64,000 nucleotides of DNA from NCBI GenBank assembly GCA_914767715.1, contig OU612071.1:10709493-10773492 (forward strand). The letters are read 5' to 3'. The translations under genes were made by a program, and so were the position numbers. Shown piece after piece: positions 1-64,000 of this stretch. This stretch comes from Membranipora membranacea (lineage: Eukaryota; Bryozoa; Gymnolaemata; Cheilostomatida; Membraniporidae). The notes beneath the pieces are model-generated. The model was given only the letters and a program-made list of their open reading frames with translations. It was not told where the DNA came from and ran no database searches. The stretch's first letter is position 1, and every line of letters begins with the position of its first letter.

Positions 1-728
1 AATGAGATTAGCTTATTGAATTTGAACAAGATTCTCACAGTGTCTATTTGCCAATATTGTTTACCTTTCACTTGACATCAACATCTTAGCCAAGCATAAT
101 TGGATGTATTGTTGGTATCCAAGTTATTTACCCATGAAGTCATAACCAAGATAAGCCAGTCAGGCTCAACTCTTGAAGTTGACCAAGAAGCGCGGAAAAT
201 CAATGAAATTTTTTTGCAAATACTGAAGAATAAGGGCGCCAGAGAATTTAAGGTTTTTTGCGAGGCAATCTCATTCTTGGCATAATAACTCTGTAAAATG
301 ATGAGCTTTGAAGCAGAGTTTAGTGAAATAATTTGATAAAAATATACAAATGGAATTTCGACCATTGTCTAGTATTTTGCCTAAAATGTTACAACTTCCT
401 GCCCCCTCGCTCTTCTGTCAAAGAATGATCATGATTGCACTTACACCCAAACAACCATCATTATATTATCAGCAGCAAACGACTGGAAGTTAGGTCAGCC
501 TTCAATGACTCCTGTCTCTCTGAATCCACAAGTGTGTCATGATGACTTGTTACAAGTGCAATGGAACGTGTGTGAAGGATTAACAAATAGTGTTAATTAT
601 ACTTAATTGTACAATTAAAAATTTTGACAACAAGGATATCAAGGTAATTATGTAATTATGCCTGTTATTGGCTAACCTCCCTGCTTGTGGCACTTAAGCT
701 GACAGATTAAAATTTATTACTTTAAAGG
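1..728. other. Unassigned left edge
   Basis: I see no gene here. Short overlapping open frames exist on both strands at 78-365, but they have no codon pattern, splice context or similarity to anything else in the window. The sequence does not match the peptide-gene duplication units found to the right. Confidence 0.5.
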
Positions 729-729
729 G

Positions 730-777
730 TGTTGCCACTAGTCTAACATTTCAATACTATCTGTACTAGTGGCAACA
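730..777. repeat. Perfect short inverted repeat beside U2-like fragment
   Basis: TGTTGCCACTAGT at 730-742 is answered by its exact reverse complement ACTAGTGGCAACA at 765-777, leaving a 22-base loop. It ends 5 bases before the U2-like 5' end. It could be a MITE end, an element terminus or a transcribed hairpin. Confidence 0.75.
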
Positions 778-782
778 CTAAG

Positions 783-816
783 ATCGCTTCTCGGCCTATT
801 GGCTAAGATCAAAGTG
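783..816 (+). ncRNA. U2 snRNA 5'-end-like fragment (pseudogene or SINE head)
   Basis: About 30 bases beginning ATCGCTTCTCGGCC match the highly conserved 5' end of spliceosomal U2 RNA, up to the GGCTAAGATCAA block. There is one substitution in the CCTTTTGG loop (CCTATTGG) and an extra A after GATCAA. After about 816 the similarity stops: the branch-point-binding GUAGUA segment and the Sm site are not seen. It is therefore not a working U2 gene. It is more likely a truncated retropseudogene or the head of a U2-derived SINE. Confidence 0.65.
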
Positions 817-1260
817 TCATGGCTAATGGCTGATTAGTGCCTGTTTCAGTATCTGGCAGCTTGCTGCACACTCACGATTAGGAGGTCCACCATGGCCTCA
901 CCTCTAGAATGCATTCTAGCTTGCTAGGATCTATCACACTCTCAGTATGAGGACTCCGGGCAACTTGCGTCCCTCTTTAGGGGCAGCCCACCCTCTGTTT
1001 TGTCATAAGCAGGGCAACACCTACTAGGGAACTACCATCCAAGAGTGAGAGAGAAAAATACCAAAATTGCTTCCTGTACACCATATAACTGAGATGGCTG
1101 AGAATGACATAGTATAACATCAATAGCTCCTTTGTAGACAGGTAATGAATATATAGCAGGCTTACGATAGTTGATTTACCTTTGCCTCCCTCAGCCCACA
1201 TACCATAACATTCAGAGCTAACTCCATGCTCAGAGGATCTTTGGCCAACAAATAAAAATA
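817..1260. other. Sequence downstream of U2-like head, no gene
   Basis: This could be the body of the element whose head is the U2-like fragment. It is locally GC-richer (about 840-1000), with short self-complementary stretches such as CTAGAATGCATTCTAG near 903. The minus-strand open frame at 977-1270 has no supporting features. I see no protein-coding signal. Confidence 0.35.
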
Positions 1261-1261
1261 G

Positions 1262-1690
1262 TTGATACAAACTAGAATACCAATTGTCTTTAGTTCTATT
1301 CTTCCAAATTTCTTGTGGATTTTGTCTAGTAGAACAAAAGATTTGCTACACCTATATAAAATTTGTGTGGTAATAACTGTTGTTTTAATATTTATACATA
1401 TAAGGAGGTGATAATATTTGCTGCTATTGAACTACAAGAAGCAAATAAGTCTCTGAGTAGCATGAGCTAGTCGAATTCTGACCTTTACGCATCTAACTCA
1501 ATTGAAAATCCAAGTTGCAGATTTGTCCCTAAGAAGTCTCCTGTTGTGGTTATACAATATGTGTCCCCACTTGTTTGGGGGTGTCTATATTTAGCATTGG
1601 ATTGAGCTTTAGTTTTTTCGTTTCTGATATATACATAATTGATTCTTGTGAAATTATGTAGTATTAGCTATATGATTTAACTCTGTACAG
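1262..1690 (-). repeat. 3' flank of peptide copy A (duplication unit edge)
   Basis: It begins TTGATACAAACTAGAATACC and continues to the poly(A) region of copy A. The same block lies downstream of copies B, C, D, E, G, H and O, and a piece is at 46990-47250. It marks the left boundary of the tandemly duplicated A/B block; left of it the sequence is unique. Confidence 0.75.
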
Positions 1691-2029
1691 ATATGATATG
1701 GTTTATTGTTTAAGTATTTATTGTTCAAAATAAATAATGACAGAGTGAGTAAAGAGAGTCCACGAATCCTGTTGGACTTCATCCTGGTCACGAACTCATC
1801 TCAATTCTGAAATGTTGAAAATATTTTAAATCAATTTAAATTATGCGAATGAAATTGAACTGTATATCACAATACTATTACATATATATATGATATATTG
1901 TATAAGTATTGTATTCAGAGTTACAGCCACCAATAACCTCGTTTCATGGATTATCGTTCCCTGACTTTTCAGTACATATCTACAAAACTGTTATTTAAGT
2001 CTAAATGTTTTTGCTCACCTCTTATGGGT

Positions 2030-2789
2030 TTAACCTTTGATTGCATCAATAACTGCCTCGCCTCCACTGATGGCAGCATCGATTGCTAAACCTGCAGCTG
2101 CTGACTTGGCTGCTGCCTTTACCACGCTACTGAAGACTCCAGCTTCAATCTGTATGACAGCTATAACAAACATCACATTTGAATAGTAATAAAAGGAAAA
2201 ATTTACAAACTCATAGACATTGGCTGATGACAATTATTATTCTACTTCTACTAAATATATATCTTACCCCTTAAACCACTGATGTTACATAGATATATGT
2301 GTGCCTATTGAATTCTCTATAGCTCAACAACTAATAATGCAAGGCTGCAATTTATCATTGTCACCTAATGAGTAAATAATTTGCACCAACTGATCTGCAA
2401 AGTCAGGGTATGAAATTAATCTTCTGTATCCTGTGAAGTAGTTAATGTCTTAGTAGTGGATATTAATGATGTCATCAGCTAGTGCATGAGTTTCATGCCC
2501 TGATTTGAAAGGTCTGCAAATTATATGCCCATTAGATGACAATCCTGAGATTGCCCTCTGTTTGCAGGCAGGTCAGAGCACACCTTGAGGCCAATCAAAC
2601 CCCAGTAGTCGATTCGAATCTACGACCTTCAAATATGCATGCAAAAGGAATGGCGCTCTAACCAACTGAGCCCGCCTCCTTCTCACTAGATAGTGCTTTA
2701 CTGGTAAATTGATTGAGAAACTACAAATACAAAAATTGAAACTCACCTAGTGCAGCAAGAATCAGAGAGATAAGTGCAAAGACCTTCAT
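2030..2789 (-). CDS. Small secreted Ala/Gly-rich peptide precursor, copy A (SINE-intron type)
   Basis: Intact 57-aa precursor in two coding exons: 2747-2789 (ATG at 2789, 43 bases) and 2030-2160 (131 bases, stop TAA). The exons are joined in phase 1 through an AG/GT intron. Non-coding exon 1 starts near 2990 and ends at the GTAAGT donor at 2940-2935. Exon 3 continues 11 bases past the stop to a GTGAGC donor, and 3'UTR exon 4 begins at 1806, with AATAAA signals at 1722-1717 and 1707-1702. Residues 1-21 form a signal peptide (MKVFALISL start, small residues before Gly22; cleavage inferred after IEA). The mature part is about 36 residues, begins GVFSSVVK, is rich in Ala, and ends IDAIKG. The terminal Gly could serve as an amide donor. 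Function is unknown; a secreted membrane-active peptide is inferred. Intron 2 carries a shortened SINE. Confidence 0.85.
2535..2678 (-). mobile_element. tRNA-derived SINE, shortened copy in intron 2 of copy A
   Basis: Read on the minus strand, the head (about 2678-2600) has a pol III A box (GGCTCAGTTGGTTAGAGCG) and a B box-like GGTCGTAGATTCGAATC. These have tRNA spacing and a TTTTGCATGC anticodon-loop-like stretch, close to an Ala-type tRNA. About 185 bases of the body present in copy C are deleted here. The position in intron 2 is shared with copies C, G, I, L and N, so insertion predates the duplications. Confidence 0.75.
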
Positions 2790-3016
2790 TTTCTTGTACC
2801 TACAATGAAAAAAGTGTATGCATTAAAACGAGCAAATTCATTAAACCCTAAACATAAAAAAAACATGATAGTTGATCACATTTACATCCAATATCATGTC
2901 ACAAATGTCTTAATCAATAAATTTACAACCAGATACTTACTTTGGATTTAGAGGTTTAATTCAGTGATGTGCAGTGAGGCTGTAGTCTTGTGATCTTTGT
3001 ATTATATGGTCTCTTC

Positions 3017-3082
3017 TTTTATACTCTCAACACAGGCAACGTGTCATATGCTGGAAGTTGTTATTTTTCTATCGGCTGTTCC
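3017..3082 (-). promoter_or_regulatory. 66-bp core promoter block of copy A
   Basis: On the minus strand it runs from GGAACAGCCGATAG through a CATATG E-box-like site and GTTGCCTGTGTTGAGAG to TATAAAA at 3023-3017. The same block, exactly 66 bp from the GGAACAG edge to the TATA edge, precedes copies B, C, D, F, G, H, I, M and N. The start of transcription is expected about 30 bp downstream, near 2990. Confidence 0.8.
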
Positions 3083-5167
3083 TATTTATGACAAAAAACA
3101 ACAATTAACAATTAATAGTGTGCAGGAGATAAGTTTTAATTGTTTGTGTTCCACATTTTGCAGGATATAAACTATGCACTTATGTCATTTGAGTAACCGC
3201 TGATATCTATTCATGTAGGAAAAAATTGTCTGACAGGATATAGGATATTGGGTTGGTGCTTAGGAAACCCTTCAGTTTTTCATTATAGCAGTAATGAATA
3301 TGTGTCTTAGCTTCGATTGCTTTAATATTTGCCCAAACCTAAACTTGTAACATCCAATGCGCACCGCATTTCAAGAGTGTACTTATCTCTGAACTCACTA
3401 ATAATCTATCATCAACCCATCTGTTTGTATGCTCAAATAATATGGTACACTCCTTTATTTGATAGGGTCGTGCTGACATTAAGGTAGAGACTGCAATAAA
3501 AAGCATAAAAGATTTTTGGAGGGAGCACAGGGTGAGTCATTGACCAGATAGGGTACATAAACATTGTATTTCTACAGCTTGAGCAACTTTAAGGGTTAGA
3601 ATCTGTAGCATGATTCACTCTAACACTCTTAATCAAAAAGAATTTGCATAATCCCAGGCCCACAGATGTACAACTTTTGTGCACTGATAACCCAGTTTTA
3701 CTACATCACCACCCACCCCTGTTCACCCTCAGATTTCTGCCTTTAAAGTCATTTGGTAGAGAAGAAGCTCTCAACAGCACCGAATTTCCTCGGCACACTT
3801 AGATAGCACACAATATGACCATCAATAAAAATCAGAGCTGAGACCAAGTTCCTGCCCTGAGCCAGAGCAGTTTTTATAGTCCTTTGAATTTCGGTCCAAT
3901 TGTCGCAACATACCACTTTAGATATATATATATTCAAAAAGTTGATAAATAAGATTGAAATTTCAAATCATCATCATAAAACGATTTTGGTGACTCAACT
4001 AAAATCTCATATCTCATAGCCAAGATGTTGCAACTACAGAAGGAAAGAAGTTGTTGCAATTTTTTATAAGACTGCTATTTGCGGTTGGTTTTTTTTTTTC
4101 TCATGATGTTTCTGTTTTGAGAATGCAGAATGCACAAATGACAATCTTCAAAAAAAATTGATGTGATAGTTGCACCTATTCCGACTCCAAGGCTTCATTA
4201 CTTTCTTTTTTATAATGAGTTTAGCTCAATGATCTGAAAGAAATCCTCAACAATTCCATTTTCTCCATTGACTAAAAAATAATAAACCTAGAGAGGACAC
4301 TGTATACAGCTGACGTGAGGGACGTAATTGTGGCCGAGGCAAAGACATTGGAAGGTGTAATAGCATTGGTGTTATCATTGATTTACCGTCATTAATCCAA
4401 TGTCATTAATCCAATGTATATCTCAAATTGTATGTTGCGGTAATTGGACAGTATTCAATGGACTTTAAAAACTTCTCTAGGTCTGGGCTGAAGAAATGTG
4501 CAGCTTCTTCTCTACCATTTGACCTTGCGTTAGCTGAAATCTGACAGTGACATAGGGTGGGTGATGATGTAATAAACCAGGATTATCAGTGCACAAAAGT
4601 TGTATATCTATGGGACTGCGGCTATGTATATTTTGTCTGGTTAAAAATAGTGTTTGAATAAACATTGTTACAGATTGCAGCCCTCAAAAATACTCAAGCT
4701 CTAGCACTACAATGTTTATGTACCCGATCTTGTCAATGACCAACCCTGTGCTCGCTCCATAAGTCATTAATTTGTTTTTTTTTCCGATGGCTCTACCTCA
4801 ATGTCAGCACAACCCTATCAAATATAGGAGTGTACCATATTTGTGGATACATACAGTTTGACGATAGATGATTAGTGAGTTCAGAGATAAGTACACTCTT
4901 GAGATGCGATGTGCAGTGGATGTTACAAGTTTAGGTTTGGGCAAATATTAAAGCAATGGAAGCTAAGACACATATTCATTATTGCTTGGGTTTCCTAATC
5001 ACCAACCCAATATCCCATATCCTGTTATACAATTTTTTCCTTTAGGAATAGATATCAGCTGTTACTTGAATCACATAAGTGTATGATTTATATCCTGCAC
5101 AATGTGGAACACAAACAATTGAAATTTGTCTCCAACACACTATTAATTGTTGTTTTTGTTATAAATA
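3083..5167. repeat. Imperfect palindrome between divergent copies A and B
   Basis: The two promoters face away from each other and the spacer is an inverted repeat. The left arm (about 3083-4080) contains blocks such as GCTGATATCTATTCATG and GTACACTC that reappear reverse-complemented in the right arm (about 4416-5167). The geometric centre from the paired exon 2 positions is about 4133. No protein gene is seen; short frames at 3749-3937 and 4477-4665 are repeat shadows. Near the centre ATTAATCCAATGTCATTAAT is a small direct duplication, where about 390 bp present in the C/D spacer is missing. Confidence 0.75.
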
Positions 5168-5233
5168 GGAACAGCCGATAGAAAAATAACAACTTCCAGC
5201 ATATGACATGTTGCCTGTGTTGAGAGTATAAAA
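5168..5233 (+). promoter_or_regulatory. 66-bp core promoter block of copy B
   Basis: It runs from GGAACAGCCGATAG through CCAGCATATGACATG to TATAAAA at 5227-5233. Spacing is the same as in the other copies. It is followed by exon 1, which ends at the GTAAGT donor at 5320. Confidence 0.8.
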
Positions 5234-5476
5234 GAAGAGACCAGATAATACAAAGATCACAAGACTACAGCCTCACAGCACCTCACTGTCACAGCTCATA
5301 TTAACCATCACAATTCACAGTAAGTATCTGGTTGCAAATTTACTGACTATGGCATCATATATAATAATGTTTGAAGTAAATGTTTTAATTTAACATTTTT
5401 GATTTATGATATGGGTCCTATGAATTTGTCTTCTCCCTTATATGTCATATTATTTATTTGATGTAGATACAAGAAA

Positions 5477-5876
5477 ATGAAGGTCTTCGCACTTATATCC
5501 CTGATCATTGCCGCACTCGGTGAGTTTTGCTTCTCCTCTTTACATGAATTCCAAATATGCCACCAGTACAGAAATATGGTAAATAATTGGAATGCAACAC
5601 TGTGAAATCTGTGTTCGGTTTGATCAAAGTTTTGATTCAACAATTTTTCATTATCATCTTTTTCCTAAATAAAAATAACCTCATAGCATTCAATTGCATT
5701 TCACTCACTCCACTTGTAATAATCCAAACATGCTGTCTTTTACAGCTGTTGTACAGATTGAAGCTGGGGTCTTCAGTAGCGTGGTAAAGGCAGCAGCCAA
5801 GTCAGCAGCTGCAGGTTTAGCAATCGATGCTGCCATCAGTGGAGGCGAGGCAGTTATTGATGCAATCAAAGGCTAA
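5477..5876 (+). CDS. Small secreted Ala/Gly-rich peptide precursor, copy B (SINE-free type)
   Basis: Intact 57-aa precursor. Exon 2 coding is 5477-5519 and exon 3 coding is 5746-5876 (TAA), joined in phase 1. Exon 2 begins at 5467 after ATGTAG. Exon 3 follows TCTTTTACAG and ends at 5887 before GTGAGC; 3'UTR exon 4 starts at 6106 after TTTCAG. AATAAA signals are at 6190-6195 and 6205-6210. The signal peptide has Ile-Ile where A and C have Ile-Leu (ISLIIAAL); the mature segment is the same as in copy A. Intron 2 is about 226 bp and lacks the SINE. The last junction is only 11 bases beyond the stop, too close to trigger nonsense-mediated decay by the usual rule. The gene diverges from copy A and is nearly duplicated at copy D. 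Confidence 0.87.
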
Positions 5877-6229
5877 ACCCATAAGAGGTGAGCAAAAACA
5901 ATTAGACTTAAATGACTGTATTGTAGATATGTACTTAAAAGTCAGGGACCAATAACCATTAAACGAAGTTATTGGTGGCTGTAACTCTGAATACCATACT
6001 TATACAATACATCATGGCTCAACATGGATACATCATACATCATGGATACAGTTCAATTTCATTCGAATAATTTAAAATGATTTAATATATTTTCAAACAT
6101 TTCAGAATTGAGATGAGTTCGTGACCAGGAGGAAGTCCAACAGGATTCATGGACTCTCTTTACTCACTCTGTCATTATTTATTTTGAACAATAAATGATT
6201 AAACAATAAACCAAATCATATCTGTACAC

Positions 6230-8290
6230 AGTTAAATAATTTAGCTAATACTACATAATTTTACAAGATTCAATAATGTATATATCTGAAACGAAAAAAC
6301 TAGTATGAAGACTATCAAATAAAGCTCAATCCAATGCTAAATATAGACACCCCCTAACAAGTGGGGACACATATTTGTATAACCACAACAGGAGACTTCT
6401 TAGGGACAAATCTGCAACTTGGATTTTCAATTGAGTTAGATGCGTGAAGGTCAGAATTCGACTAGCTCATGTTACTCAGAGACTTATTTGCTTCTTGTAG
6501 TTCAATAGCAGCAGATATTATCACCTCCTTATTTGTATAAATATTGAAACCACAGTTCTTACCACACAAATTTAAATAGGTGTAGCGAATCTTTTGTTCT
6601 ACTAGATAAAATCCACAAGGAATTTGGAAGAATAGAAACTAAGGACAGTTGGTATTATAGTTTGTATCAACTGATATGTCTCTTGATTGGAAGCCAGCAG
6701 TTTTGAATTTGACATGCTATACTAAAATCAAGTGTCATTTTAAAATAGAAGGAGATTGACAGGCATTTCAATGCACAAAAAATGCTGCAATACTGAACTA
6801 TGACTAAGCAAAAGTTGTGAAGAGAACTTTGAGCAGCAACACTCTTTGTCAATTGTTACCTAACGAAACCTGAATATTAGCAAATGATATTATCACACTG
6901 ACTGGTCAATTAAGTTTGATTATGGTTGTGTAAGGTTTTGGTAGCTTTGGCCTTAGCCCAGTATGGTAATATCAAATTGGCCTATCGTATACCATGCTCA
7001 CTGGGTTGGTATTTTATTGACAGAAGACTGAGGACTAAGAGGTATACAATTTTTCCTAACCAAACTTGTCACAATTTTATTGATTTGTCATACTTGCAAC
7101 TTGCAGGATTTAAACGAAACACCCAAAAACACTCTCTTGTGATCTCTGTGATTAACAAGAAAATGAGAAAAATGTCTCATGAATTTGTAATACAATTGTA
7201 AAATATACATTTTTGAATCATGACATGTTTGCCTGTGTTTTGCAGTAAACAGTTGAATTCAACAAGAATCATAGACGCTCCATCCATTCAGCCTCCATTC
7301 AACGAGGATATCGCCCACAAATTAATACCATCAATGCATTCTCTTTTTGGGGATGGTAAGATGGCGCAATCGCATGAGTTGTTGGTTCGAGTACCACTAA
7401 GGGAGTTTTCAAAGGTGGAATGTTCCAGATCCAGTTATGATATTCTGTTGTTTCCTGTTGCTGCTCAAAGTAAGGCTTGTACCTGGAACTTTTGGTATCT
7501 TAAAGGGGCTGCCGTTGATAAATCTATATTATATGCTTCTCGCTTTGAAGACAATGCCGACAAATTATTGACAGGACGTGATATGTGATTATTTCAGGTC
7601 GGTAAGATAGTAAATTATTAGTTTAATCTTACAGAGAAAAGTTATTTGAAGGTACAACTTTATCCAATCATGGTCAGTTAGAGCCGTAGAGTGGAATTAG
7701 TCAATAAAAAGGCTAGGAACACGGGAAAAATATTCATAACCAATCAATACCAACTGAGCGGTGTTTTAATTAATTGGCTACAACTAGAGAGTTGATCCTT
7801 TTTGATAAAATGTCTGATGAAAAGAATAGAGAGAAATTTTCAAAGAGTTGCAATCATCAAATTATTGTATCCTGAATCACCATATCTCCTGAAAGAGCAT
7901 CTGAGAACAGAATTAGAGATTATCTTCCACAAATGTCCTTAATTAATTACAAAACTTTTGCTGTCGATGTCTCTCTATTCTCATATGAAAGACCCCTGGG
8001 ATTATTTACAATGTATCCAAATACTGCAAATTTCAAGCTTTGTCTCCCACAACTTAAAACTTTGTATTAAATGAGTATTTACTCAGACCATACTGTATTA
8101 TAAGAAGTCATATACTGTAGAAAGTATTATATACATAATTAACTAGCTTTTGTATTCAGTCCAGTCCACACTATGCTGTCGCGTCCACACATCATAGGAT
8201 TGTCATAGCAATCGAGGACGATTGCAACCAGGGGGGTGCATATGTCCCATCCACAGCAGGCATATCTAGCAATGGACAACTACCGTAGAA
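6230..8290 (+). repeat. 3' flank of copy B; left arm of tail-to-tail inverted repeat
   Basis: Non-genic duplicated flank. It holds a recurring open frame (6926-7201) and another (7220-7588) that recur in the flanks of C, D, G and O with missense, frameshift and length changes, so I do not call them genes. A stretch near 7390 (TTGGTTCGAGTACC) resembles a pol III B box. From about 6000 to 8290 the block is mirrored by 9130-11640, which flanks copy C. Confidence 0.7.
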
Positions 8291-9129
8291 TAACAACATC
8301 AGACAATATTTAATATTCATATCATCATCAGTACACTCAACCTCGACTCGATGACACGCTGGTAACAGGCAGGATATTTAACCTTGGTTGAGGACAGGCA
8401 ATTAAGTTAAATTAAAATGCTAATTTTAATCCCCGTACCACCTAACGTCACAACCATGGCAACACAGTAAATGCGGCGGGAATAGGACAAAGCATGATTG
8501 GGAAATTATACCATCGGTGACTTCCACCAGCCCACTGTTGCGGCGGATCAACCCACTTTTGCGGCTGATCAACCCTCTTTTTGATGTAATTGAAAATTAT
8601 GTTTAATTCTTATTTTTTTGCTTATTGACGTCAGCAGTTTTTTAATGTGCCATGAACTATACTGTTTTAAAACGTTGTTTTCAATTGAAAATCATGATCT
8701 GTTTGGCGGCCTTCTGGTCGGTAGGCAGGCTCTTTGTTTGCACCTTAATTTGGAGTCAGGTCAGTTTTTAAACATGAAAGTTTTACATAATATCATATTT
8801 TTTTCATTTATTGTACAGTAGTGATATTTAAAGGGAAATAGAACTTGCCTTTTTATATGATTAAGTAAGGCACAGTATAACATTTGGTTGGATTATTTAT
8901 ATCATCAACTAATTTAGTTAAATGAATAAAATTGAGCATGCATGGCATCATTAACTAGAAAGTATAACTTGTTAAAATAAGACATGCATTGTTAAGTTGA
9001 ATTGCGTTTGATTTTAAACTTGATAAGAATTACGAGACATGCTCTTGAGTCAGGTGTTTGATCTTGAATCAAATGAGGTCGCATCTAGATAAGTCAGTGT
9101 CACATAATGAGAATCATCATGCCCATCAC
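8291..9129. mobile_element. About 840-bp interspersed element, copy 1
   Basis: It separates the arms of the tail-to-tail inverted repeat. Related copies lie in the opposite orientation at about 19340-20110 and 32060-32830. Shared blocks include GGTAACAGGCAGGATATTTA, CACAGTAAATGCGGCGGG, the ATCACGATCTGTTTGGCGG-type segment and TCAAGTTTAAAATC. It has no coding capacity that I recognise (the frame 8618-8821 is open only here). It is a candidate non-autonomous DNA element; terminal repeats were not resolved by eye. Confidence 0.5.
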
Positions 9130-11300
9130 CTATGGTAGTTGTCCCTTGCTATATATATATGCTGCTTTGGATGCGAAATGTGAACCCCCCTGGTTTCAAA
9201 CGTCCTCGATTGACATGACAATCCTATGATGTGTGGATGCGACAGCATGCTGTGGACTGGACTGAATACAAACGCTAGTTAATTATTTATATAATACTTT
9301 CTACAGTATATGACTTCTTTAATTACAGTATGGTTTGAGTAAATACTCATTTAATACAAAGTATTCAGTTGTGGGAGACATAGCTTGAAGTTTGCAGTAT
9401 GTGGATACGTAGTAAATAATCCCAGGGGTCTTGTCTTTTATATGAGAATAGAGAGAGCTCCACAGCAAAATTTTTTTAATTAATTAAGGACCTTCGTGGA
9501 AGATAATCTCTAATTCTGTTCTCAGATGCTCTTTCAGGAGATATGGTGATTCAGGATACAATAATTTGATGATTGCAACTCTTTGAAAATATCGCTCTAT
9601 TCTTTTCATTTGTCATTTTATCAAAAAGGATCAACTCTCTAGTTGTAGCCAATTAATTAGGACACCCCTCAGTTGGCATTGATTGGTTATGAATATTATC
9701 CCCCCCCCCCCGTGTTCCTAGCCTTTTTATTGACTAATTCCACTCTACGGCTCTAACTGACCATGATCGATGGAGACTAACCAGATCAAGAGCAGAATAG
9801 AAGACCGCCGGGCAAGTTAAGTCATGGCCTATCATGATTGGGTAAAGTTGTACCTTCAAATAACTTTTCTCTGTAAAAGTAAACTAATAATTTACTATAC
9901 TACAAAATCGAAATAATATAGAAATTAAACCAAACATTTCACCTTTCAATACTTAATGCATTTGTTGGCATTGTCTTCAAAGCCAGTAGTGTATAATGTA
10001 GATTTAGTAACAGCAGCCCCTTTAAGATACCAAAAGTTCCTGGTACAAGTCTTACTTTGAGCAGCAACAGGAAACAACAGAATATCATAACTGGATCTGA
10101 AACATTCAACCTTTGAAAACTCCCTTAGTGGGACTCGAACCAACAACTCATGTGATTGCGCCATCTTACCATCCCCAAAAATAGAATGCATTGATGGTGC
10201 TAATTTGTAGGCGATATCCTCGTTGAATGGAGGCTGAATGGATGGAGCATGTATGATTATTGTTGAATTCAACTGTTTACTGCAAAACACAGGCAAAATT
10301 ATCATGATTCCAAAAAGTATATTTTACAATTATATTACAAATTCATGAAACATTATTCTCATTTTATTGTCAATCACAGAGACCACAACAGAGTTTTTTT
10401 GGGTGTTTCTTTTGAATCCTGCAAGTTGCAAGTATGACAAATCGATAGAAGTGTGACAAGTTTGGTTAGGAAAAATTGTATACCTCTTAGTCCTCAGTCG
10501 TCTGTCAATAAAATACCAACCCAGTGAGCATGGTATATGATAGGCCAATCTAATATTACCATACTGGGCTAAGGCCAAAGCTACCAAAACCTTACACAAC
10601 CATAATCAAACTTAGTTGACCAGTCAGTGTGATAATATCACTTCCTAATATTCAGGTTTCGTTAGGTTACAATTGACAAAAGACTGTTTCTGCTCAAAGT
10701 TCTCTTCAAAACTTTTGCTTAGTCATAGTTCAGTATTGCAGTATTTTTTGTGCATTGAAAGGCCTATCAATCTCTTTCTATTTTAAAACGACACTTGATT
10801 TTAGTATAGCGTGTCAAATTCAAAACTGCTGGCTTCCAATCAGGAGACATATCAGTTGATACAAACTATAATACCAATTGTCCTTAGTTTCTATTCTTCC
10901 AAATTCCTTGTGGATCTTATCAAGTAGAACAAAAGATATGCTACACTTATATAAAATTTGTGTGATAATAACTGTGGTTCTAATATTTATACAAATAAGG
11001 AGGTGATAATATCTGCTGCGATTGAACTACAAGAATCAAAAAAGTCTCTGCATAGCATGAGCTAGTCGAATTTTGTCCTTTACGCATCTAACTCAATTGA
11101 AAATCCAAGTTGCAGATTTGTCCCTAAGAAGTCTCCTGTTGTGGTTATACAAATATGTGTCCCCACTTGTTTGGGGGTGTCTATATTTAGCATTGGATTG
11201 AGCTTTATTCGATAGTCTTCATACCAGTTTTTCGTTTCAGATATATACATAATTGAATCTTGTAAAATTATGTAGTAATAGCTATATAATTTAACTGTGT
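9130..11300 (-). repeat. 3' flank of copy C; right arm of tail-to-tail inverted repeat
   Basis: Reverse complement of the copy B flank, including the recurring frames at 10330-10599 and 9946-10305. The edge at about 9130-9265 mirrors 8160-8290 (TATCATAGGATTGTC versus GACAATCCTATGATG blocks). A run of 13 C residues lies near 9704-9716. No gene is called. Confidence 0.7.
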
Positions 11301-11653
11301 AAAGAGATGATTTGGTTTATTGTTTAATCATTTATTGTTCAAAATAAATAACGAAATAGTTTGTAAAGAGAGTCTTTGAATCCTGTTCGACTTCCTCCTG
11401 GTCACGAACTCATCTCAATTCTGAAATGTTTGAAAATACTTTAAATCATTTTAAATTGTGCGAATGAAATTGAATTGTATATCACAATACTATTATATAT
11501 ATAAACATATATCCATGATGTATTGTATAAGTATGGTATTCAGAGTTACAGCCACCAATAACTTCGTTTCACGGTTATCGGTCCCTGACTTTTCAGTACA
11601 TATCTACAATACAGTCATTTAAGTCTAATTGTTTTTGCTCACCTCTTATGGGT

Positions 11654-12584
11654 TTAGCCTTTGATTGCATCAATAACTGCCTCGCCTCCACTGATGGCAG
11701 CATCGATTGCTAAACCTGCAGCTGCTGACTTTGCTGCTGCCTTTACCACGCTACTGAAGACCCCAGCTTCAATCTGTATGACAGCTATAACAAACATCAC
11801 ACTTGAATAGTAATAAAAGGAAAAATTTACAAACTCATAGACATTGGCTGATGACAATTATTATTCTACTTCTACTAAATATATATCTTACCCCTTAAAC
11901 CACTGATGTTACATAGATTTATGTGTGCTTATTGAATTCTCTATAGCTCAACAACTAATAATGCGAGGCTGCGATTTATCATTGTCACCTAATGAGTAAA
12001 TAATTTGCACCAACTGATCTGCAAAGTCAGGGTATGAAATTAATCTTCTGTATCCTGTGAAGTAGTTAATGTCTTACTAGTGGATATTAATGATCTCATC
12101 AGCTAGTGCATGAGTTTCATGCCCTGATTTCAAAGGTCTGCAAATTATATGCCCATTAGATGACAATCCTGAGATGTAAGTCTTGATTGGTTATTCTAGA
12201 TCTATACAGAATTAAATGTGCCTGAGTGGCAGCAGTAGTTTGAGGATCATTAAACAAACGATTAAAATCAGACTTATCACACACCACATCCCCAAGCATG
12301 GGTAGCGAGAAGGTAGTTGTCTTAGGCCCCAACATCTTCACCAGATTACCCTCTGTTTGCAGGCAGGTCAGAGCACACCTTGAGGCCAATCAAACCCCAG
12401 TAGTCGATTCGAATCTACGACCTTCAAATATGCATGCAAAAGGAATGGCGCTCTAACCAACTGAGCCCGCCTCCTTCTCACTAGATAGTGCTTTACTGGT
12501 AAATTGATTGAGAAACTACAAATATAAAAATTGAAACTCACCTAGTGCAGCCAGAATCAGGGAGATAAGTGCAAAGACCTTCAT
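11654..12584 (-). CDS. Small secreted Ala/Gly-rich peptide precursor, copy C (SINE-intron type)
   Basis: Intact 57-aa precursor, the duplicate of copy A. Coding exon 2 is 12542-12584 (ATG at 12584) and coding exon 3 is 11654-11784 (TAA). Exon 1 starts near 12785 and ends at 12737, before the donor at 12736-12731. 3'UTR exon 4 begins at 11420, with AATAAA at 11336-11331. The signal peptide reads ISLILAAL and the mature segment matches A, B and D. Intron 2 holds the full-length SINE. The coding sequence is nearly unchanged from copy A although flanks carry many substitutions, which suggests purifying selection or recent conversion. Confidence 0.86.
12170..12476 (-). mobile_element. tRNA-derived SINE, full-length copy in intron 2 of copy C
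   Basis: Minus-strand element with the tRNA-like head at about 12476-12400 and a body of about 230 bp. The body reads GGTGAAGATGTTGGGGCCTA and ends near AGACTTACATCTCAGGATTG. Same insertion site as in copies A, G, I, L and N. The long open frame across the body (12156-12389) is repeat-borne and recurs in all full-length copies. Confidence 0.8.
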
Positions 12585-12811
12585 TTTCTTGTACCTACAA
12601 TGAAAAAAGTGTATGCATTAAAACGAGCAAATTCATTAAACCCTAAACATAAAGAAAAACATGATAGTTGATCACATTTACATACAATATCATGTCACAA
12701 ATGTCTTAATCAATAAATTTACAACCAGATACTTACTTTGGAGTTAGAGGTTTAATTCAGTGATGTGCAGTGAGGTTGTAGATTGTGATCTTTGAATTAT
12801 ATGGTCTCTTC

Positions 12812-12877
12812 TTTTATACTCTCAACACAGGCAACGTGTCATATGCTGGAAGTTGTTATTTTTCTATCGGCTGTTCC
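12812..12877 (-). promoter_or_regulatory. 66-bp core promoter block of copy C
   Basis: TATAAAA at 12818-12812 on the minus strand, with the upstream block through GGAACAGCCGATAG at 12877. Same layout and length as in other copies. Confidence 0.8.
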
Positions 12878-15393
12878 TATTTATGACAAAAAACAACAAT
12901 TAACAATTAATAGTGTGCAGGAGATAAGTCTTAATTGTTTGTGTTCCACATTTTGCAGGATATAAACTATGCACTTATGTCATTTGAGTAACAGCTGATA
13001 TCTATTCATGTAGGAAAAAATTGTCTGACAGGATATCGGATATTGGGTTGGTGCTTAGGAAACCCTTCAGTTGTTCATTATAGCAGTAATGAATATGTTT
13101 CTTAGCTTCGATTGCTTTAATATTTGCCCAAACCTAAACTTGTAACATACACTGCACACCGCATTTCAAGAGTGTACATATCTCTGAACTCACTAATAAT
13201 CTATCATCAACCCATCTGTTTGTATGCCCAAATAATATGGTACACTCCTTTATTTGATAGGGTCGTGCTGACATTAAGGTAGAGACTGCAGTAGAAAACA
13301 TAAAAGATTTTTGGAGGGAGCACAGGGTTAGTCATTGACCAGATAGGGTACATAAACATTGTAGTTCTACAGCTTGAGCAACTTTAAGGGTTTGAATCTG
13401 TAGCATGATTCACTCTAACACTCTTAATCAAAAAGAATTTGCATAATCCAAGGCCCACAGATGTACAACTTTTGTGCACTGATAACCCAGGTTTACTACA
13501 TCACCACCCACCCCTGTTCACCCTCAGATTTCTGCCTTTAAAGTCGTTTGGTAGAGAAGAAGCTCTCAACAGCACCGAATTTCCTCAGCATACTTAGATA
13601 GCACACAATATGACCATCAATAAAAATCAGAGCTGAGACCAAGTTCCTGCCCTGAGCCAGAGCAGTTTTTATAGTCCTTTGAATTTCGGTCCAATTGTCG
13701 CAACATACCACTTTAGATATATATATATATTCAAAAATTTGATAAATAAGATTGAAATTTCAAATCATCATCATAAAACGATTTTGGTGACTCAACTAAA
13801 ATCTCATATCTCATAGCCAAGATGTTGCAACTACAGAAGGAAAGAAGTTGTTGCAATTTTTTATAAGACTGATATTTGCGGTGGGTATTTTTTTTTCTCA
13901 TGATGTTTCTGTTTTGAGAATGCAGAATGCACAGATGACAATCTTCAAAAAAAATTGATGTGATAGTTGCACCAATTCCGACTCCAAGGCTTCATTACCT
14001 TCTTTTGTATAATGAGTTTGTCTCAATGATCTGAAAGAAATCCTCAACAATTCAATTTTCTCCATTGACTAAATAATAATAAACCTAGAGAGGACACTGT
14101 ATACAGCCGACGTGAGGCACGTAATTGTGGCCGAGGCAAAGACATTGGAAGGTGTAATAGCATTGGTGTTATCAACGTGAAACCTGGCATATAGGATGCA
14201 GGTCAATGACAACACCAATGCTACCACAACTTCGAATGTCTTTACATCGCCAACAATTAAATGCCTCAGTGCCTTAATAATAATCCTCAATAATGTCTCC
14301 TGTCTAGGTCCAACATTACGTCTATGGTTTTCTCTTGTTTTCATTTTTTTTAAAGTTGTCATGTGTGCATTCTGCATATTTAAAAGAGAAACACAATGAG
14401 AATATAAATACCAACCGGAAATCTTGGTCTAATAGAAATATACAACAACTTCTTTCCATCTGTAGTTGCAATATCTTGGCGAATGGGATATGAGATTTTG
14501 TTACCAAACTGATTGTATGATGATTATTTGAGAGTTTAATATTGTTTCATTGGTTTTGAGAATATGTATATCTCAAATTGTATGTTGCGGTAATTGGACA
14601 GTATTCAATGGACTTTAAAAACTTCTCTAGGTCTGGGCAGAAAATTTGTCTCAGCTCTGATGTCTATTGATGGTAATATTGTGTGCTTTTAAAGGGTGCT
14701 GAAGAAATTTGCAGCTTCTTCTCTACCATTCGACCTTGCGTTAGCTGAAATCTGACAGTGACATAGGGTTGGTGATGATGTAATTAACCAGGATTATCAG
14801 TGCACAAAAGTTGTATATCTATGGGACTGCGGCTATGTATATTTTGTCTGGTTAAGAATAGTGTTTGAATAAACATTGCTACAGATTGCAGCCCTCAAAA
14901 TTACTCAAGCTCTAGCACTACAATGTTTATGTACCCGATCTTGTCAATGACCAACCCTGTGCTCGCTCCAGAAATCATTAATTTGTTTTTTTTTCCGATG
15001 GCTCTACCTCAATGTCAGCACAACCCTATAAAATATAGGAGTGTACCATATTTGTGGATACATACAGTTTGACGATAGATGATTAGTGAGTTCAGAGATA
15101 AGTACACTCTTGAGATGCGATGTGCAGTGGATGTTACAAGTTTAGGTTTGGGCAAATATTAAAGCAATGGAAGCTAAGACACATATTCATCATTGCTATA
15201 ATGAACAACTGAAGGGTTTCCTAATCACCAACCCAATATCCCATATCCTGTTATACAATTTTTTCCTTCATGAATAGATATCAGCTGTTACTCGAATGAC
15301 ATAAGTGTATGATTTATATCCTGCACAATGTGGAACACAAACAATTGAAATTTGTCTCCAACACACTATTAATTGTTGTTTTTGTTATAAATA
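12878..15393. repeat. Imperfect palindrome between divergent copies C and D
   Basis: Duplicate of the A/B spacer, with about 390 extra bases at 14175-14565. This extra piece (TAGAAATATACAACAACTTC and following) mirrors the left arm near 13800-13870 and recurs at 56960-57060 in the L/M spacer, so the A/B spacer has probably lost it. Geometric centre about 14143. No gene is seen; frames at 14069-14507 overlap on both strands. Confidence 0.75.
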
Positions 15394-15459
15394 GGAACAG
15401 CCGATAGAAAAATAACAACTTCCAGCATATGACATGTTGCCTGTGTTGAGAGTATAAAA
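15394..15459 (+). promoter_or_regulatory. 66-bp core promoter block of copy D
   Basis: Exact positional counterpart of the copy B block (offset 10,226), from GGAACAGCCGATAG to TATAAAA at 15453-15459. Confidence 0.8.
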
Positions 15460-15702
15460 GAAGAGACCAGATAATACAAAGATCACAAGACTACAGCCTC
15501 ACAGCACCTCACTGTCACAGCTCATATTAACCATCACAATTCACAGTAAGTATCTGGTTGCAAATTTACTGACTATGGCATCATATATAATAATGTTTGA
15601 AGTAAATGTTTTAATTTAACATTTTTGATTTATGATATGGGCCCTATGAATTTGTCTTCTCTCTTATATGTCATATTATTTATTTGATGTAGATACAAGA
15701 AA

Positions 15703-16102
15703 ATGAAATTCTTCGCACTTATATCCCTGATCATTGCCGCACTCGGTGAGTTTTGCTTCTCCTCTTTACATGAATTCCAAATATGCCACCAGTACAGAAA
15801 TATGGTAAATAATTGGAATGCAACACTGTGAAATCTGTGTTCGGTTTGATCAAAGTTTTGATTCAACAATTTTTCATTATCATCTTTTTCCTAAATAAAA
15901 ATAACCTCATAGCATTCAATTGCATTTCACTCACTCCACTTGTAATAATCCAAACATGCTGTCTTTTACAGCTGTTGTACAGATTGAAGCTGGGGTCTTC
16001 AGTAGCGTGGTAAAGGCAGCAGCCAAGTCAGCAGCTGCAGGTTTAGCAATCGATGCTGCCATCAGTGGAGGCGAGGCAGTTATTGATGCAATCAAAGGCT
16101 AA
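15703..16102 (+). CDS. Small secreted Ala/Gly-rich peptide precursor, copy D (SINE-free type)
   Basis: Intact 57-aa precursor, the duplicate of copy B shifted by 10,226 bp. Coding exon 2 is 15703-15745 and coding exon 3 is 15972-16102 (TAA). Exon 1 ends at 15545, exon 4 starts at 16332, and AATAAA is at 16416-16421. The only amino-acid change from B that I see is Val3 to Phe (MKFFALISL, from GTC to TTC), inside the signal peptide and conservative. The mature peptide is unchanged. Confidence 0.87.
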
Positions 16103-16455
16103 ACCCATAAGAGGTGAGCAAAAACAATTAGACTTAAATGACTGTATTGTAGATATGTACTTAAAAGTCAGGGACCAATAACCATTAAACGAAGTTATTG
16201 GTGGCTGTAACTCTGAATACCATACTTATACAATACATCATGGCTCAACATGGATACATCATACATCATGGATACAGTTCAATTTCATTCGAATAATTTA
16301 AAATGATTTAATATATTTTCAAACATTTCAGAATTGAGATGAGTTCGTGACCAGGAGGAAGTCCAACAGGATTCATGGACTCTCTTTACTCACTCTGTCA
16401 TTATTTATTTTGAACAATAAATGATTAAACAATAAACCAAATCGTATCTGTACAC

Positions 16456-18150
16456 AGTTAAATAATTTAGCTAGTACCACATAATTTTACAAGATTCAAT
16501 TATGTATATATCTGAAACGAAAAAACTAGTATGAAGACTATCAAATAAAGCTCAATCCAATGCTAAATATAGACACCCCCTAACAAGTGGGGACACATAT
16601 TGTATAACCACAACAGGAGACTTCTTAGGGACAAATCTGCAACTTGGATTTTCAATTGAGTTAGATGCGTGAAGGTCAGAATTCGACTAGCTCATGTTAC
16701 TCAGAGACTTATTTGCTTCTTGTAGTTCAATAGCAGCAGATATTATCACCTCCTTATTTGTAGAAATATTAAAACCACAGTTCTTACCACACAAATTTAA
16801 ATAGGTGTAGCGAATCTTTTGTTCTACTAGATGAAATCCACAAGGAATTTGGAAGAATAGAAACTAAGGACAGTTGGTATTATAGTTTGTATCAACTGAT
16901 ATGTCTCTTGATTGGAAGCCAGCAGTTTTGAATTTGACATGCTATACTAAAATCAAGTGTCATTTTAAAATAGAAGGAGATTGACAGGCATTTCAATGCA
17001 CAAAAAATGCTGCAATACTGAACTATGACTAAGCAAAAGTTGTGAAGAGAACTTTGAGCAGCAACACTCTTTGTCAATTGTTACCTAACGAAACCTGAAT
17101 ATTAGCAAATGATATTATCACACTGACTGGTCAATTAAGTTTGATTATGGTTCTGTAAGGTTTTGGTAGCTTTGGCCTTAGCCCAGTATGGTAATATCAA
17201 ATTGGCCTATCGTATACCATGCTCACTGGGTTGGTATTTTATTGACAGAAGACTGAGGACTAAGAGGTATACAATTTTTCCTAACCAAACTTGTCACAAT
17301 TTTATTGATTTGTCATACTTGCAACTTGCAGGATTTAAACGAAACACCCAAAAACACTCTCTTGTGATCTCTGTGATTAACAAGAAAATGAGAAAAATGT
17401 CTCATGAATTTGTAATACAATTGTAAAATATACATTTTTGAATCATGACATGTTTGCCTGTGTTTTGCAGTAAACAGTTGAATTCAACAAGAATCATAGA
17501 CGCTCCATCCATTCAGCCTCCATTCAACGAGGATATCGCCCACAAATTAACACCATCAATGCATTCTCTTTTTGGGGATGGTAAGATGGCGCAATGAGTT
17601 GTTGGTTCGAGTCCCACTAGGGGAGTTTTCAAAGGTTGAATGTTCCAGATCCAGTTATGATATTCTGTTGTCTCCTGTTTCTGTTCAAAGTAAGGCTTGT
17701 ACCTGGAACTTTTGGTATCTTAAAGGGGCTGCTGTTGCTAAATCTACATTATATGCTGCGTGCTTTGAAGACAATGCCGACAAATGCATTAAGTATTGAC
17801 AGGTGATATGTTTGGTTTAATTTCTTTATTATTTCAGTTTGGTAGTATAGTAAATTATTAGTTTAATCTTACAGAGAAAAGTTATTTGAAGGTACAACTT
17901 AATCAAATCATGATCAGTTAGAGCCGTAGAGTGGCATTAGTCAATAAAAAGGCTAGGAACACGGAAAAATATTCATAACCAATCAATACCAACTGAGGGG
18001 TGTCCTAACTAATTAATTTTCAAATAGTTGCAATTATCAAATTATTGTATCCTGAATCACCATATCTCCTGAAAGAGCATCTGTGAACAGAATTAGAGAT
18101 TATCTTCCACGAAGGTCCTTAATTAATTACAAAAAATTTGCTGTTGATCT
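16456..18150 (+). repeat. 3' flank of copy D
   Basis: Nearly identical to the copy B flank up to about 17560. There a small deletion removes CGCATG before the B box-like GGTTCGAGTCCC near 17610. The two flanks part near 7970/18150. Recurring frames at 17163-17426 and 17572-17799 are shared repeat sequence. No gene is called. Confidence 0.7.
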
Positions 18151-19335
18151 CTCTCTGAAAACACTTTTAACCTCTGAAACCAAGAGAGATAAAATTTAAC
18201 AATCATAAGGAGATGAGGGCGCCTCATCACTTGCAGATGTGAGATTCCTGTAACTGTTCTGGCTAGAACAATCAACAAGCATTTTTCCCTTCATTTTCAT
18301 TTCACATATCATGGTGTAGGGAGGTGTAGGCAGAGGAGGTTTCAATCCCTATCTTACTGGTATGGCATTACCAAACTAAATGCCATTCGAATTAGGTATT
18401 TATATTTGTGTTTGCTACATAATTATTGAATGGTGTGCAAGGAGGTTTTGATTTATTGCAACATATTATTTATTGAATAAATTAAGTTCATTACATAGCT
18501 GATTGACAAGAGTTTATGGATCCTGTGTGACTTTCTCCTGGTTGCTGAGATATCTCAGACCTAGAATGTTTAGAATGCGTCATCTAAAGGCCATTCTGAA
18601 TTTCTCAAAGTTGAGTTATGGTGTTCAGTTGTCTCCTGTTGCTGATCCATGTAATTGTTGTAAATAGCTGTGAAGGTTGTAGTTCACAACAATGCTAACA
18701 ATTGCTTGCAAACACATAACTACTGAAAGGTGGTATAACTTATTTATGTTCTATACTTTTTTTAATTTCGAGTGACAGTCCTATTAGAAAAGTTGTTACG
18801 TTACCCCAGTAACCTCGAATATTGTGAGTTCATAAAAATAGAAAAGAAGAAAAATTGTGGAAAATAGCATTTTAGAGTGATCTCTCGTCCAATAGCACAG
18901 TCCACTCTTCCTTTGCCACCCTATGCAACACAGCATATGTGTTAAGGTTGTTGGCCATAAATGGCCCAATGCTGGTACCCCTTGTAGTGACCCCTCTTTT
19001 AATGTGGTGATAGTTTAAACAAATCAAGGAAACTTTGAAACATATTAACTAGTTGATACCAACTGTGGAGCCCCTAATCATTTCCTGTGGAGTATAACTA
19101 TATTATCATTTTTTTATGAAAAGACTCATGAAAAGAATTGAGTGGAATTTTCAAAGGGATGGAAATATCTAAGCATTATATCATTATATCATTTAAGAAT
19201 ATCTTCTGAAAGACCATCCAAAAATAAACTAGAAAACTTAATCCAAGTTGGTCCTAAAGGAATAAGTTAATTTTTGCAGCTTTGCAAACTGCCAGTTTTG
19301 TTTCGAAGAACTGTATACTTTGTATCTGTACTCAC
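18151..19335. repeat. Older, decayed flank sequence with exon 4-like remnant
   Basis: The block recurs at 30831-32050 and at 63541-64000, the window edge. Around 18505-18565, GATCCTGTGTGACTTTCTCC followed by TGGTTGCTGAGATATCTCAG aligns loosely with the minus-strand exon 4 of the peptide genes (GGACTTCCTCCTGGTCACGA). It is followed by a poly(A)-like TTTATTGAATAAA stretch. This suggests a very old duplicate of a gene tail. No coding exon is recognisable nearby. Confidence 0.45.
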
Positions 19336-19339
19336 GAGC

Positions 19340-20215
19340 TCAGTATGATGATCCTCATTATGTTACACTGACTTATCTAGATACGATCTCATTTGATTCA
19401 AGATCAAACACCTGACTCAAGAGCATGTCTCTTAATTCTTATCAAGTTTAAAATCAAAGGCAATTTAACTTAACAATGCATGTCTTATTTTAACAAGTTC
19501 TACTTTCTAGTTAATGATGCCATGCATGCTCAATTTAATTCATTTAACTAAATTAGTTGATGATACAAATAATCCAACCAAATGTTATACTGTGCCTTAA
19601 TCAAATAATAAGCCAAGTTCTATTTCCCTATAAATATCACTACTGTACAATAAATGAAAAAATTATGATATTATGTAAGACTTTCATGTTTAAAAACTGA
19701 CCTGACTCCAAACTAAGGTGCAAACAAAGAGCCTGCCTGCCGACCAGAAAGCCGCCAAACAGATCATGAATTTCAATTGACAACAATGCTCTTTAATAGT
19801 ATAGTTCATGACACATTAAAAAATTGCTGACATCAATAAACAAAAAATAATAATTAAACAACAGTGGGATGGTGTAAGTCACCGATGGTATAATTTTCTA
19901 ATCATGCTTTGTCCTTTTCCCGCCGCATTTACTGTGTTGCCATGGTTGTGGCTTAGGTGGTAAGGGGATTAAAATTAGCATTTTAATTTAACCTAATTGC
20001 CTGTCCTCGATTGAGGTTAAATGTCCTGCCTGTTACCAGCGTGTCCTCGAGTCGAGGTTGAGTGTACTGATGATGATATGAATATTGAATATTGTCTGAT
20101 AGTTGTATGGTAGTTGTCCCTTGCTAGATATGTCTGCTGCTGTGGATGCGACATATGCACACCCCTGGTTGCAATCGTCCTCGATTGTTTTGACAATCCT
20201 ATGATGTTATGATGT
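19340..20215. mobile_element. About 840-bp interspersed element, copy 2 (inverted)
   Basis: Reverse-complement relative of the element at 8291-9129, sharing TCAAGATCAAACACCTGACT, the CGCCGCATTTACTGTGTTGC block and the paired palindromic CCTCGATTGAGG. It ends at a TATGATGTTATGATGTTAA stretch joined to the 3' flank of pseudogene E; copy 3 ends in the same stretch. Confidence 0.5.
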
Positions 20216-20740
20216 TAACTCAAAACTGCTGGCTTCCAATCAAAAGACACATCAGTTGATACAAACTAGAATACCAATTGTCTTTAGTTTCTATTCTTCC
20301 AAATTTCTTGTGGATTTTGTCTAGTAGAACAAAAGATTTGCTACACCTTTATAAAATTTGTGTGTTGATAACTGCGGTTCTAATATCTATACAATTAAGG
20401 AGGTGATAATATCTGCTGCTATTGAGCTACAAGAAGACCTTTACGCATCTAACTCAATTGAAAATCCAAGTTGCAGATTTGTCCCTAAGAAGTCTCCTGT
20501 TGTGGTTATACAAATATGTGGCCCCACTTGTTTGGGGGTGTCTATATCTAGCATTTGATTGAGCATTATTTGATAGTATTCATACTAGTTTTTTCGTTTC
20601 AGATATATACATAATTGAATCTTGTAAAATTATGTAGTATTAGCTTTACAATTTAACTGTGTATAGAGATGATTTGGTTTTTTGTTTACTTATTTATTGT
20701 TAAAAATAAATAATGACAGAGTGAGTAAAGAGATTCCATG
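20216..20740 (-). repeat. 3' flank of pseudogene E
   Basis: Standard flank block in reverse orientation (starting ACTGCTGGCTTCCAATC) leading to the copy E poly(A) region. The AAGCAAATAAGTCTCTGAGT stretch is deleted compared with other copies. No gene is seen. Confidence 0.65.
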
Positions 20741-21016
20741 AACCATTTTGGACTTCCTCCTGGTCGCGAACTCATCTCAATTCTGAAATGTTTGAAAATA
20801 TTTTGAATCATTTTAAATTATGTGAATGAAATTTAACTGTATATCACAATACTATTACATATATAAACATATATCCATAATATATTGTATAAGTATGGTA
20901 TTCAGAGTTACAGCCACCAATAACTTCGTTTCATGGATTATTGTTCCCTGACTTTTCAGTACATATCTACAATACAGTTATTTAAGTCTAATTATTTTTG
21001 CTCACCTCTTATGGGT

Positions 21017-21613
21017 CTAGCCTTTGATTGCATCAATAACTTTCTCGCCTCCACTGATGGCAGCATCGATTGCTAAACCAGCAGCTGCTGACTTGGCTGC
21101 TGCCTTTATTCCCGAACTGATAAACCCAGCTTCAATCTGTACAACAGCTATTAACAACAATACATTCAGATGGTAATAACAGGAACATTTTACAAACTCA
21201 TAAATATTGCCTCTCACAGAATTGGCTGATGACGATTATTATCCTTCTCCTACTTAATATATCTTCAAGCACTTATGAAACGTGTCTAAATAGAGCTTTA
21301 CTGTTAAATTGATTAAAAAACTACACAAAAAATCAAAACTCACCATGTGCAGCCATAATCAGGGAGATAAGAGCAAAGACCTAAATTTTCTTGTATCTAC
21401 ATCAAATAAAGAGTATGCATTGGAAATTCCTAAAACCCTGGACAATAAAAAAATCTGATAGCTGATAACATTTACAGTCAGTGTCATCGCTTGAATGTCT
21501 TAATCAATAAATTTACAGACAGATACTTTCTGTGTGTTTAGAGGATAGAGACAGTGAAGTGCTCTGAGGCTGTAGTCTTGTGATATTTGTAACAGTGAGT
21601 CACTTCTTTTATA
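21017..21613 (-). pseudogene. Peptide-gene copy E, start codon and exon 1 donor destroyed
   Basis: The gene skeleton is complete: TATAAAA at 21613-21607, exon 1, exon 2 (21344-21386 equivalent), exon 3 (21017-21147, TAG stop) and exon 4 from 20782. In exon 2 the ATG is ATT, and the following Lys codon AAG is TAG. The exon 1 donor GTAAGT reads GAAAGT at 21530-21525, so the GT is gone. Exon 3 stays open, with mature-region changes (GFISSGIK, GGEKVIDAIKG). It lacks the SINE, and the promoter upstream of the TATA has diverged from the 66-bp block. A downstream in-frame ATG exists in exon 2 but would discard most of the signal peptide. I call it dead. The intact exon 3 suggests the lesions are fairly recent or that exon 3 is maintained by conversion. 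Confidence 0.85.
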
Positions 21614-21649
21614 CTCTCAAGGCAGGTATCATATAACATGCTCGAAGTT

Positions 21650-22214
21650 GTAATTTTGATTGAATATTCCAACTATAATAAAAACAATAAATTATGGATA
21701 ATCAAAGATTAATTTTAAATATCCGTGTTCAACCATTTGCAGGATCTAATGTAACTACACTGTTATCAAAAAGGTCCAATATATCGGGTAAAACATGTTC
21801 CAAATGGGGTGTCACATGATAAGGGACCTTTTACGGCATATGGATCCTCAATTTGATCAGTTTTTCCTTTGAACTGTTGTATTGGACAATCTTGTTATGA
21901 ATAGACTTGTGCTAACAAAACGCCAAATTATAGCGGTCTATGTAACACCGAGGTGATGATGGTGAAGCTTGAGCTTAACAGGTGCGAAATGCCTGCACTG
22001 AATGATAGCTGTGGTTCCTTGTTTATGATAAAGGTGAATGTTGTTTTTGGGGGGGGAGTTAACAAAATCGATGGAACACAGGCTATAATTGGCAGAAGTT
22101 AGGGGGTGGACAAGGTTGTAGCAAAAAGACGATTGTTTTTTAGTGCTATCGACATAGCGAATAGCCAATCACATATTTATTTTGCTTTCCCACATGATAC
22201 CGATGCCAAAAAAA
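21650..22214. other. Intergenic, no gene recognised
   Basis: Decayed upstream region of copy E at the left, then unique sequence with a run of G near 22042. The minus-strand frame at 21938-22168 has no support. Confidence 0.4.
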
Positions 22215-24270
22215 AAGTTTAACCAGTTTTAGACATCTCAGTAATAACTTTTTTTTTCACGCTGCTGTTTCTGTGTATAGGTCAGGGAAGCAATAGACAT
22301 TCACTGTTGACGCCAATATCACTTTTATAAACTCAAAGAACCTTACCGGCATAATTAAGTTTGGCTACGGTCAAGGCCATTAGATTTTGACTACAGTACT
22401 GAAGTATAATAATGTTAAGTTATTGTCACATACTCTAGGTTCATCATACGTACTCAGGAACAACAGCTATCTGTAGTTTGCATACTCATTTAACAGCACA
22501 GATCTATTCTTCTTTGTGAAGCGATAATAAAATTAGCAATCCAGTTTGAGCAGACTGGTTGTGTGCAGTCACAACCACAAATAATTTTAAGGAAAAAATG
22601 ATGATGGTGATGGTGCTGGTGCTTAGATCTGGCTCATCCAACAAAATATTTGTGATCTTGTGTTATAGGTATTTTTTACATATTTATAGTAGTGATGGAA
22701 GTGCTGAGGGTAAATGACTGTATTTATTTCAATGTTTATTGGCTAATGATTGTCTCTTATCATAAAAAGTTCCGGTTCTGGAGACAAATTATGAATACCG
22801 TCTCGCAGGTCTTTTACATACACTCATCAATTTTCTTTGTGTTCGAATAATAAGGGGCTGGACAGGGGCTGATATCATGCCCAGCGTCCCTTGATTTTTC
22901 ACATTATTTCATTGATGGATATAAAGTAAACTATGGCTCACAGCACAAACTAATTACGTCATGTCATGCTATTTAAGTGGGACAGTATTGAATGCTATTG
23001 GCCTGTCTAGGTAGTATATCCGCCCTCACTGCAAAGCTTCGTTCTGACTGCAATTAGGTACACAGATTAGAGATTGAGAGGTTGCAGAATCCCTAAAATA
23101 GAACAGGACGAAGTGCAGGATCCTGGAAGCCCTCTATACGCCACAAAATTGACCCTGATAATCGTTAATGCCAAATAACATAATTATCATAACAATTATC
23201 AATAAATCGTCTCCGCTATCGCCATATTATTGTGATAACTTTTAAGTTATGGCTAATGCCGAATCTATAGGTTTAAGTTTAGGGCAGAAATGTCAAGTGC
23301 AGGGTCACAATACATCAAATTGGAGAACTCAAAAAGTTATACAAGCTCTTAAGTTTCCCACAACCACAGGATCCAAGTCTGCAGTGTAGGCAGTAAGCTT
23401 AACTGATATCCAATTTCAAGTGATCTAGTATTATAATTTACAGATGATAGCTCTATTTTTTTGTTGCACATCCCCGATTCCCTTAACTTGTCTTCTCTTT
23501 TTCCTACAAATTCTGCAAGGGAGATAAACCCTGGAAAGACCCGATCAGTACCCCACAAACTCTTGAAATTTGGGATTTTTGGCAGGTATCGTGCACACTA
23601 TATTGCTACTCACAGTATTATAAGCATTCCAATGATATAAAACTGAAGTTCATCTGTCATTTCTGCTTATGTTTTCCTTATGTTTCCCTATGATTTCCTG
23701 ATAGATCAAATGGCACCCAAAAAGTAAGATTGATTTCTAAAAGCGTGATGAAAGAAATGGCCTGTGATCATCAGCTATTTCTACATAATGCCTCTCAATC
23801 AGTTCAAAAGGTTTAAATTAGAACACTTTTCCATAACCTAGAGCTGGCAAAACTTTCCTTGTAGCCGACTGCTAGTTTCTTTCCAGGCGCATAATTTCAA
23901 AGTCATAAAATTGTAAATACTTAACCAAATCTTGGTGGTGCTATTTGCTGCCCCATTTTCAGTATTATGTGAATTACTATACCATTAACTTTTACTGACA
24001 TTTTAACCTACACTTTCAACCGATGACCAAGAGATATTAAATTTAACAATCATGAATAGATGATGCTGAGAGTTGTGTCACTGTTCTGGCTCGAACAATC
24101 AGTGAGTACTTTTTTCTTTCAATTTCATTTCACTTATTATGGTGTAGATTGGCAGAGGAGATTTTGATCCCTACCATACTGCTATGACACTACCAAACTG
24201 AATATCTTAAAAAATTAGGTATTGATATTTGTGTTTGCGATATAATTGTTAAACTGTGTGCAAGGAGGTT
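22215..24270. repeat. Arm 1 of a 2.3-kb inverted repeat
   Basis: The sequence reappears reverse-complemented at about 47180-49320, including matching open frames at 23349-23558 (-) and 47969-48178 (+). The homology runs on into the copy F 3' flank (24270-24500 versus 46990-47250). A degenerate direct copy of part of it (22250-23020) lies at 50370-51130. Multiple ATGATGGTGATGGTGCTGGT-type triplets occur near 22600. No gene function is recognised. It may be an old element carried along by segmental duplication. Confidence 0.75.
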
Positions 24271-24848
24271 TAGCTTTAGCATCTAACACAATTGAAAATC
24301 CAAGTTGCAGATTTGTCCCTAAGAAGTCTCCTTTTGTGCTTATACAAATATGTGTCCCCACTTGTTAGGGGGTGTCTATACTTAGCATTGGATTGAGCTT
24401 TATTCGATAGTCTTCATACTAGTTTTTTCGTTTCAGATATATACATAATTGATACTTGTAAAATTATGTAGTATTAGCTATATCATTTACTGTGTACACA
24501 GATGATTTTGTTTATTGTTTAATTAATTATTGTTCAAATGAATAATGACAGAGTGAGTGAAGAGAGTCCTTGAATCCTGTTGGACTTTCTCCTGGTCACG
24601 AACTCATCTCAATTCTGAAATGTTTGAAAATATTTTAAATCATTTTAAATTATGCGAATGAAATTGAACTGTATATTACAATACTATTATATATATAAAC
24701 ATATATCCATGATATATTGTATAAGTATGGTATTCAGATTTACAGCCACCAATAACTTTGTTTCATGGATTACTGTTCCCTGACTTTTCAGTACATATCT
24801 ACAAAACAGTTATTTAAGTCTAATTGATTTTGCTCACCTCTTATGGGT

Positions 24849-25261
24849 CTAGCCTTTGATTGCATCAATAACTTTCTCGCCTCCACTGATGGCAGCGTCG
24901 ATTGCTAAACCAGCAGCTGCTGACTTGGCTGCTGCCTTTACCACACTACTGAAGACCCCAGCTTCAATCTGTACAGCAGCTATAAAAGACAGCATGTTTG
25001 AATGTTTGAGAACTCATTAATACAAGCGGAGTAAGTGAAATGCAATTGAATGCTATGAGGTTGATTTTATTTAGGAAATAGACGATATTGAAAAATTGTT
25101 GAATCAAAACTTAGATCAAACCGAACACAGATTTCACAGTGTCGCATTGCAATTATTTACCATATTTCTGTACTGGTAGCATAATTGGAATATATGAAAC
25201 AGAAGAAGCAAAACTCACCGAGTGCGGCAATGATCAGGGATATAAGTGCGAAGACCTTCAT
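24849..25261 (-). CDS. Small secreted Ala/Gly-rich peptide precursor, copy F (SINE-free type)
   Basis: Intact 57-aa precursor. Coding exon 2 is 25219-25261 (ATG at 25261) and coding exon 3 is 24849-24979 (TAG). Exon 1 runs from about 25480 to 25419, before the donor at 25418-25413; exon 4 begins at 24614, with AATAAA at 24516-24511. The signal peptide reads ISLIIAAL and then Ala-Ala-Val-Gln; the mature peptide begins GVFSSVVK. Near the C terminus it has GGEKVIDAIKG instead of GGEAVIDAIKG, adding one positive charge. The stop is TAG as in E, G, H and O, against TAA in A to D, which splits the family into two clades. It is paired head-to-head with copy G. Confidence 0.86.
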
Positions 25262-25504
25262 TTTCTTGTATCTACATCAAATAAATAATATGATATATAA
25301 GAGAGAAGACAAATTCATAGGACCCATCTCATAAAACAAAAATGCTAAATTAAAACTTTTATTTCAAACATTATTATATATGATGCCATGGTCAGTAAAT
25401 TTGCAACCAAATACTTACTGTGGATCGTGATGGTTAATATGAGCTGTGACAGTGAGGTGCTGTGAGGCTGTAGTCTTGTGATCTTTGTATTATCTGGTCT
25501 CTTC

Positions 25505-25570
25505 TTTTATACTCTCTACACAGGCAACATGTCATATGCTGGAAGTTGTTATTTTTCTATCGGCTGTTCC
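25505..25570 (-). promoter_or_regulatory. 66-bp core promoter block of copy F
   Basis: Minus-strand block from GGAACAGCCGATAG at 25570 to TATAAAA at 25511-25505. Confidence 0.8.
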
Positions 25571-27502
25571 TATTTATGACAAAAAGCAACAATTAATAGT
25601 GTGTTGGACACAAGTTTCAATTGTTTGTGTTCCACATTTTGCAGGATATAAACTATGCACTTATGTCATTTGAGTAACAGCTGATATCTATTCATGAAGG
25701 AAAAAATTGTACAACAGGATATCAGATATTGGGTTAATGATTAGGAAACCAAAGCAATAATGACTAATGTATTTTAGCTTCCATTGCTTTCATATTTGCT
25801 CAAACTTAAACTTGTAACATCCACTGCACATCGCATCTCAAGAGTGCAATTATCTCTGAACTTACTAATCACCTATCGTCAAACCATCTGTTTGTGTCCA
25901 CAAATATGGTACACTCCTATTTATTTGATAGGGTCATGCTGACATTGAGGTAGAGCCTCCGAAAAAAAAACAAATTAAAGATTTTTGGAGCGAGCACAGG
26001 GTTGGTCATTGACAAGATCGGGTACATAAACATTGTATTGCTAGAGCTTGAGTAATTTTGAGGGCTGCAATCTGTAGCAATGTTTATTCAGACACTTTTC
26101 TTAACTCAGCTCTAGCAATACAATGTTTATGTACCCAATCTTGTCAATGACCAACCCTGTGCTCGCTCCAAAAATCTTTAATTTTTTTTTTTTTCCGGAG
26201 GATCTACCTCAATGTCAGCATGACCCTATCAAATAAATAGGAGTGTACCATATTTGTGGATACAAACAGATGGTTTGACGATAGATGATTAGTAAGTTCA
26301 GAGATAATTGCACTCTTGAGATGCCATGTGCAGTGGATGTTACAAGTTTAAGTTTGAGCAAATATGAAAGCAATGGATGCTAAAATACATTAGTCATTAT
26401 TTATTATTATTTAGTCTATGGAGAAAATTCAATTGTTGAGGATTTCATTCAGATCATTGAGACAAACTCATCATATTAAAGGCAGTAATGAAGCCTTGGA
26501 GTCGGAATTGGTGCAACTATCACATCAATTTTTTTCGAAGATTGTCATCTGTGTATTCTGCATTCTCAAAACAGAAACATCATGAGAAAAAAATACCAAC
26601 CGCAAATAACGGTCTTATAAGAAATTGCAACAACTTCTTTCCTTCTGTAGATGCAACATCTTGGCTATGAGATATGAGATTTTAGTTGAGTCACCAAAAT
26701 CATTTTATGATGATGATTTGAATTTTCAATCTTATTTATTAACTTTTCGAATATATATATATATATATATATATCTAAAGTGGTATGTTGCGACAATTGG
26801 ACCGAAATTCAAAGGACTATAAAAACTGCTCTGGCTCCGGGCAGGTACTTGGTCTCAGCTCTGATTCTTATTGATGGTTATATTGTGTGCTTTCTAAGGG
26901 TGCTGAGGAAATTCAGTGCTGTTGAGAGCTTCTTCTCTACCAAACGACTTTAAAGGCAAAAATCTGAGGGTGAACAGGGGTGGGTGGTGATGTAGTAAAC
27001 CTGGGTTATCAGTGCACAAAAGTTGTACATATGTGGGCCTGGGATTATGCCAATTTTTTTCTGATTAAGAGTGTTTGAGTAAATCATGCTACGGATTCAA
27101 ACCCTTAAAGTTGCTCAAGCTGTATAAATACAATGTTTATTGTGTACCATATTATTTTGGCATACGAACAGATGGGTTGACCATAGATGATTAGTGAGTT
27201 CAGAGATAAGTACACTCTTGAGATGCGGTGTGCAGTGGATGTTACAAGTTTAGGTTTGGGCAAATATTAAAGCAATGGAAGCTAAGACACATATTCATCA
27301 TTGCTATAATGAACAACTGAAGGGTTTCCTAATCATTAACCCAATATCTGATATCCTGTTGTACAATTTTTTCCTTCATGAATAGATATCAGCTGTTACT
27401 CAAATGACATAAGTGCATAGTTTATATCCTGCAAAATGTGGAACACAAACAATTTAAACTTGTGTCCAACACACTATTAATTAATGCTTTTTGTCATAAA
27501 TA
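25571..27502. repeat. Imperfect palindrome between divergent copies F and G
   Basis: Same spacer family as A/B and C/D, geometric centre about 26530. The block GATAGGGTCATGCTGACATT near 25928 reappears inverted near 26205-26230, and further right-arm segments reach 27500. No gene. Frames at 26488-26822 are repeat-borne. Confidence 0.72.
26751..26774. repeat. (AT)n microsatellite
   Basis: Twelve AT units in the F/G spacer. The matching place in A, C and L/M spacers has shorter ATATAT runs (3913-3922, 13716-13730, 56690), so the tract varies in length between copies. Confidence 0.9.
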
Positions 27503-27568
27503 GGAACAGCCGATAGAAAAATAACTACTTCCAGCATATGACATGTTGCCTGTGTTGAGAGTATAAAA
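27503..27568 (+). promoter_or_regulatory. 66-bp core promoter block of copy G
   Basis: GGAACAGCCGATAG through to TATAAAA at 27562-27568. The 66-bp spacing is maintained. Confidence 0.8.
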
Positions 27569-27799
27569 GAAGGGACCAGATAATACAAAGATCACAAGAC
27601 TACAGCCTCACAGCACCTCACTGAATCAAACCTCTAAATCCAAAGTACGTATCTGGTTGTAAATTCATTGATTAAAACATTTGTGAGATGATAATGATAT
27701 TATAAATGTGATCAACTATCCTAGTTTTTTTTATGTTTAGGATTTAATGAATTTGCTCGTCTTAATGCATTATTCCTTTTTCATTTTAGGTACAAGAAA

Positions 27800-28731
27800 A
27801 TGAAGGTCTTTGCACTTATCTCCCTGATTCTGGCTGCACTAGGTGAGTTCCAATTTTTATTCTAGCAGGTTTTAAATCAATTTACCAGTAATGCAATCTA
27901 GAGAACAGGAGGTGGGCTCAGTTGGTTAGAGCGCAATTCCTTTTGCATGCAAATTTGAAGGTCGTGGATTCAAATCGCCTACTGGGGTTTGATTGGCCTC
28001 CAGGTGTGCTCTGACCTGCCTGCAAACAGAGGGCAATCTGGTGAAGATGTTGGGGCCTAGGACAATTACCTTCTTGCTGCCCATGCTTTGGGATGTGGCG
28101 TGTGAAATGTCTGATTTTAATCATTGGTTAAATGATCCTCAGACTGCTGCTGCCACTCAGGCGCATTTAATTCTGTATAGATCTAGAATAACCAATCAAG
28201 ACTTACATCACAGGATTGTCATCTAATGGGCATATAATTTGCACAAACAGGCATTCCAAATCAGGGCATGAAACTCATGCACTAGCTGATGACATCATTA
28301 ATTTCCAATAGTAAGACATTAACTACTTCACATGATAGGAAGATTAATTTCATACCCTGACTTTGCCCGATCAGTTGGTGCAAATTATTTACTCATTAGG
28401 TGACAATGATAAATTGCAGCCTGCGTTATTTGTTGGTGAGCTATAGAGAATTCAATAAGCACACATTAATCTATGTAACATCAGTTGTTTAAGGGGTGAG
28501 ATATATATAGTAGAAGTAGAATAATAATTGTCATCAGCCAATGTCTATGAGTTTGTGAAATTTTCCTGTTATTACTATTCGAATGTTCTGTTGGTTATAG
28601 CTGTCGTACAGATTGAAGCTGGGTTCATCAGTAGCGCGATAAAGTCAGCAGCCAAGTCAGCAGCTGCAGGTTTAGCAATCGATGCTGCCATCAGTGGAGG
28701 CGAGAAAGTTATTGATGCCATCAAAGGCTAG
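27800..28731 (+). CDS. Small secreted Ala/Gly-rich peptide precursor, copy G (SINE-intron type, variant mature peptide)
   Basis: Intact 57-aa precursor. Coding exon 2 is 27800-27842 and coding exon 3 is 28601-28731 (TAG). Exon 1 ends at 27644 before GTACGT; exon 4 starts at 28966; AATAAA is at 29050-29055. The signal peptide reads ISLILAAL. The mature segment differs from A to D at its N-terminal part (GFISSAIKSAAK instead of GVFSSVVKAAAK) and has EK for EA near the end. The middle, with GLAIDAAISGG, is unchanged. So variation is concentrated at the two ends of the mature peptide. The intron 2 insertion is the full-length SINE. Diverges from copy F. Confidence 0.86.
27908..28215 (+). mobile_element. 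tRNA-derived SINE in intron 2 of copy G
   Basis: Full-length and in sense orientation. GGAGGTGGGCTCAGTTGG at the head gives the A box. The B box-like GGTCGTGGATTCAAATC follows at about 27959. The body ends near ATCACAGGATTGTCATCTAA. Same site as in A, C, I, L and N. Confidence 0.8.
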
Positions 28732-29079
28732 ACCCATAAGAGGTGGGCAAAATCAATTAGACTTAAATAACTGTTTTGTAGATATGTACTGAAAGGTCAG
28801 GGAACAATAATCCATGAAACAAAGTTATTGGTGGCTGTAACTCTGAATACCATACTAATACAATATATTATGGATATTTGATTTTATATTTGATAGTATT
28901 GTGATATACAGTTCGATTTCATTCGCATAATTGAAAATGATTTAAAATGTTTTCAAACATTTCAGAATCGAGATGAGTTCGTGACCTTGAGGAAGTCCAA
29001 CAGGATTCATGGACTCTCTGTACTCACTCTGTCATTATTTATTTTGAGCAATAAATAATTAAACAATAAACCAAATCAT

Positions 29080-30830
29080 CTCTGTACACAGTTAAATTAT
29101 ATAGCTAATACTACATAATTTTACAAGATTCAATTATGTATATATCTGAAACGAACAAACTAGTATGAAGACTATCAAATAAAGCTCAATCCAATGCTAA
29201 ATATAGACACACCCAAACAAGTGGGGAAACATATTTGTATAACCACAACAGGAGTCTTCTTAGGGACAAATCTGCAACTTGGATTTTCAATTGAGTTAGA
29301 TGCGTAAAGGTCAGAATTCGACTAGCTCATGCCACTCAGAGACTTATTTGCGTCTTGTAGTTCAATAGCAGCAGGTAGTATCACCTCCTTATTTGTATAA
29401 ATATGAGAACCACAGATATTACCACACCATTTTTATATAGGTGTAGCAAATCTTTTGTTCTACTAGACAAAATCCTCAAGAAATTGGGAAGAATAGAAAC
29501 TAATGACAATTGGTATTCTAGTTTGTATCAACTGGTGTGTCTTTTGATTGGAAGCCAGCAGTATTGAATTTGACATGCCATACCGAAATCAATTGTCATT
29601 TTGAAACAGAAGGAGATTGATAGGCATTTCAATGCACAAAAAATGCTGCAATACTGGACTATGACTAAGCAAAAGTTGTGACGAGAGATTTGAGCAGCAA
29701 CAGTCTTTTGTCAATTGTAACCTAACGAAACCTGAATATAAGCAAGTGATATTATCACACAGACTGGTGAATTAAGTTTGATTATGGTTCTGTAAGGTTT
29801 TGGTAGCTTTGGCCTTAGCCCAGTATGGTAATATCAAATTGGACTATCGTATACCATGCTCACCAGGTTGGTATTATATTGACAGAGGACTGAGGACTAA
29901 AAGGTATCAAATTTTTCCTAACCAAACTTGTCACACTTTTATCGATTTGTCATACTTGCAACTCGCAGGATTTAAACGAAACACCCAAAAACACTCTCTT
30001 GTGATCTCTGTGATTAACAGGAAAATGAGAAAAGTGTCTCATGAATTTGTAATACAATTGTAAAATATACATTTTGGAATCATGACATGTTTGCCTGTGT
30101 TTTGCAGTAAATAGTTGAATTCAACAAGAATCATAGATGCTCCATCCATTCAGCCTCCATTCAACAAGGATATCGCCACAAATTAACAGCATCAATGCAT
30201 TCTCTTTTTGGGGATGGTAAGATGGCGCAATGAGTTGTTGGTTCGAGTCCCGCTAGGGGAGTTTTCAAAGGTTGAATGTTCCAGATCCAGTTATGATATT
30301 CTGCTGTCTCCTGATGCTGCTCAGAGTAAGGCTACTACCTGGAACTTTTGGTATCCTAAAGGGGCTGCTGTTGCTAAATCTACATTATATGCTACTTGCT
30401 TTGAAGACAATGCCGACAAAAATGCATAAAGTATTGACAGGTGATATGTTTGGTTTAATTTCTTTATTATTTCAGTTTGGTAGTATAGTAAATTATTAGT
30501 TTAATCTTACAGAGAAAAGTTATTTGAAGGTACAACTTTATCCAATCATGATCAGTTAGAGCCTTAGAGTGGAATTAGTCAATAAAAAGTCTAGGAACAC
30601 GGGAAAAATATTCATAACCAATCAATACCAACTGAGGGGTGTCCTAATTAAATGGCTACAACTAGAAAGTTGTATCCTTTTTGATAAAATTTCGAATGAA
30701 AAGAAAAGAGCAAAATTTTCAAATAGTTGTAATTATCAAATTATTGTATCCTGAATCAACATATCTCCTGAAAGAGCATCTGCGAACAGAATTAGAGATT
30801 ATCTTCCACGAAGGTCCTTAATTAATTACA
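29080..30830 (+). repeat. 3' flank of copy G
   Basis: Standard flank with the recurring frames at 29800-30063 and 30208-30429. It lacks CGCATG before the GGTTCGAGTCCC B box-like stretch, as in copy D. The frames differ among copies by frameshifts and stops. No gene is called. Confidence 0.68.
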
Positions 30831-32055
30831 AAAATTTTGCTGTTGATCTCTCTCTGAAAACACTTTTAACCTCTGAAACCAATAGAGATAAAATTTAACA
30901 ATCGTAAGGAGATGAGGGCACCTAATCACATGCAGATGTGAGATTCCTGTCACTGTTCTGGCTAGAACAATCAACGAGATTTTTTCCCTTCATTTTCATT
31001 TCACATATCATGGTGTAGGGAGGTGTAGGCAGAGGACGTTTCAATCCCTATCTTACTGGTATGGCATCACCAAACTAAATGCCATTCGAATTAGGTATTT
31101 ATATTTGTGTTTGCTATATAAATATTGAATGGTGTGCAAGGAGGTGTTGATTTATTGCAACATATTATTTATTGAAAAAATTAAGTTCATTACATAGCTG
31201 ATTGACAAGAGTTTATGGATCCTGTGTGATTTTCTCCTGGTTGCTGAGATATCTCAGACCTAGAATGTTCAGAATGCCTCATCTAAAGGCCATTCTGAAT
31301 TTCTCAAAGCTGAGTTATGGTGTTCAGTTGTTTCGTGTTGCTGCTACATGTAATTGTTGTAAATAGCTGTGAAGGATGTATTTCACAACAATGCTAACGA
31401 TTGCTTGCAAACACATAACTACTGAAAGGTGGTATATCTGATTTATTTGCTATACTTTTTTTAATTTCAAGTGACAGTCCTATTAGAAAAGTTGTTATGC
31501 TACCCCAGTAACCTCGAATATTGTGAGTTCATAGGGCAAATAAAAATAGAAAAGAAGAAAAGTTGTGGAAAATAGCATTTTAGAGTGTTCTCTCGTCCAA
31601 TAGCACAGTCCACTCTTCCTTTGCCACCCTATGCAACACAGCATATGTGTTAAGGTTGTTGGCCTTAAATGGCCCATTGCTGGGACCCCTTGTAGTGACC
31701 CCTCTTTTAATGTGGTGATAGTTTAAACAAATCAAGGAAACTTTGAAAAATATTAACTAGTTGATACCAACTGTGGAGCCCCTATTCATTTCCTGTTGAG
31801 TATAACTATATTATCTTTTTTTTTATAAAAGGACTCATGAAAAGAATGGAGTGGAATTTTCAATGGGATGGAATAATATTAAAGCATTATATCATTATAT
31901 CATTGAAAAATATCTTCTGAAAGAGCATCCAAAAATAAACTAGAAAACTTATTCCAAGTAGGTCCTGAAGGAATTAGTTGATTTTTTGCAGCTTTGCAAA
32001 CTGCCAGTTTTGTTTCGAAGAACTGTGTACTTTGTATCTGTACTCACAAGCTCAG
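30831..32055. repeat. Decayed flank block, second copy
   Basis: Duplicate of 18151-19335, including the exon 4-like remnant near 31185-31260 and the block GGACTCATGAAAAGAATGGA. The frame at 31495-31677 (-) is not conserved in the other copy. No gene. Confidence 0.6.
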
Positions 32056-32059
32056 TATG

Positions 32060-32877
32060 ATGATCCTCATTATGTGACACTGACTTATCTAGACGCGATC
32101 TAATTTGATTCAAGATCAAACACCTGACTCAAGAGCATGTCTCTTAATTCTTATCAAGTTTAATATCAAAGGCAATTTAACTTAACAATGCATGTCTTAT
32201 TTTAACAAGTTTTAATTTTTAGTTAAAAATGCCATGCATGCTCAATTTAATTCATTTAACTAAATTAGTTGATGATACAAATAATCCAACCAAATGTTAT
32301 ACTGTGCCTTAATCAAATAATAAGCAAAGTTCTATTTCCCTATAAATATCACTACTGTACAATAAATGAAAAAATTATGATATTATGTAAAACTTTCATG
32401 TTTAAAAACTGACCTGACTCCAAACTAAGGTGCAAACAAAGAGCCTGCCTGCCGACCAGAAGGCCGCCAAACAGATCATGAATTTCAATTGACAACAATG
32501 CTCTTTAATAGTATAGTTCATGACACATTAAAAAACTGCTGACGTCAATAAGCAAAAAAATAATAATTAAACAACAGTGGGATGGTGTAAGTCACCGATG
32601 GTATAATTTTCTAATCATGCTTTGTCCTTTTCCCGACGCATTTACTGTGTTGCCCTGGTTGTGGCTTAGGTGGTACGGGGATTAAAATTAGCATTTTAAT
32701 TTAACTTTATTGCCTGTCCTCGATTGAGGTTAAATGTCCTGCCTGTTACCAGCGTGTCCTTGAGTCAAGGTTGAGTGTACTGATGATGATATGAATATTG
32801 AATATTGTCTGATAGTTATATGGTAGTTGTCCCTTGCTCGTCCTCGATTGATTTGACAATCCTATGATGTTATGATG
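32060..32877. mobile_element. About 840-bp interspersed element, copy 3
   Basis: Same orientation as copy 2 (19340-20215) and inverse of copy 1. The end near 32830 has lost the segment GATATGTCTGCTGCTGTGGA relative to copy 2. Confidence 0.5.
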
Positions 32878-33380
32878 TTAATTCAAAACTGCTGGCTTCC
32901 GATCAAAGGACACATCAGTTGATACAAACTAGAATACCAATTGTCTTTAGCTTCTATCCTTCCAAATTTCATATGGATTTTGTCTAGTAGAACAAAAGAT
33001 TTGCTACACCGTTATAAAATGTGTGTGTTGATAACTGTGGTTTTAATATTTATACAAATAAGGAGGTGATAATATCTGCTGCTATCGAACTACAAGAAGC
33101 AAATAAGTCTCTGAGTAGCATGAGCTAGTCAAATTCTGACCCTCACGCGTCTAACTCATTTGAAAATCCGAGTTGCAGATTTGTCCCTAAGAAGTCTCCT
33201 GTTGTGGTTATACAATATGTGTCTCCACTTGTTAGGGGGTGTCTATATTTAGCATTGGATTGAGCTTTATTTGATAGTCTTCATACTAGTTTTTTCGTTT
33301 CAGTTATATACATAATTGAATCTTGTAAAATTATGTAGTATTAGGTATATAATTTGACTGTGTACAGATACGATTCAGTT
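32878..33380 (-). repeat. 3' flank of copy H
   Basis: Standard flank in reverse orientation, joined to the element end at TGTTAATTCAAAACTGC as in E. No gene. Confidence 0.65.
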
Positions 33381-33717
33381 TACTGTTTAAGTGTTTATTG
33401 TTCAAAATGAATAATGACAGAGTGAGTAAAGAGAGTCCATGAATCCTGTTGGACTTCCTCCTGGTCACGAACTCATCTCAATTCTGAAATGTTTGAAAAT
33501 ATATTAAATCATTTTAAATTATTCGAATGAAATTGAACTGTATAGCCCAATACTATTATATATATAAACATATATCCATGATGTATTGTATAAGTATGGT
33601 ATTCAGAGTTACAGCCACCAATAACCTCGTTTCATGGATTATTGTTCCCTGACTTTTCAGTACATATCTACAAAACAGTTATTTAAGTCTAATTGACTTT
33701 GCCCACCTCTTATGGGT

Positions 33718-34117
33718 CTAGCCTTTGATTGCATCAATAACTTTCTCGCCTCCACTGATGGCAGCGTCGATTGCTAAACCAGCAGCTGCTGACTTGGCTG
33801 CTGCCTTTACCACGCTACTGAAGACCCCAGCTTCAATCTGTACAACAGCTGTAAAAGACAGCATGTTTGGATTATTACAAGTGGAGTGAGTGAAATGCAA
33901 TGGAATGCTATGAGGTTGTTTTTATTTAGGAAAAAGATGATATTGAAAAGTTGTTGAATCAAAACTTAGATCAAACCGAACACATATTTCACAGTGTTGC
34001 ATTGCAGTTATTTACCATATTTCTGTACTGGTAGCATATTTGGAATTCCTGAAAAGAGGAGAAGCAAAACTCACCGAGTGCGGCAATGATCAGGGATATA
34101 AGTGCGAAGACCTTCAT
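33718..34117 (-). CDS. Small secreted Ala/Gly-rich peptide precursor, copy H (SINE-free type)
   Basis: Intact 57-aa precursor. Coding exon 2 is 34075-34117 (ATG at 34117) and coding exon 3 is 33718-33848 (TAG). Exon 1 runs from about 34335 to 34275, before the donor at 34274-34269. Exon 4 begins at 33483 and AATAAA is at 33399-33394. Mature peptide as in copy F (GVFSSVVK start, GGEKVIDAIKG end). There is no divergent partner; instead, truncated copy I lies directly upstream in the same orientation. Confidence 0.86.
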
Positions 34118-34360
34118 TTTCTTGTACCTACATCAAATAAATTATATGATATATAAGATAGAAGACAAATTCATAGGACCCATATCATAAAACAAAAATG
34201 TTAAATTAAAACATTTACTTCAAACATTATTATATCTGATGCCATGGTCAGTAAATTTGCAACCAGATACTTACTGTGGATCGTGATGGTTAATATGAGC
34301 TGTGACAGTGAGGTGCTGTGAGGCAGTAGTCTTGTGATCTTTGTATTTTCTGGTCTTTTC

Positions 34361-34426
34361 TTTTATACTCTCAACACAGGCAACATGTCATATGCTGGAC
34401 GTTGTTATTTTTCAATCGGCTGTTCC
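34361..34426 (-). promoter_or_regulatory. 66-bp core promoter block of copy H
   Basis: Minus-strand block from GGAACAGCCGATTG at 34426 to TATAAAA at 34367-34361, with one or two substitutions compared with other copies. Confidence 0.78.
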
Positions 34427-34561
34427 TATTTATGACAAAAAACAACAATTAATAGTGTGTTGGAGACAAGTTTTAATTGTTTGTGTTCGACTTTTTTTCA
34501 GGATATAAACTATGCACTTATGTAATTTGAGTAACAGCTGATATCTATTCATGAAGGAAAA

Positions 34562-35629
34562 TCTGTACGACAGCTATAACCAACAGAACATTCGAATAGT
34601 AATAACAGGAAAATTTTACAAACTCATAGACATCGGCTGATGACAATTATTATTCTACTTCTACTGAATATATATCTTACCCCTTAAACCACTGATGTTA
34701 CATAGATATATGTGTGCTTATTGAATTCTCTATAGCTCATCAACTAATAATGCGAGGCTGCAATTTATCATTGTCACCTAATGAGTAAATAATTTGCACC
34801 AACTTATCTGCAAAGTCAGGGTATGAAATTAATCTTCTGTATCATGTGAAGTAGTTAATGTCTTCCTAGTGGAAATTAATGATGTCATCAGCTAGTGCAT
34901 GAGTTTCATGCCCTCATTTGGAATGCCTGTTTGTGCAAATTATATGCCCATTAGATGACAATCCTGTGATGTAAGTCTTGATTGGTTATTCTAGATCTAT
35001 ACAGAATTAAATGTGCCTGAGTGGCAGCAGCAGTCTGAGGATCATTTAACCAATGATTAAAATCAGACTTTTCACACGCCACATCCCCAAGCATGGACAG
35101 CAAGAAGGTAATTGTCCTAGGCCCCAACATCTTCACCAGATTGTCCTCTGTTTGCAGGCAGGTCAGAGCACACCTGGAGGCCATTCAAACTCCAGTAGGC
35201 GATGGACTGCAGTGCGATTCGAATCCACAACCTTCAAATTTGCATGCAAAAGGAATTGCGCTCTAACCAACTGAGCCCACCTCCTGTTCTCTAGATTGCA
35301 TTGCTGGTAAATTGATTTAAAACCTGCAAGAATAAAAATTGAAACTCACCTAGTGCAGCCAGAATCAGGGAGATAAGTGCAAAGACCTTCATTTTCTTGT
35401 ACCTAAGATGATAAAGGAATATGCATCAAAACGAGCAAATTCATTAAATCCTAAACATAAAAAAAAACATGATAGTTGATCATATTTATCATATCATTAT
35501 CATCTCACAAATGTCTTAATCAATAAATTTACAACCAGAAACTTACTTTGGATTTAGAGGTTTGATTCAGTGAGGTGCTGTGAGGCTGTAGTCTTGTGAT
35601 CTTTGTATTATCTGGTCTCTTCTTTTATA
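34562..35629 (-). pseudogene. Peptide-gene copy I, exon 3 deleted at a recombination junction
   Basis: Promoter, exon 1 (from about 35600 to 35547; donor 35546-35541) and exon 2 (coding 35350-35392, ATG at 35392, donor GTGAGT) are intact, and the SINE-bearing intron 2 continues to its AG acceptor. Only about 13 bases of exon 3 remain (CTGTCGTACAGAT, minus strand, ending near 34562). The sequence then jumps into the upstream region of copy H (TTTCCTTCATGAATAGATAT on the minus strand). The mature-peptide exon and 3' end are therefore gone. A transcript could in principle read on and splice to H exon 2 or 3. The coding potential of I alone is a signal peptide only. Confidence 0.82.
34965..35284 (-). 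mobile_element. tRNA-derived SINE in intron 2 of copy I
   Basis: Full-length minus-strand element. It has an extra 14 or so bases in the head (GATGGACTGCAGTGCG) also seen in copy L and absent from A, C and G, so two SINE subtypes are present at the same site. Confidence 0.78.
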
Positions 35630-35688
35630 CTCTCAACACAGGCAACATGTCATATGCTGGAAGTAGTTATTTTTCTATCGGCTGTTCC
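35623..35688 (-). promoter_or_regulatory. 66-bp core promoter block of copy I
   Basis: Intact block with TATAAAA at 35629-35623 although the gene downstream is truncated. Confidence 0.75.
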
Positions 35689-35869
35689 TATTTATGACAA
35701 AAAACAACTATTAAAAGTGTGTTGGAGACAAGTTTTCATTGTTTGTGTTCGACTTTTTTTCAGGATATAAACTATGCACTTATGTAATTTGAGTAACAGC
35801 TGATATCTATTCATGAAGGAAAAAATTGTACAACAGGATATCAGATATTGGGTTGATGATCAGGAAACC

Positions 35870-38800
35870 AAAGCAATAATGACTTCACAGAAATGTGAAG
35901 GTGTTCCTTACATTTTCACTTTCATCTCACAGCCGAAGTAATCTCCGACAATAAAACTACACGGTTATATTCGAGTATTTCTATGCACAGTCTTCGACTG
36001 GGATGAAACTTATATCAACTTGTAGCCCATCCTCTAAGGATTTCTGTGATGAAAAAGAGGTGTTTATCACTCTCTGTGCTCAGAAGCTAATATGAATAAT
36101 GCATTTGAAACCCTCAAAATTATTCTAGGATTGCTAGCAAAACTTTATGATCTTAGCCTATTTCACAGTATGATGTTAAACCAATATTTGACCACAGCCA
36201 ATCAAATAATGCCTAGTATGCGGTTAGTTCAATCAATTCCATAACAACAACAAGTTCACTTCTATCAATGAATCACCTCACAAGACCTTAGAAGACAAAA
36301 CTATATCAACTTCAAGCCAGTACACAGCTGAGAAATACAAAAATCAAGCTGGCTGCCATACGCAGCCTCAACGCTTCGGCTAAATAATGCCAGATGAGAG
36401 AATTACATCGGAAGTATTACTTTACCTTCAATATATGGATTTTTTGAGAACTATACAGCAACATGTAGCTTCTGATAGTAGCCTATTTTACCACAGAACA
36501 GCAATAGCCACTTGGAAATAAAGCTTTGAGACTGTGCATTACAGTGCCTGTGATTGAGAGATATGATGGACATATGAAATTGAGAGCCGTCAATAAAACA
36601 CGACGAAAAAAACATATCGCTCAGCTCTTGCCTCAAACTTAAACCTTAGAATATATGAGTCACATCTCGTAAGCACAGAAAGTGTACACATTTTTGTTGC
36701 TGATTTGCTAACGTCCGGCTGCAACTTAAATTTCTGATTTCTGTTATTTTTTTTGGTTTACCAGCAGGGAATTTTCCCAAGTTAAATAGCTTCATCATTT
36801 ATAATATTGTTTATATTATTGTTTGAAGCAGTCACATACTGCAACCTAATTTGAAAATTTCACTGGCTCGTACTTTTTCAGCTAAGGCCTCAACCTTTTG
36901 TACATAATTGTATATTGAGTTTCAGTATGATATCCTATTGCTCCTTGTGATATCCTATTACTGCTAGTTGTATTTATTCACTAGCAGGGACAACCTAATA
37001 ATAGCTAATTTTGTGTGTCTTAATTGATAAGTTTATTTATAATCAAATTGATTTAAAATCATCAGTTTTTGTTTAAAGTTTTAAAATAAATTGTGACCTC
37101 CCTCAAAACAAAAATTGACATCTCATAGAATGGGAAAACACCAAGCAATTTTTAGCCAAAATGCTCATGAAAAAATTGGTTGTTTTAAATATATCATTGG
37201 CATTTATATGCATTGTAGAACGGCTATCGAATGCTTGATGTTCAGTTTAGGGGGCCGAAAGATAAGAGCTATAACTAACAAAATCCAGCCATAAGCTGCT
37301 TGAGAGGTGCAAATTATTATCCTCCTTTCAATAAGTAAAATTAATTTCTCTCAAAGCATTTATGGAAGGATAGTGGGGTTTTAGTATCAGATGGTCGAGT
37401 CTTTAGCATGTTGACATTTCATTCTGAAATATAAAGAAAACAGGTCGTATTTATGTATTGGCAAGCAAAGGCTTGGTTATCTAGCATTACACTGTAAGAA
37501 TTCGTTACGCTAAAAGACAACATGGCATGGGGCCGTGGCCTTTTCAGAATCTGCTAGTGGAATTAATTTCCTTTGTTATCTGAGGCAGTGTAGACTATCA
37601 GTGTATTGAATGGCCATTAATAGGCTGCAGTGCAAAATATAACCAAAGATTATGAATACTATAGATGGATAATGTGTATAAATGGATAAATACTAGGTAT
37701 GGATAATATGAGTCATAGCAAAACCCATTTCAACAGGCAACACAGACCTTATTCATGTAATAATGTTTGGACTATGGTACGGACTAGGGATAAATACTAG
37801 AACAAGTTTGATTCAAATTGCCAGCAGTCTGGCCATCTTCAGTCTACTGGTGAGCTGGCAGCGGCTCAAACCCCGATTGCAGGCAAATTGGATCATGCTT
37901 GATCTAGATAAATACTAGGTATGGATGATGTAAGTCATAGCAAAACCATTTTCAGCAGGCAACACAGACTTTACTCATGTTATAATGTTTTAATTCACAA
38001 CAGAAAAATACAACAGGAGTGCATAATTTTTGGATTCTATAGCTCAATGATATTTATATATTTACTTACAATACCTTTCACTCTCACCAAATTCAAATCC
38101 TGAGACATCATGGAGCAGCTAATAGATTTGACATGCCGACCTGAAACATCATTTGGAGGAAAGCTGTTTTAGATTGACATATTTTGTGTACTACCTCGTT
38201 GCCATGCTGGAATAAAAAACAACATATTTTTTACTGAGTGCATCGCAAACAAAGGGACTGTAGAACTGATTGAAATTTATTGGTGAAACGCCGGTACTAT
38301 CAGCCTCGCACCAACAAGCAACAATCAGTTAAACACAGACACAGGCCAAATCTTAAATGTACGATCTTAAGATAAGAACTGACAAGAATTTGGGGTAGTT
38401 AATAGTGGCAGCCACTCGGGCCCTACCAAACATACAGTTTAGGGTATTGTCTGTTCATTTGTCAAGCGCCCTTCATTGTTCACCCTGACATTAGAATTAT
38501 GCCAGGATACAATATTTGAATAAATTGGGAATTTCCTTTTGGAGTTGGCTGGTAATAAACCTTTTTGATACTTAAAAAGATTGCTCTTCATGCGCTGGTA
38601 AATTTATTAAAGACTGAAAGAACGAGGCATCAATGATAACAGTTATAGATATTGCGACTTTCTATACTACTTTCAGTTTAATTTGAGAATATGAAAATGT
38701 CACATACTTTACCTGACCCTCTCATTACTCACAAATAGACAATTAACTGCCCCAAAGTGAAGGTGATGTATGGTAGTTGTGGACACTGAAAGCTGAAAAG

Positions 38801-39648
38801 AGAACTGATTACTTATTGAGAACAGGATGCGAAAGAGGACAGGAAGGTGAAATTGTTAGATGTTAGTGTGGGTAACAGAGTTTCGCATCCTGTTTCTCTC
38901 CAACATACCTCGATTCGATGCCACGCTTTCTGGTTCAGAGGTTGCGGCGAGAAGGTATTCTGTATAACTTCATTCTCCTTCTGGTTTTTCCTAAAGCTTT
39001 ATATCTACAACTATTATTCATCTTAATATTAGGTATCATATTGGTGTCATGAAGGCTGCCGGCAGGATGTAGGACAGAGCATCAAGAATAATTTTTGAAG
39101 TAAGAATTTTGTGGGTGACATAGCATAGTTAGTTGAATTTTCTGTTTAAGATCACTGATTTTAAAAATATCCCTGGCCTTGCTTCTAAACTAAGCTCACA
39201 CTGAGTCAATAACATAAATTCTGTGGAATATTTTGAGATGTGATGGGAAAATTTTTGTACTGTATGACAGGCTGGTGAATCATTTCACCAGCCCATACTG
39301 TTTGACGTATTGCTAAACAATATGAGATGTGTTTATTGTCACATAGGTGTTGCCAGGCTTGTGGCTGATGATAAAACTTAGTGAGACAATTTTGTTATCA
39401 TTAGAGGTTTCACTGGCCATACAACATCCCACAATGAATGAAATCAAGGGAGCCAAACCCTGTTCCGGCCTATATGTAAAAGTGGCCAAAATTTGGAGGG
39501 AAATGTTTTCAGTGGTTAAAAATGGAGGGAAGGCTTCTCAGTGGTCGAAAAAGGAGGGAAAGTAGCCAAAATGTTATGATAAAAGGCCATCATACAAGAG
39601 TGTCTGTTCATTCCAGTGATATAAGTCTATAGAAAGCAGATTGCAAAT
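35870..39648. other. Low-copy region without a recognised gene
   Basis: After the copy I upstream flank ends (about 35880, AACCAAAGCAATAATGACT) the sequence is not repeated elsewhere in the window. Short frames (36451-36636, 37921-38103, 39347-39565) lack splice context or family features. It probably includes the promoter and 5'UTR of the gene that starts at 39649; no clear TATA box stands out. Confidence 0.45.
37655..37990 (+). repeat. Short direct repeat pair
   Basis: The stretch around 37685-37772 (AAATACTAGGTATGGATAAT, then CAACAGGCAACACAGACC) is repeated at about 37911-37993 with scattered mismatches. Unit about 85 bp, separated by about 140 bp. No associated gene. Confidence 0.7.
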
Positions 39649-42600
39649 ATGGCTTCACCAGTAACTTTTTGTGGGTACGCTGACATTCAGTTGTTTTTAA
39701 AGTATAAAGACGTCAACGTTGATGACTACAACCTACTTGTCCATGATGGGATGAAAATAGAGAAGGCGTATTGGCAGAAAAAGGGTAAACTTTACAGTGA
39801 TTATCTTTCCCAAAGGTAAGTGACACAGTTAAAATAAAATAGGATACAATACAGTATTTTCTCACAAGCTTAGAAAATTGAGTGTATACATTCCAGGCAA
39901 AATGTTCCATTTTATAAATTTGAGCCACCAAAATTCAGGAAGCAATGTGTACCAAAAAAATAATGACAAATCATCTGCCAAGCAAAATAATTATTGGAAG
40001 GCAAATACTCGATATTAATTGATAAATCATCATGCTTGAAGAATAATACATTTACACCTTGTAATCCATAATAAACTGAGTGAGCTTGTGACTGGCATTA
40101 AATTATTTATTGCTGTCAATTTATCCTAATTATCAGTTGACTCATAGAATCTGCCTGAGTAAATAGTTTTAAAATTTAGGGTCTGAAGTTGGGTAATAAT
40201 AGATTAGATTATTAAACTGCTACAATAATTTTTATGAGCACAGAAAATTCATAATTACCACTTGCTGAATCGCTAGCAGCCTGCAGGGTACGGGACAGGC
40301 GTAATGTATTTGGGTATAAGGCTATTATTCCACAGAAATTAATCGGCTCGTTATCATAATGACCAAGTATTTGCTTTTTACACCTACCTTCAACAAGAAA
40401 ATACTCCGTATACTCCAAGCTATGAATCATAATTACCAATTCTTCTGCTGTGGCTAAAAAACAGAAGACGATAATATAGGAGTCTTGTGTAATGATACAA
40501 CTTATTATTAATCATTTACAGGAAACGATTCCGAGATGGCAAAAGAGGCATCAGACAGTACCGAGCCTACTTTTCAAAACAGAATTGGAGGGCTCTTGAT
40601 GCATCCACAATGAAAGAGCATCGAGTAATGAACTGCCTTAAATGCTCACAAATACCTGATTTCCAACTCAAAAAAGCAAACCAAACATTCGTACAAGCAT
40701 TGGAGAACAACAATGTTGTGGCTCAGCAACCGCAACCGCAAACTCCGAGAGCTTGTCAACGGCTCCAAAATGAGCAAACTCCACAGAGAAGACTCTCACT
40801 AGAAGATATACCAAGGGGACTGGTGAGGACGCTGTACAAACAAATGAAGAAAGGAGACATTCCTAAAAGACTGCTACAGAAAATAATAAAAGATTCAATG
40901 ACCGAGGAAAACATACCAAAGAAGTTAAAAAGAATAATCATCGCCAAAGCTCAGGCCATGCAGCGTACTGCAGCAATTAAAAAAGAACTAACAACTATTT
41001 TTCTCTCAAATACTTCTTTTATAAAACATGACCGGATGAGGGTGACGCAGTTCGGTTCGTACAAGAGGAACAAGGTGAAGACACATGTTGGGCCAATTGA
41101 CTCATATTCCTTCAACCAGAAAATCGTCAGAGACACATTCCAGCAAGTCTCCAATGGAACGATGGATCTGGGAAGAAAAATGACAGGAAGGTGGGCACCA
41201 CTAGCTTTCTCCGCTAGCCTAAGGAAGTGATTTGGACCTCAACCAAAGGCTCTGAACGGTGGACAGGTGGGTTTTTCTATTATCAAACTACTAATTTTCA
41301 ACTCAATTGTATTGAGAGTGAAAAATGACATGAAAACATCACTGTTAATCTTAACACCCAGTCTTAAACTATATTAAAGACTATGAAGATAAGCAGCAAG
41401 GTCAAACAAGGAAAACAGCATTATTCCCATCGTTTCGTTATTTAACGATCTTGATTATAGTATGTATATCTTTCGTCTGTTTGCAGGTTTTACAGGCCTA
41501 TGCTGCTCAACTGGGCTATTCTTTCACCATAAGGCATCATGAGAGGGTAACCTGGGATAAACATGACTGTGGTGGCGTGGTGTATCGATCTCACCACAGT
41601 TCGATACTAAAAAAAGAAAGGAATCGAATGATTCAGGATGGGGAGATATATATTGGTCAGGCAGTTTGTCCAATATTAGTCAGCAAGACAATTTTCGATT
41701 CACAGACAAACTGCATAACTAAAAAAACAACTGAGGTTTCCGGAAGAAAGATCTCGCTCCTCAAGATCAGGAAAGATCACCTGAATTTTATGGAGAGGAA
41801 GGGATTGCTCCGGGAGACTCGGCCTGATTTGATGCCATTGGATGATCTGAAAACACATCTGACCAGGAACAAAGGTATAATTTTCAGCACTGGGCTTATA
41901 TTAAGAACCTCTTTTCATCATGACCACACCTTACACCTTTGACCTCCTTTTAGCAGCAGGGAAGCAGTGAAACGTATGCCTTGCCTTCAGCAAAATTTAA
42001 CCATTAATTTCAAATTTGAAGAGTTTAAAAATCTGCTATTGACAGTTCACATACCTTGATAACTAGCCCACTAATAAGTTCTGCTGAATCAGTAAGTAGA
42101 TTGGTCAGTGTGAATGCCATCAGTGTCACCACCCTTCTGGGGAAAAGTCAAAACTCTACTCAAAGTTCTACTAGTGATGTTCTAGGTTCTGCATCAGCTG
42201 AAAGTAAAAAAAAGAAACAGTCCCTGTTGAAGCCAAAGCAATAACAGTATTTTTTAATTACAGTGCCATTTACCGATCAAGCTACAAGAGAACACCTATG
42301 CCAGAAGCTAATAGAGGTAGAGACCACTCGTCACCTGAATATCTGGCATGATCACAGTGAAATAGCAGGTAATGAACAATTTTCTTAAGATAAAATGTGA
42401 GTGACAGCACTGGCAGCAAATCCATAGTTGTTTTTATTTCAAAACTAAACTAGATTTTTGGTTCTATTTGGCTCTTCATTGAGCTGAAAGATAGAGGACG
42501 CTGATACAATCGGATTATGAAGCCATTGAATAGTTTGGACGGGAGTGGAAAATTTATTGTAAGCACCAAGTTCTTGGCTCATTATTAATATTCTCCATGT

Positions 42601-45600
42601 TCCCTGTTTTGCTTCAATTCTAAGAATAACTTTATCACGGATATTTTTTTATTTCCTTTTTGAAGGGCACTCACATTATGTCATTAATGTGGCATTTGTC
42701 TACGATGAAGCTGTCTACAAGACCGCCAAAGAAGTTGGGTAAGGTAATTTCTGATCAGGATAAAATTTAATATTGTTCCTTTGAAATTTAGTTTCGCACA
42801 GATGACTGCTTAAAAATCTTTACCTGCTTAGATGTTTTTATCAGGTTATCGATGCCACCTATTTACACAACTCACTTTTAGTTCTAGGTTCTGCCTTGAA
42901 AATATTTCACATGAGATCACAATGACCAAACTGTTGCATAAAACAAATCATCAGTATACCATGAGTACTAATACCATAATCTTGTCAATATTTTCAAATG
43001 GGAAGCAACGCTATGTCAACACTGGTACTTTTTTTTTCAGATTTGATGTCCAGACTGTGGTTGAGAGGCCATACCTCCACTTTATCGGCCGATCAAAGTG
43101 TTCTACTGAGGACCAATTGGTATATATACCAGAGCGTATAATTGAACTCCAACAGTGTGGCACCCCCTTGTCTTTTCAAGGGCGAGAGTATAAAGATGTT
43201 ATACGATTTAATACAGGTAGGAAAATCACAGCAGAATACATTATTAGGTTTATTTTCACTTCCTAAATACAATGGCTTGGACCAAACTACATTGGATTTT
43301 AGACTGACCAGGATCTTCAATGGAGACTTGTTTTTGAGGAGAGGGGGTGGATTGCAACAACTTTCCAATATATTTTCATTTTGAATAAAAATACACTTAG
43401 AATAATGTTAAGCTTCCATCAGAGTAAATGATGTAACAGGGATAAAATGTCTATAAACCATGCAGCATGTGATCCTTGCTTTTGTAGGTGATCTGCCAGC
43501 TCGCGAGTTTGAGACTGGCAATGCGGGAGGTGGTGACTACCCCTGTCATTGTGGCAGACATTCAGACTGCTTCACGAAGCCTAGTCAGCTCTTTTTAGAC
43601 CCACCATATAATTCCTTACAACAGCGAATCTCCCTGATCAATAAAACGTCAAACCCACAAGAAGGAGTGTACCCAGATAAAATGAAAGTAAGTAGTGTCA
43701 AATCATGTAAGTTTGCTAAGTGTGGTGACTGGTACCTCAATCCGGAAGCTTGTCAGTATTGGGCTGCCCAGCGCCTAGGCGAATTTTCTTTTCTATTTGA
43801 TCGCAGGGTTTTAAAGCATAATTATTTATTTCCCTAAACATTTGTAGAAAGAAGCTGTACAGCAACAACTGGACAACATGGGAGTAGAAAGGAGAGGTGA
43901 TGAATGTTTAGGGCCACTCAAAGACATGCTAAAGACTACTCTGAAAGGTAACAACTCTTCAATTGTATCATATAAGGTCATTAAAACAGGTGGAAACCTC
44001 AGGTCACTGGCATTATTAATCAGCAACATCAGTATAGGAAAGTTATATCAAAGATGCTGTAACAACTTTTCCTACTAATGAAGGTTTTATTCATCAGAGG
44101 CCTTGAATCAAATAATGTTATTTTGCCAGGTGTGCGAAGACTACCAGCCCTATGCTCACAGGGGCATTCACTAGAGGAGCTTGGACTGGAACTGTATGAA
44201 GTGGTGCACTGTGATCCGCTGCATGACTTCAAAAACATTATTCAAAACATATTTGAGGAGCTACCACATCAAATCCAGAATTTGGAGCTGAAGTCAAAAG
44301 TTTCAGAGTTTTGTAAGTCATGTATCGGCGAACGGCGCAATATCAGAGGAACAGATGCTAGGCAGTATCTGGTGAATCTCGCTCTGCTTTTGGAGAATAT
44401 GATTTATCAGAGAGATAGGTATGGAGAGGATGATGAGTCATTGGCTAATTGCTCGCCATAAGCCAGGCTCATACCTGATATTATGATCACAATCAATTTA
44501 TCCTATTATTAGTTGACTAATAGAATTTACCTGAATAAATAGTTTTAAAATTTAGGGTCTGAAGTTATGAAGTTAGATTATTAAACTGCTACAATAATTT
44601 TTATGAACACAGAAAATTCATAATGACCACTTGCTGGATCGCTAGCAGCCTGCAGGGTACGGGACAGGCGTAATGTATTTGGGTATAAGGCTATTATTCC
44701 ACAGAAATTAATCAGCTCGTAATCATAATGACCAAGTATTTGCTTTTTACGCCTACCTTCAACAAGAAAATACTCCGTATACTCCAAGCTATGAATCATA
44801 ATTACCAATTATTCTGCTGTGGCTAAAAAACAGAAGGCGATAATATAGGAGTCTTGTGTTATGATGCAACTTATTATTAAGTTCAAATTGGTTCTATTTG
44901 GTCTTAGTGATAATTTCAATCATCCCAGAGTATTTCATCTTATTGTGACATTGTTTATGTTATTTTATTTGTTAATTGTTATTTGTTATTATGTTATTTG
45001 TTTATGTTATGTGCTATTTTTAGGCAGATAAGGAAAGTCTCAAGAATGATCAGGGCTCTGACAGAGCTCCAGAGACTGGCCTATCAGACCCAGGAAGATC
45101 GGACCTGCAGAGATGCCTTACGGTTCCACCTCAATGCTCTAGTGTTTTCGGTGCTATATACAGAACTATTTGCCTCCCCCAAAAACAAAAGCCTAAGAGC
45201 CATGTTTGGAGCACCCTATCATTCAATCGTGTGTCACATGCCACAACTATATCGGATCATATCGCTACGCTCTATTGTGACAGAAACCTCTGAGAGGATT
45301 TTTCATGAGCTAAAGTGAGTAGAGTGCATCTCGGTTCCTTCATGGTAAAGAGTATCATCATCAAAATCGTGATAAAATTCAAATTTCAATTCCAAAACCT
45401 CAATCCTCATGGAGATAATATTTAATCTTCACCACTATCATGACACAATAAAATTCTTTGCAAAGAAAGCAAGTCAAAGAAATCTGAGAATAATATGATA
45501 TTGAGAGTCAACGTGTAACCTGTTTCACCTCAAGTTAAGCAGTTATAAAAGGCTGCTTTGTTAATTCTGCTAATTTTTGTATTTTTGAAGGCAAATGTCA

Positions 45601-46867
45601 GACACAAGTAACAAACACCCTCCAAATGTAACTGAAAATATTATAGTGAGGACTCACTTTATCACTGAACACAGTTTATCAAGAGCCAGCAAAGAATTCT
45701 TAAAACAGAACACACGAATCGAGAGGTCAGCTGTGTCACTGTCAGCGGATCACCTGACACCATCTGGCAGGACGATTTTAACACGAGATATGATGAGCAA
45801 GAATCGGGTAAGTTGTCTGACACAATAAACTAATAACAATCTCTGATTCACTCGCTCACTCACTCGCATTGAGACAGTCTCTTGTTTGCCAGATTAGAAA
45901 ATTAAAGAGTGAAGGAAATTTTATATTATTTATTTCCCAGACTGCAACGCTAGCTACGCTGAGACATATTGCTGATTTTATTCTACCTGGACCTGGTCAC
46001 TGGTATGACGTGGAAGAGGACGGGACATTGATTTTCTTTGATGGGCCTGAGGATGACGTGTCTATCAACGAATCTCAGCTGTATCATTTCAGGTTTGTCA
46101 TACATAAACTAGTATATTGTTCATTTTTTCCAATTTTTTATAATGAAACCAATCACCATAGCCTAGAACAAATTTAATCCAATTGCCTGCATTCCTGTTG
46201 CTCCCTTCCACTGGTCACTCCGCGGCGTGACCAGTGGGTCAGGAGCAACTCGGAATGCAGAAAAATGGACCCAACTTGGTCTAACCATAGCCTCACAATA
46301 ACACTACTGCTCATATCACAGTAATTTAGGTCATCTAGCATATTCCTTTTCTCTTGAAGGGACACAACTGTAAGAAAACTGGAATCAGCTATCAAGGAAG
46401 CCTGGCGGAAATGTTTGGATAGCACACACAGACTAAACATAGACCTCATAACAGATTTAACACCAGCAACTGGTAGGTATATGGATTTTTTATATGGTAA
46501 TGATAATGTTTGAGTATGGCAGTATGCATACCTTCATATGATGTCATCCTAATCCCTCTATATAGAATAGTTTGGCCTGGTTGAGTAGTTTTCCAATAAT
46601 TGTCTATGTTGGCCTGCTTTTCGCTCCACAGGTGTAGCTGAAGCTGTAGGTGCAACAGTGTTGACTCCTGAAGTTCTAGATAAAACTGTCCAGGCACCTG
46701 AAGTTGAAGCTGAAGCTTTGTCTGCAGAAGACTCATCTGAGTGCACCTTGTCGCCATCACCATACAAGAATACTAGCATCACCGAGTCAGAGTCAGTGGT
46801 TGAAGTCACCCCCAAACCTGGTAATAATAGAGAATTGATTTTAGGAAATCATAGAATTAATCATTAG
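39649..46867 (+). CDS. 14-exon gene of an uncharacterised metazoan family, interrupted by one in-frame TGA
   Basis: Exons: 39649-39815, 40522-41266, 41487-41874, 42264-42368, 42666-42738, 43041-43216, 43488-43687, 43848-43947, 44130-44418, 45024-45314, 45591-45807, 45941-46092, 46360-46472 and 46632 to about 46820 (or on to the stop at 46867). All 13 introns are GT-AG and phases agree throughout, giving about 1083 codons. The frame is broken only by TGA at 41228-41230 in exon 2; the same frame then stays open for 12 codons to a CAG/GTGGGT donor in the right phase. The N-terminal half is Lys/Arg-rich. Exon 6 has VVERPYLHF, exon 7 a possible metal-binding YPCHCGRHSDCF, exon 8 a SAP-like helix pair, exon 9 CDPLHDFKN, exon 10 FGAPYHSIVCHMPQ, and exon 14 is acidic and Ser-rich. 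The pattern recalls multi-copy uncharacterised sponge and cnidarian proteins that may come from a transposon; this is memory, not a search. The gene may be a recent pseudogene. Confidence 0.72.
40116..40511. repeat. Intronic direct repeat DR1 (intron 1 of the 14-exon gene)
   Basis: About 396 bp, repeated with few differences at 44493-44880. It ends 10 bases before the exon 2 acceptor. On the minus strand 40453-40388 looks like an exon (AG before CCACAGCAG, then a GTAGGT donor, phase 1 to 1, reading IHSLEYTEYFLVEG). The second copy has TAA in that frame, so I do not call a gene. Probably an interspersed element. Confidence 0.7.
44493..44880. repeat. Intronic direct repeat DR2 (intron 9 of the 14-exon gene)
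   Basis: Second copy of the repeat at 40116-40511, same orientation, about 4.4 kb apart. Recombination between the two would delete exons 2-9. Confidence 0.7.
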
Positions 46868-46984
46868 CAATTGTGGCCATGATATGATTGTTATACTTAT
46901 GGAAAACAGGTCAAAGACTACGCGTTGTTTTCAGCTTTTCATACTTTTTGATGAGGCCCCAACTGCTCTCTGCCCTCACCCCTT

Positions 46985-49320
46985 CAATGCAGTACAAGTC
47001 AGTAAACTGAATCGTATCTGTACACAGTCAAATTATATACCTAATACTACATAATTTTACAAGATTCAATTATGTATATATCTGAAACGAAAAAACTAGT
47101 ATGAAGACTATCAAATAATGCTCAATCCAATGCTAAATATAGACACCCCAAACAAGTGGAGACACATATTTGTATAACCACAACAGGATACTTCTTAGGG
47201 ACAAATCTGCAACTTGGATTTTCAATTGAGTTAGATGCTAAAGCTAAACCTCCTTGCACACAGTTTAACAATTATATCGCAAACACGAAATATCAATACC
47301 TAATTTTTTATGATATTCAGTTTGGTAGTGTCATACCAGTATGGTAGGGATCGAAATCTCCACTGCCAATATACACTATAATAAATGAAATGAAATTGAA
47401 AGAAAAAAGTGCTCACTGTTTGTTCGAGCTAGAACAGTGACACAACTCTCAGCATCATCTATTTATGATTGTTAAATTTAATCTCTCTTGAGTCATCGGT
47501 TGAAAGTGTAGGTTAAAATGTCAGTAAAAGTTAATGGTATAGTAATTCACATAATACCGAAAATGGGGCAGCAAATAGCACCACCAAGATTTGGTTTGGT
47601 TTTTTACAATTTTATGACTTTGAAATTATGCGCCTGGAAAGAAACTAGCAATCGGCTACAAGGAAAATTTTGCCAGCTCTAGGTTATGGAAAAGTGTTCT
47701 AGTTTTAAATTTAAACTTTTTGAACTGATTGAGAGGCATTATGTAGAAATAGCTGATGATCACAGGCCATTTCTTTCATCACGTTTTTAGAAATCAATCT
47801 TATTTTTTGGGTGCCATTTGATCTATCAGGAAAACATAGGGAGACATAAGGAAAACATCAGCAGAAATGACAGATGAACTTCAGTTTTATATCATTGGAA
47901 TGCTTATAATACTGTGAGTAGCAATATAGTGTGCACGATACCTGCCAAAAATCCCAAATTTCAAAAGTTTGTGGGGTACTGATTGGGTCTTTCCAGGGTT
48001 TTTCTCCCTTGCAGAAATCGTAGGAAAAAGAGAAGACAAGTTGAGGGAATCGGGGATGTGCAACAAAAAAATAGAGCTATCATCTGTAAATTATAATACT
48101 AGATCACTTGAAATTGGATATCAGTTAAGATTACTGCCTACACTGCAGACTTGGATCCTGTGGTTGTGGGAAACTTAAGAGCTTGTATAACTTTTTGAGC
48201 TCTCCAATATGATGTATGGTGACCCTGCACTTGACATTTCTGCCCTAAACTTAAACCTACAGATTCGGCATTAGCCATAACTTAAAAGTCATCACAATAA
48301 TATGGCGATAGCGGAGCCGGTTTATTGATAATTATAATGGTAATTATGTTATTTGGCATTAACGATTATCAGGGTCAATTTTGTGGCGTATAGAGGGCTT
48401 CCAGGATCCTGCACTTCGTCCTGTTCTATTTTAGGGATTCTGCAACATAATTGCAGTCAGAAAACAAAAAACGAAGCTTTGCAGAGAGGGGGGACCATAG
48501 ACTTAATATACTACCTAGACAGGCCAATAGCATTCAATACTCTCCCACTTAAATAGCATGACATGACGTGATTAGTTTGTGCTGTGAGCCATAGTTTACT
48601 ATATATCCATCAATGAAATAATGTGAAAAATCTAGGGACGCTGGGCATGATATCAGCCCCTGTCCAGCCCCTTATTATTCAAACACAAAGACAATTGGTG
48701 AGTGTATGTAAAAGACCTTTCCGCACAAGACGGTATCCATAATTTGTCTCCAGAACCAGAACTTTTATGATAGGAGACAATCATTAGCCAATAAACATTG
48801 AAATAAATACAGTCATTTACCCTCAGCTTTTCCATCACTACTATAAAAATGTAAAGAATACCTATAACACAAGATCACAATTATTTTGTTGGATGAGCCA
48901 GATCTAAGCACCAGCACCATCACCATCATCATTTTTTCCTTAAAATGATTTGTGGTTGTGACTGAACACAACCAGTCTGCTCAAACTGGATTGCTAACTT
49001 TATTATCGCTTCACAAAGAAGAATAGATATGTGCTGTTAAATGAGTATGCAAACTACAGATAGCTGTTGTTCCTGAGTATGTATGATGAATCTAGAGTTT
49101 GTGACAATAACTTAACATTATTATATTTCAGTACTGTAGGCAAAATCTAATGACCTTTACCGTAGCCAAACTTAATTATGCCGGTAAGGTTCTTTGAGTT
49201 TATAAATGTGATATCGGCGTCAACAGTGAATGTCTATTGCTTCCCTGACCTATACACAGAAACAGCAGCGTGAAAAAAAAAGTTGTTACTGAGATGTCTA
49301 AAACTGGTTAAACAAAATTG
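46985..49320. repeat. Arm 2 of the 2.3-kb inverted repeat
   Basis: Reverse complement of about 22215-24500. The first 260 bp are peptide-gene 3' flank (TACATAATTTTACAAGATTC). They break off at GAGTTAGATG, joined to CTAAAGCTAAACCTCC, the same junction as at 24270 in arm 1. So the whole composite block was copied, not just an element. Frame 47969-48178 mirrors 23349-23558. No gene recognised. Confidence 0.75.
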
Positions 49321-50369
49321 CGTCCGATGAAGACCGTCCTCTTTTTTGTTATGTTGTTTTCAACTGTGCAAAGGTATCCTCTCGCCTACATACCATCTAT
49401 TGCCCACCAAAGTGCAGGACAGGAAAGCATTTAAAGAGCTTTTTTCGCTACTACACGTCAGCAGAATTTAAAATATTCATTTTCATGTACCAATCTAATC
49501 CTATCGTCTGTTAATACAATGATTGTTATAGTAATTGTACAAGCCAAACCAAACCAGAACACGTCATCATCTGGGAAAATGGAACTACATGTAACTATGA
49601 AACTACAGAGGAAAAAGGATGGAAGCATGTGACTAATAATTTCCAAAATTTGAAAATGAAATACACTGGCCAAACTTATTTTTGCCGATGCCGGTAAGGT
49701 TTTTGGAGTTGTTGAGTTTATCAGTGTGATATAGGCGTCAACAGTGAATGTAAGTGAGTGATATTTGAAAAGTACAATTCCTGTAATGATTATTATTATT
49801 ATTCTTATCGTTACATTCACATTATTCTTATTCAATAGTTAATAATTCCCATAAAAACTATTTCAGCTTCATTTAGGTGGAGCCCTGCAGAAATCCTATA
49901 CTTCTCAAGATAGTGCAGCACACTCAACAGTGATTACTGTATAATTGACAATGTCTCCTTACAGAGTGATTTTTTAGTCATTGCAGAAGGGATTGCTGCT
50001 GCCCATTAATTGAAAAACTTCTCTAGCTGTTCAGAAACGTTATTTTGCGGCTCAGACAGGGTTCTATACTAATAGCCATTATTCATACTAAGCCTTAGCT
50101 CATACTAAGCCTTAGCTCATACTAAGCCTTAGCTCATACCAACAAAAAATTATTGCAGGCTGCGGAGGTTTGTGCTTGTGAGCAGCTGTGATGCATATGA
50201 GCACGCAACTCTCGGCTGAGCCAAGCAATAATGCTGGTGATCGTTTGGCCGGCATTTATTTTCCAGTTTTGGAAAGAATCACTGCCTCCATCCTTTTTCC
50301 TCTGTAATTTCATCATTACATGTTGTTCAATTTTTTCAGATGATGACGTGTCCTGTTGTAATAACTACT
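49321..50369. other. Degenerate repeat mosaic, no gene
   Basis: Contains scraps of the inverted-repeat family: CCGGTAAGGTTTTTGGAGTT at about 49690, with GGCGTCAACAGTGAATG following. The minus frame 49458-49835 begins in low-complexity ATT/ATA repeats and is not credible. Confidence 0.4.
50084..50139 (+). repeat. 17-bp tandem repeat, three units plus a partial
   Basis: CATACTAAGCCTTAGCT is repeated exactly at 50084, 50101 and 50118, followed by CATAC. The unit contains the palindromic CTAAGCCTTAG, so each copy can form a small hairpin. Confidence 0.92.
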
Positions 50370-51130
50370 TTTTTCACACTGCTGTGTCTGTGAATAGGTC
50401 AAGGGAGCAATTGACCATTTACTGTTGACGCCGATATCACATTTATAAACTCAAAGAACCTTACCGGCATCGGCAAAATTATGTTTGGCCACGGTAAACG
50501 CCATTAGATTCTGACTACGGTACTGAAGTATAATAATTTTAAGTTATTGTCATATACTCTAGCTTCATCATAGTTCCTGAGTACGTATTACGTACTCAGG
50601 AACAACAGCTATCACTGTAGTATGCATACTCAATTCACAGCACAGATCTATTCTTCCTTGTGAAGTGACAATAAAATTTGCAATCCAATTTGAACTGACT
50701 GGTTGTGTGCAGTCACTACTAAGAACAATTTTGAAGAAAAAAACGATGATGGTGGTGATAAGATCTGGCTCATCCAACAAAATATTTTTGATATTGTGTT
50801 ATGGGTATTCTTTACATTTTTATAGTACTGATGGAAGTGCTGAGGGTAAATGGCTGTATTTATATCAGTGTTTATTGGCCAATGATTGTATCTTATCATA
50901 AAAAGTTCCGGTTCTGGGGACAAATTATTAATACCATCATGTGCGGAAAGGTATCTTACATACGCTCTGCAATTTTCTTTGTGTTTGAATAATAAGGGGC
51001 TGGACAGGGGCTGATATCATGCCCAGCGTCCCTTGATTTTCCAAATTATTTCATTGAATGGTATATAGTAAACTATGGCTCACAGCACAAACTAATTACG
51101 TCATGTTGTGCTATTTAAATGGGACATATT
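50370..51130 (+). repeat. Degenerate third copy of part of the 2.3-kb repeat
   Basis: Direct-orientation relative of 22250-23020 (CTTACCGGCAT, GTACTCAGGAACAACAGCTA, TTAGTATAATAAGGGGCTGG-type blocks). It carries a near-palindromic TGAGTACGTATTACGTACTCA at 50578-50598. Overlapping frames at 50568-50992 are repeat shadows. Confidence 0.7.
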
Positions 51131-51900
51131 ATGATCAGTGAAGCATAAGCATTGTCCTGTTTAGGTAGTATATTATGTCTATGGGAGGGGACCCTACATG
51201 CCCTTTCTATAGAGGAAGACACAAAAAAGGTCTCTAGAGCATCAAACTCAACAGAAAGGAGATTGTTGTCATATTATTTTTCTTGCCCCCCCCCCAGCAT
51301 TCTATCATATACACTGTCTCAAATATTGTACCTGCAGGGTTTGCATTTCAATATGTCCATACACAGGAAGTGGCTCATAATGCAATACATGTACAACTCA
51401 GGATATTGAGGTTGTATCACATCATTATTAAATTTTTATGTTCTGTTATGCTAGCAAGAAGCACTATCATGAGATTCCTGAGTTTTACTGGCAATCAAAC
51501 TGCTTGGGTTGTTTGCCATTGGGAATCAGCCACTGAGCTGATGATCTTAGGTCCTAAACTTATTTTAATTTTCCACTTTGATCGTTTTTTTTTGTGATTT
51601 ATCTTACATGGATCAAATTTTAGGTGATGGCAATTTCCTGGCTACTCGAGTTTCCATAAGGACATGTTCTGCACCAGACTATCTAATGTTCTAGGGTTCA
51701 AAACTAACTAGCAAGCCATGTATTGTATTGTAGTGTTTTGTTATGAGTTAGACAAGTTCAGCACCACTGTAACGCTACCAGGCTACCACCAGGCTACCAC
51801 CAGGTGATTTTTTTATTGCTGCTCATGGCTACAGCTTCAGAGTCCACAACTTCAAATTGACTGCTATGAGATTGTTAGTATTTAGGATATAGATGATATT
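51131..51900. other. Unique sequence with minisatellite-like stretch, no gene
   Basis: A run of about 10 C lies at 51287-51296. TACCAGGCTACCACCAGGC near 51775-51804 is a short tandem of a 13-bp unit (ACCACCAGGCT). Frames at 51152-51597 have no homology or splice support. Confidence 0.45.
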
Positions 51901-51987
51901 GAAATGGTTGAATTTAAACTTTATTGCTGTATCGCTGTTCTGGTAGAATAATTGGTAAACCATGAATTAACGATAAGCGAAACTCAC

Positions 51988-52270
51988 CAAGCGCAGCCAT
52001 GATCAGGGAGATAAGTGCAAAGAACTTCATTCTCTTGTATCTACATCGAATAGGAAAACATGAATTAGAATTAGGCAAATTCATAGATTGAATCCCTCTC
52101 AAAAAACAAACATGATAATCGAATACATTTCCTTCAAACATTATCTTATATGATGCTATGGTGAGTAACTTTGCAACCAGATACTTACTGTGTGTCCTGA
52201 TGGTTAATATGAGCTATGTAAGTGAGGTGCTGTGAGGCTGTAGTCTTCTGATCTTTGTAACAGTGAGTCA
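51988..52270 (-). pseudogene. Peptide-gene copy J, exons 1-2 only with decayed TATA
   Basis: Exon 2 coding 51988-52030 (ATG at 52030) reads MKFFALISL and ISLIMAAL. It has a good GTGAGT donor and an intact exon 1 donor at 52188-52183. The TATA position reads TCTAAAAG (about 52280-52273) and the 66-bp block is unrecognisable upstream. No exon 3 equivalent is found on the minus strand down to 51800. The exon 2 signal-peptide sequence is preserved without a mature-peptide exon, so it is probably a relic or an unlinked exon donor. Confidence 0.75.
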
Positions 52271-52299
52271 CTTCTTTTAGACTCTCAACACAGGCTCCA

Positions 52300-54500
52300 T
52301 CACCATCATTTTATTAATGGTTATCCCTACTTTTGATAAAAAAGAATACTTTATGGATTATCAAAGCTTTGCTTTAATTATTCCACCATTTGCAGGATCT
52401 AAACTAAACACATAGAACTCTCATGTGAATTTTGTAACAGGATATGGAGGAAAAACTGTGCAAGAATTATTCATTATGTTTTAAAACCAATGATATCAAT
52501 TCATTATTCAAGATGGCAGGCAACGTCTCATAAGCTGGAAATTGGCATATCAATATTGATATACGTTGCCTGCCTACTTGGAATATGCAGGATTTCTGAT
52601 TTCTGTGAGTACCAGGATATTGAGAAAAAACTTTTATGAATTCATAAAATAATAGTTGAAGATACTTTTTGGAATAATGGCATGTTTGCCTGTGTCTTGC
52701 GGCGGACAGTTGAATTCAACACAAATCACACACACACTTTATTTGCTAAATGCAGAACAAGCCAAGTTAAATTTGACGGATATATGGTAAACATTGCTAT
52801 GAATATGTAAGATAGCATAGGGTAGGAGGTTATACTTAGACTTACTTGAAAAGAAAGCATATTCATCGCCAACATCAAACAGCTAAGGGTTCAGGATGAA
52901 ACGAGAGCTAAGACCCCTCCTTCTGCCTCAATTTGACAAGCATAATGTCTAAATTACCATTTTATACCAAAGCTAGCTATCGAGTCTATCAAAGCCTATC
53001 AAGTTGTCAACCAATGAGCCATGTTAGGCCAATAACCCTATCAGGCACGCTCCATTCAATAGGGTTTTCATGGTGGTAATGAATGTGTTGTGGGAAGCGA
53101 GATCACAATACGGAGCAGTGAATAACGGTTTGATGATTAGCCCCATCAACCAATCCCTGGGGATGGTAAGATGGCACCCTTGCTGATGCCTGCCGGTGTG
53201 TTCTGTAGGAATTGTTGGGTTCCGCTTGGGGAGCTCGATTGGTTGGTTGGTTGTTCTAGCCTTTAGAACCCTTGAGTGTATACCAGTGTATACCTCACCC
53301 TTGATGCTTTTCTAAATTTCTCAAAGTTGAGATACAATTTTCAGTTATTTCCTGTTGCTGCTCCAAGTGATAGCTGTGAATGGCAGTGAAGGCTGTATTT
53401 CTCAACAGTGAACAGCAAGCGCACTAATTGATTGCGCCATCTCACAATCCCTAAAAAAGAATGGATTGATTGCGCTAACCATAGCATACACGCTATTCAC
53501 CACTCAGAGAAGTGTTATATTTTCCAATAGCACAGTCCACTCCACCATTGCCACCCTATGTTACCAGCGTATGTGTTACGGTTATTGGCCCGTTGCTGGG
53601 ACCCCTTGTAGTGACCTCTTTTTTAGAGTGGGGCTAGTTTAAACAAACCCAGGAAACTTGGAAAAATATTAACAAGTTAATACCAAATAAGGGCGTATAA
53701 ATCATTTTCCTACATGTATAGCTATATCCTTTTTGATAAAACGACTAATGGAAAGTATAGAGCTTAATTTTCATTGGTTGCAAATATCAAATCAAGTTCA
53801 TAGGCTTTCAAAGATATATCGGGTATAAAACAGTTATGTTGAGTTTAATGGTTGTTGAATTGAGGCAGATAGTCTTAGTCTTAGCACTCGTTTCATCCTG
53901 AACCCTTAGCTGTTTGATGTTGGCGATGAATATGCTTCGTTTTCAAGTAAGCGTAAGTATAACCTTCTACCCATGCTATCTTACATATTCATAGCAATGT
54001 TTACCATCTTCCGTCAAATTTTACTTGGCTTGTTCTGCATTTAGCAAATAAAGTGTGTGCGTGATTTGTGTTGAATTCAGCTGTCCGCTGCAAGACACCG
54101 GCAAACATGTTATTATTCCAAAAAAATATCTTCAACTATTATTTTATGAATTCATAAAAGTTTTTCTCAATATCCTGGTACTCACAGAAATCTGAAATCC
54201 TACAAATTCAAAGTAGGACTAATCAATAATGATATGCCAATTTCCAGCTTATGAGAAGTTGCCTGCCTTCTTGGAATAATAAATTGATATCATGGGTTTA
54301 AACACATAATGAATGATTATTGCACAGTTCTTTCTCAATATCCTGTTACAAAATTCACAGGAGAGTTCTATATGTTTAGTTTAGATCCTGCGAATGGTGG
54401 AACACAAATAATAACAGCAAAGCTTTGATAATCCATATAGTATCGTTTTTTATCAAAAGTAGGGATATCCATTAAAAAGATGACCACTTCCAGCTCACAA
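52300..54500. repeat. Imperfect palindrome between divergent remnants J and K
   Basis: Arms about 52300-52960 and 53850-54500 are reverse complements (GAATTCATAAAATAATAGTT versus AACTATTATTTTATGAATTC near 52640 and 54140). Geometric centre 53398. The spacer has decayed 3'-flank material (GGGGATGGTAAGATGGC at 53160; TTCAGTTATTTCCTGTTGCT near 53340). The arms are more diverged than in other pairs, so this is likely the oldest pair. No gene. Confidence 0.72.
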
Positions 54501-54519
54501 GATGGTGCCTGTGTTGAGA

Positions 54520-54808
54520 ATCTAAAGGAAGTGACTCACTGTTACAAAGATCACAATAATACAGCCTCACAGCACCTCACTGTCATAGCTCATATTTACC
54601 ATCGAGACCCACAGTGAGTATCTGGTTGCAAAGTTACTCACCATAGCATCATAAAGCTTATGTTTGAAGGAAATGTATTCGATTATCTTGTTTTTTTTTG
54701 ACATGGGTTCTATGAATTTGCCTTATTCTAATTCTTGTTTTCCTATTCAATGGAGATACAAGACAATGGAGTTCTTTGCACTTATCTCCATGATTCTGGC
54801 TGCACTTT
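54520..54808 (+). pseudogene. Peptide-gene copy K, exons 1-2 only with decayed TATA
   Basis: Mirror partner of J. Exon 1 ends at 54613 (donor GTGAGT). Exon 2 coding 54766-54808 reads MEFFALISM and MILAAL, with the Lys2 to Glu change unusual for a signal peptide n-region. The TATA position is AATCTAAAG. The exon 2 donor context is CACTTT/GTGAGT. No exon 3 follows before the SINE-bearing L remnant. Confidence 0.75.
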
Positions 54809-55299
54809 GTGAGTTTCACTTATCGTTAATTTATGCTTTACCAATTATTCTACCAGAACAGCAATACAGCAATAAAGTTTAAATTCAAAAATTTTCAATT
54901 TCATCTATTTCCTAAATACAAACAATCTCATAGCAGTCAATTTGATTTCACTCACCCAATAAGCACTGTTCCCAATCAGCCTTTTCCATGAAGAGACAGT
55001 GTTTATGAGTTCTCAAATATCTAATTGTTACATAGATAAATGTGTGCTTATTGAATTCTCTATAGCTCAACAACTAATAATGCGAGGCTGCGATTTAGCA
55101 GTGTCACCTAATGAGTAAATAATTTGCACCAACTGAACGGGCAAAGTCAGGCTATGAAATTGATCTTCTGTGTCATGTGAAGTAGTTAATGTCTTACAAG
55201 TGGAAAAATTGATGATGTCATCAGCTAGTGCATGAGTTTCATGGCCTCATTTGGAAGATCTGTTTGTGCAAATTATATGCCCATTAGATGACAATCCTG

Positions 55300-55616
55300 A
55301 TATTTTAGTCTTGATTGGTTATTCTAGATCTATACAGAATTAAATGTGCCTGAGTGGCAGCAGTAGTTTGAGGATCGTTAAACAAATGATTAAAATCAGA
55401 CTTATCACACGCCATATCCCGAAGCATGGGCAGCAAGAAGGTAGTTGTCCTAGGCCCCAACATCTTCACCAGATTGCCCTCTGCTTGCAGGCAGGTCGGA
55501 GCGCGCCTGGAGGCCAATCAAACCCCAGTAGGGGATGGACTGCAGTTCGATTCGAATCCAGGCCCTTCAAATTTGCATGCAAAAGGAATGGCGCTCTAAC
55601 CAACTGAGCCCGCCTC
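55300..55616 (-). mobile_element. tRNA-derived SINE in intron 2 of remnant L
   Basis: Full-length minus-strand element with head at about 55616 and body to about 55300. It shares the extra head segment (GATGGACTGCAGTTCG) with the copy I element. Same intronic site as in A, C, G, I and N. Confidence 0.78.
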
Positions 55617-55684
55617 CTCCTCTCTAGATAATGCTTTACTGGTAAATTGATTGAGAACCTACAAAAATAAAAATTTAAACTAAC

Positions 55685-55727
55685 CTAGTGCAGTCAGAAT
55701 CAGGGAGATAAGTGCAAAGACCTTCAT
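55685..55727 (-). pseudogene. Peptide-gene copy L, exon 2 remnant
   Basis: ATG at 55727, reading MKVFALISL, with a Thr for Ala near the end (CTGACTGCACTAG). Donor changed to GTTAGT but still GT. Exon 1, promoter and exon 3 are missing: upstream from about 55830 the sequence is unrelated, and exon 3 has been lost near 55000-55020. Partner of copy M in a disrupted head-to-head pair. Confidence 0.75.
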
Positions 55728-55829
55728 TTTCTTATACCTACAATGAAGGAAGAGCACATGTTAAAACGAGCAGATTCATTAAACCCAAACATAAAAAAAC
55801 ATGATGTCTACTTATACCATACATTAAAT

Positions 55830-57892
55830 AATTATAGTTGCATAATTTTGCCAGGAATGTGGCATAATCATTGTATAAAGTGGAATAATGAATGTATAAA
55901 CATGATTATTCAGACTTATGCCAGTGTATAATCATTGAATAGGAACTGATTTTGCACAGTGTTATGTCATTTGAGTAACAGCTGATATCTATTCATGTAG
56001 GAAAAAATTGTATAAGAGGATATTGGATATTAGGTTGGTGATAAGGAAACCCTTCAGTTGTTCATTATAGCAATAATAAATATGTGTCTTAGCTTCCATT
56101 GCTTTAATATTTGCCCAAACCTAAACTTGTAACATACACTGCACACCGCATCTCAAGAGTGTACATATCTCTGAACTCACTAATAATCTATCATCAACCC
56201 ATCTGTTCGTATGCCCAAATAATATGGTACACTCCTTTATTTGATAGGCTCGTGCTGACATTGAGGTAGAGACTGCAGTAAGCAACATGACAGATTTTTG
56301 GAGGGAGCACAGGGTTAGTCATTGACCAGATAGGGTACATAAACATTGTATTTCTACAGCTTGAGCAACTTTAAGGGTTTTAATCTATAGCATGATTTAC
56401 TCAAACACTCTTAATCAGAAAAATTTTGCTTAATCCCAGGCCGACAGATGTACAACTTTTGTGCACTGATAACCCAGGTTTACTACATCACCAGCCACCC
56501 CTGTTCACCCTCAGATTTCTGTCTATTAAGTCGTTTGGTAGAGAAGAAGCACTCAACAGCACCGAATATCCTCAGCACCCTTAGATAGCACACAATATGA
56601 CCATCAATAAAAATCAGAGCTGAGACCAAGTTCCTGCCCTGAGCCAGAGCAGTTTTTTGGTCCAATTGTCGCAACATACCACTTTAGATATATATAATTT
56701 ATATATTCAAAAAGTTAATAAATAAGATTGAGATTTCAAATAATGATCATAAAATGATTTTGGTGACTCAACTAAAATCTCATATCTCATAGCCAAGATG
56801 TTGCAACTACAGAAGGAAAGAGGTTGATGCAATTTTTTTAAGACCGTGATTTGGTGATTTGGTATTTTTTTCTCATGATGTTTCTGTTTTGAGAATGCAT
56901 AATGCACAGATGACAATCTTCGAAAAAAATTGATGTGATAGTTGCACCAATTCCGGTCTTATAGAAATTTACAACAACTTCTTTCCATCTGTAGTTGCAA
57001 TATCTTGGCTAATGGGATATGAGATTTTGTTACCAAAATGATTGTAAATGATGATTAATTGAGAGTTTAATCTTGTTTTATTGATTATGAGAATATGTAT
57101 ATCTCAAATTGTATGTTGCGGTAATTGGACATTATTCAATGGACTTTTAAAACTGCTCTAGGTCTGGGCAGAAAACTTGTCTCAGCTCTGATGTGCTATC
57201 AAAGGGTGCTGGAGAAATGTGCAGCGTCTTCCCTACCATTCGACCTTGCGTAAGCTGAAATCTGACGGTGACCTAGGGTGGGTGATGATGTAATAAACCT
57301 GGATTATCAGTGCACAAAAGTTGGATATCTATTGGCCTGAGGCTAGGCATATTTTGTCTGGTTAAGAATAGTGTTTGTATAAACATTGCTACAGTTTGCA
57401 GCCCTCAAAATCAATCAAGCTCTTGCAAAACAATGTTTATGTACCCAATCTTGTCAATGACCAACCCTGTGCTCGCTCCAAAAATCATTAATTTGTTTTT
57501 TTTTCCGGAGGCTCTACCTTACTGTCAGCACGATCCAATAAAATATAGGAGTGTACCATATTTGTGGATATAAACAGATGGTTTGACGATAGATGATTAG
57601 TGAGTTCAGAGATAAGTGCACTCTTGAGATGCCATGTGCAGTGGATGCTCCAAGTTTAAGTTTGAGCAAATATAAAAGCAATGGAAGCTAAAATACATAT
57701 TTATGATTGCTTGGGTTTCCTAATCACCAACCCAATATCCGATATCCTGTTATACAATTTTTCCCTTCATGAATAGATATCAGCTGTTATTCAAATGACA
57801 TAAGTGTATAATTTATAACCTGCAAAATGTGGAACACAAACAATTGAAACTTGTCTCCAACACGCTATTAATTGTTGTTTTTGTCATAAATT
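55830..57892. repeat. Imperfect palindrome between L and M
   Basis: Spacer family of A/B and C/D, geometric centre about 56964. From about 55830 to 55960 a foreign stretch replaces promoter and exon 1 of L; homology resumes at GAGTAACAGCTGATATC (55973). It includes the segment at 56960-57060 shared with 14425-14510. Frames 56483-56916 and 57310-57573 are repeat-borne. Confidence 0.7.
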
Positions 57893-57958
57893 GGAACAGC
57901 CGATAGAAAAATGACAACTTCCAGCATATGACTTGTTGCCTGTGTTGAGAGTATTAAA
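57893..57958 (+). promoter_or_regulatory. 66-bp core promoter block of copy M, TATA variant
   Basis: Block length is preserved (GGAACAGCCGATAG at 57893), but TATAAAA has become TATTAAA at 57952-57958, a weaker TATA variant. Confidence 0.72.
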
Positions 57959-58200
57959 GAAGAGACCAGATAATACAAAGATCACAAGACTACAACCTCA
58001 CAGCACCTCACTGTCACAGCTCATATTAACCATCACAATCCACAGTAAGTATCTGGTTGCAAATTTACTGACCATGGCATCATATATGATAATGTTTGAA
58101 GTAAATGTTTTAATTTAACGTTTTGTTTTATGATATGGGTCCTATGAATTTGTCTTCTCTCTTATATATCATATTATTTTTTTGATGTAGATACAAGAAA

Positions 58201-59040
58201 ATGAAGGTCTTCGCACTTATATCCCTGATCATTGCCGCACTCGGTGAGTTTTGCTTCTCCTCTTTTCATGAATTCCAAATATGCTACCAGTACATTAGTC
58301 TACGCACTGTGCAGGATTTGCTTGGATTTTTCCTCTCATTACTTTTACATTAATCTTACTTCATATAGCCTAGGGTCCAATAATACACATTGTATGACCT
58401 TTTGTCAATGTCATGAATAACCGCCCTTATTCAAAATGAAAGAAATTCTGGCTGACATTTTCTTCACTACTTGGCAGTGAATATCTCTGATCATGGGTAT
58501 TTCCCTAACATGAGGCTACTTTTCCCAGAGTCTGACTGGAATACTCTCATACCTGGAGCAATATAGTAGGTTGCATGAATAGAAATCAATAGATATTGCA
58601 GTTTTAGTGCTCCCCTTGATTAACTTATAACACTCAAGAGCAGACAACTCCAGCGAAATCCTGCATTGTTCTCAGACTTTTTCCCCTCCGGGGGGCCGTC
58701 GGACAGGGGCAAAGTCTGGGGGGCTCAGACTACCAGCACATAAATATGGTAAATAATTGCAATGCAACACTGTGAAATCTGTGTTCGATTTGATCAAAGT
58801 TTTGATTCAACAATTTTTCAATATCGTCTATTTCCTAAATAAAAACAACCTCATAGCATTCAATTGCATTTCACTCACTCCACTTGTATTAATGAGTTCT
58901 CAAACATTCAAACATACTGTCTTTTATAGCTGTTGTACAGATTGAAGCTGGGGTCAGTAGCTTTGTCAGCATCGTCCGGCATAGCAATATACGCAGATAT
59001 CCGTGGAGGCAGTACAGTTATTGACTCAATTAAAGGCTAA
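58201..59040 (+). pseudogene. Peptide-gene copy M, frameshifted exon 3 and lost 3'UTR exons
   Basis: Exon 1 (donor at 58045), exon 2 (coding 58201-58243, MKVFALISL, ISLIIAAL) and the exon 3 acceptor (CTTTTATAG) are intact. Exon 3 (from 58930) reads normally through VVQIEAGV, then has lost 3 and, net, 17 bases. The frame shifts and ends at TGA 59022-59024 after a basic, Tyr/Arg-containing tail unlike the family. The original frame is still visible downstream up to a TAA at 59038-59040. The normal sequence after the stop and exon 4 are absent. Intron 2 carries a 435-bp insertion. It is probably dead, though a short secreted product remains possible. Confidence 0.8.
58295..58729. mobile_element. 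435-bp insertion in intron 2 of copy M with 11-bp flanking duplication
   Basis: Compared with copies B and D, the intron is split at CTACCAGTACA. The target appears at 58284-58294 and again, with one mismatch (CTACCAGCACA), at 58730-58740. The insert ends in a GC-rich hairpin (CAGACTTTTTCCCCT ... AGGGGCAAAGTCTG, about 58674-58717) unlike the AT-rich surroundings. No coding capacity. Confidence 0.7.
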
Positions 59041-59695
59041 AAGTTGAAGTTAGTCTTCAACTAGGAGAAACCTAAACTTGACATATTCACCCTCTTTAAT
59101 TAACATTGTATGAATTCAATTTAGGAGACAACATATAATAATAAAGGATAACCTCTGCAAACAGGTTTTATTATGTAACGCAATCATTAAAATGGTGTTG
59201 TTGTTCATTGTTGGCGTGCACGGTTGCTGTTAAAATATTTCATCTGCCAAGTACTAATGCCTGACCCATCAATGGGGATGTACATGAAGATTGGCCATTC
59301 ACCAATCTAGGCAATTTTATTGAGATGAGGCTCAATCTATTAACCATTACATAGAGAGATCACCATTTTGGTCACATTTCAATTCACAACTGGCTTTAAA
59401 TCAGCACTCACATATGCCACCTTTGCATGCAGGCCTGTTAATCAAGTACTACAGAACAATAATTGCTGTAATATAATGCATTATTTAATTATTCATTAAT
59501 TGCAAGTTATTTAGGGTAATGATCAGTGTCAATATTGGCATCAGTTTGTTTTGCAACACAATTTTATTGCACAGTGTGTGAGGTCAGATTTATAGCATTA
59601 ATCCGGAAATATGCATTATCAGTTGAGAATTTATTTCAAAGTCATTTATCAAAATAGTGTGTCTATGTAATTTGCTAAATTTGGACAGCTTTCAA
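59041..59695. other. Unique sequence, no gene recognised
   Basis: Not shared with other peptide-gene copies. It separates copy M from the LINE fragment. No open frames of note. Confidence 0.45.
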
Positions 59696-59697
59696 AA

Positions 59698-60117
59698 TTG
59701 AGTTCTGCGACTGCAAGTTATGTTGGTTCCTTTGAGAATTCACGTACGACTACAGATCAGACTGCCTCAGTATTACATAATATACAGATATACTCCTGCC
59801 TCTACAATCAACATCGGCGTTCAACCAATTACAGTCAGGTCATTGCGCAGCGTCTCAGATCAGAACTATCACCAATGACCAACGAACTTGGATACACTTC
59901 ATCTTTGGAAGCCGAAGCTGTATTCAAATTCACAAGAGATGTCATCAACGCGCTAGACAACAAGGACACAATGGGTGTCAAAGCACTTTAACTCGACATC
60001 TCAAAAGCGTTTGACAAAATGCAACCAAGCTTCGCTGTTGAGAAAATGCTCAAGTTGGATAATAATCCTGCATTCTTCAAACTCATCCGTAGCTTCCTCT
60101 CCGACAGGCAATGGAAT
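59698..60117 (+). mobile_element. Non-LTR retrotransposon (LINE) reverse-transcriptase fragment with an internal stop
   Basis: One reading frame covers 59698-59988 and, after TAA at 59989-59991, continues to about 60114. It contains a GYTSSLEAEA-type segment, FTRDVINALDNKD, and then LDISKAFDKM followed by FLSDRQ. This is the typical order of RT motifs around the first catalytic aspartate of LINE-type (jockey/CR1-like) reverse transcriptases. The frame ends abruptly where the tRNA-derived SINE head begins. It is a dead, truncated piece of about 140 codons. Confidence 0.75.
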
Positions 60118-60193
60118 GCAATGCAATTCGAATCCATGACCTTCAAATTTGCATGCAAAAGGAATAGCGCTCTAACCAACTGAGCCCACCTCC
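60118..60193 (-). mobile_element. tRNA-derived SINE head only, intron 2 of copy N
   Basis: Minus-strand head from about 60193 to 60118, with the A box (GGCTCAGTTGGTTAGAGCG) and B box-like GGTCATGGATTCGAATT. The rest of the SINE body is missing, replaced by the LINE fragment. Confidence 0.75.
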
Positions 60194-60260
60194 CTCTCTC
60201 TAGATAGTGCTTTACTGGTGAATTGATTGAGAACCTTCAAAAATAAAAATTGAAATTCAC

Positions 60261-60520
60261 CTATAGCAGCCAGAATCAGGGAGATAAGTGCAAAGACCTT
60301 CATTTTCTTGTACCTACAATGAAAAAATAGTATGCAATAATACGAGCAAATTCATTAAACCCTAAACATAAACAAAAGCATGATAGTTGATCACATTTAC
60401 ATCCAATATCATCTCACAAATGTCTTAATCAATAAATTTACAACCAGATACTTACTTTGGATTTAGAGGTTTGATTCAGTGAGGTGCTGTGAGGCTGTAG
60501 TCTTGTGATCTTTGTATTAT
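60261..60520 (-). pseudogene. Peptide-gene copy N, exons 1-2 only
   Basis: Exon 2 coding 60261-60303 (ATG at 60303) reads MKVFALISL, ISLILAAI, with a GTGAAT donor. Exon 1 ends at 60456, before the donor at 60455-60450. Intron 2 runs into the SINE head and then the LINE fragment; no exon 3 is found on this strand. The break is at the SINE. Confidence 0.75.
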
Positions 60521-60531
60521 CTGGTCTCCTC

Positions 60532-60597
60532 TTTTAAACTCTCGACACAGGCAACATGTCATACGCTTGAAGTTGTTATTTTTCTATCGGCTGTTCC
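60532..60597 (-). promoter_or_regulatory. 66-bp core promoter block of copy N, TATA variant
   Basis: Block from GGAACAGCCGATAG at 60597 to TTTAAAA at 60538-60532 on the minus strand; the TATA box carries one substitution. Confidence 0.72.
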
Positions 60598-61000
60598 TAT
60601 TTATGACAAAAAACAACAATTAATAGTGTGCTGGAGATAAGTTTTAATTGTTTGTGTTCCACATTTTGCAGGATATAAACTATGCAGTTATGTCATTTGA
60701 GTAACAGCTGATATCTATTCTTGTAGGAAAAAATTGTCTAACAGGATATGGGATATTGGGTTGGTGATCAGGAAACCCTTCAGTCGTTCATTATAGCAAT
60801 AATGAATATGTGTCTTAGCTTCCATTGCATGAATATTTGCCCAAACCTAAAATTGTAACATCCACTGCACACCGCATTTCAAGAGTGTACTTATCTCTGA
60901 ACTCACTAATAATCTATCATCAACCCATCTGTTTGTATGCTCAAATAATATGGTACACTCCTTTATTTGATAGGGTCGTGCTGACATTAAGGTAGAGACT
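60598..61000 (-). repeat. Upstream flank of copy N, ending at a deletion junction
   Basis: Follows the left arm of the standard palindrome until GACATTAAGGTAGAGACT, then jumps at about 61000 to intron 2 sequence of an SINE-type gene (CATGCACTAGCTGATGACAT) leading to copy O. The centre, right arm, promoter and exons 1-2 of the expected partner are deleted. Confidence 0.75.
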
Positions 61001-61328
61001 CATGCACTAGCTGATGACATCATTAATTTCCACAAGTCAGACATTAACTATTTCACATGATATGGAAGATTAATTTCATTCCCTGACTTTGCCGATCAGT
61101 TGGTGCAAATCATTTACTCATTAGGTTACAATGATAAATTGCAGCCTCGCATTATTAGTTGTTGAGCTATAGAGGATTCAATAAGCACACATTTATCTAT
61201 GTAACATCGGTGATTTAAGGGGTAAGATATATATGTAGTAGAAGTAGAATAATAATTGTCATCAGCCAATGTCTATGAGTTTGTAAAATTTTCCTGTTAT
61301 TACTATTCCAATGTTCTGTTGGTTATAG

Positions 61329-61459
61329 CTGTCGTACATATTGAAGCTGGGTTCATCAGTTCGCGAATAAAGGCAGCAGCGAAGTCAGCAGCTGCTGGTT
61401 TAGCAATCGATGCTGTCATCAGTGGAGGCGAGAAAGTTATTGATGCAATCAAAGGCTAG
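61329..61459 (+). pseudogene. Peptide-gene copy O, orphan exon 3 with exon 4
   Basis: Exon 3 coding is open from the AG acceptor to TAG. It reads VVHIEAGF and GFISSRIKAAAK, and ends GGEKVIDAIKG, with Val for Ala in IDAVISGG. Exon 4 begins at 61694 and AATAAA is at 61778-61783. Exons 1 and 2 and a promoter in this orientation are absent because of the deletion near 61000. Changes not seen elsewhere (Gln to His in the signal region, Ala to Val in the invariant core) fit relaxed constraint. Confidence 0.8.
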
Positions 61460-61839
61460 ACCCATAAGAGGTGAACAAAAACTATTAGGCTTAAATAAAT
61501 GTTTTATAGATATGTACTAAAAAGTCAGGGAACAATAATCCATGAAACGAAGTTATTGGTGGCTGTAACTCTGAATACCATACTTATACAATACATCATG
61601 GATATATGTTTATATATGTAATAGTATTGTGATAGACAGTTAAATTTCATTCGCATAATTTAAAATGATTTAAAATATTTTCAAACATTTCAGAATTGAG
61701 ATGAGTTCGTGACCAGGAGCAAGTCCAACAGGATTCCAGGAATCTCTTTACTCACTCTGTCATTATTTATTTTGAGCAATAAATAATTAAACAATAAACC
61801 ATATCATCTCTGTACACAGTTAAATTATATAGCTAACAC

Positions 61840-63540
61840 TACATAATTTTACAAGATTCAATTATGTATATATCTGAAACGAAAAAACTAGTATGAAGAT
61901 TATCAAATAAAGGTCAATCCAATGCTAAATATAGACACACCCAAACAAGTGGGGACACATATTGTATAACCACAACAGGAGACTTCTTAGGGACAAATCT
62001 GCAACTTGGATTTTCAATTGAGTTAGATGCGTAAAGGTCAGAATTCGACTAGCTCATGCCACTCAGAGACTTATTTGCTTCTTATAGTTCAATAGCAGCA
62101 GAAATTATCACCTCCTTATTTGTATCAATATTAGAACCACAGATATTACCACACAATTTTTATATAGGTGTAGCAAACCTTTTGTTCTATTAGACAAAAT
62201 CCGCAAGAAATTGGGAAGAATAGAAACTAAGGACAATTGGTATTCTTGTTTGTATCAACTGATATGTCTTTTGATTGGAAGCCAGAAGTTTTGAATTTGA
62301 CATGCTATACTAAAATCAAGAGATTGATAGGCATTTCAATGGACAAAAAATGCTGCAATACTGAACTATAACTAAGCAAAAGTTTTGAAGAGAACTTTGA
62401 GCAGCAACAGTCTTTTGTCAATTGTAACATTACGAAACCTGAATATTAACAAGTGATATTATCACACTGACTGGTCAATTAAGTTTGATTATGGTTCTGT
62501 AAGGTTTTGGTAGCTTTGGCCTTAGCCCAGTATGGTTATATCAAATTGGCCTATCGTATACCATGCTCACTGGGTTGGTATTTTATTGACAGAGGACTGA
62601 GGACTAAAAGGTATATAATTTTTCCTAACCAAACTTGTCACACTTTTATCGATTTGGCATACTTGCAACTTGCAGGATTTAAACGAAACACCCAAAAACA
62701 CTCTCTTGTGATCTCTGTGTTTAACAAGAAAATGAGAAAGGTCTCTCATGAATTTGTAATACAATTGAAAAATATACATTTTGGAATCATGACATGTTTG
62801 CCTGTGTTTTGCAGTAAACAGTTGAATTCAACAAGAATCATAGATGCTCCATCCATTCAGCCTCCATTCAACGAGGATATCGCCCACAAATTAACACCAT
62901 CAATTTGCATTCTCTTATTGGGGATGGTAAGATGGCGCAATCGCATGAGTTGTTGGTTCGAGTCCCACTAGGGGAGTTTTCAAAGGTTGAATGTTCCAGA
63001 TCCAGTTATGATATTCTGGTGTGTCCTGTAGCTGTTCAAAGAAAGGCTTGTGCCTGGAACTTTTGGTATCCTATATGGGCTGCTGTTGCTAAATCTACAT
63101 TATATGCTACTTGCTTTAAAGACAATGCCGACAAATGCATTAACTATTGACAGGTGATATGTTTGGTTTAATTTCTTTATTATTTCAGTTTGGTAGTATA
63201 GTAAATTATTAGTTTAATCTTACAGAGAAACGTTATTCGAAGGTACAACTTTATCCAATCATGATCAGTTAGAGCCGTAGAGTGGAGTTAGTCAATAAAA
63301 AGGCTAGGAACACGGGGAAAAATATTCATAACCAATCAATACCAACTGAGGGGTGTCCTAATTAATTGGCTACAGCTAGAGAGTTGTATCCTTTTTGATA
63401 AAATTTCGAATGAAAAGAATAGAGCGAAATTTTCAAATAGTTGCAATTATCAAATTATTGTATCCTGAATCACCATATCTCCTGAAAGAGAATCTGCGAA
63501 CAGAATTAGAGATTATCTTCCACAAAGGTCCTTAATTAAT
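61840..63540 (+). repeat. 3' flank of copy O
   Basis: Standard flank block. The recurring frame is extended here (62507-62971) because the usual TAA after the ACAATTG stretch is AAA. The B box-like GGTTCGAGTCCC is at about 62955 and CGCATG is retained as in B. No gene is called. Confidence 0.65.
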
Positions 63541-64000
63541 TACAAAAATTTGCTGTTGATCTCATTCTGAAAACACTTTTAACCTCTGAGACCAAGAGAG
63601 AAAAAATTTAACAATCAGAAGATGAGGGCGCCTAATCACATGCAGATGTGAGATTCCTATCACTGTTCTGGCTAGAACAATCAACGAGAATTTTTCCCTT
63701 CATTTTCATTTCACATATCATGGTTTAGGGAGGTGTAGGCAGTGGAGGTTTCAATCCCTATCTTACTGGTATGGCATTACCAAACTAAATGCCATTCGAA
63801 TTAGGTATTTATATTTTTGTTTGCTATATAATTATTGAATGGTGTGCAAGGAGGTTTTGATTTATTGCAAGATATTATTTATTGAATAAATTAAGTTCAT
63901 TACATAGCTGATTGACAAGAGTTTATGGATCCTGTGTGATTTTCTCCTGGTTGCTGAGATATCTCAGACCTAGAATGTAAAGGCCATTCTGAATTTCTCA
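63541..64000. repeat. Decayed flank block, third copy, cut by window edge
   Basis: Matches 18151-18610 and 30831-31290, including the exon 4-like remnant near 63918-63975. The locus therefore continues beyond the window. Confidence 0.65.

Follow-up and report, generated by a model that had tools for sequence, protein, structure and literature searches.

Why should a bryozoan genome carry, side by side, many similar genes for a very short peptide, and what might such peptides do? The question is raised by a stretch of 64,000 nucleotides of Membranipora membranacea (C7:10,709,493-10,773,492), hereafter the window, which was analysed together with searches of the genome it comes from (339,339,785 bases in 18 contigs). 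Judged by eye at conserved positions, the mitochondrial COX1 of this genome is best translated with invertebrate code 5, and an ascidian origin was discarded.

Gene structure and promoter of the window cluster

A preliminary description, made from the letters of the window alone, had proposed fifteen copies, seven intact and eight broken, with coding exons of exactly 43 and 131 bases joined in phase 1. All fifteen were located in the window, and both exon lengths and the phase were confirmed. The intact copies lie on both strands (A, C, F and H on the minus strand, B, D and G on the plus strand).

2747..2789, minus strand: copy A, signal exon (43 bases), intact gene
2030..2160, minus strand: copy A, mature exon (131 bases including the stop)
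5160..5325, plus strand: copy B, promoter (CTTCCAG element, TATA box) and non-coding exon 1
5477..5519, plus strand: copy B, signal exon, intact gene
5746..5876, plus strand: copy B, mature exon
6080..6190, plus strand: copy B, conserved stretch containing the predicted 3' UTR exon, acceptor inside
12542..12584, minus strand: copy C, signal exon, intact gene
11654..11784, minus strand: copy C, mature exon
15703..15745, plus strand: copy D, signal exon, intact gene
15972..16102, plus strand: copy D, mature exon
21017..21147, minus strand: copy E, mature exon, open; signal exon (about 21344-21386) without start codon, broken
25219..25261, minus strand: copy F, signal exon, intact gene
24849..24979, minus strand: copy F, mature exon
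27800..27842, plus strand: copy G, signal exon, intact gene
28601..28731, plus strand: copy G, mature exon
34075..34117, minus strand: copy H, signal exon, intact gene
33718..33848, minus strand: copy H, mature exon
35350..35392, minus strand: copy I, signal exon without mature exon, broken
51988..52030, minus strand: copy J, signal exon without mature exon, broken
54766..54808, plus strand: copy K, signal exon without mature exon, broken
55685..55727, minus strand: copy L, broken; signal exon with neither mature exon nor promoter match
58201..58243, plus strand: copy M, signal exon, broken; frameshifted mature exon at 58930-59041
60261..60303, minus strand: copy N, signal exon without mature exon, broken
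61329..61459, plus strand: copy O, mature exon without signal exon, broken

In an intact gene, a TATA promoter is followed by a non-coding exon 1, the 43-base signal exon, the mature exon, whose coding part is 131 bases long, and a 3' exon that contains AATAAA. This four-exon gene, also part of the earlier proposal, stands as a predicted structure based on conserved splice sites. The exon-1 donor starts with GT in all seven intact copies (copy G has the weaker GTACGT), the stop codon of the 131-base coding exon sits shortly upstream of the splice donor, and exon 4 with its AATAAA is present in seven out of seven. Translation predicts the 57-residue precursor that had been announced, consisting of a 21-residue signal and a 36-residue Ala-rich peptide with Gly as its last residue. 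Three distinct mature peptides are predicted from the seven intact genes.

Among the broken copies, E lacks its ATG, M is frameshifted, and O has a mature exon but no signal exon. The signal exon is present in I, J, K, L and N, none of which has a detectable mature exon behind it. The start codon was lost by an identical change in E (window 21386) and in copy P (window coordinate 66511, outside the window), and both mature exons are open; thus the loss is probably older than the duplication that separated them.

The cluster extends beyond both ends of the window, from about -9 kb to +99.7 kb in window coordinates (133 kb examined). Many copies form head-to-head pairs that were duplicated as units, with long blocks that are 90-97% identical.

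A fixed promoter had been described as common to the copies. The promoter stretch was indeed found at 13 of the 15 copies, but not at L or O. Across the clusters of the genome, 38 of 45 gene models have an RCTTCCAG element ahead of the TATA box at a near-fixed spacing, as against about 0.0008 occurrences per shuffled window. Its position relative to the TATA box is -34 both in the window cluster and in the short cluster of C7; it varies from -30 to -34 in C10 and from -37 to -41 in C1, and is -71 in C6. Seven models lack the element (C7m_a0, C7m_H, C10_L036, C1_L065, C1_L066, C1_L067 and C1_L076); one of them, H, is an intact window copy. Two of the 45 models have no recognised TATA box, and in most models the splice donor is located 77-97 bases downstream of it. 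A strict element-spacer-TATA pattern, which leaves out the C1 form of the TATA box, gave 71 matches genome-wide, 70 of them inside three family clusters, and the two controls gave one match each.

Members of the family in the genome and beyond

The copies had been attributed to a rapid local expansion. The expansion is borne out, but "local" was too narrow, as family members were found on four chromosomes. Whole-genome searches with four mature-exon peptides, once merged, gave at least 124 distinct mature-exon places at E<=1, among which 111 had E<=0.001. These are distributed as 41 at C7 1.1-2.9 Mb, 37 at C1 32.4-33.2 Mb, 18 on C10, 18 at C7 10.5-10.81 Mb, 6 at C1 37.3 Mb, 2 on C6, and 2 at C7 10.0-10.2 Mb. 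Some of the weaker places are partial matches; those at C1:33.040, C1:33.118 and C10:6.378 Mb were nonetheless full genes on reading. A degenerate pattern for the signal exon only gave at least 131 matches in 339 Mb, against a single one for the reversed control, which excludes chance. Both genome-wide counts take in broken copies and are lower bounds.

Among the signal-exon matches listed, the one at C6:26.0 Mb belongs to a divergent subfamily whose peptide has a central proline. With this subfamily as query, four further places on C7 were obtained (E 0.02-0.03), and a signal exon was present in the three that were fetched. No family gene was found at the candidates C3:12.55 Mb and C6:16.17 Mb. 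At C7:2,574,076-2,635,517, genes of the short-peptide subfamily form a very regular tandem array that repeats about every 6.0-6.5 kb; an identical acidic peptide is encoded by the two copies that were read. Judged from sequence, the family is real, large (more than 100 copies, broken ones included) and apparently undescribed.

The gene plan was kept between subfamilies. At loci picked solely by a mature-exon match (L048-L067), a signal exon was present in 20 out of 20, which indicates that the two exons travel together. In a second set of 12 loci, 10 had a signal exon; for the remaining two, L034 and L035, the signal-exon pattern matches some 3 kb upstream, and in one of these two matches, which was read, the splice donor is changed. 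From a scan of 55 loci, 42 two-exon models were obtained (33 distinct), among them three copies of the window cluster lying just outside the window. The scan needs a signal-like start, and loci with off-pattern signals, such as L069 and L083-L085, are missed. The second coding exon completes the signal (AVxQxEA), then specifies one mature peptide, 21-39 residues long with the Gly placed directly before the stop. Just ahead of the expected cleavage site stands Ala, Cys or Ser and, in rare cases, Val or Gly. A C-terminal Gly is present in 37 of the 42 models, in a tally made with no filter on the last residue; the five others (L045, L050, L054, L064 and L075) are truncated or frameshifted, and L059, which has the Gly, lost its ATG. 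Signal exon, phase-1 intron and C-terminal Gly are thus common to subfamilies, whereas the mature part differs strongly. The inference that the predicted products are secreted is well founded.

The claim that the peptides match no named family held in Pfam, PDB, the protein collection and the literature searched, within the limits of those sources. Fourteen superfamily members compared with Pfam-A at E<=10 gave only weak hits to DUF735, DUF6223 and Claudin_2, none of them credible. Neither single sequences nor a profile of the 14 members found a PDB chain better than E 0.4, and the weak matches at or beyond this value (syntrophin, alpha-synuclein and others) were set aside as chance. Among 5.8 billion proteins, seven short reading frames were recovered: P0001 is the window's own, and P0002-P0007, of metagenomic origin, each match a copy of this genome exactly, or with one residue different, in the mature-exon part. 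One of the protein-collection searches scored the 7,990 candidates sharing most words. Six peptide fragments had no match in the literature searched. Queries on bryozoan antimicrobial peptides, Membranipora peptide families and cecropins returned no description of the family in a literature that was mostly non-subscription, and the family is undescribed in the accessible parts of PMC8609888, PMC13326412 and PMC5577615. With one bryozoan genome searched, the "undescribed" and "lineage-restricted" status is provisional.

Three known systems share parts of this plan. Cecropins are short secreted helical peptides with a C-terminal Gly for amidation, encoded by clustered genes, and are strongly cationic. 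Unlike them, the Membranipora peptides have no strongly cationic N-terminal helix, their net charge being -4 to +4, and an intron interrupts their signal. The cecropin profile PF00272 was listed for none of the 14 members at E up to 10, in a search where HMMER filters drop most weak matches. Active peptides of frog skin, such as the preprodermaseptins, combine a conserved signal with diverse amphipathic helical peptides that are often C-terminally amidated; they differ in having an acidic propeptide with a processing site. Frogs belong to another phylum, and the likeness is one of kind.

The nearest parallel in gene plan is provided by the myticalins and modiocalins of mussels, a marine lophotrochozoan multigene family with pseudogenes; they are set apart here by their description in the accessible part of PMC5577615. 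According to the same part of that source, myticalins likewise have a non-coding exon 1, one intron directly ahead of the ATG and another in phase 1, a conserved signal, a hypervariable mature part, and a predicted Gly-dependent amidation. Their mature peptides are Arg-rich and cationic, lie on one exon with the signal, and precede a dibasic site and an anionic extension (PMC5577615, same part). In the Membranipora family, by contrast, signal and mature parts are on separate exons, charge ranges from negative to positive, and no extension of the myticalin type lies behind the mature peptide in the 37 models ending in Gly.

Selection, peptide properties and possible roles

Is the family kept for its peptides? 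It could be a functionless repeat family, spread by segmental duplication or by a mobile element: 8 of the 15 window copies are broken, the repeated units are head-to-head, and dispersed elements lie within them. Selection on the signal argues against this. By a Nei-Gojobori count over copy pairs, which are not independent, the dN/dS of the signal is 0.15 in the window cluster, 0.16 in C10 and 0.29 in C1, with a range of 0.13-0.29 for informative groups (models outside the main cluster were required to end in Gly, and the C1 pair statistics use 12). The signal is under purifying selection. Splice sites and promoter are also conserved between diverged clusters. Finally, the intergenic unit matches sequences outside the cluster only through a dispersed end stretch of about 120-140 bases, among the 40 of 1149 candidates that were scored; with matches confined to this end, a transposon origin is unlikely. 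Altogether, we consider a functionless repeat family extremely improbable.

The mature part gave ratios of 0.69 in the window cluster, 0.60 in C10 and 0.53 in C1, so that the signal is more constrained than the mature part in three of four clusters. In the fourth, the C7 short cluster, the ratios of 2.36 and 1.81 are not significant, divergence being too low to inform. The 0.69 of the window cluster is indistinguishable from neutrality, as 18% of bootstraps fell at or below zero; within this cluster the ratio is 1.12 for the first half of the mature peptide and 0.36 for the second. When one representative per cluster was compared, pN was well below pS, for signal and mature parts alike.

In some pairs the mature exon diverges above the level of the second intron (B-S: 15/108 versus 10/226). 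In the B-S pair the adjoining third intron is also elevated (29/226), which suggests that exchange of mature-exon cassettes accounts for part of the divergence. Differences between mature exons of the window cluster may therefore be due largely to cassette exchange rather than to point diversification.

Together, A, G, S, V, T, I and L make up 62-87% of the residues. For 13 subfamily peptides, net charge ranges from -4 to +4, assuming a free N-terminus and an amidated C-terminus, and a simple cationic antimicrobial reading thus leaves some subfamilies uncovered. At the helix angle (100 degrees), the whole-length mean moment was above the shuffled mean for all 13, and at p<0.05 for seven. The combined helix p of 4e-8 is overstated because the peptides are related. 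At the beta angle, nothing rose above shuffles (combined p 0.94, same 13 peptides). The helical moment of the best 18 residues was above the shuffled mean in 13 of 15, mostly slightly, and below it in two; it reached p<0.05 in one. The genome has 14 matches to PF03712, a domain of peptide-amidating enzymes that also covers related monooxygenases. These matches are candidate amidating enzymes, and conversion of the last Gly to a C-terminal amide is likely. The preliminary description had conjectured antimicrobial, venom-like or self-recognition effectors. Helical amphipathicity and the C-terminal Gly would fit membrane-active amidated peptides.

Our best reading, which we hold about as likely to prove right as wrong, is that the genes encode secreted, C-terminally amidated, membrane-active defence peptides. 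Gene architecture, copy number, selection on the signal, amphipathic periodicity and the family-specific promoter are read from the sequence itself: each gene carries a TATA promoter, in most clusters with CTTCCAG just upstream, and a predicted non-coding exon 1. The product would be secreted via its conserved signal, and its final Gly would yield a C-terminal amide, PAM-type domains being encoded in the genome. Mature peptides would fold as amphipathic helices on membranes and defend the surface of the colony from microbes, epibionts or small predators. The peptide set would keep changing as head-to-head pairs are duplicated and mature-exon cassettes exchanged between copies.

The same residue composition, and the fact that the peptides are not all cationic, would also suit surface, mucus, cuticle or adhesive peptides, abundant small helices rich in Ala, Gly, Ser and Val that coat or condition the colony surface in a structural or antifouling role, with copies serving dosage rather than diversity. 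Long arrays of near-identical genes, many copies with identical products and a strong conserved TATA promoter agree with such a role. Still, the mature parts of subfamilies differ beyond what dosage needs, and a lone short helix without cross-linking residues or repeats would be unusual for a structural protein, so that we regard this reading as unlikely.

Peptides that are secreted, variable, multi-copy and probably amidated could instead serve chemical communication, as signals carried by water or presented on the colony surface (in gamete function, settlement or self-recognition), and cassette exchange could make individual combinations. However, the few metagenome copies are equal or nearly equal to those of this genome, and a receptor ligand would not need the periodicity of an amphipathic helix. 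Communication appears to us decidedly unlikely.

The strict CTTCCAG-spacer-TATA promoter, with 70 of its 71 places in family clusters, might define a private regulon, under which oppositely charged subfamilies (acidic 20-mers and cationic 35-mers) would be co-secreted and work jointly as mixed helical assemblies on the colony surface; we rate this very unlikely. Little on the secreted-peptide and immune repertoire of bryozoans was found in the literature searched. Found via its architecture and not by homology, the family offers candidate peptides for defending the surface, or for colony communication, in an animal that encrusts kelp, and a clear case, in a chromosome-level assembly, of a constrained signal exon and a conserved promoter combined with a changing mature exon.

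Other sequences in the window

No match to Rfam at gathering thresholds, nor any tRNA, was found in the window. A U2 snRNA-like stretch at 783-915 (plus strand) scored 43.8 bits versus a gathering score of 46, and is likely a U2 pseudogene or a diverged copy.

Two dispersed elements were observed. One, at about 2270-2553 and by eye also at about 55080-55330, is repeated genome-wide with 77-80% identity; a tRNA-like segment was seen alongside by eye, and the element appears SINE-like, lying in introns of some copies. The other, of about 120 bases, at about 4278-4400, is dispersed over many chromosomes with 82-89% identity.

Between 40496 and 46177 (plus strand), a run of open frames of 118-244 residues has no credible Pfam match; it may represent a mobile element in decay or else an unrecognised gene. 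The open frame at 59671-59991 (plus strand), with no Pfam match, resembles by eye a reverse-transcriptase fragment. Positions 50083-50139 form a perfect tandem repeat, with 3.4 copies of a 17-base unit.
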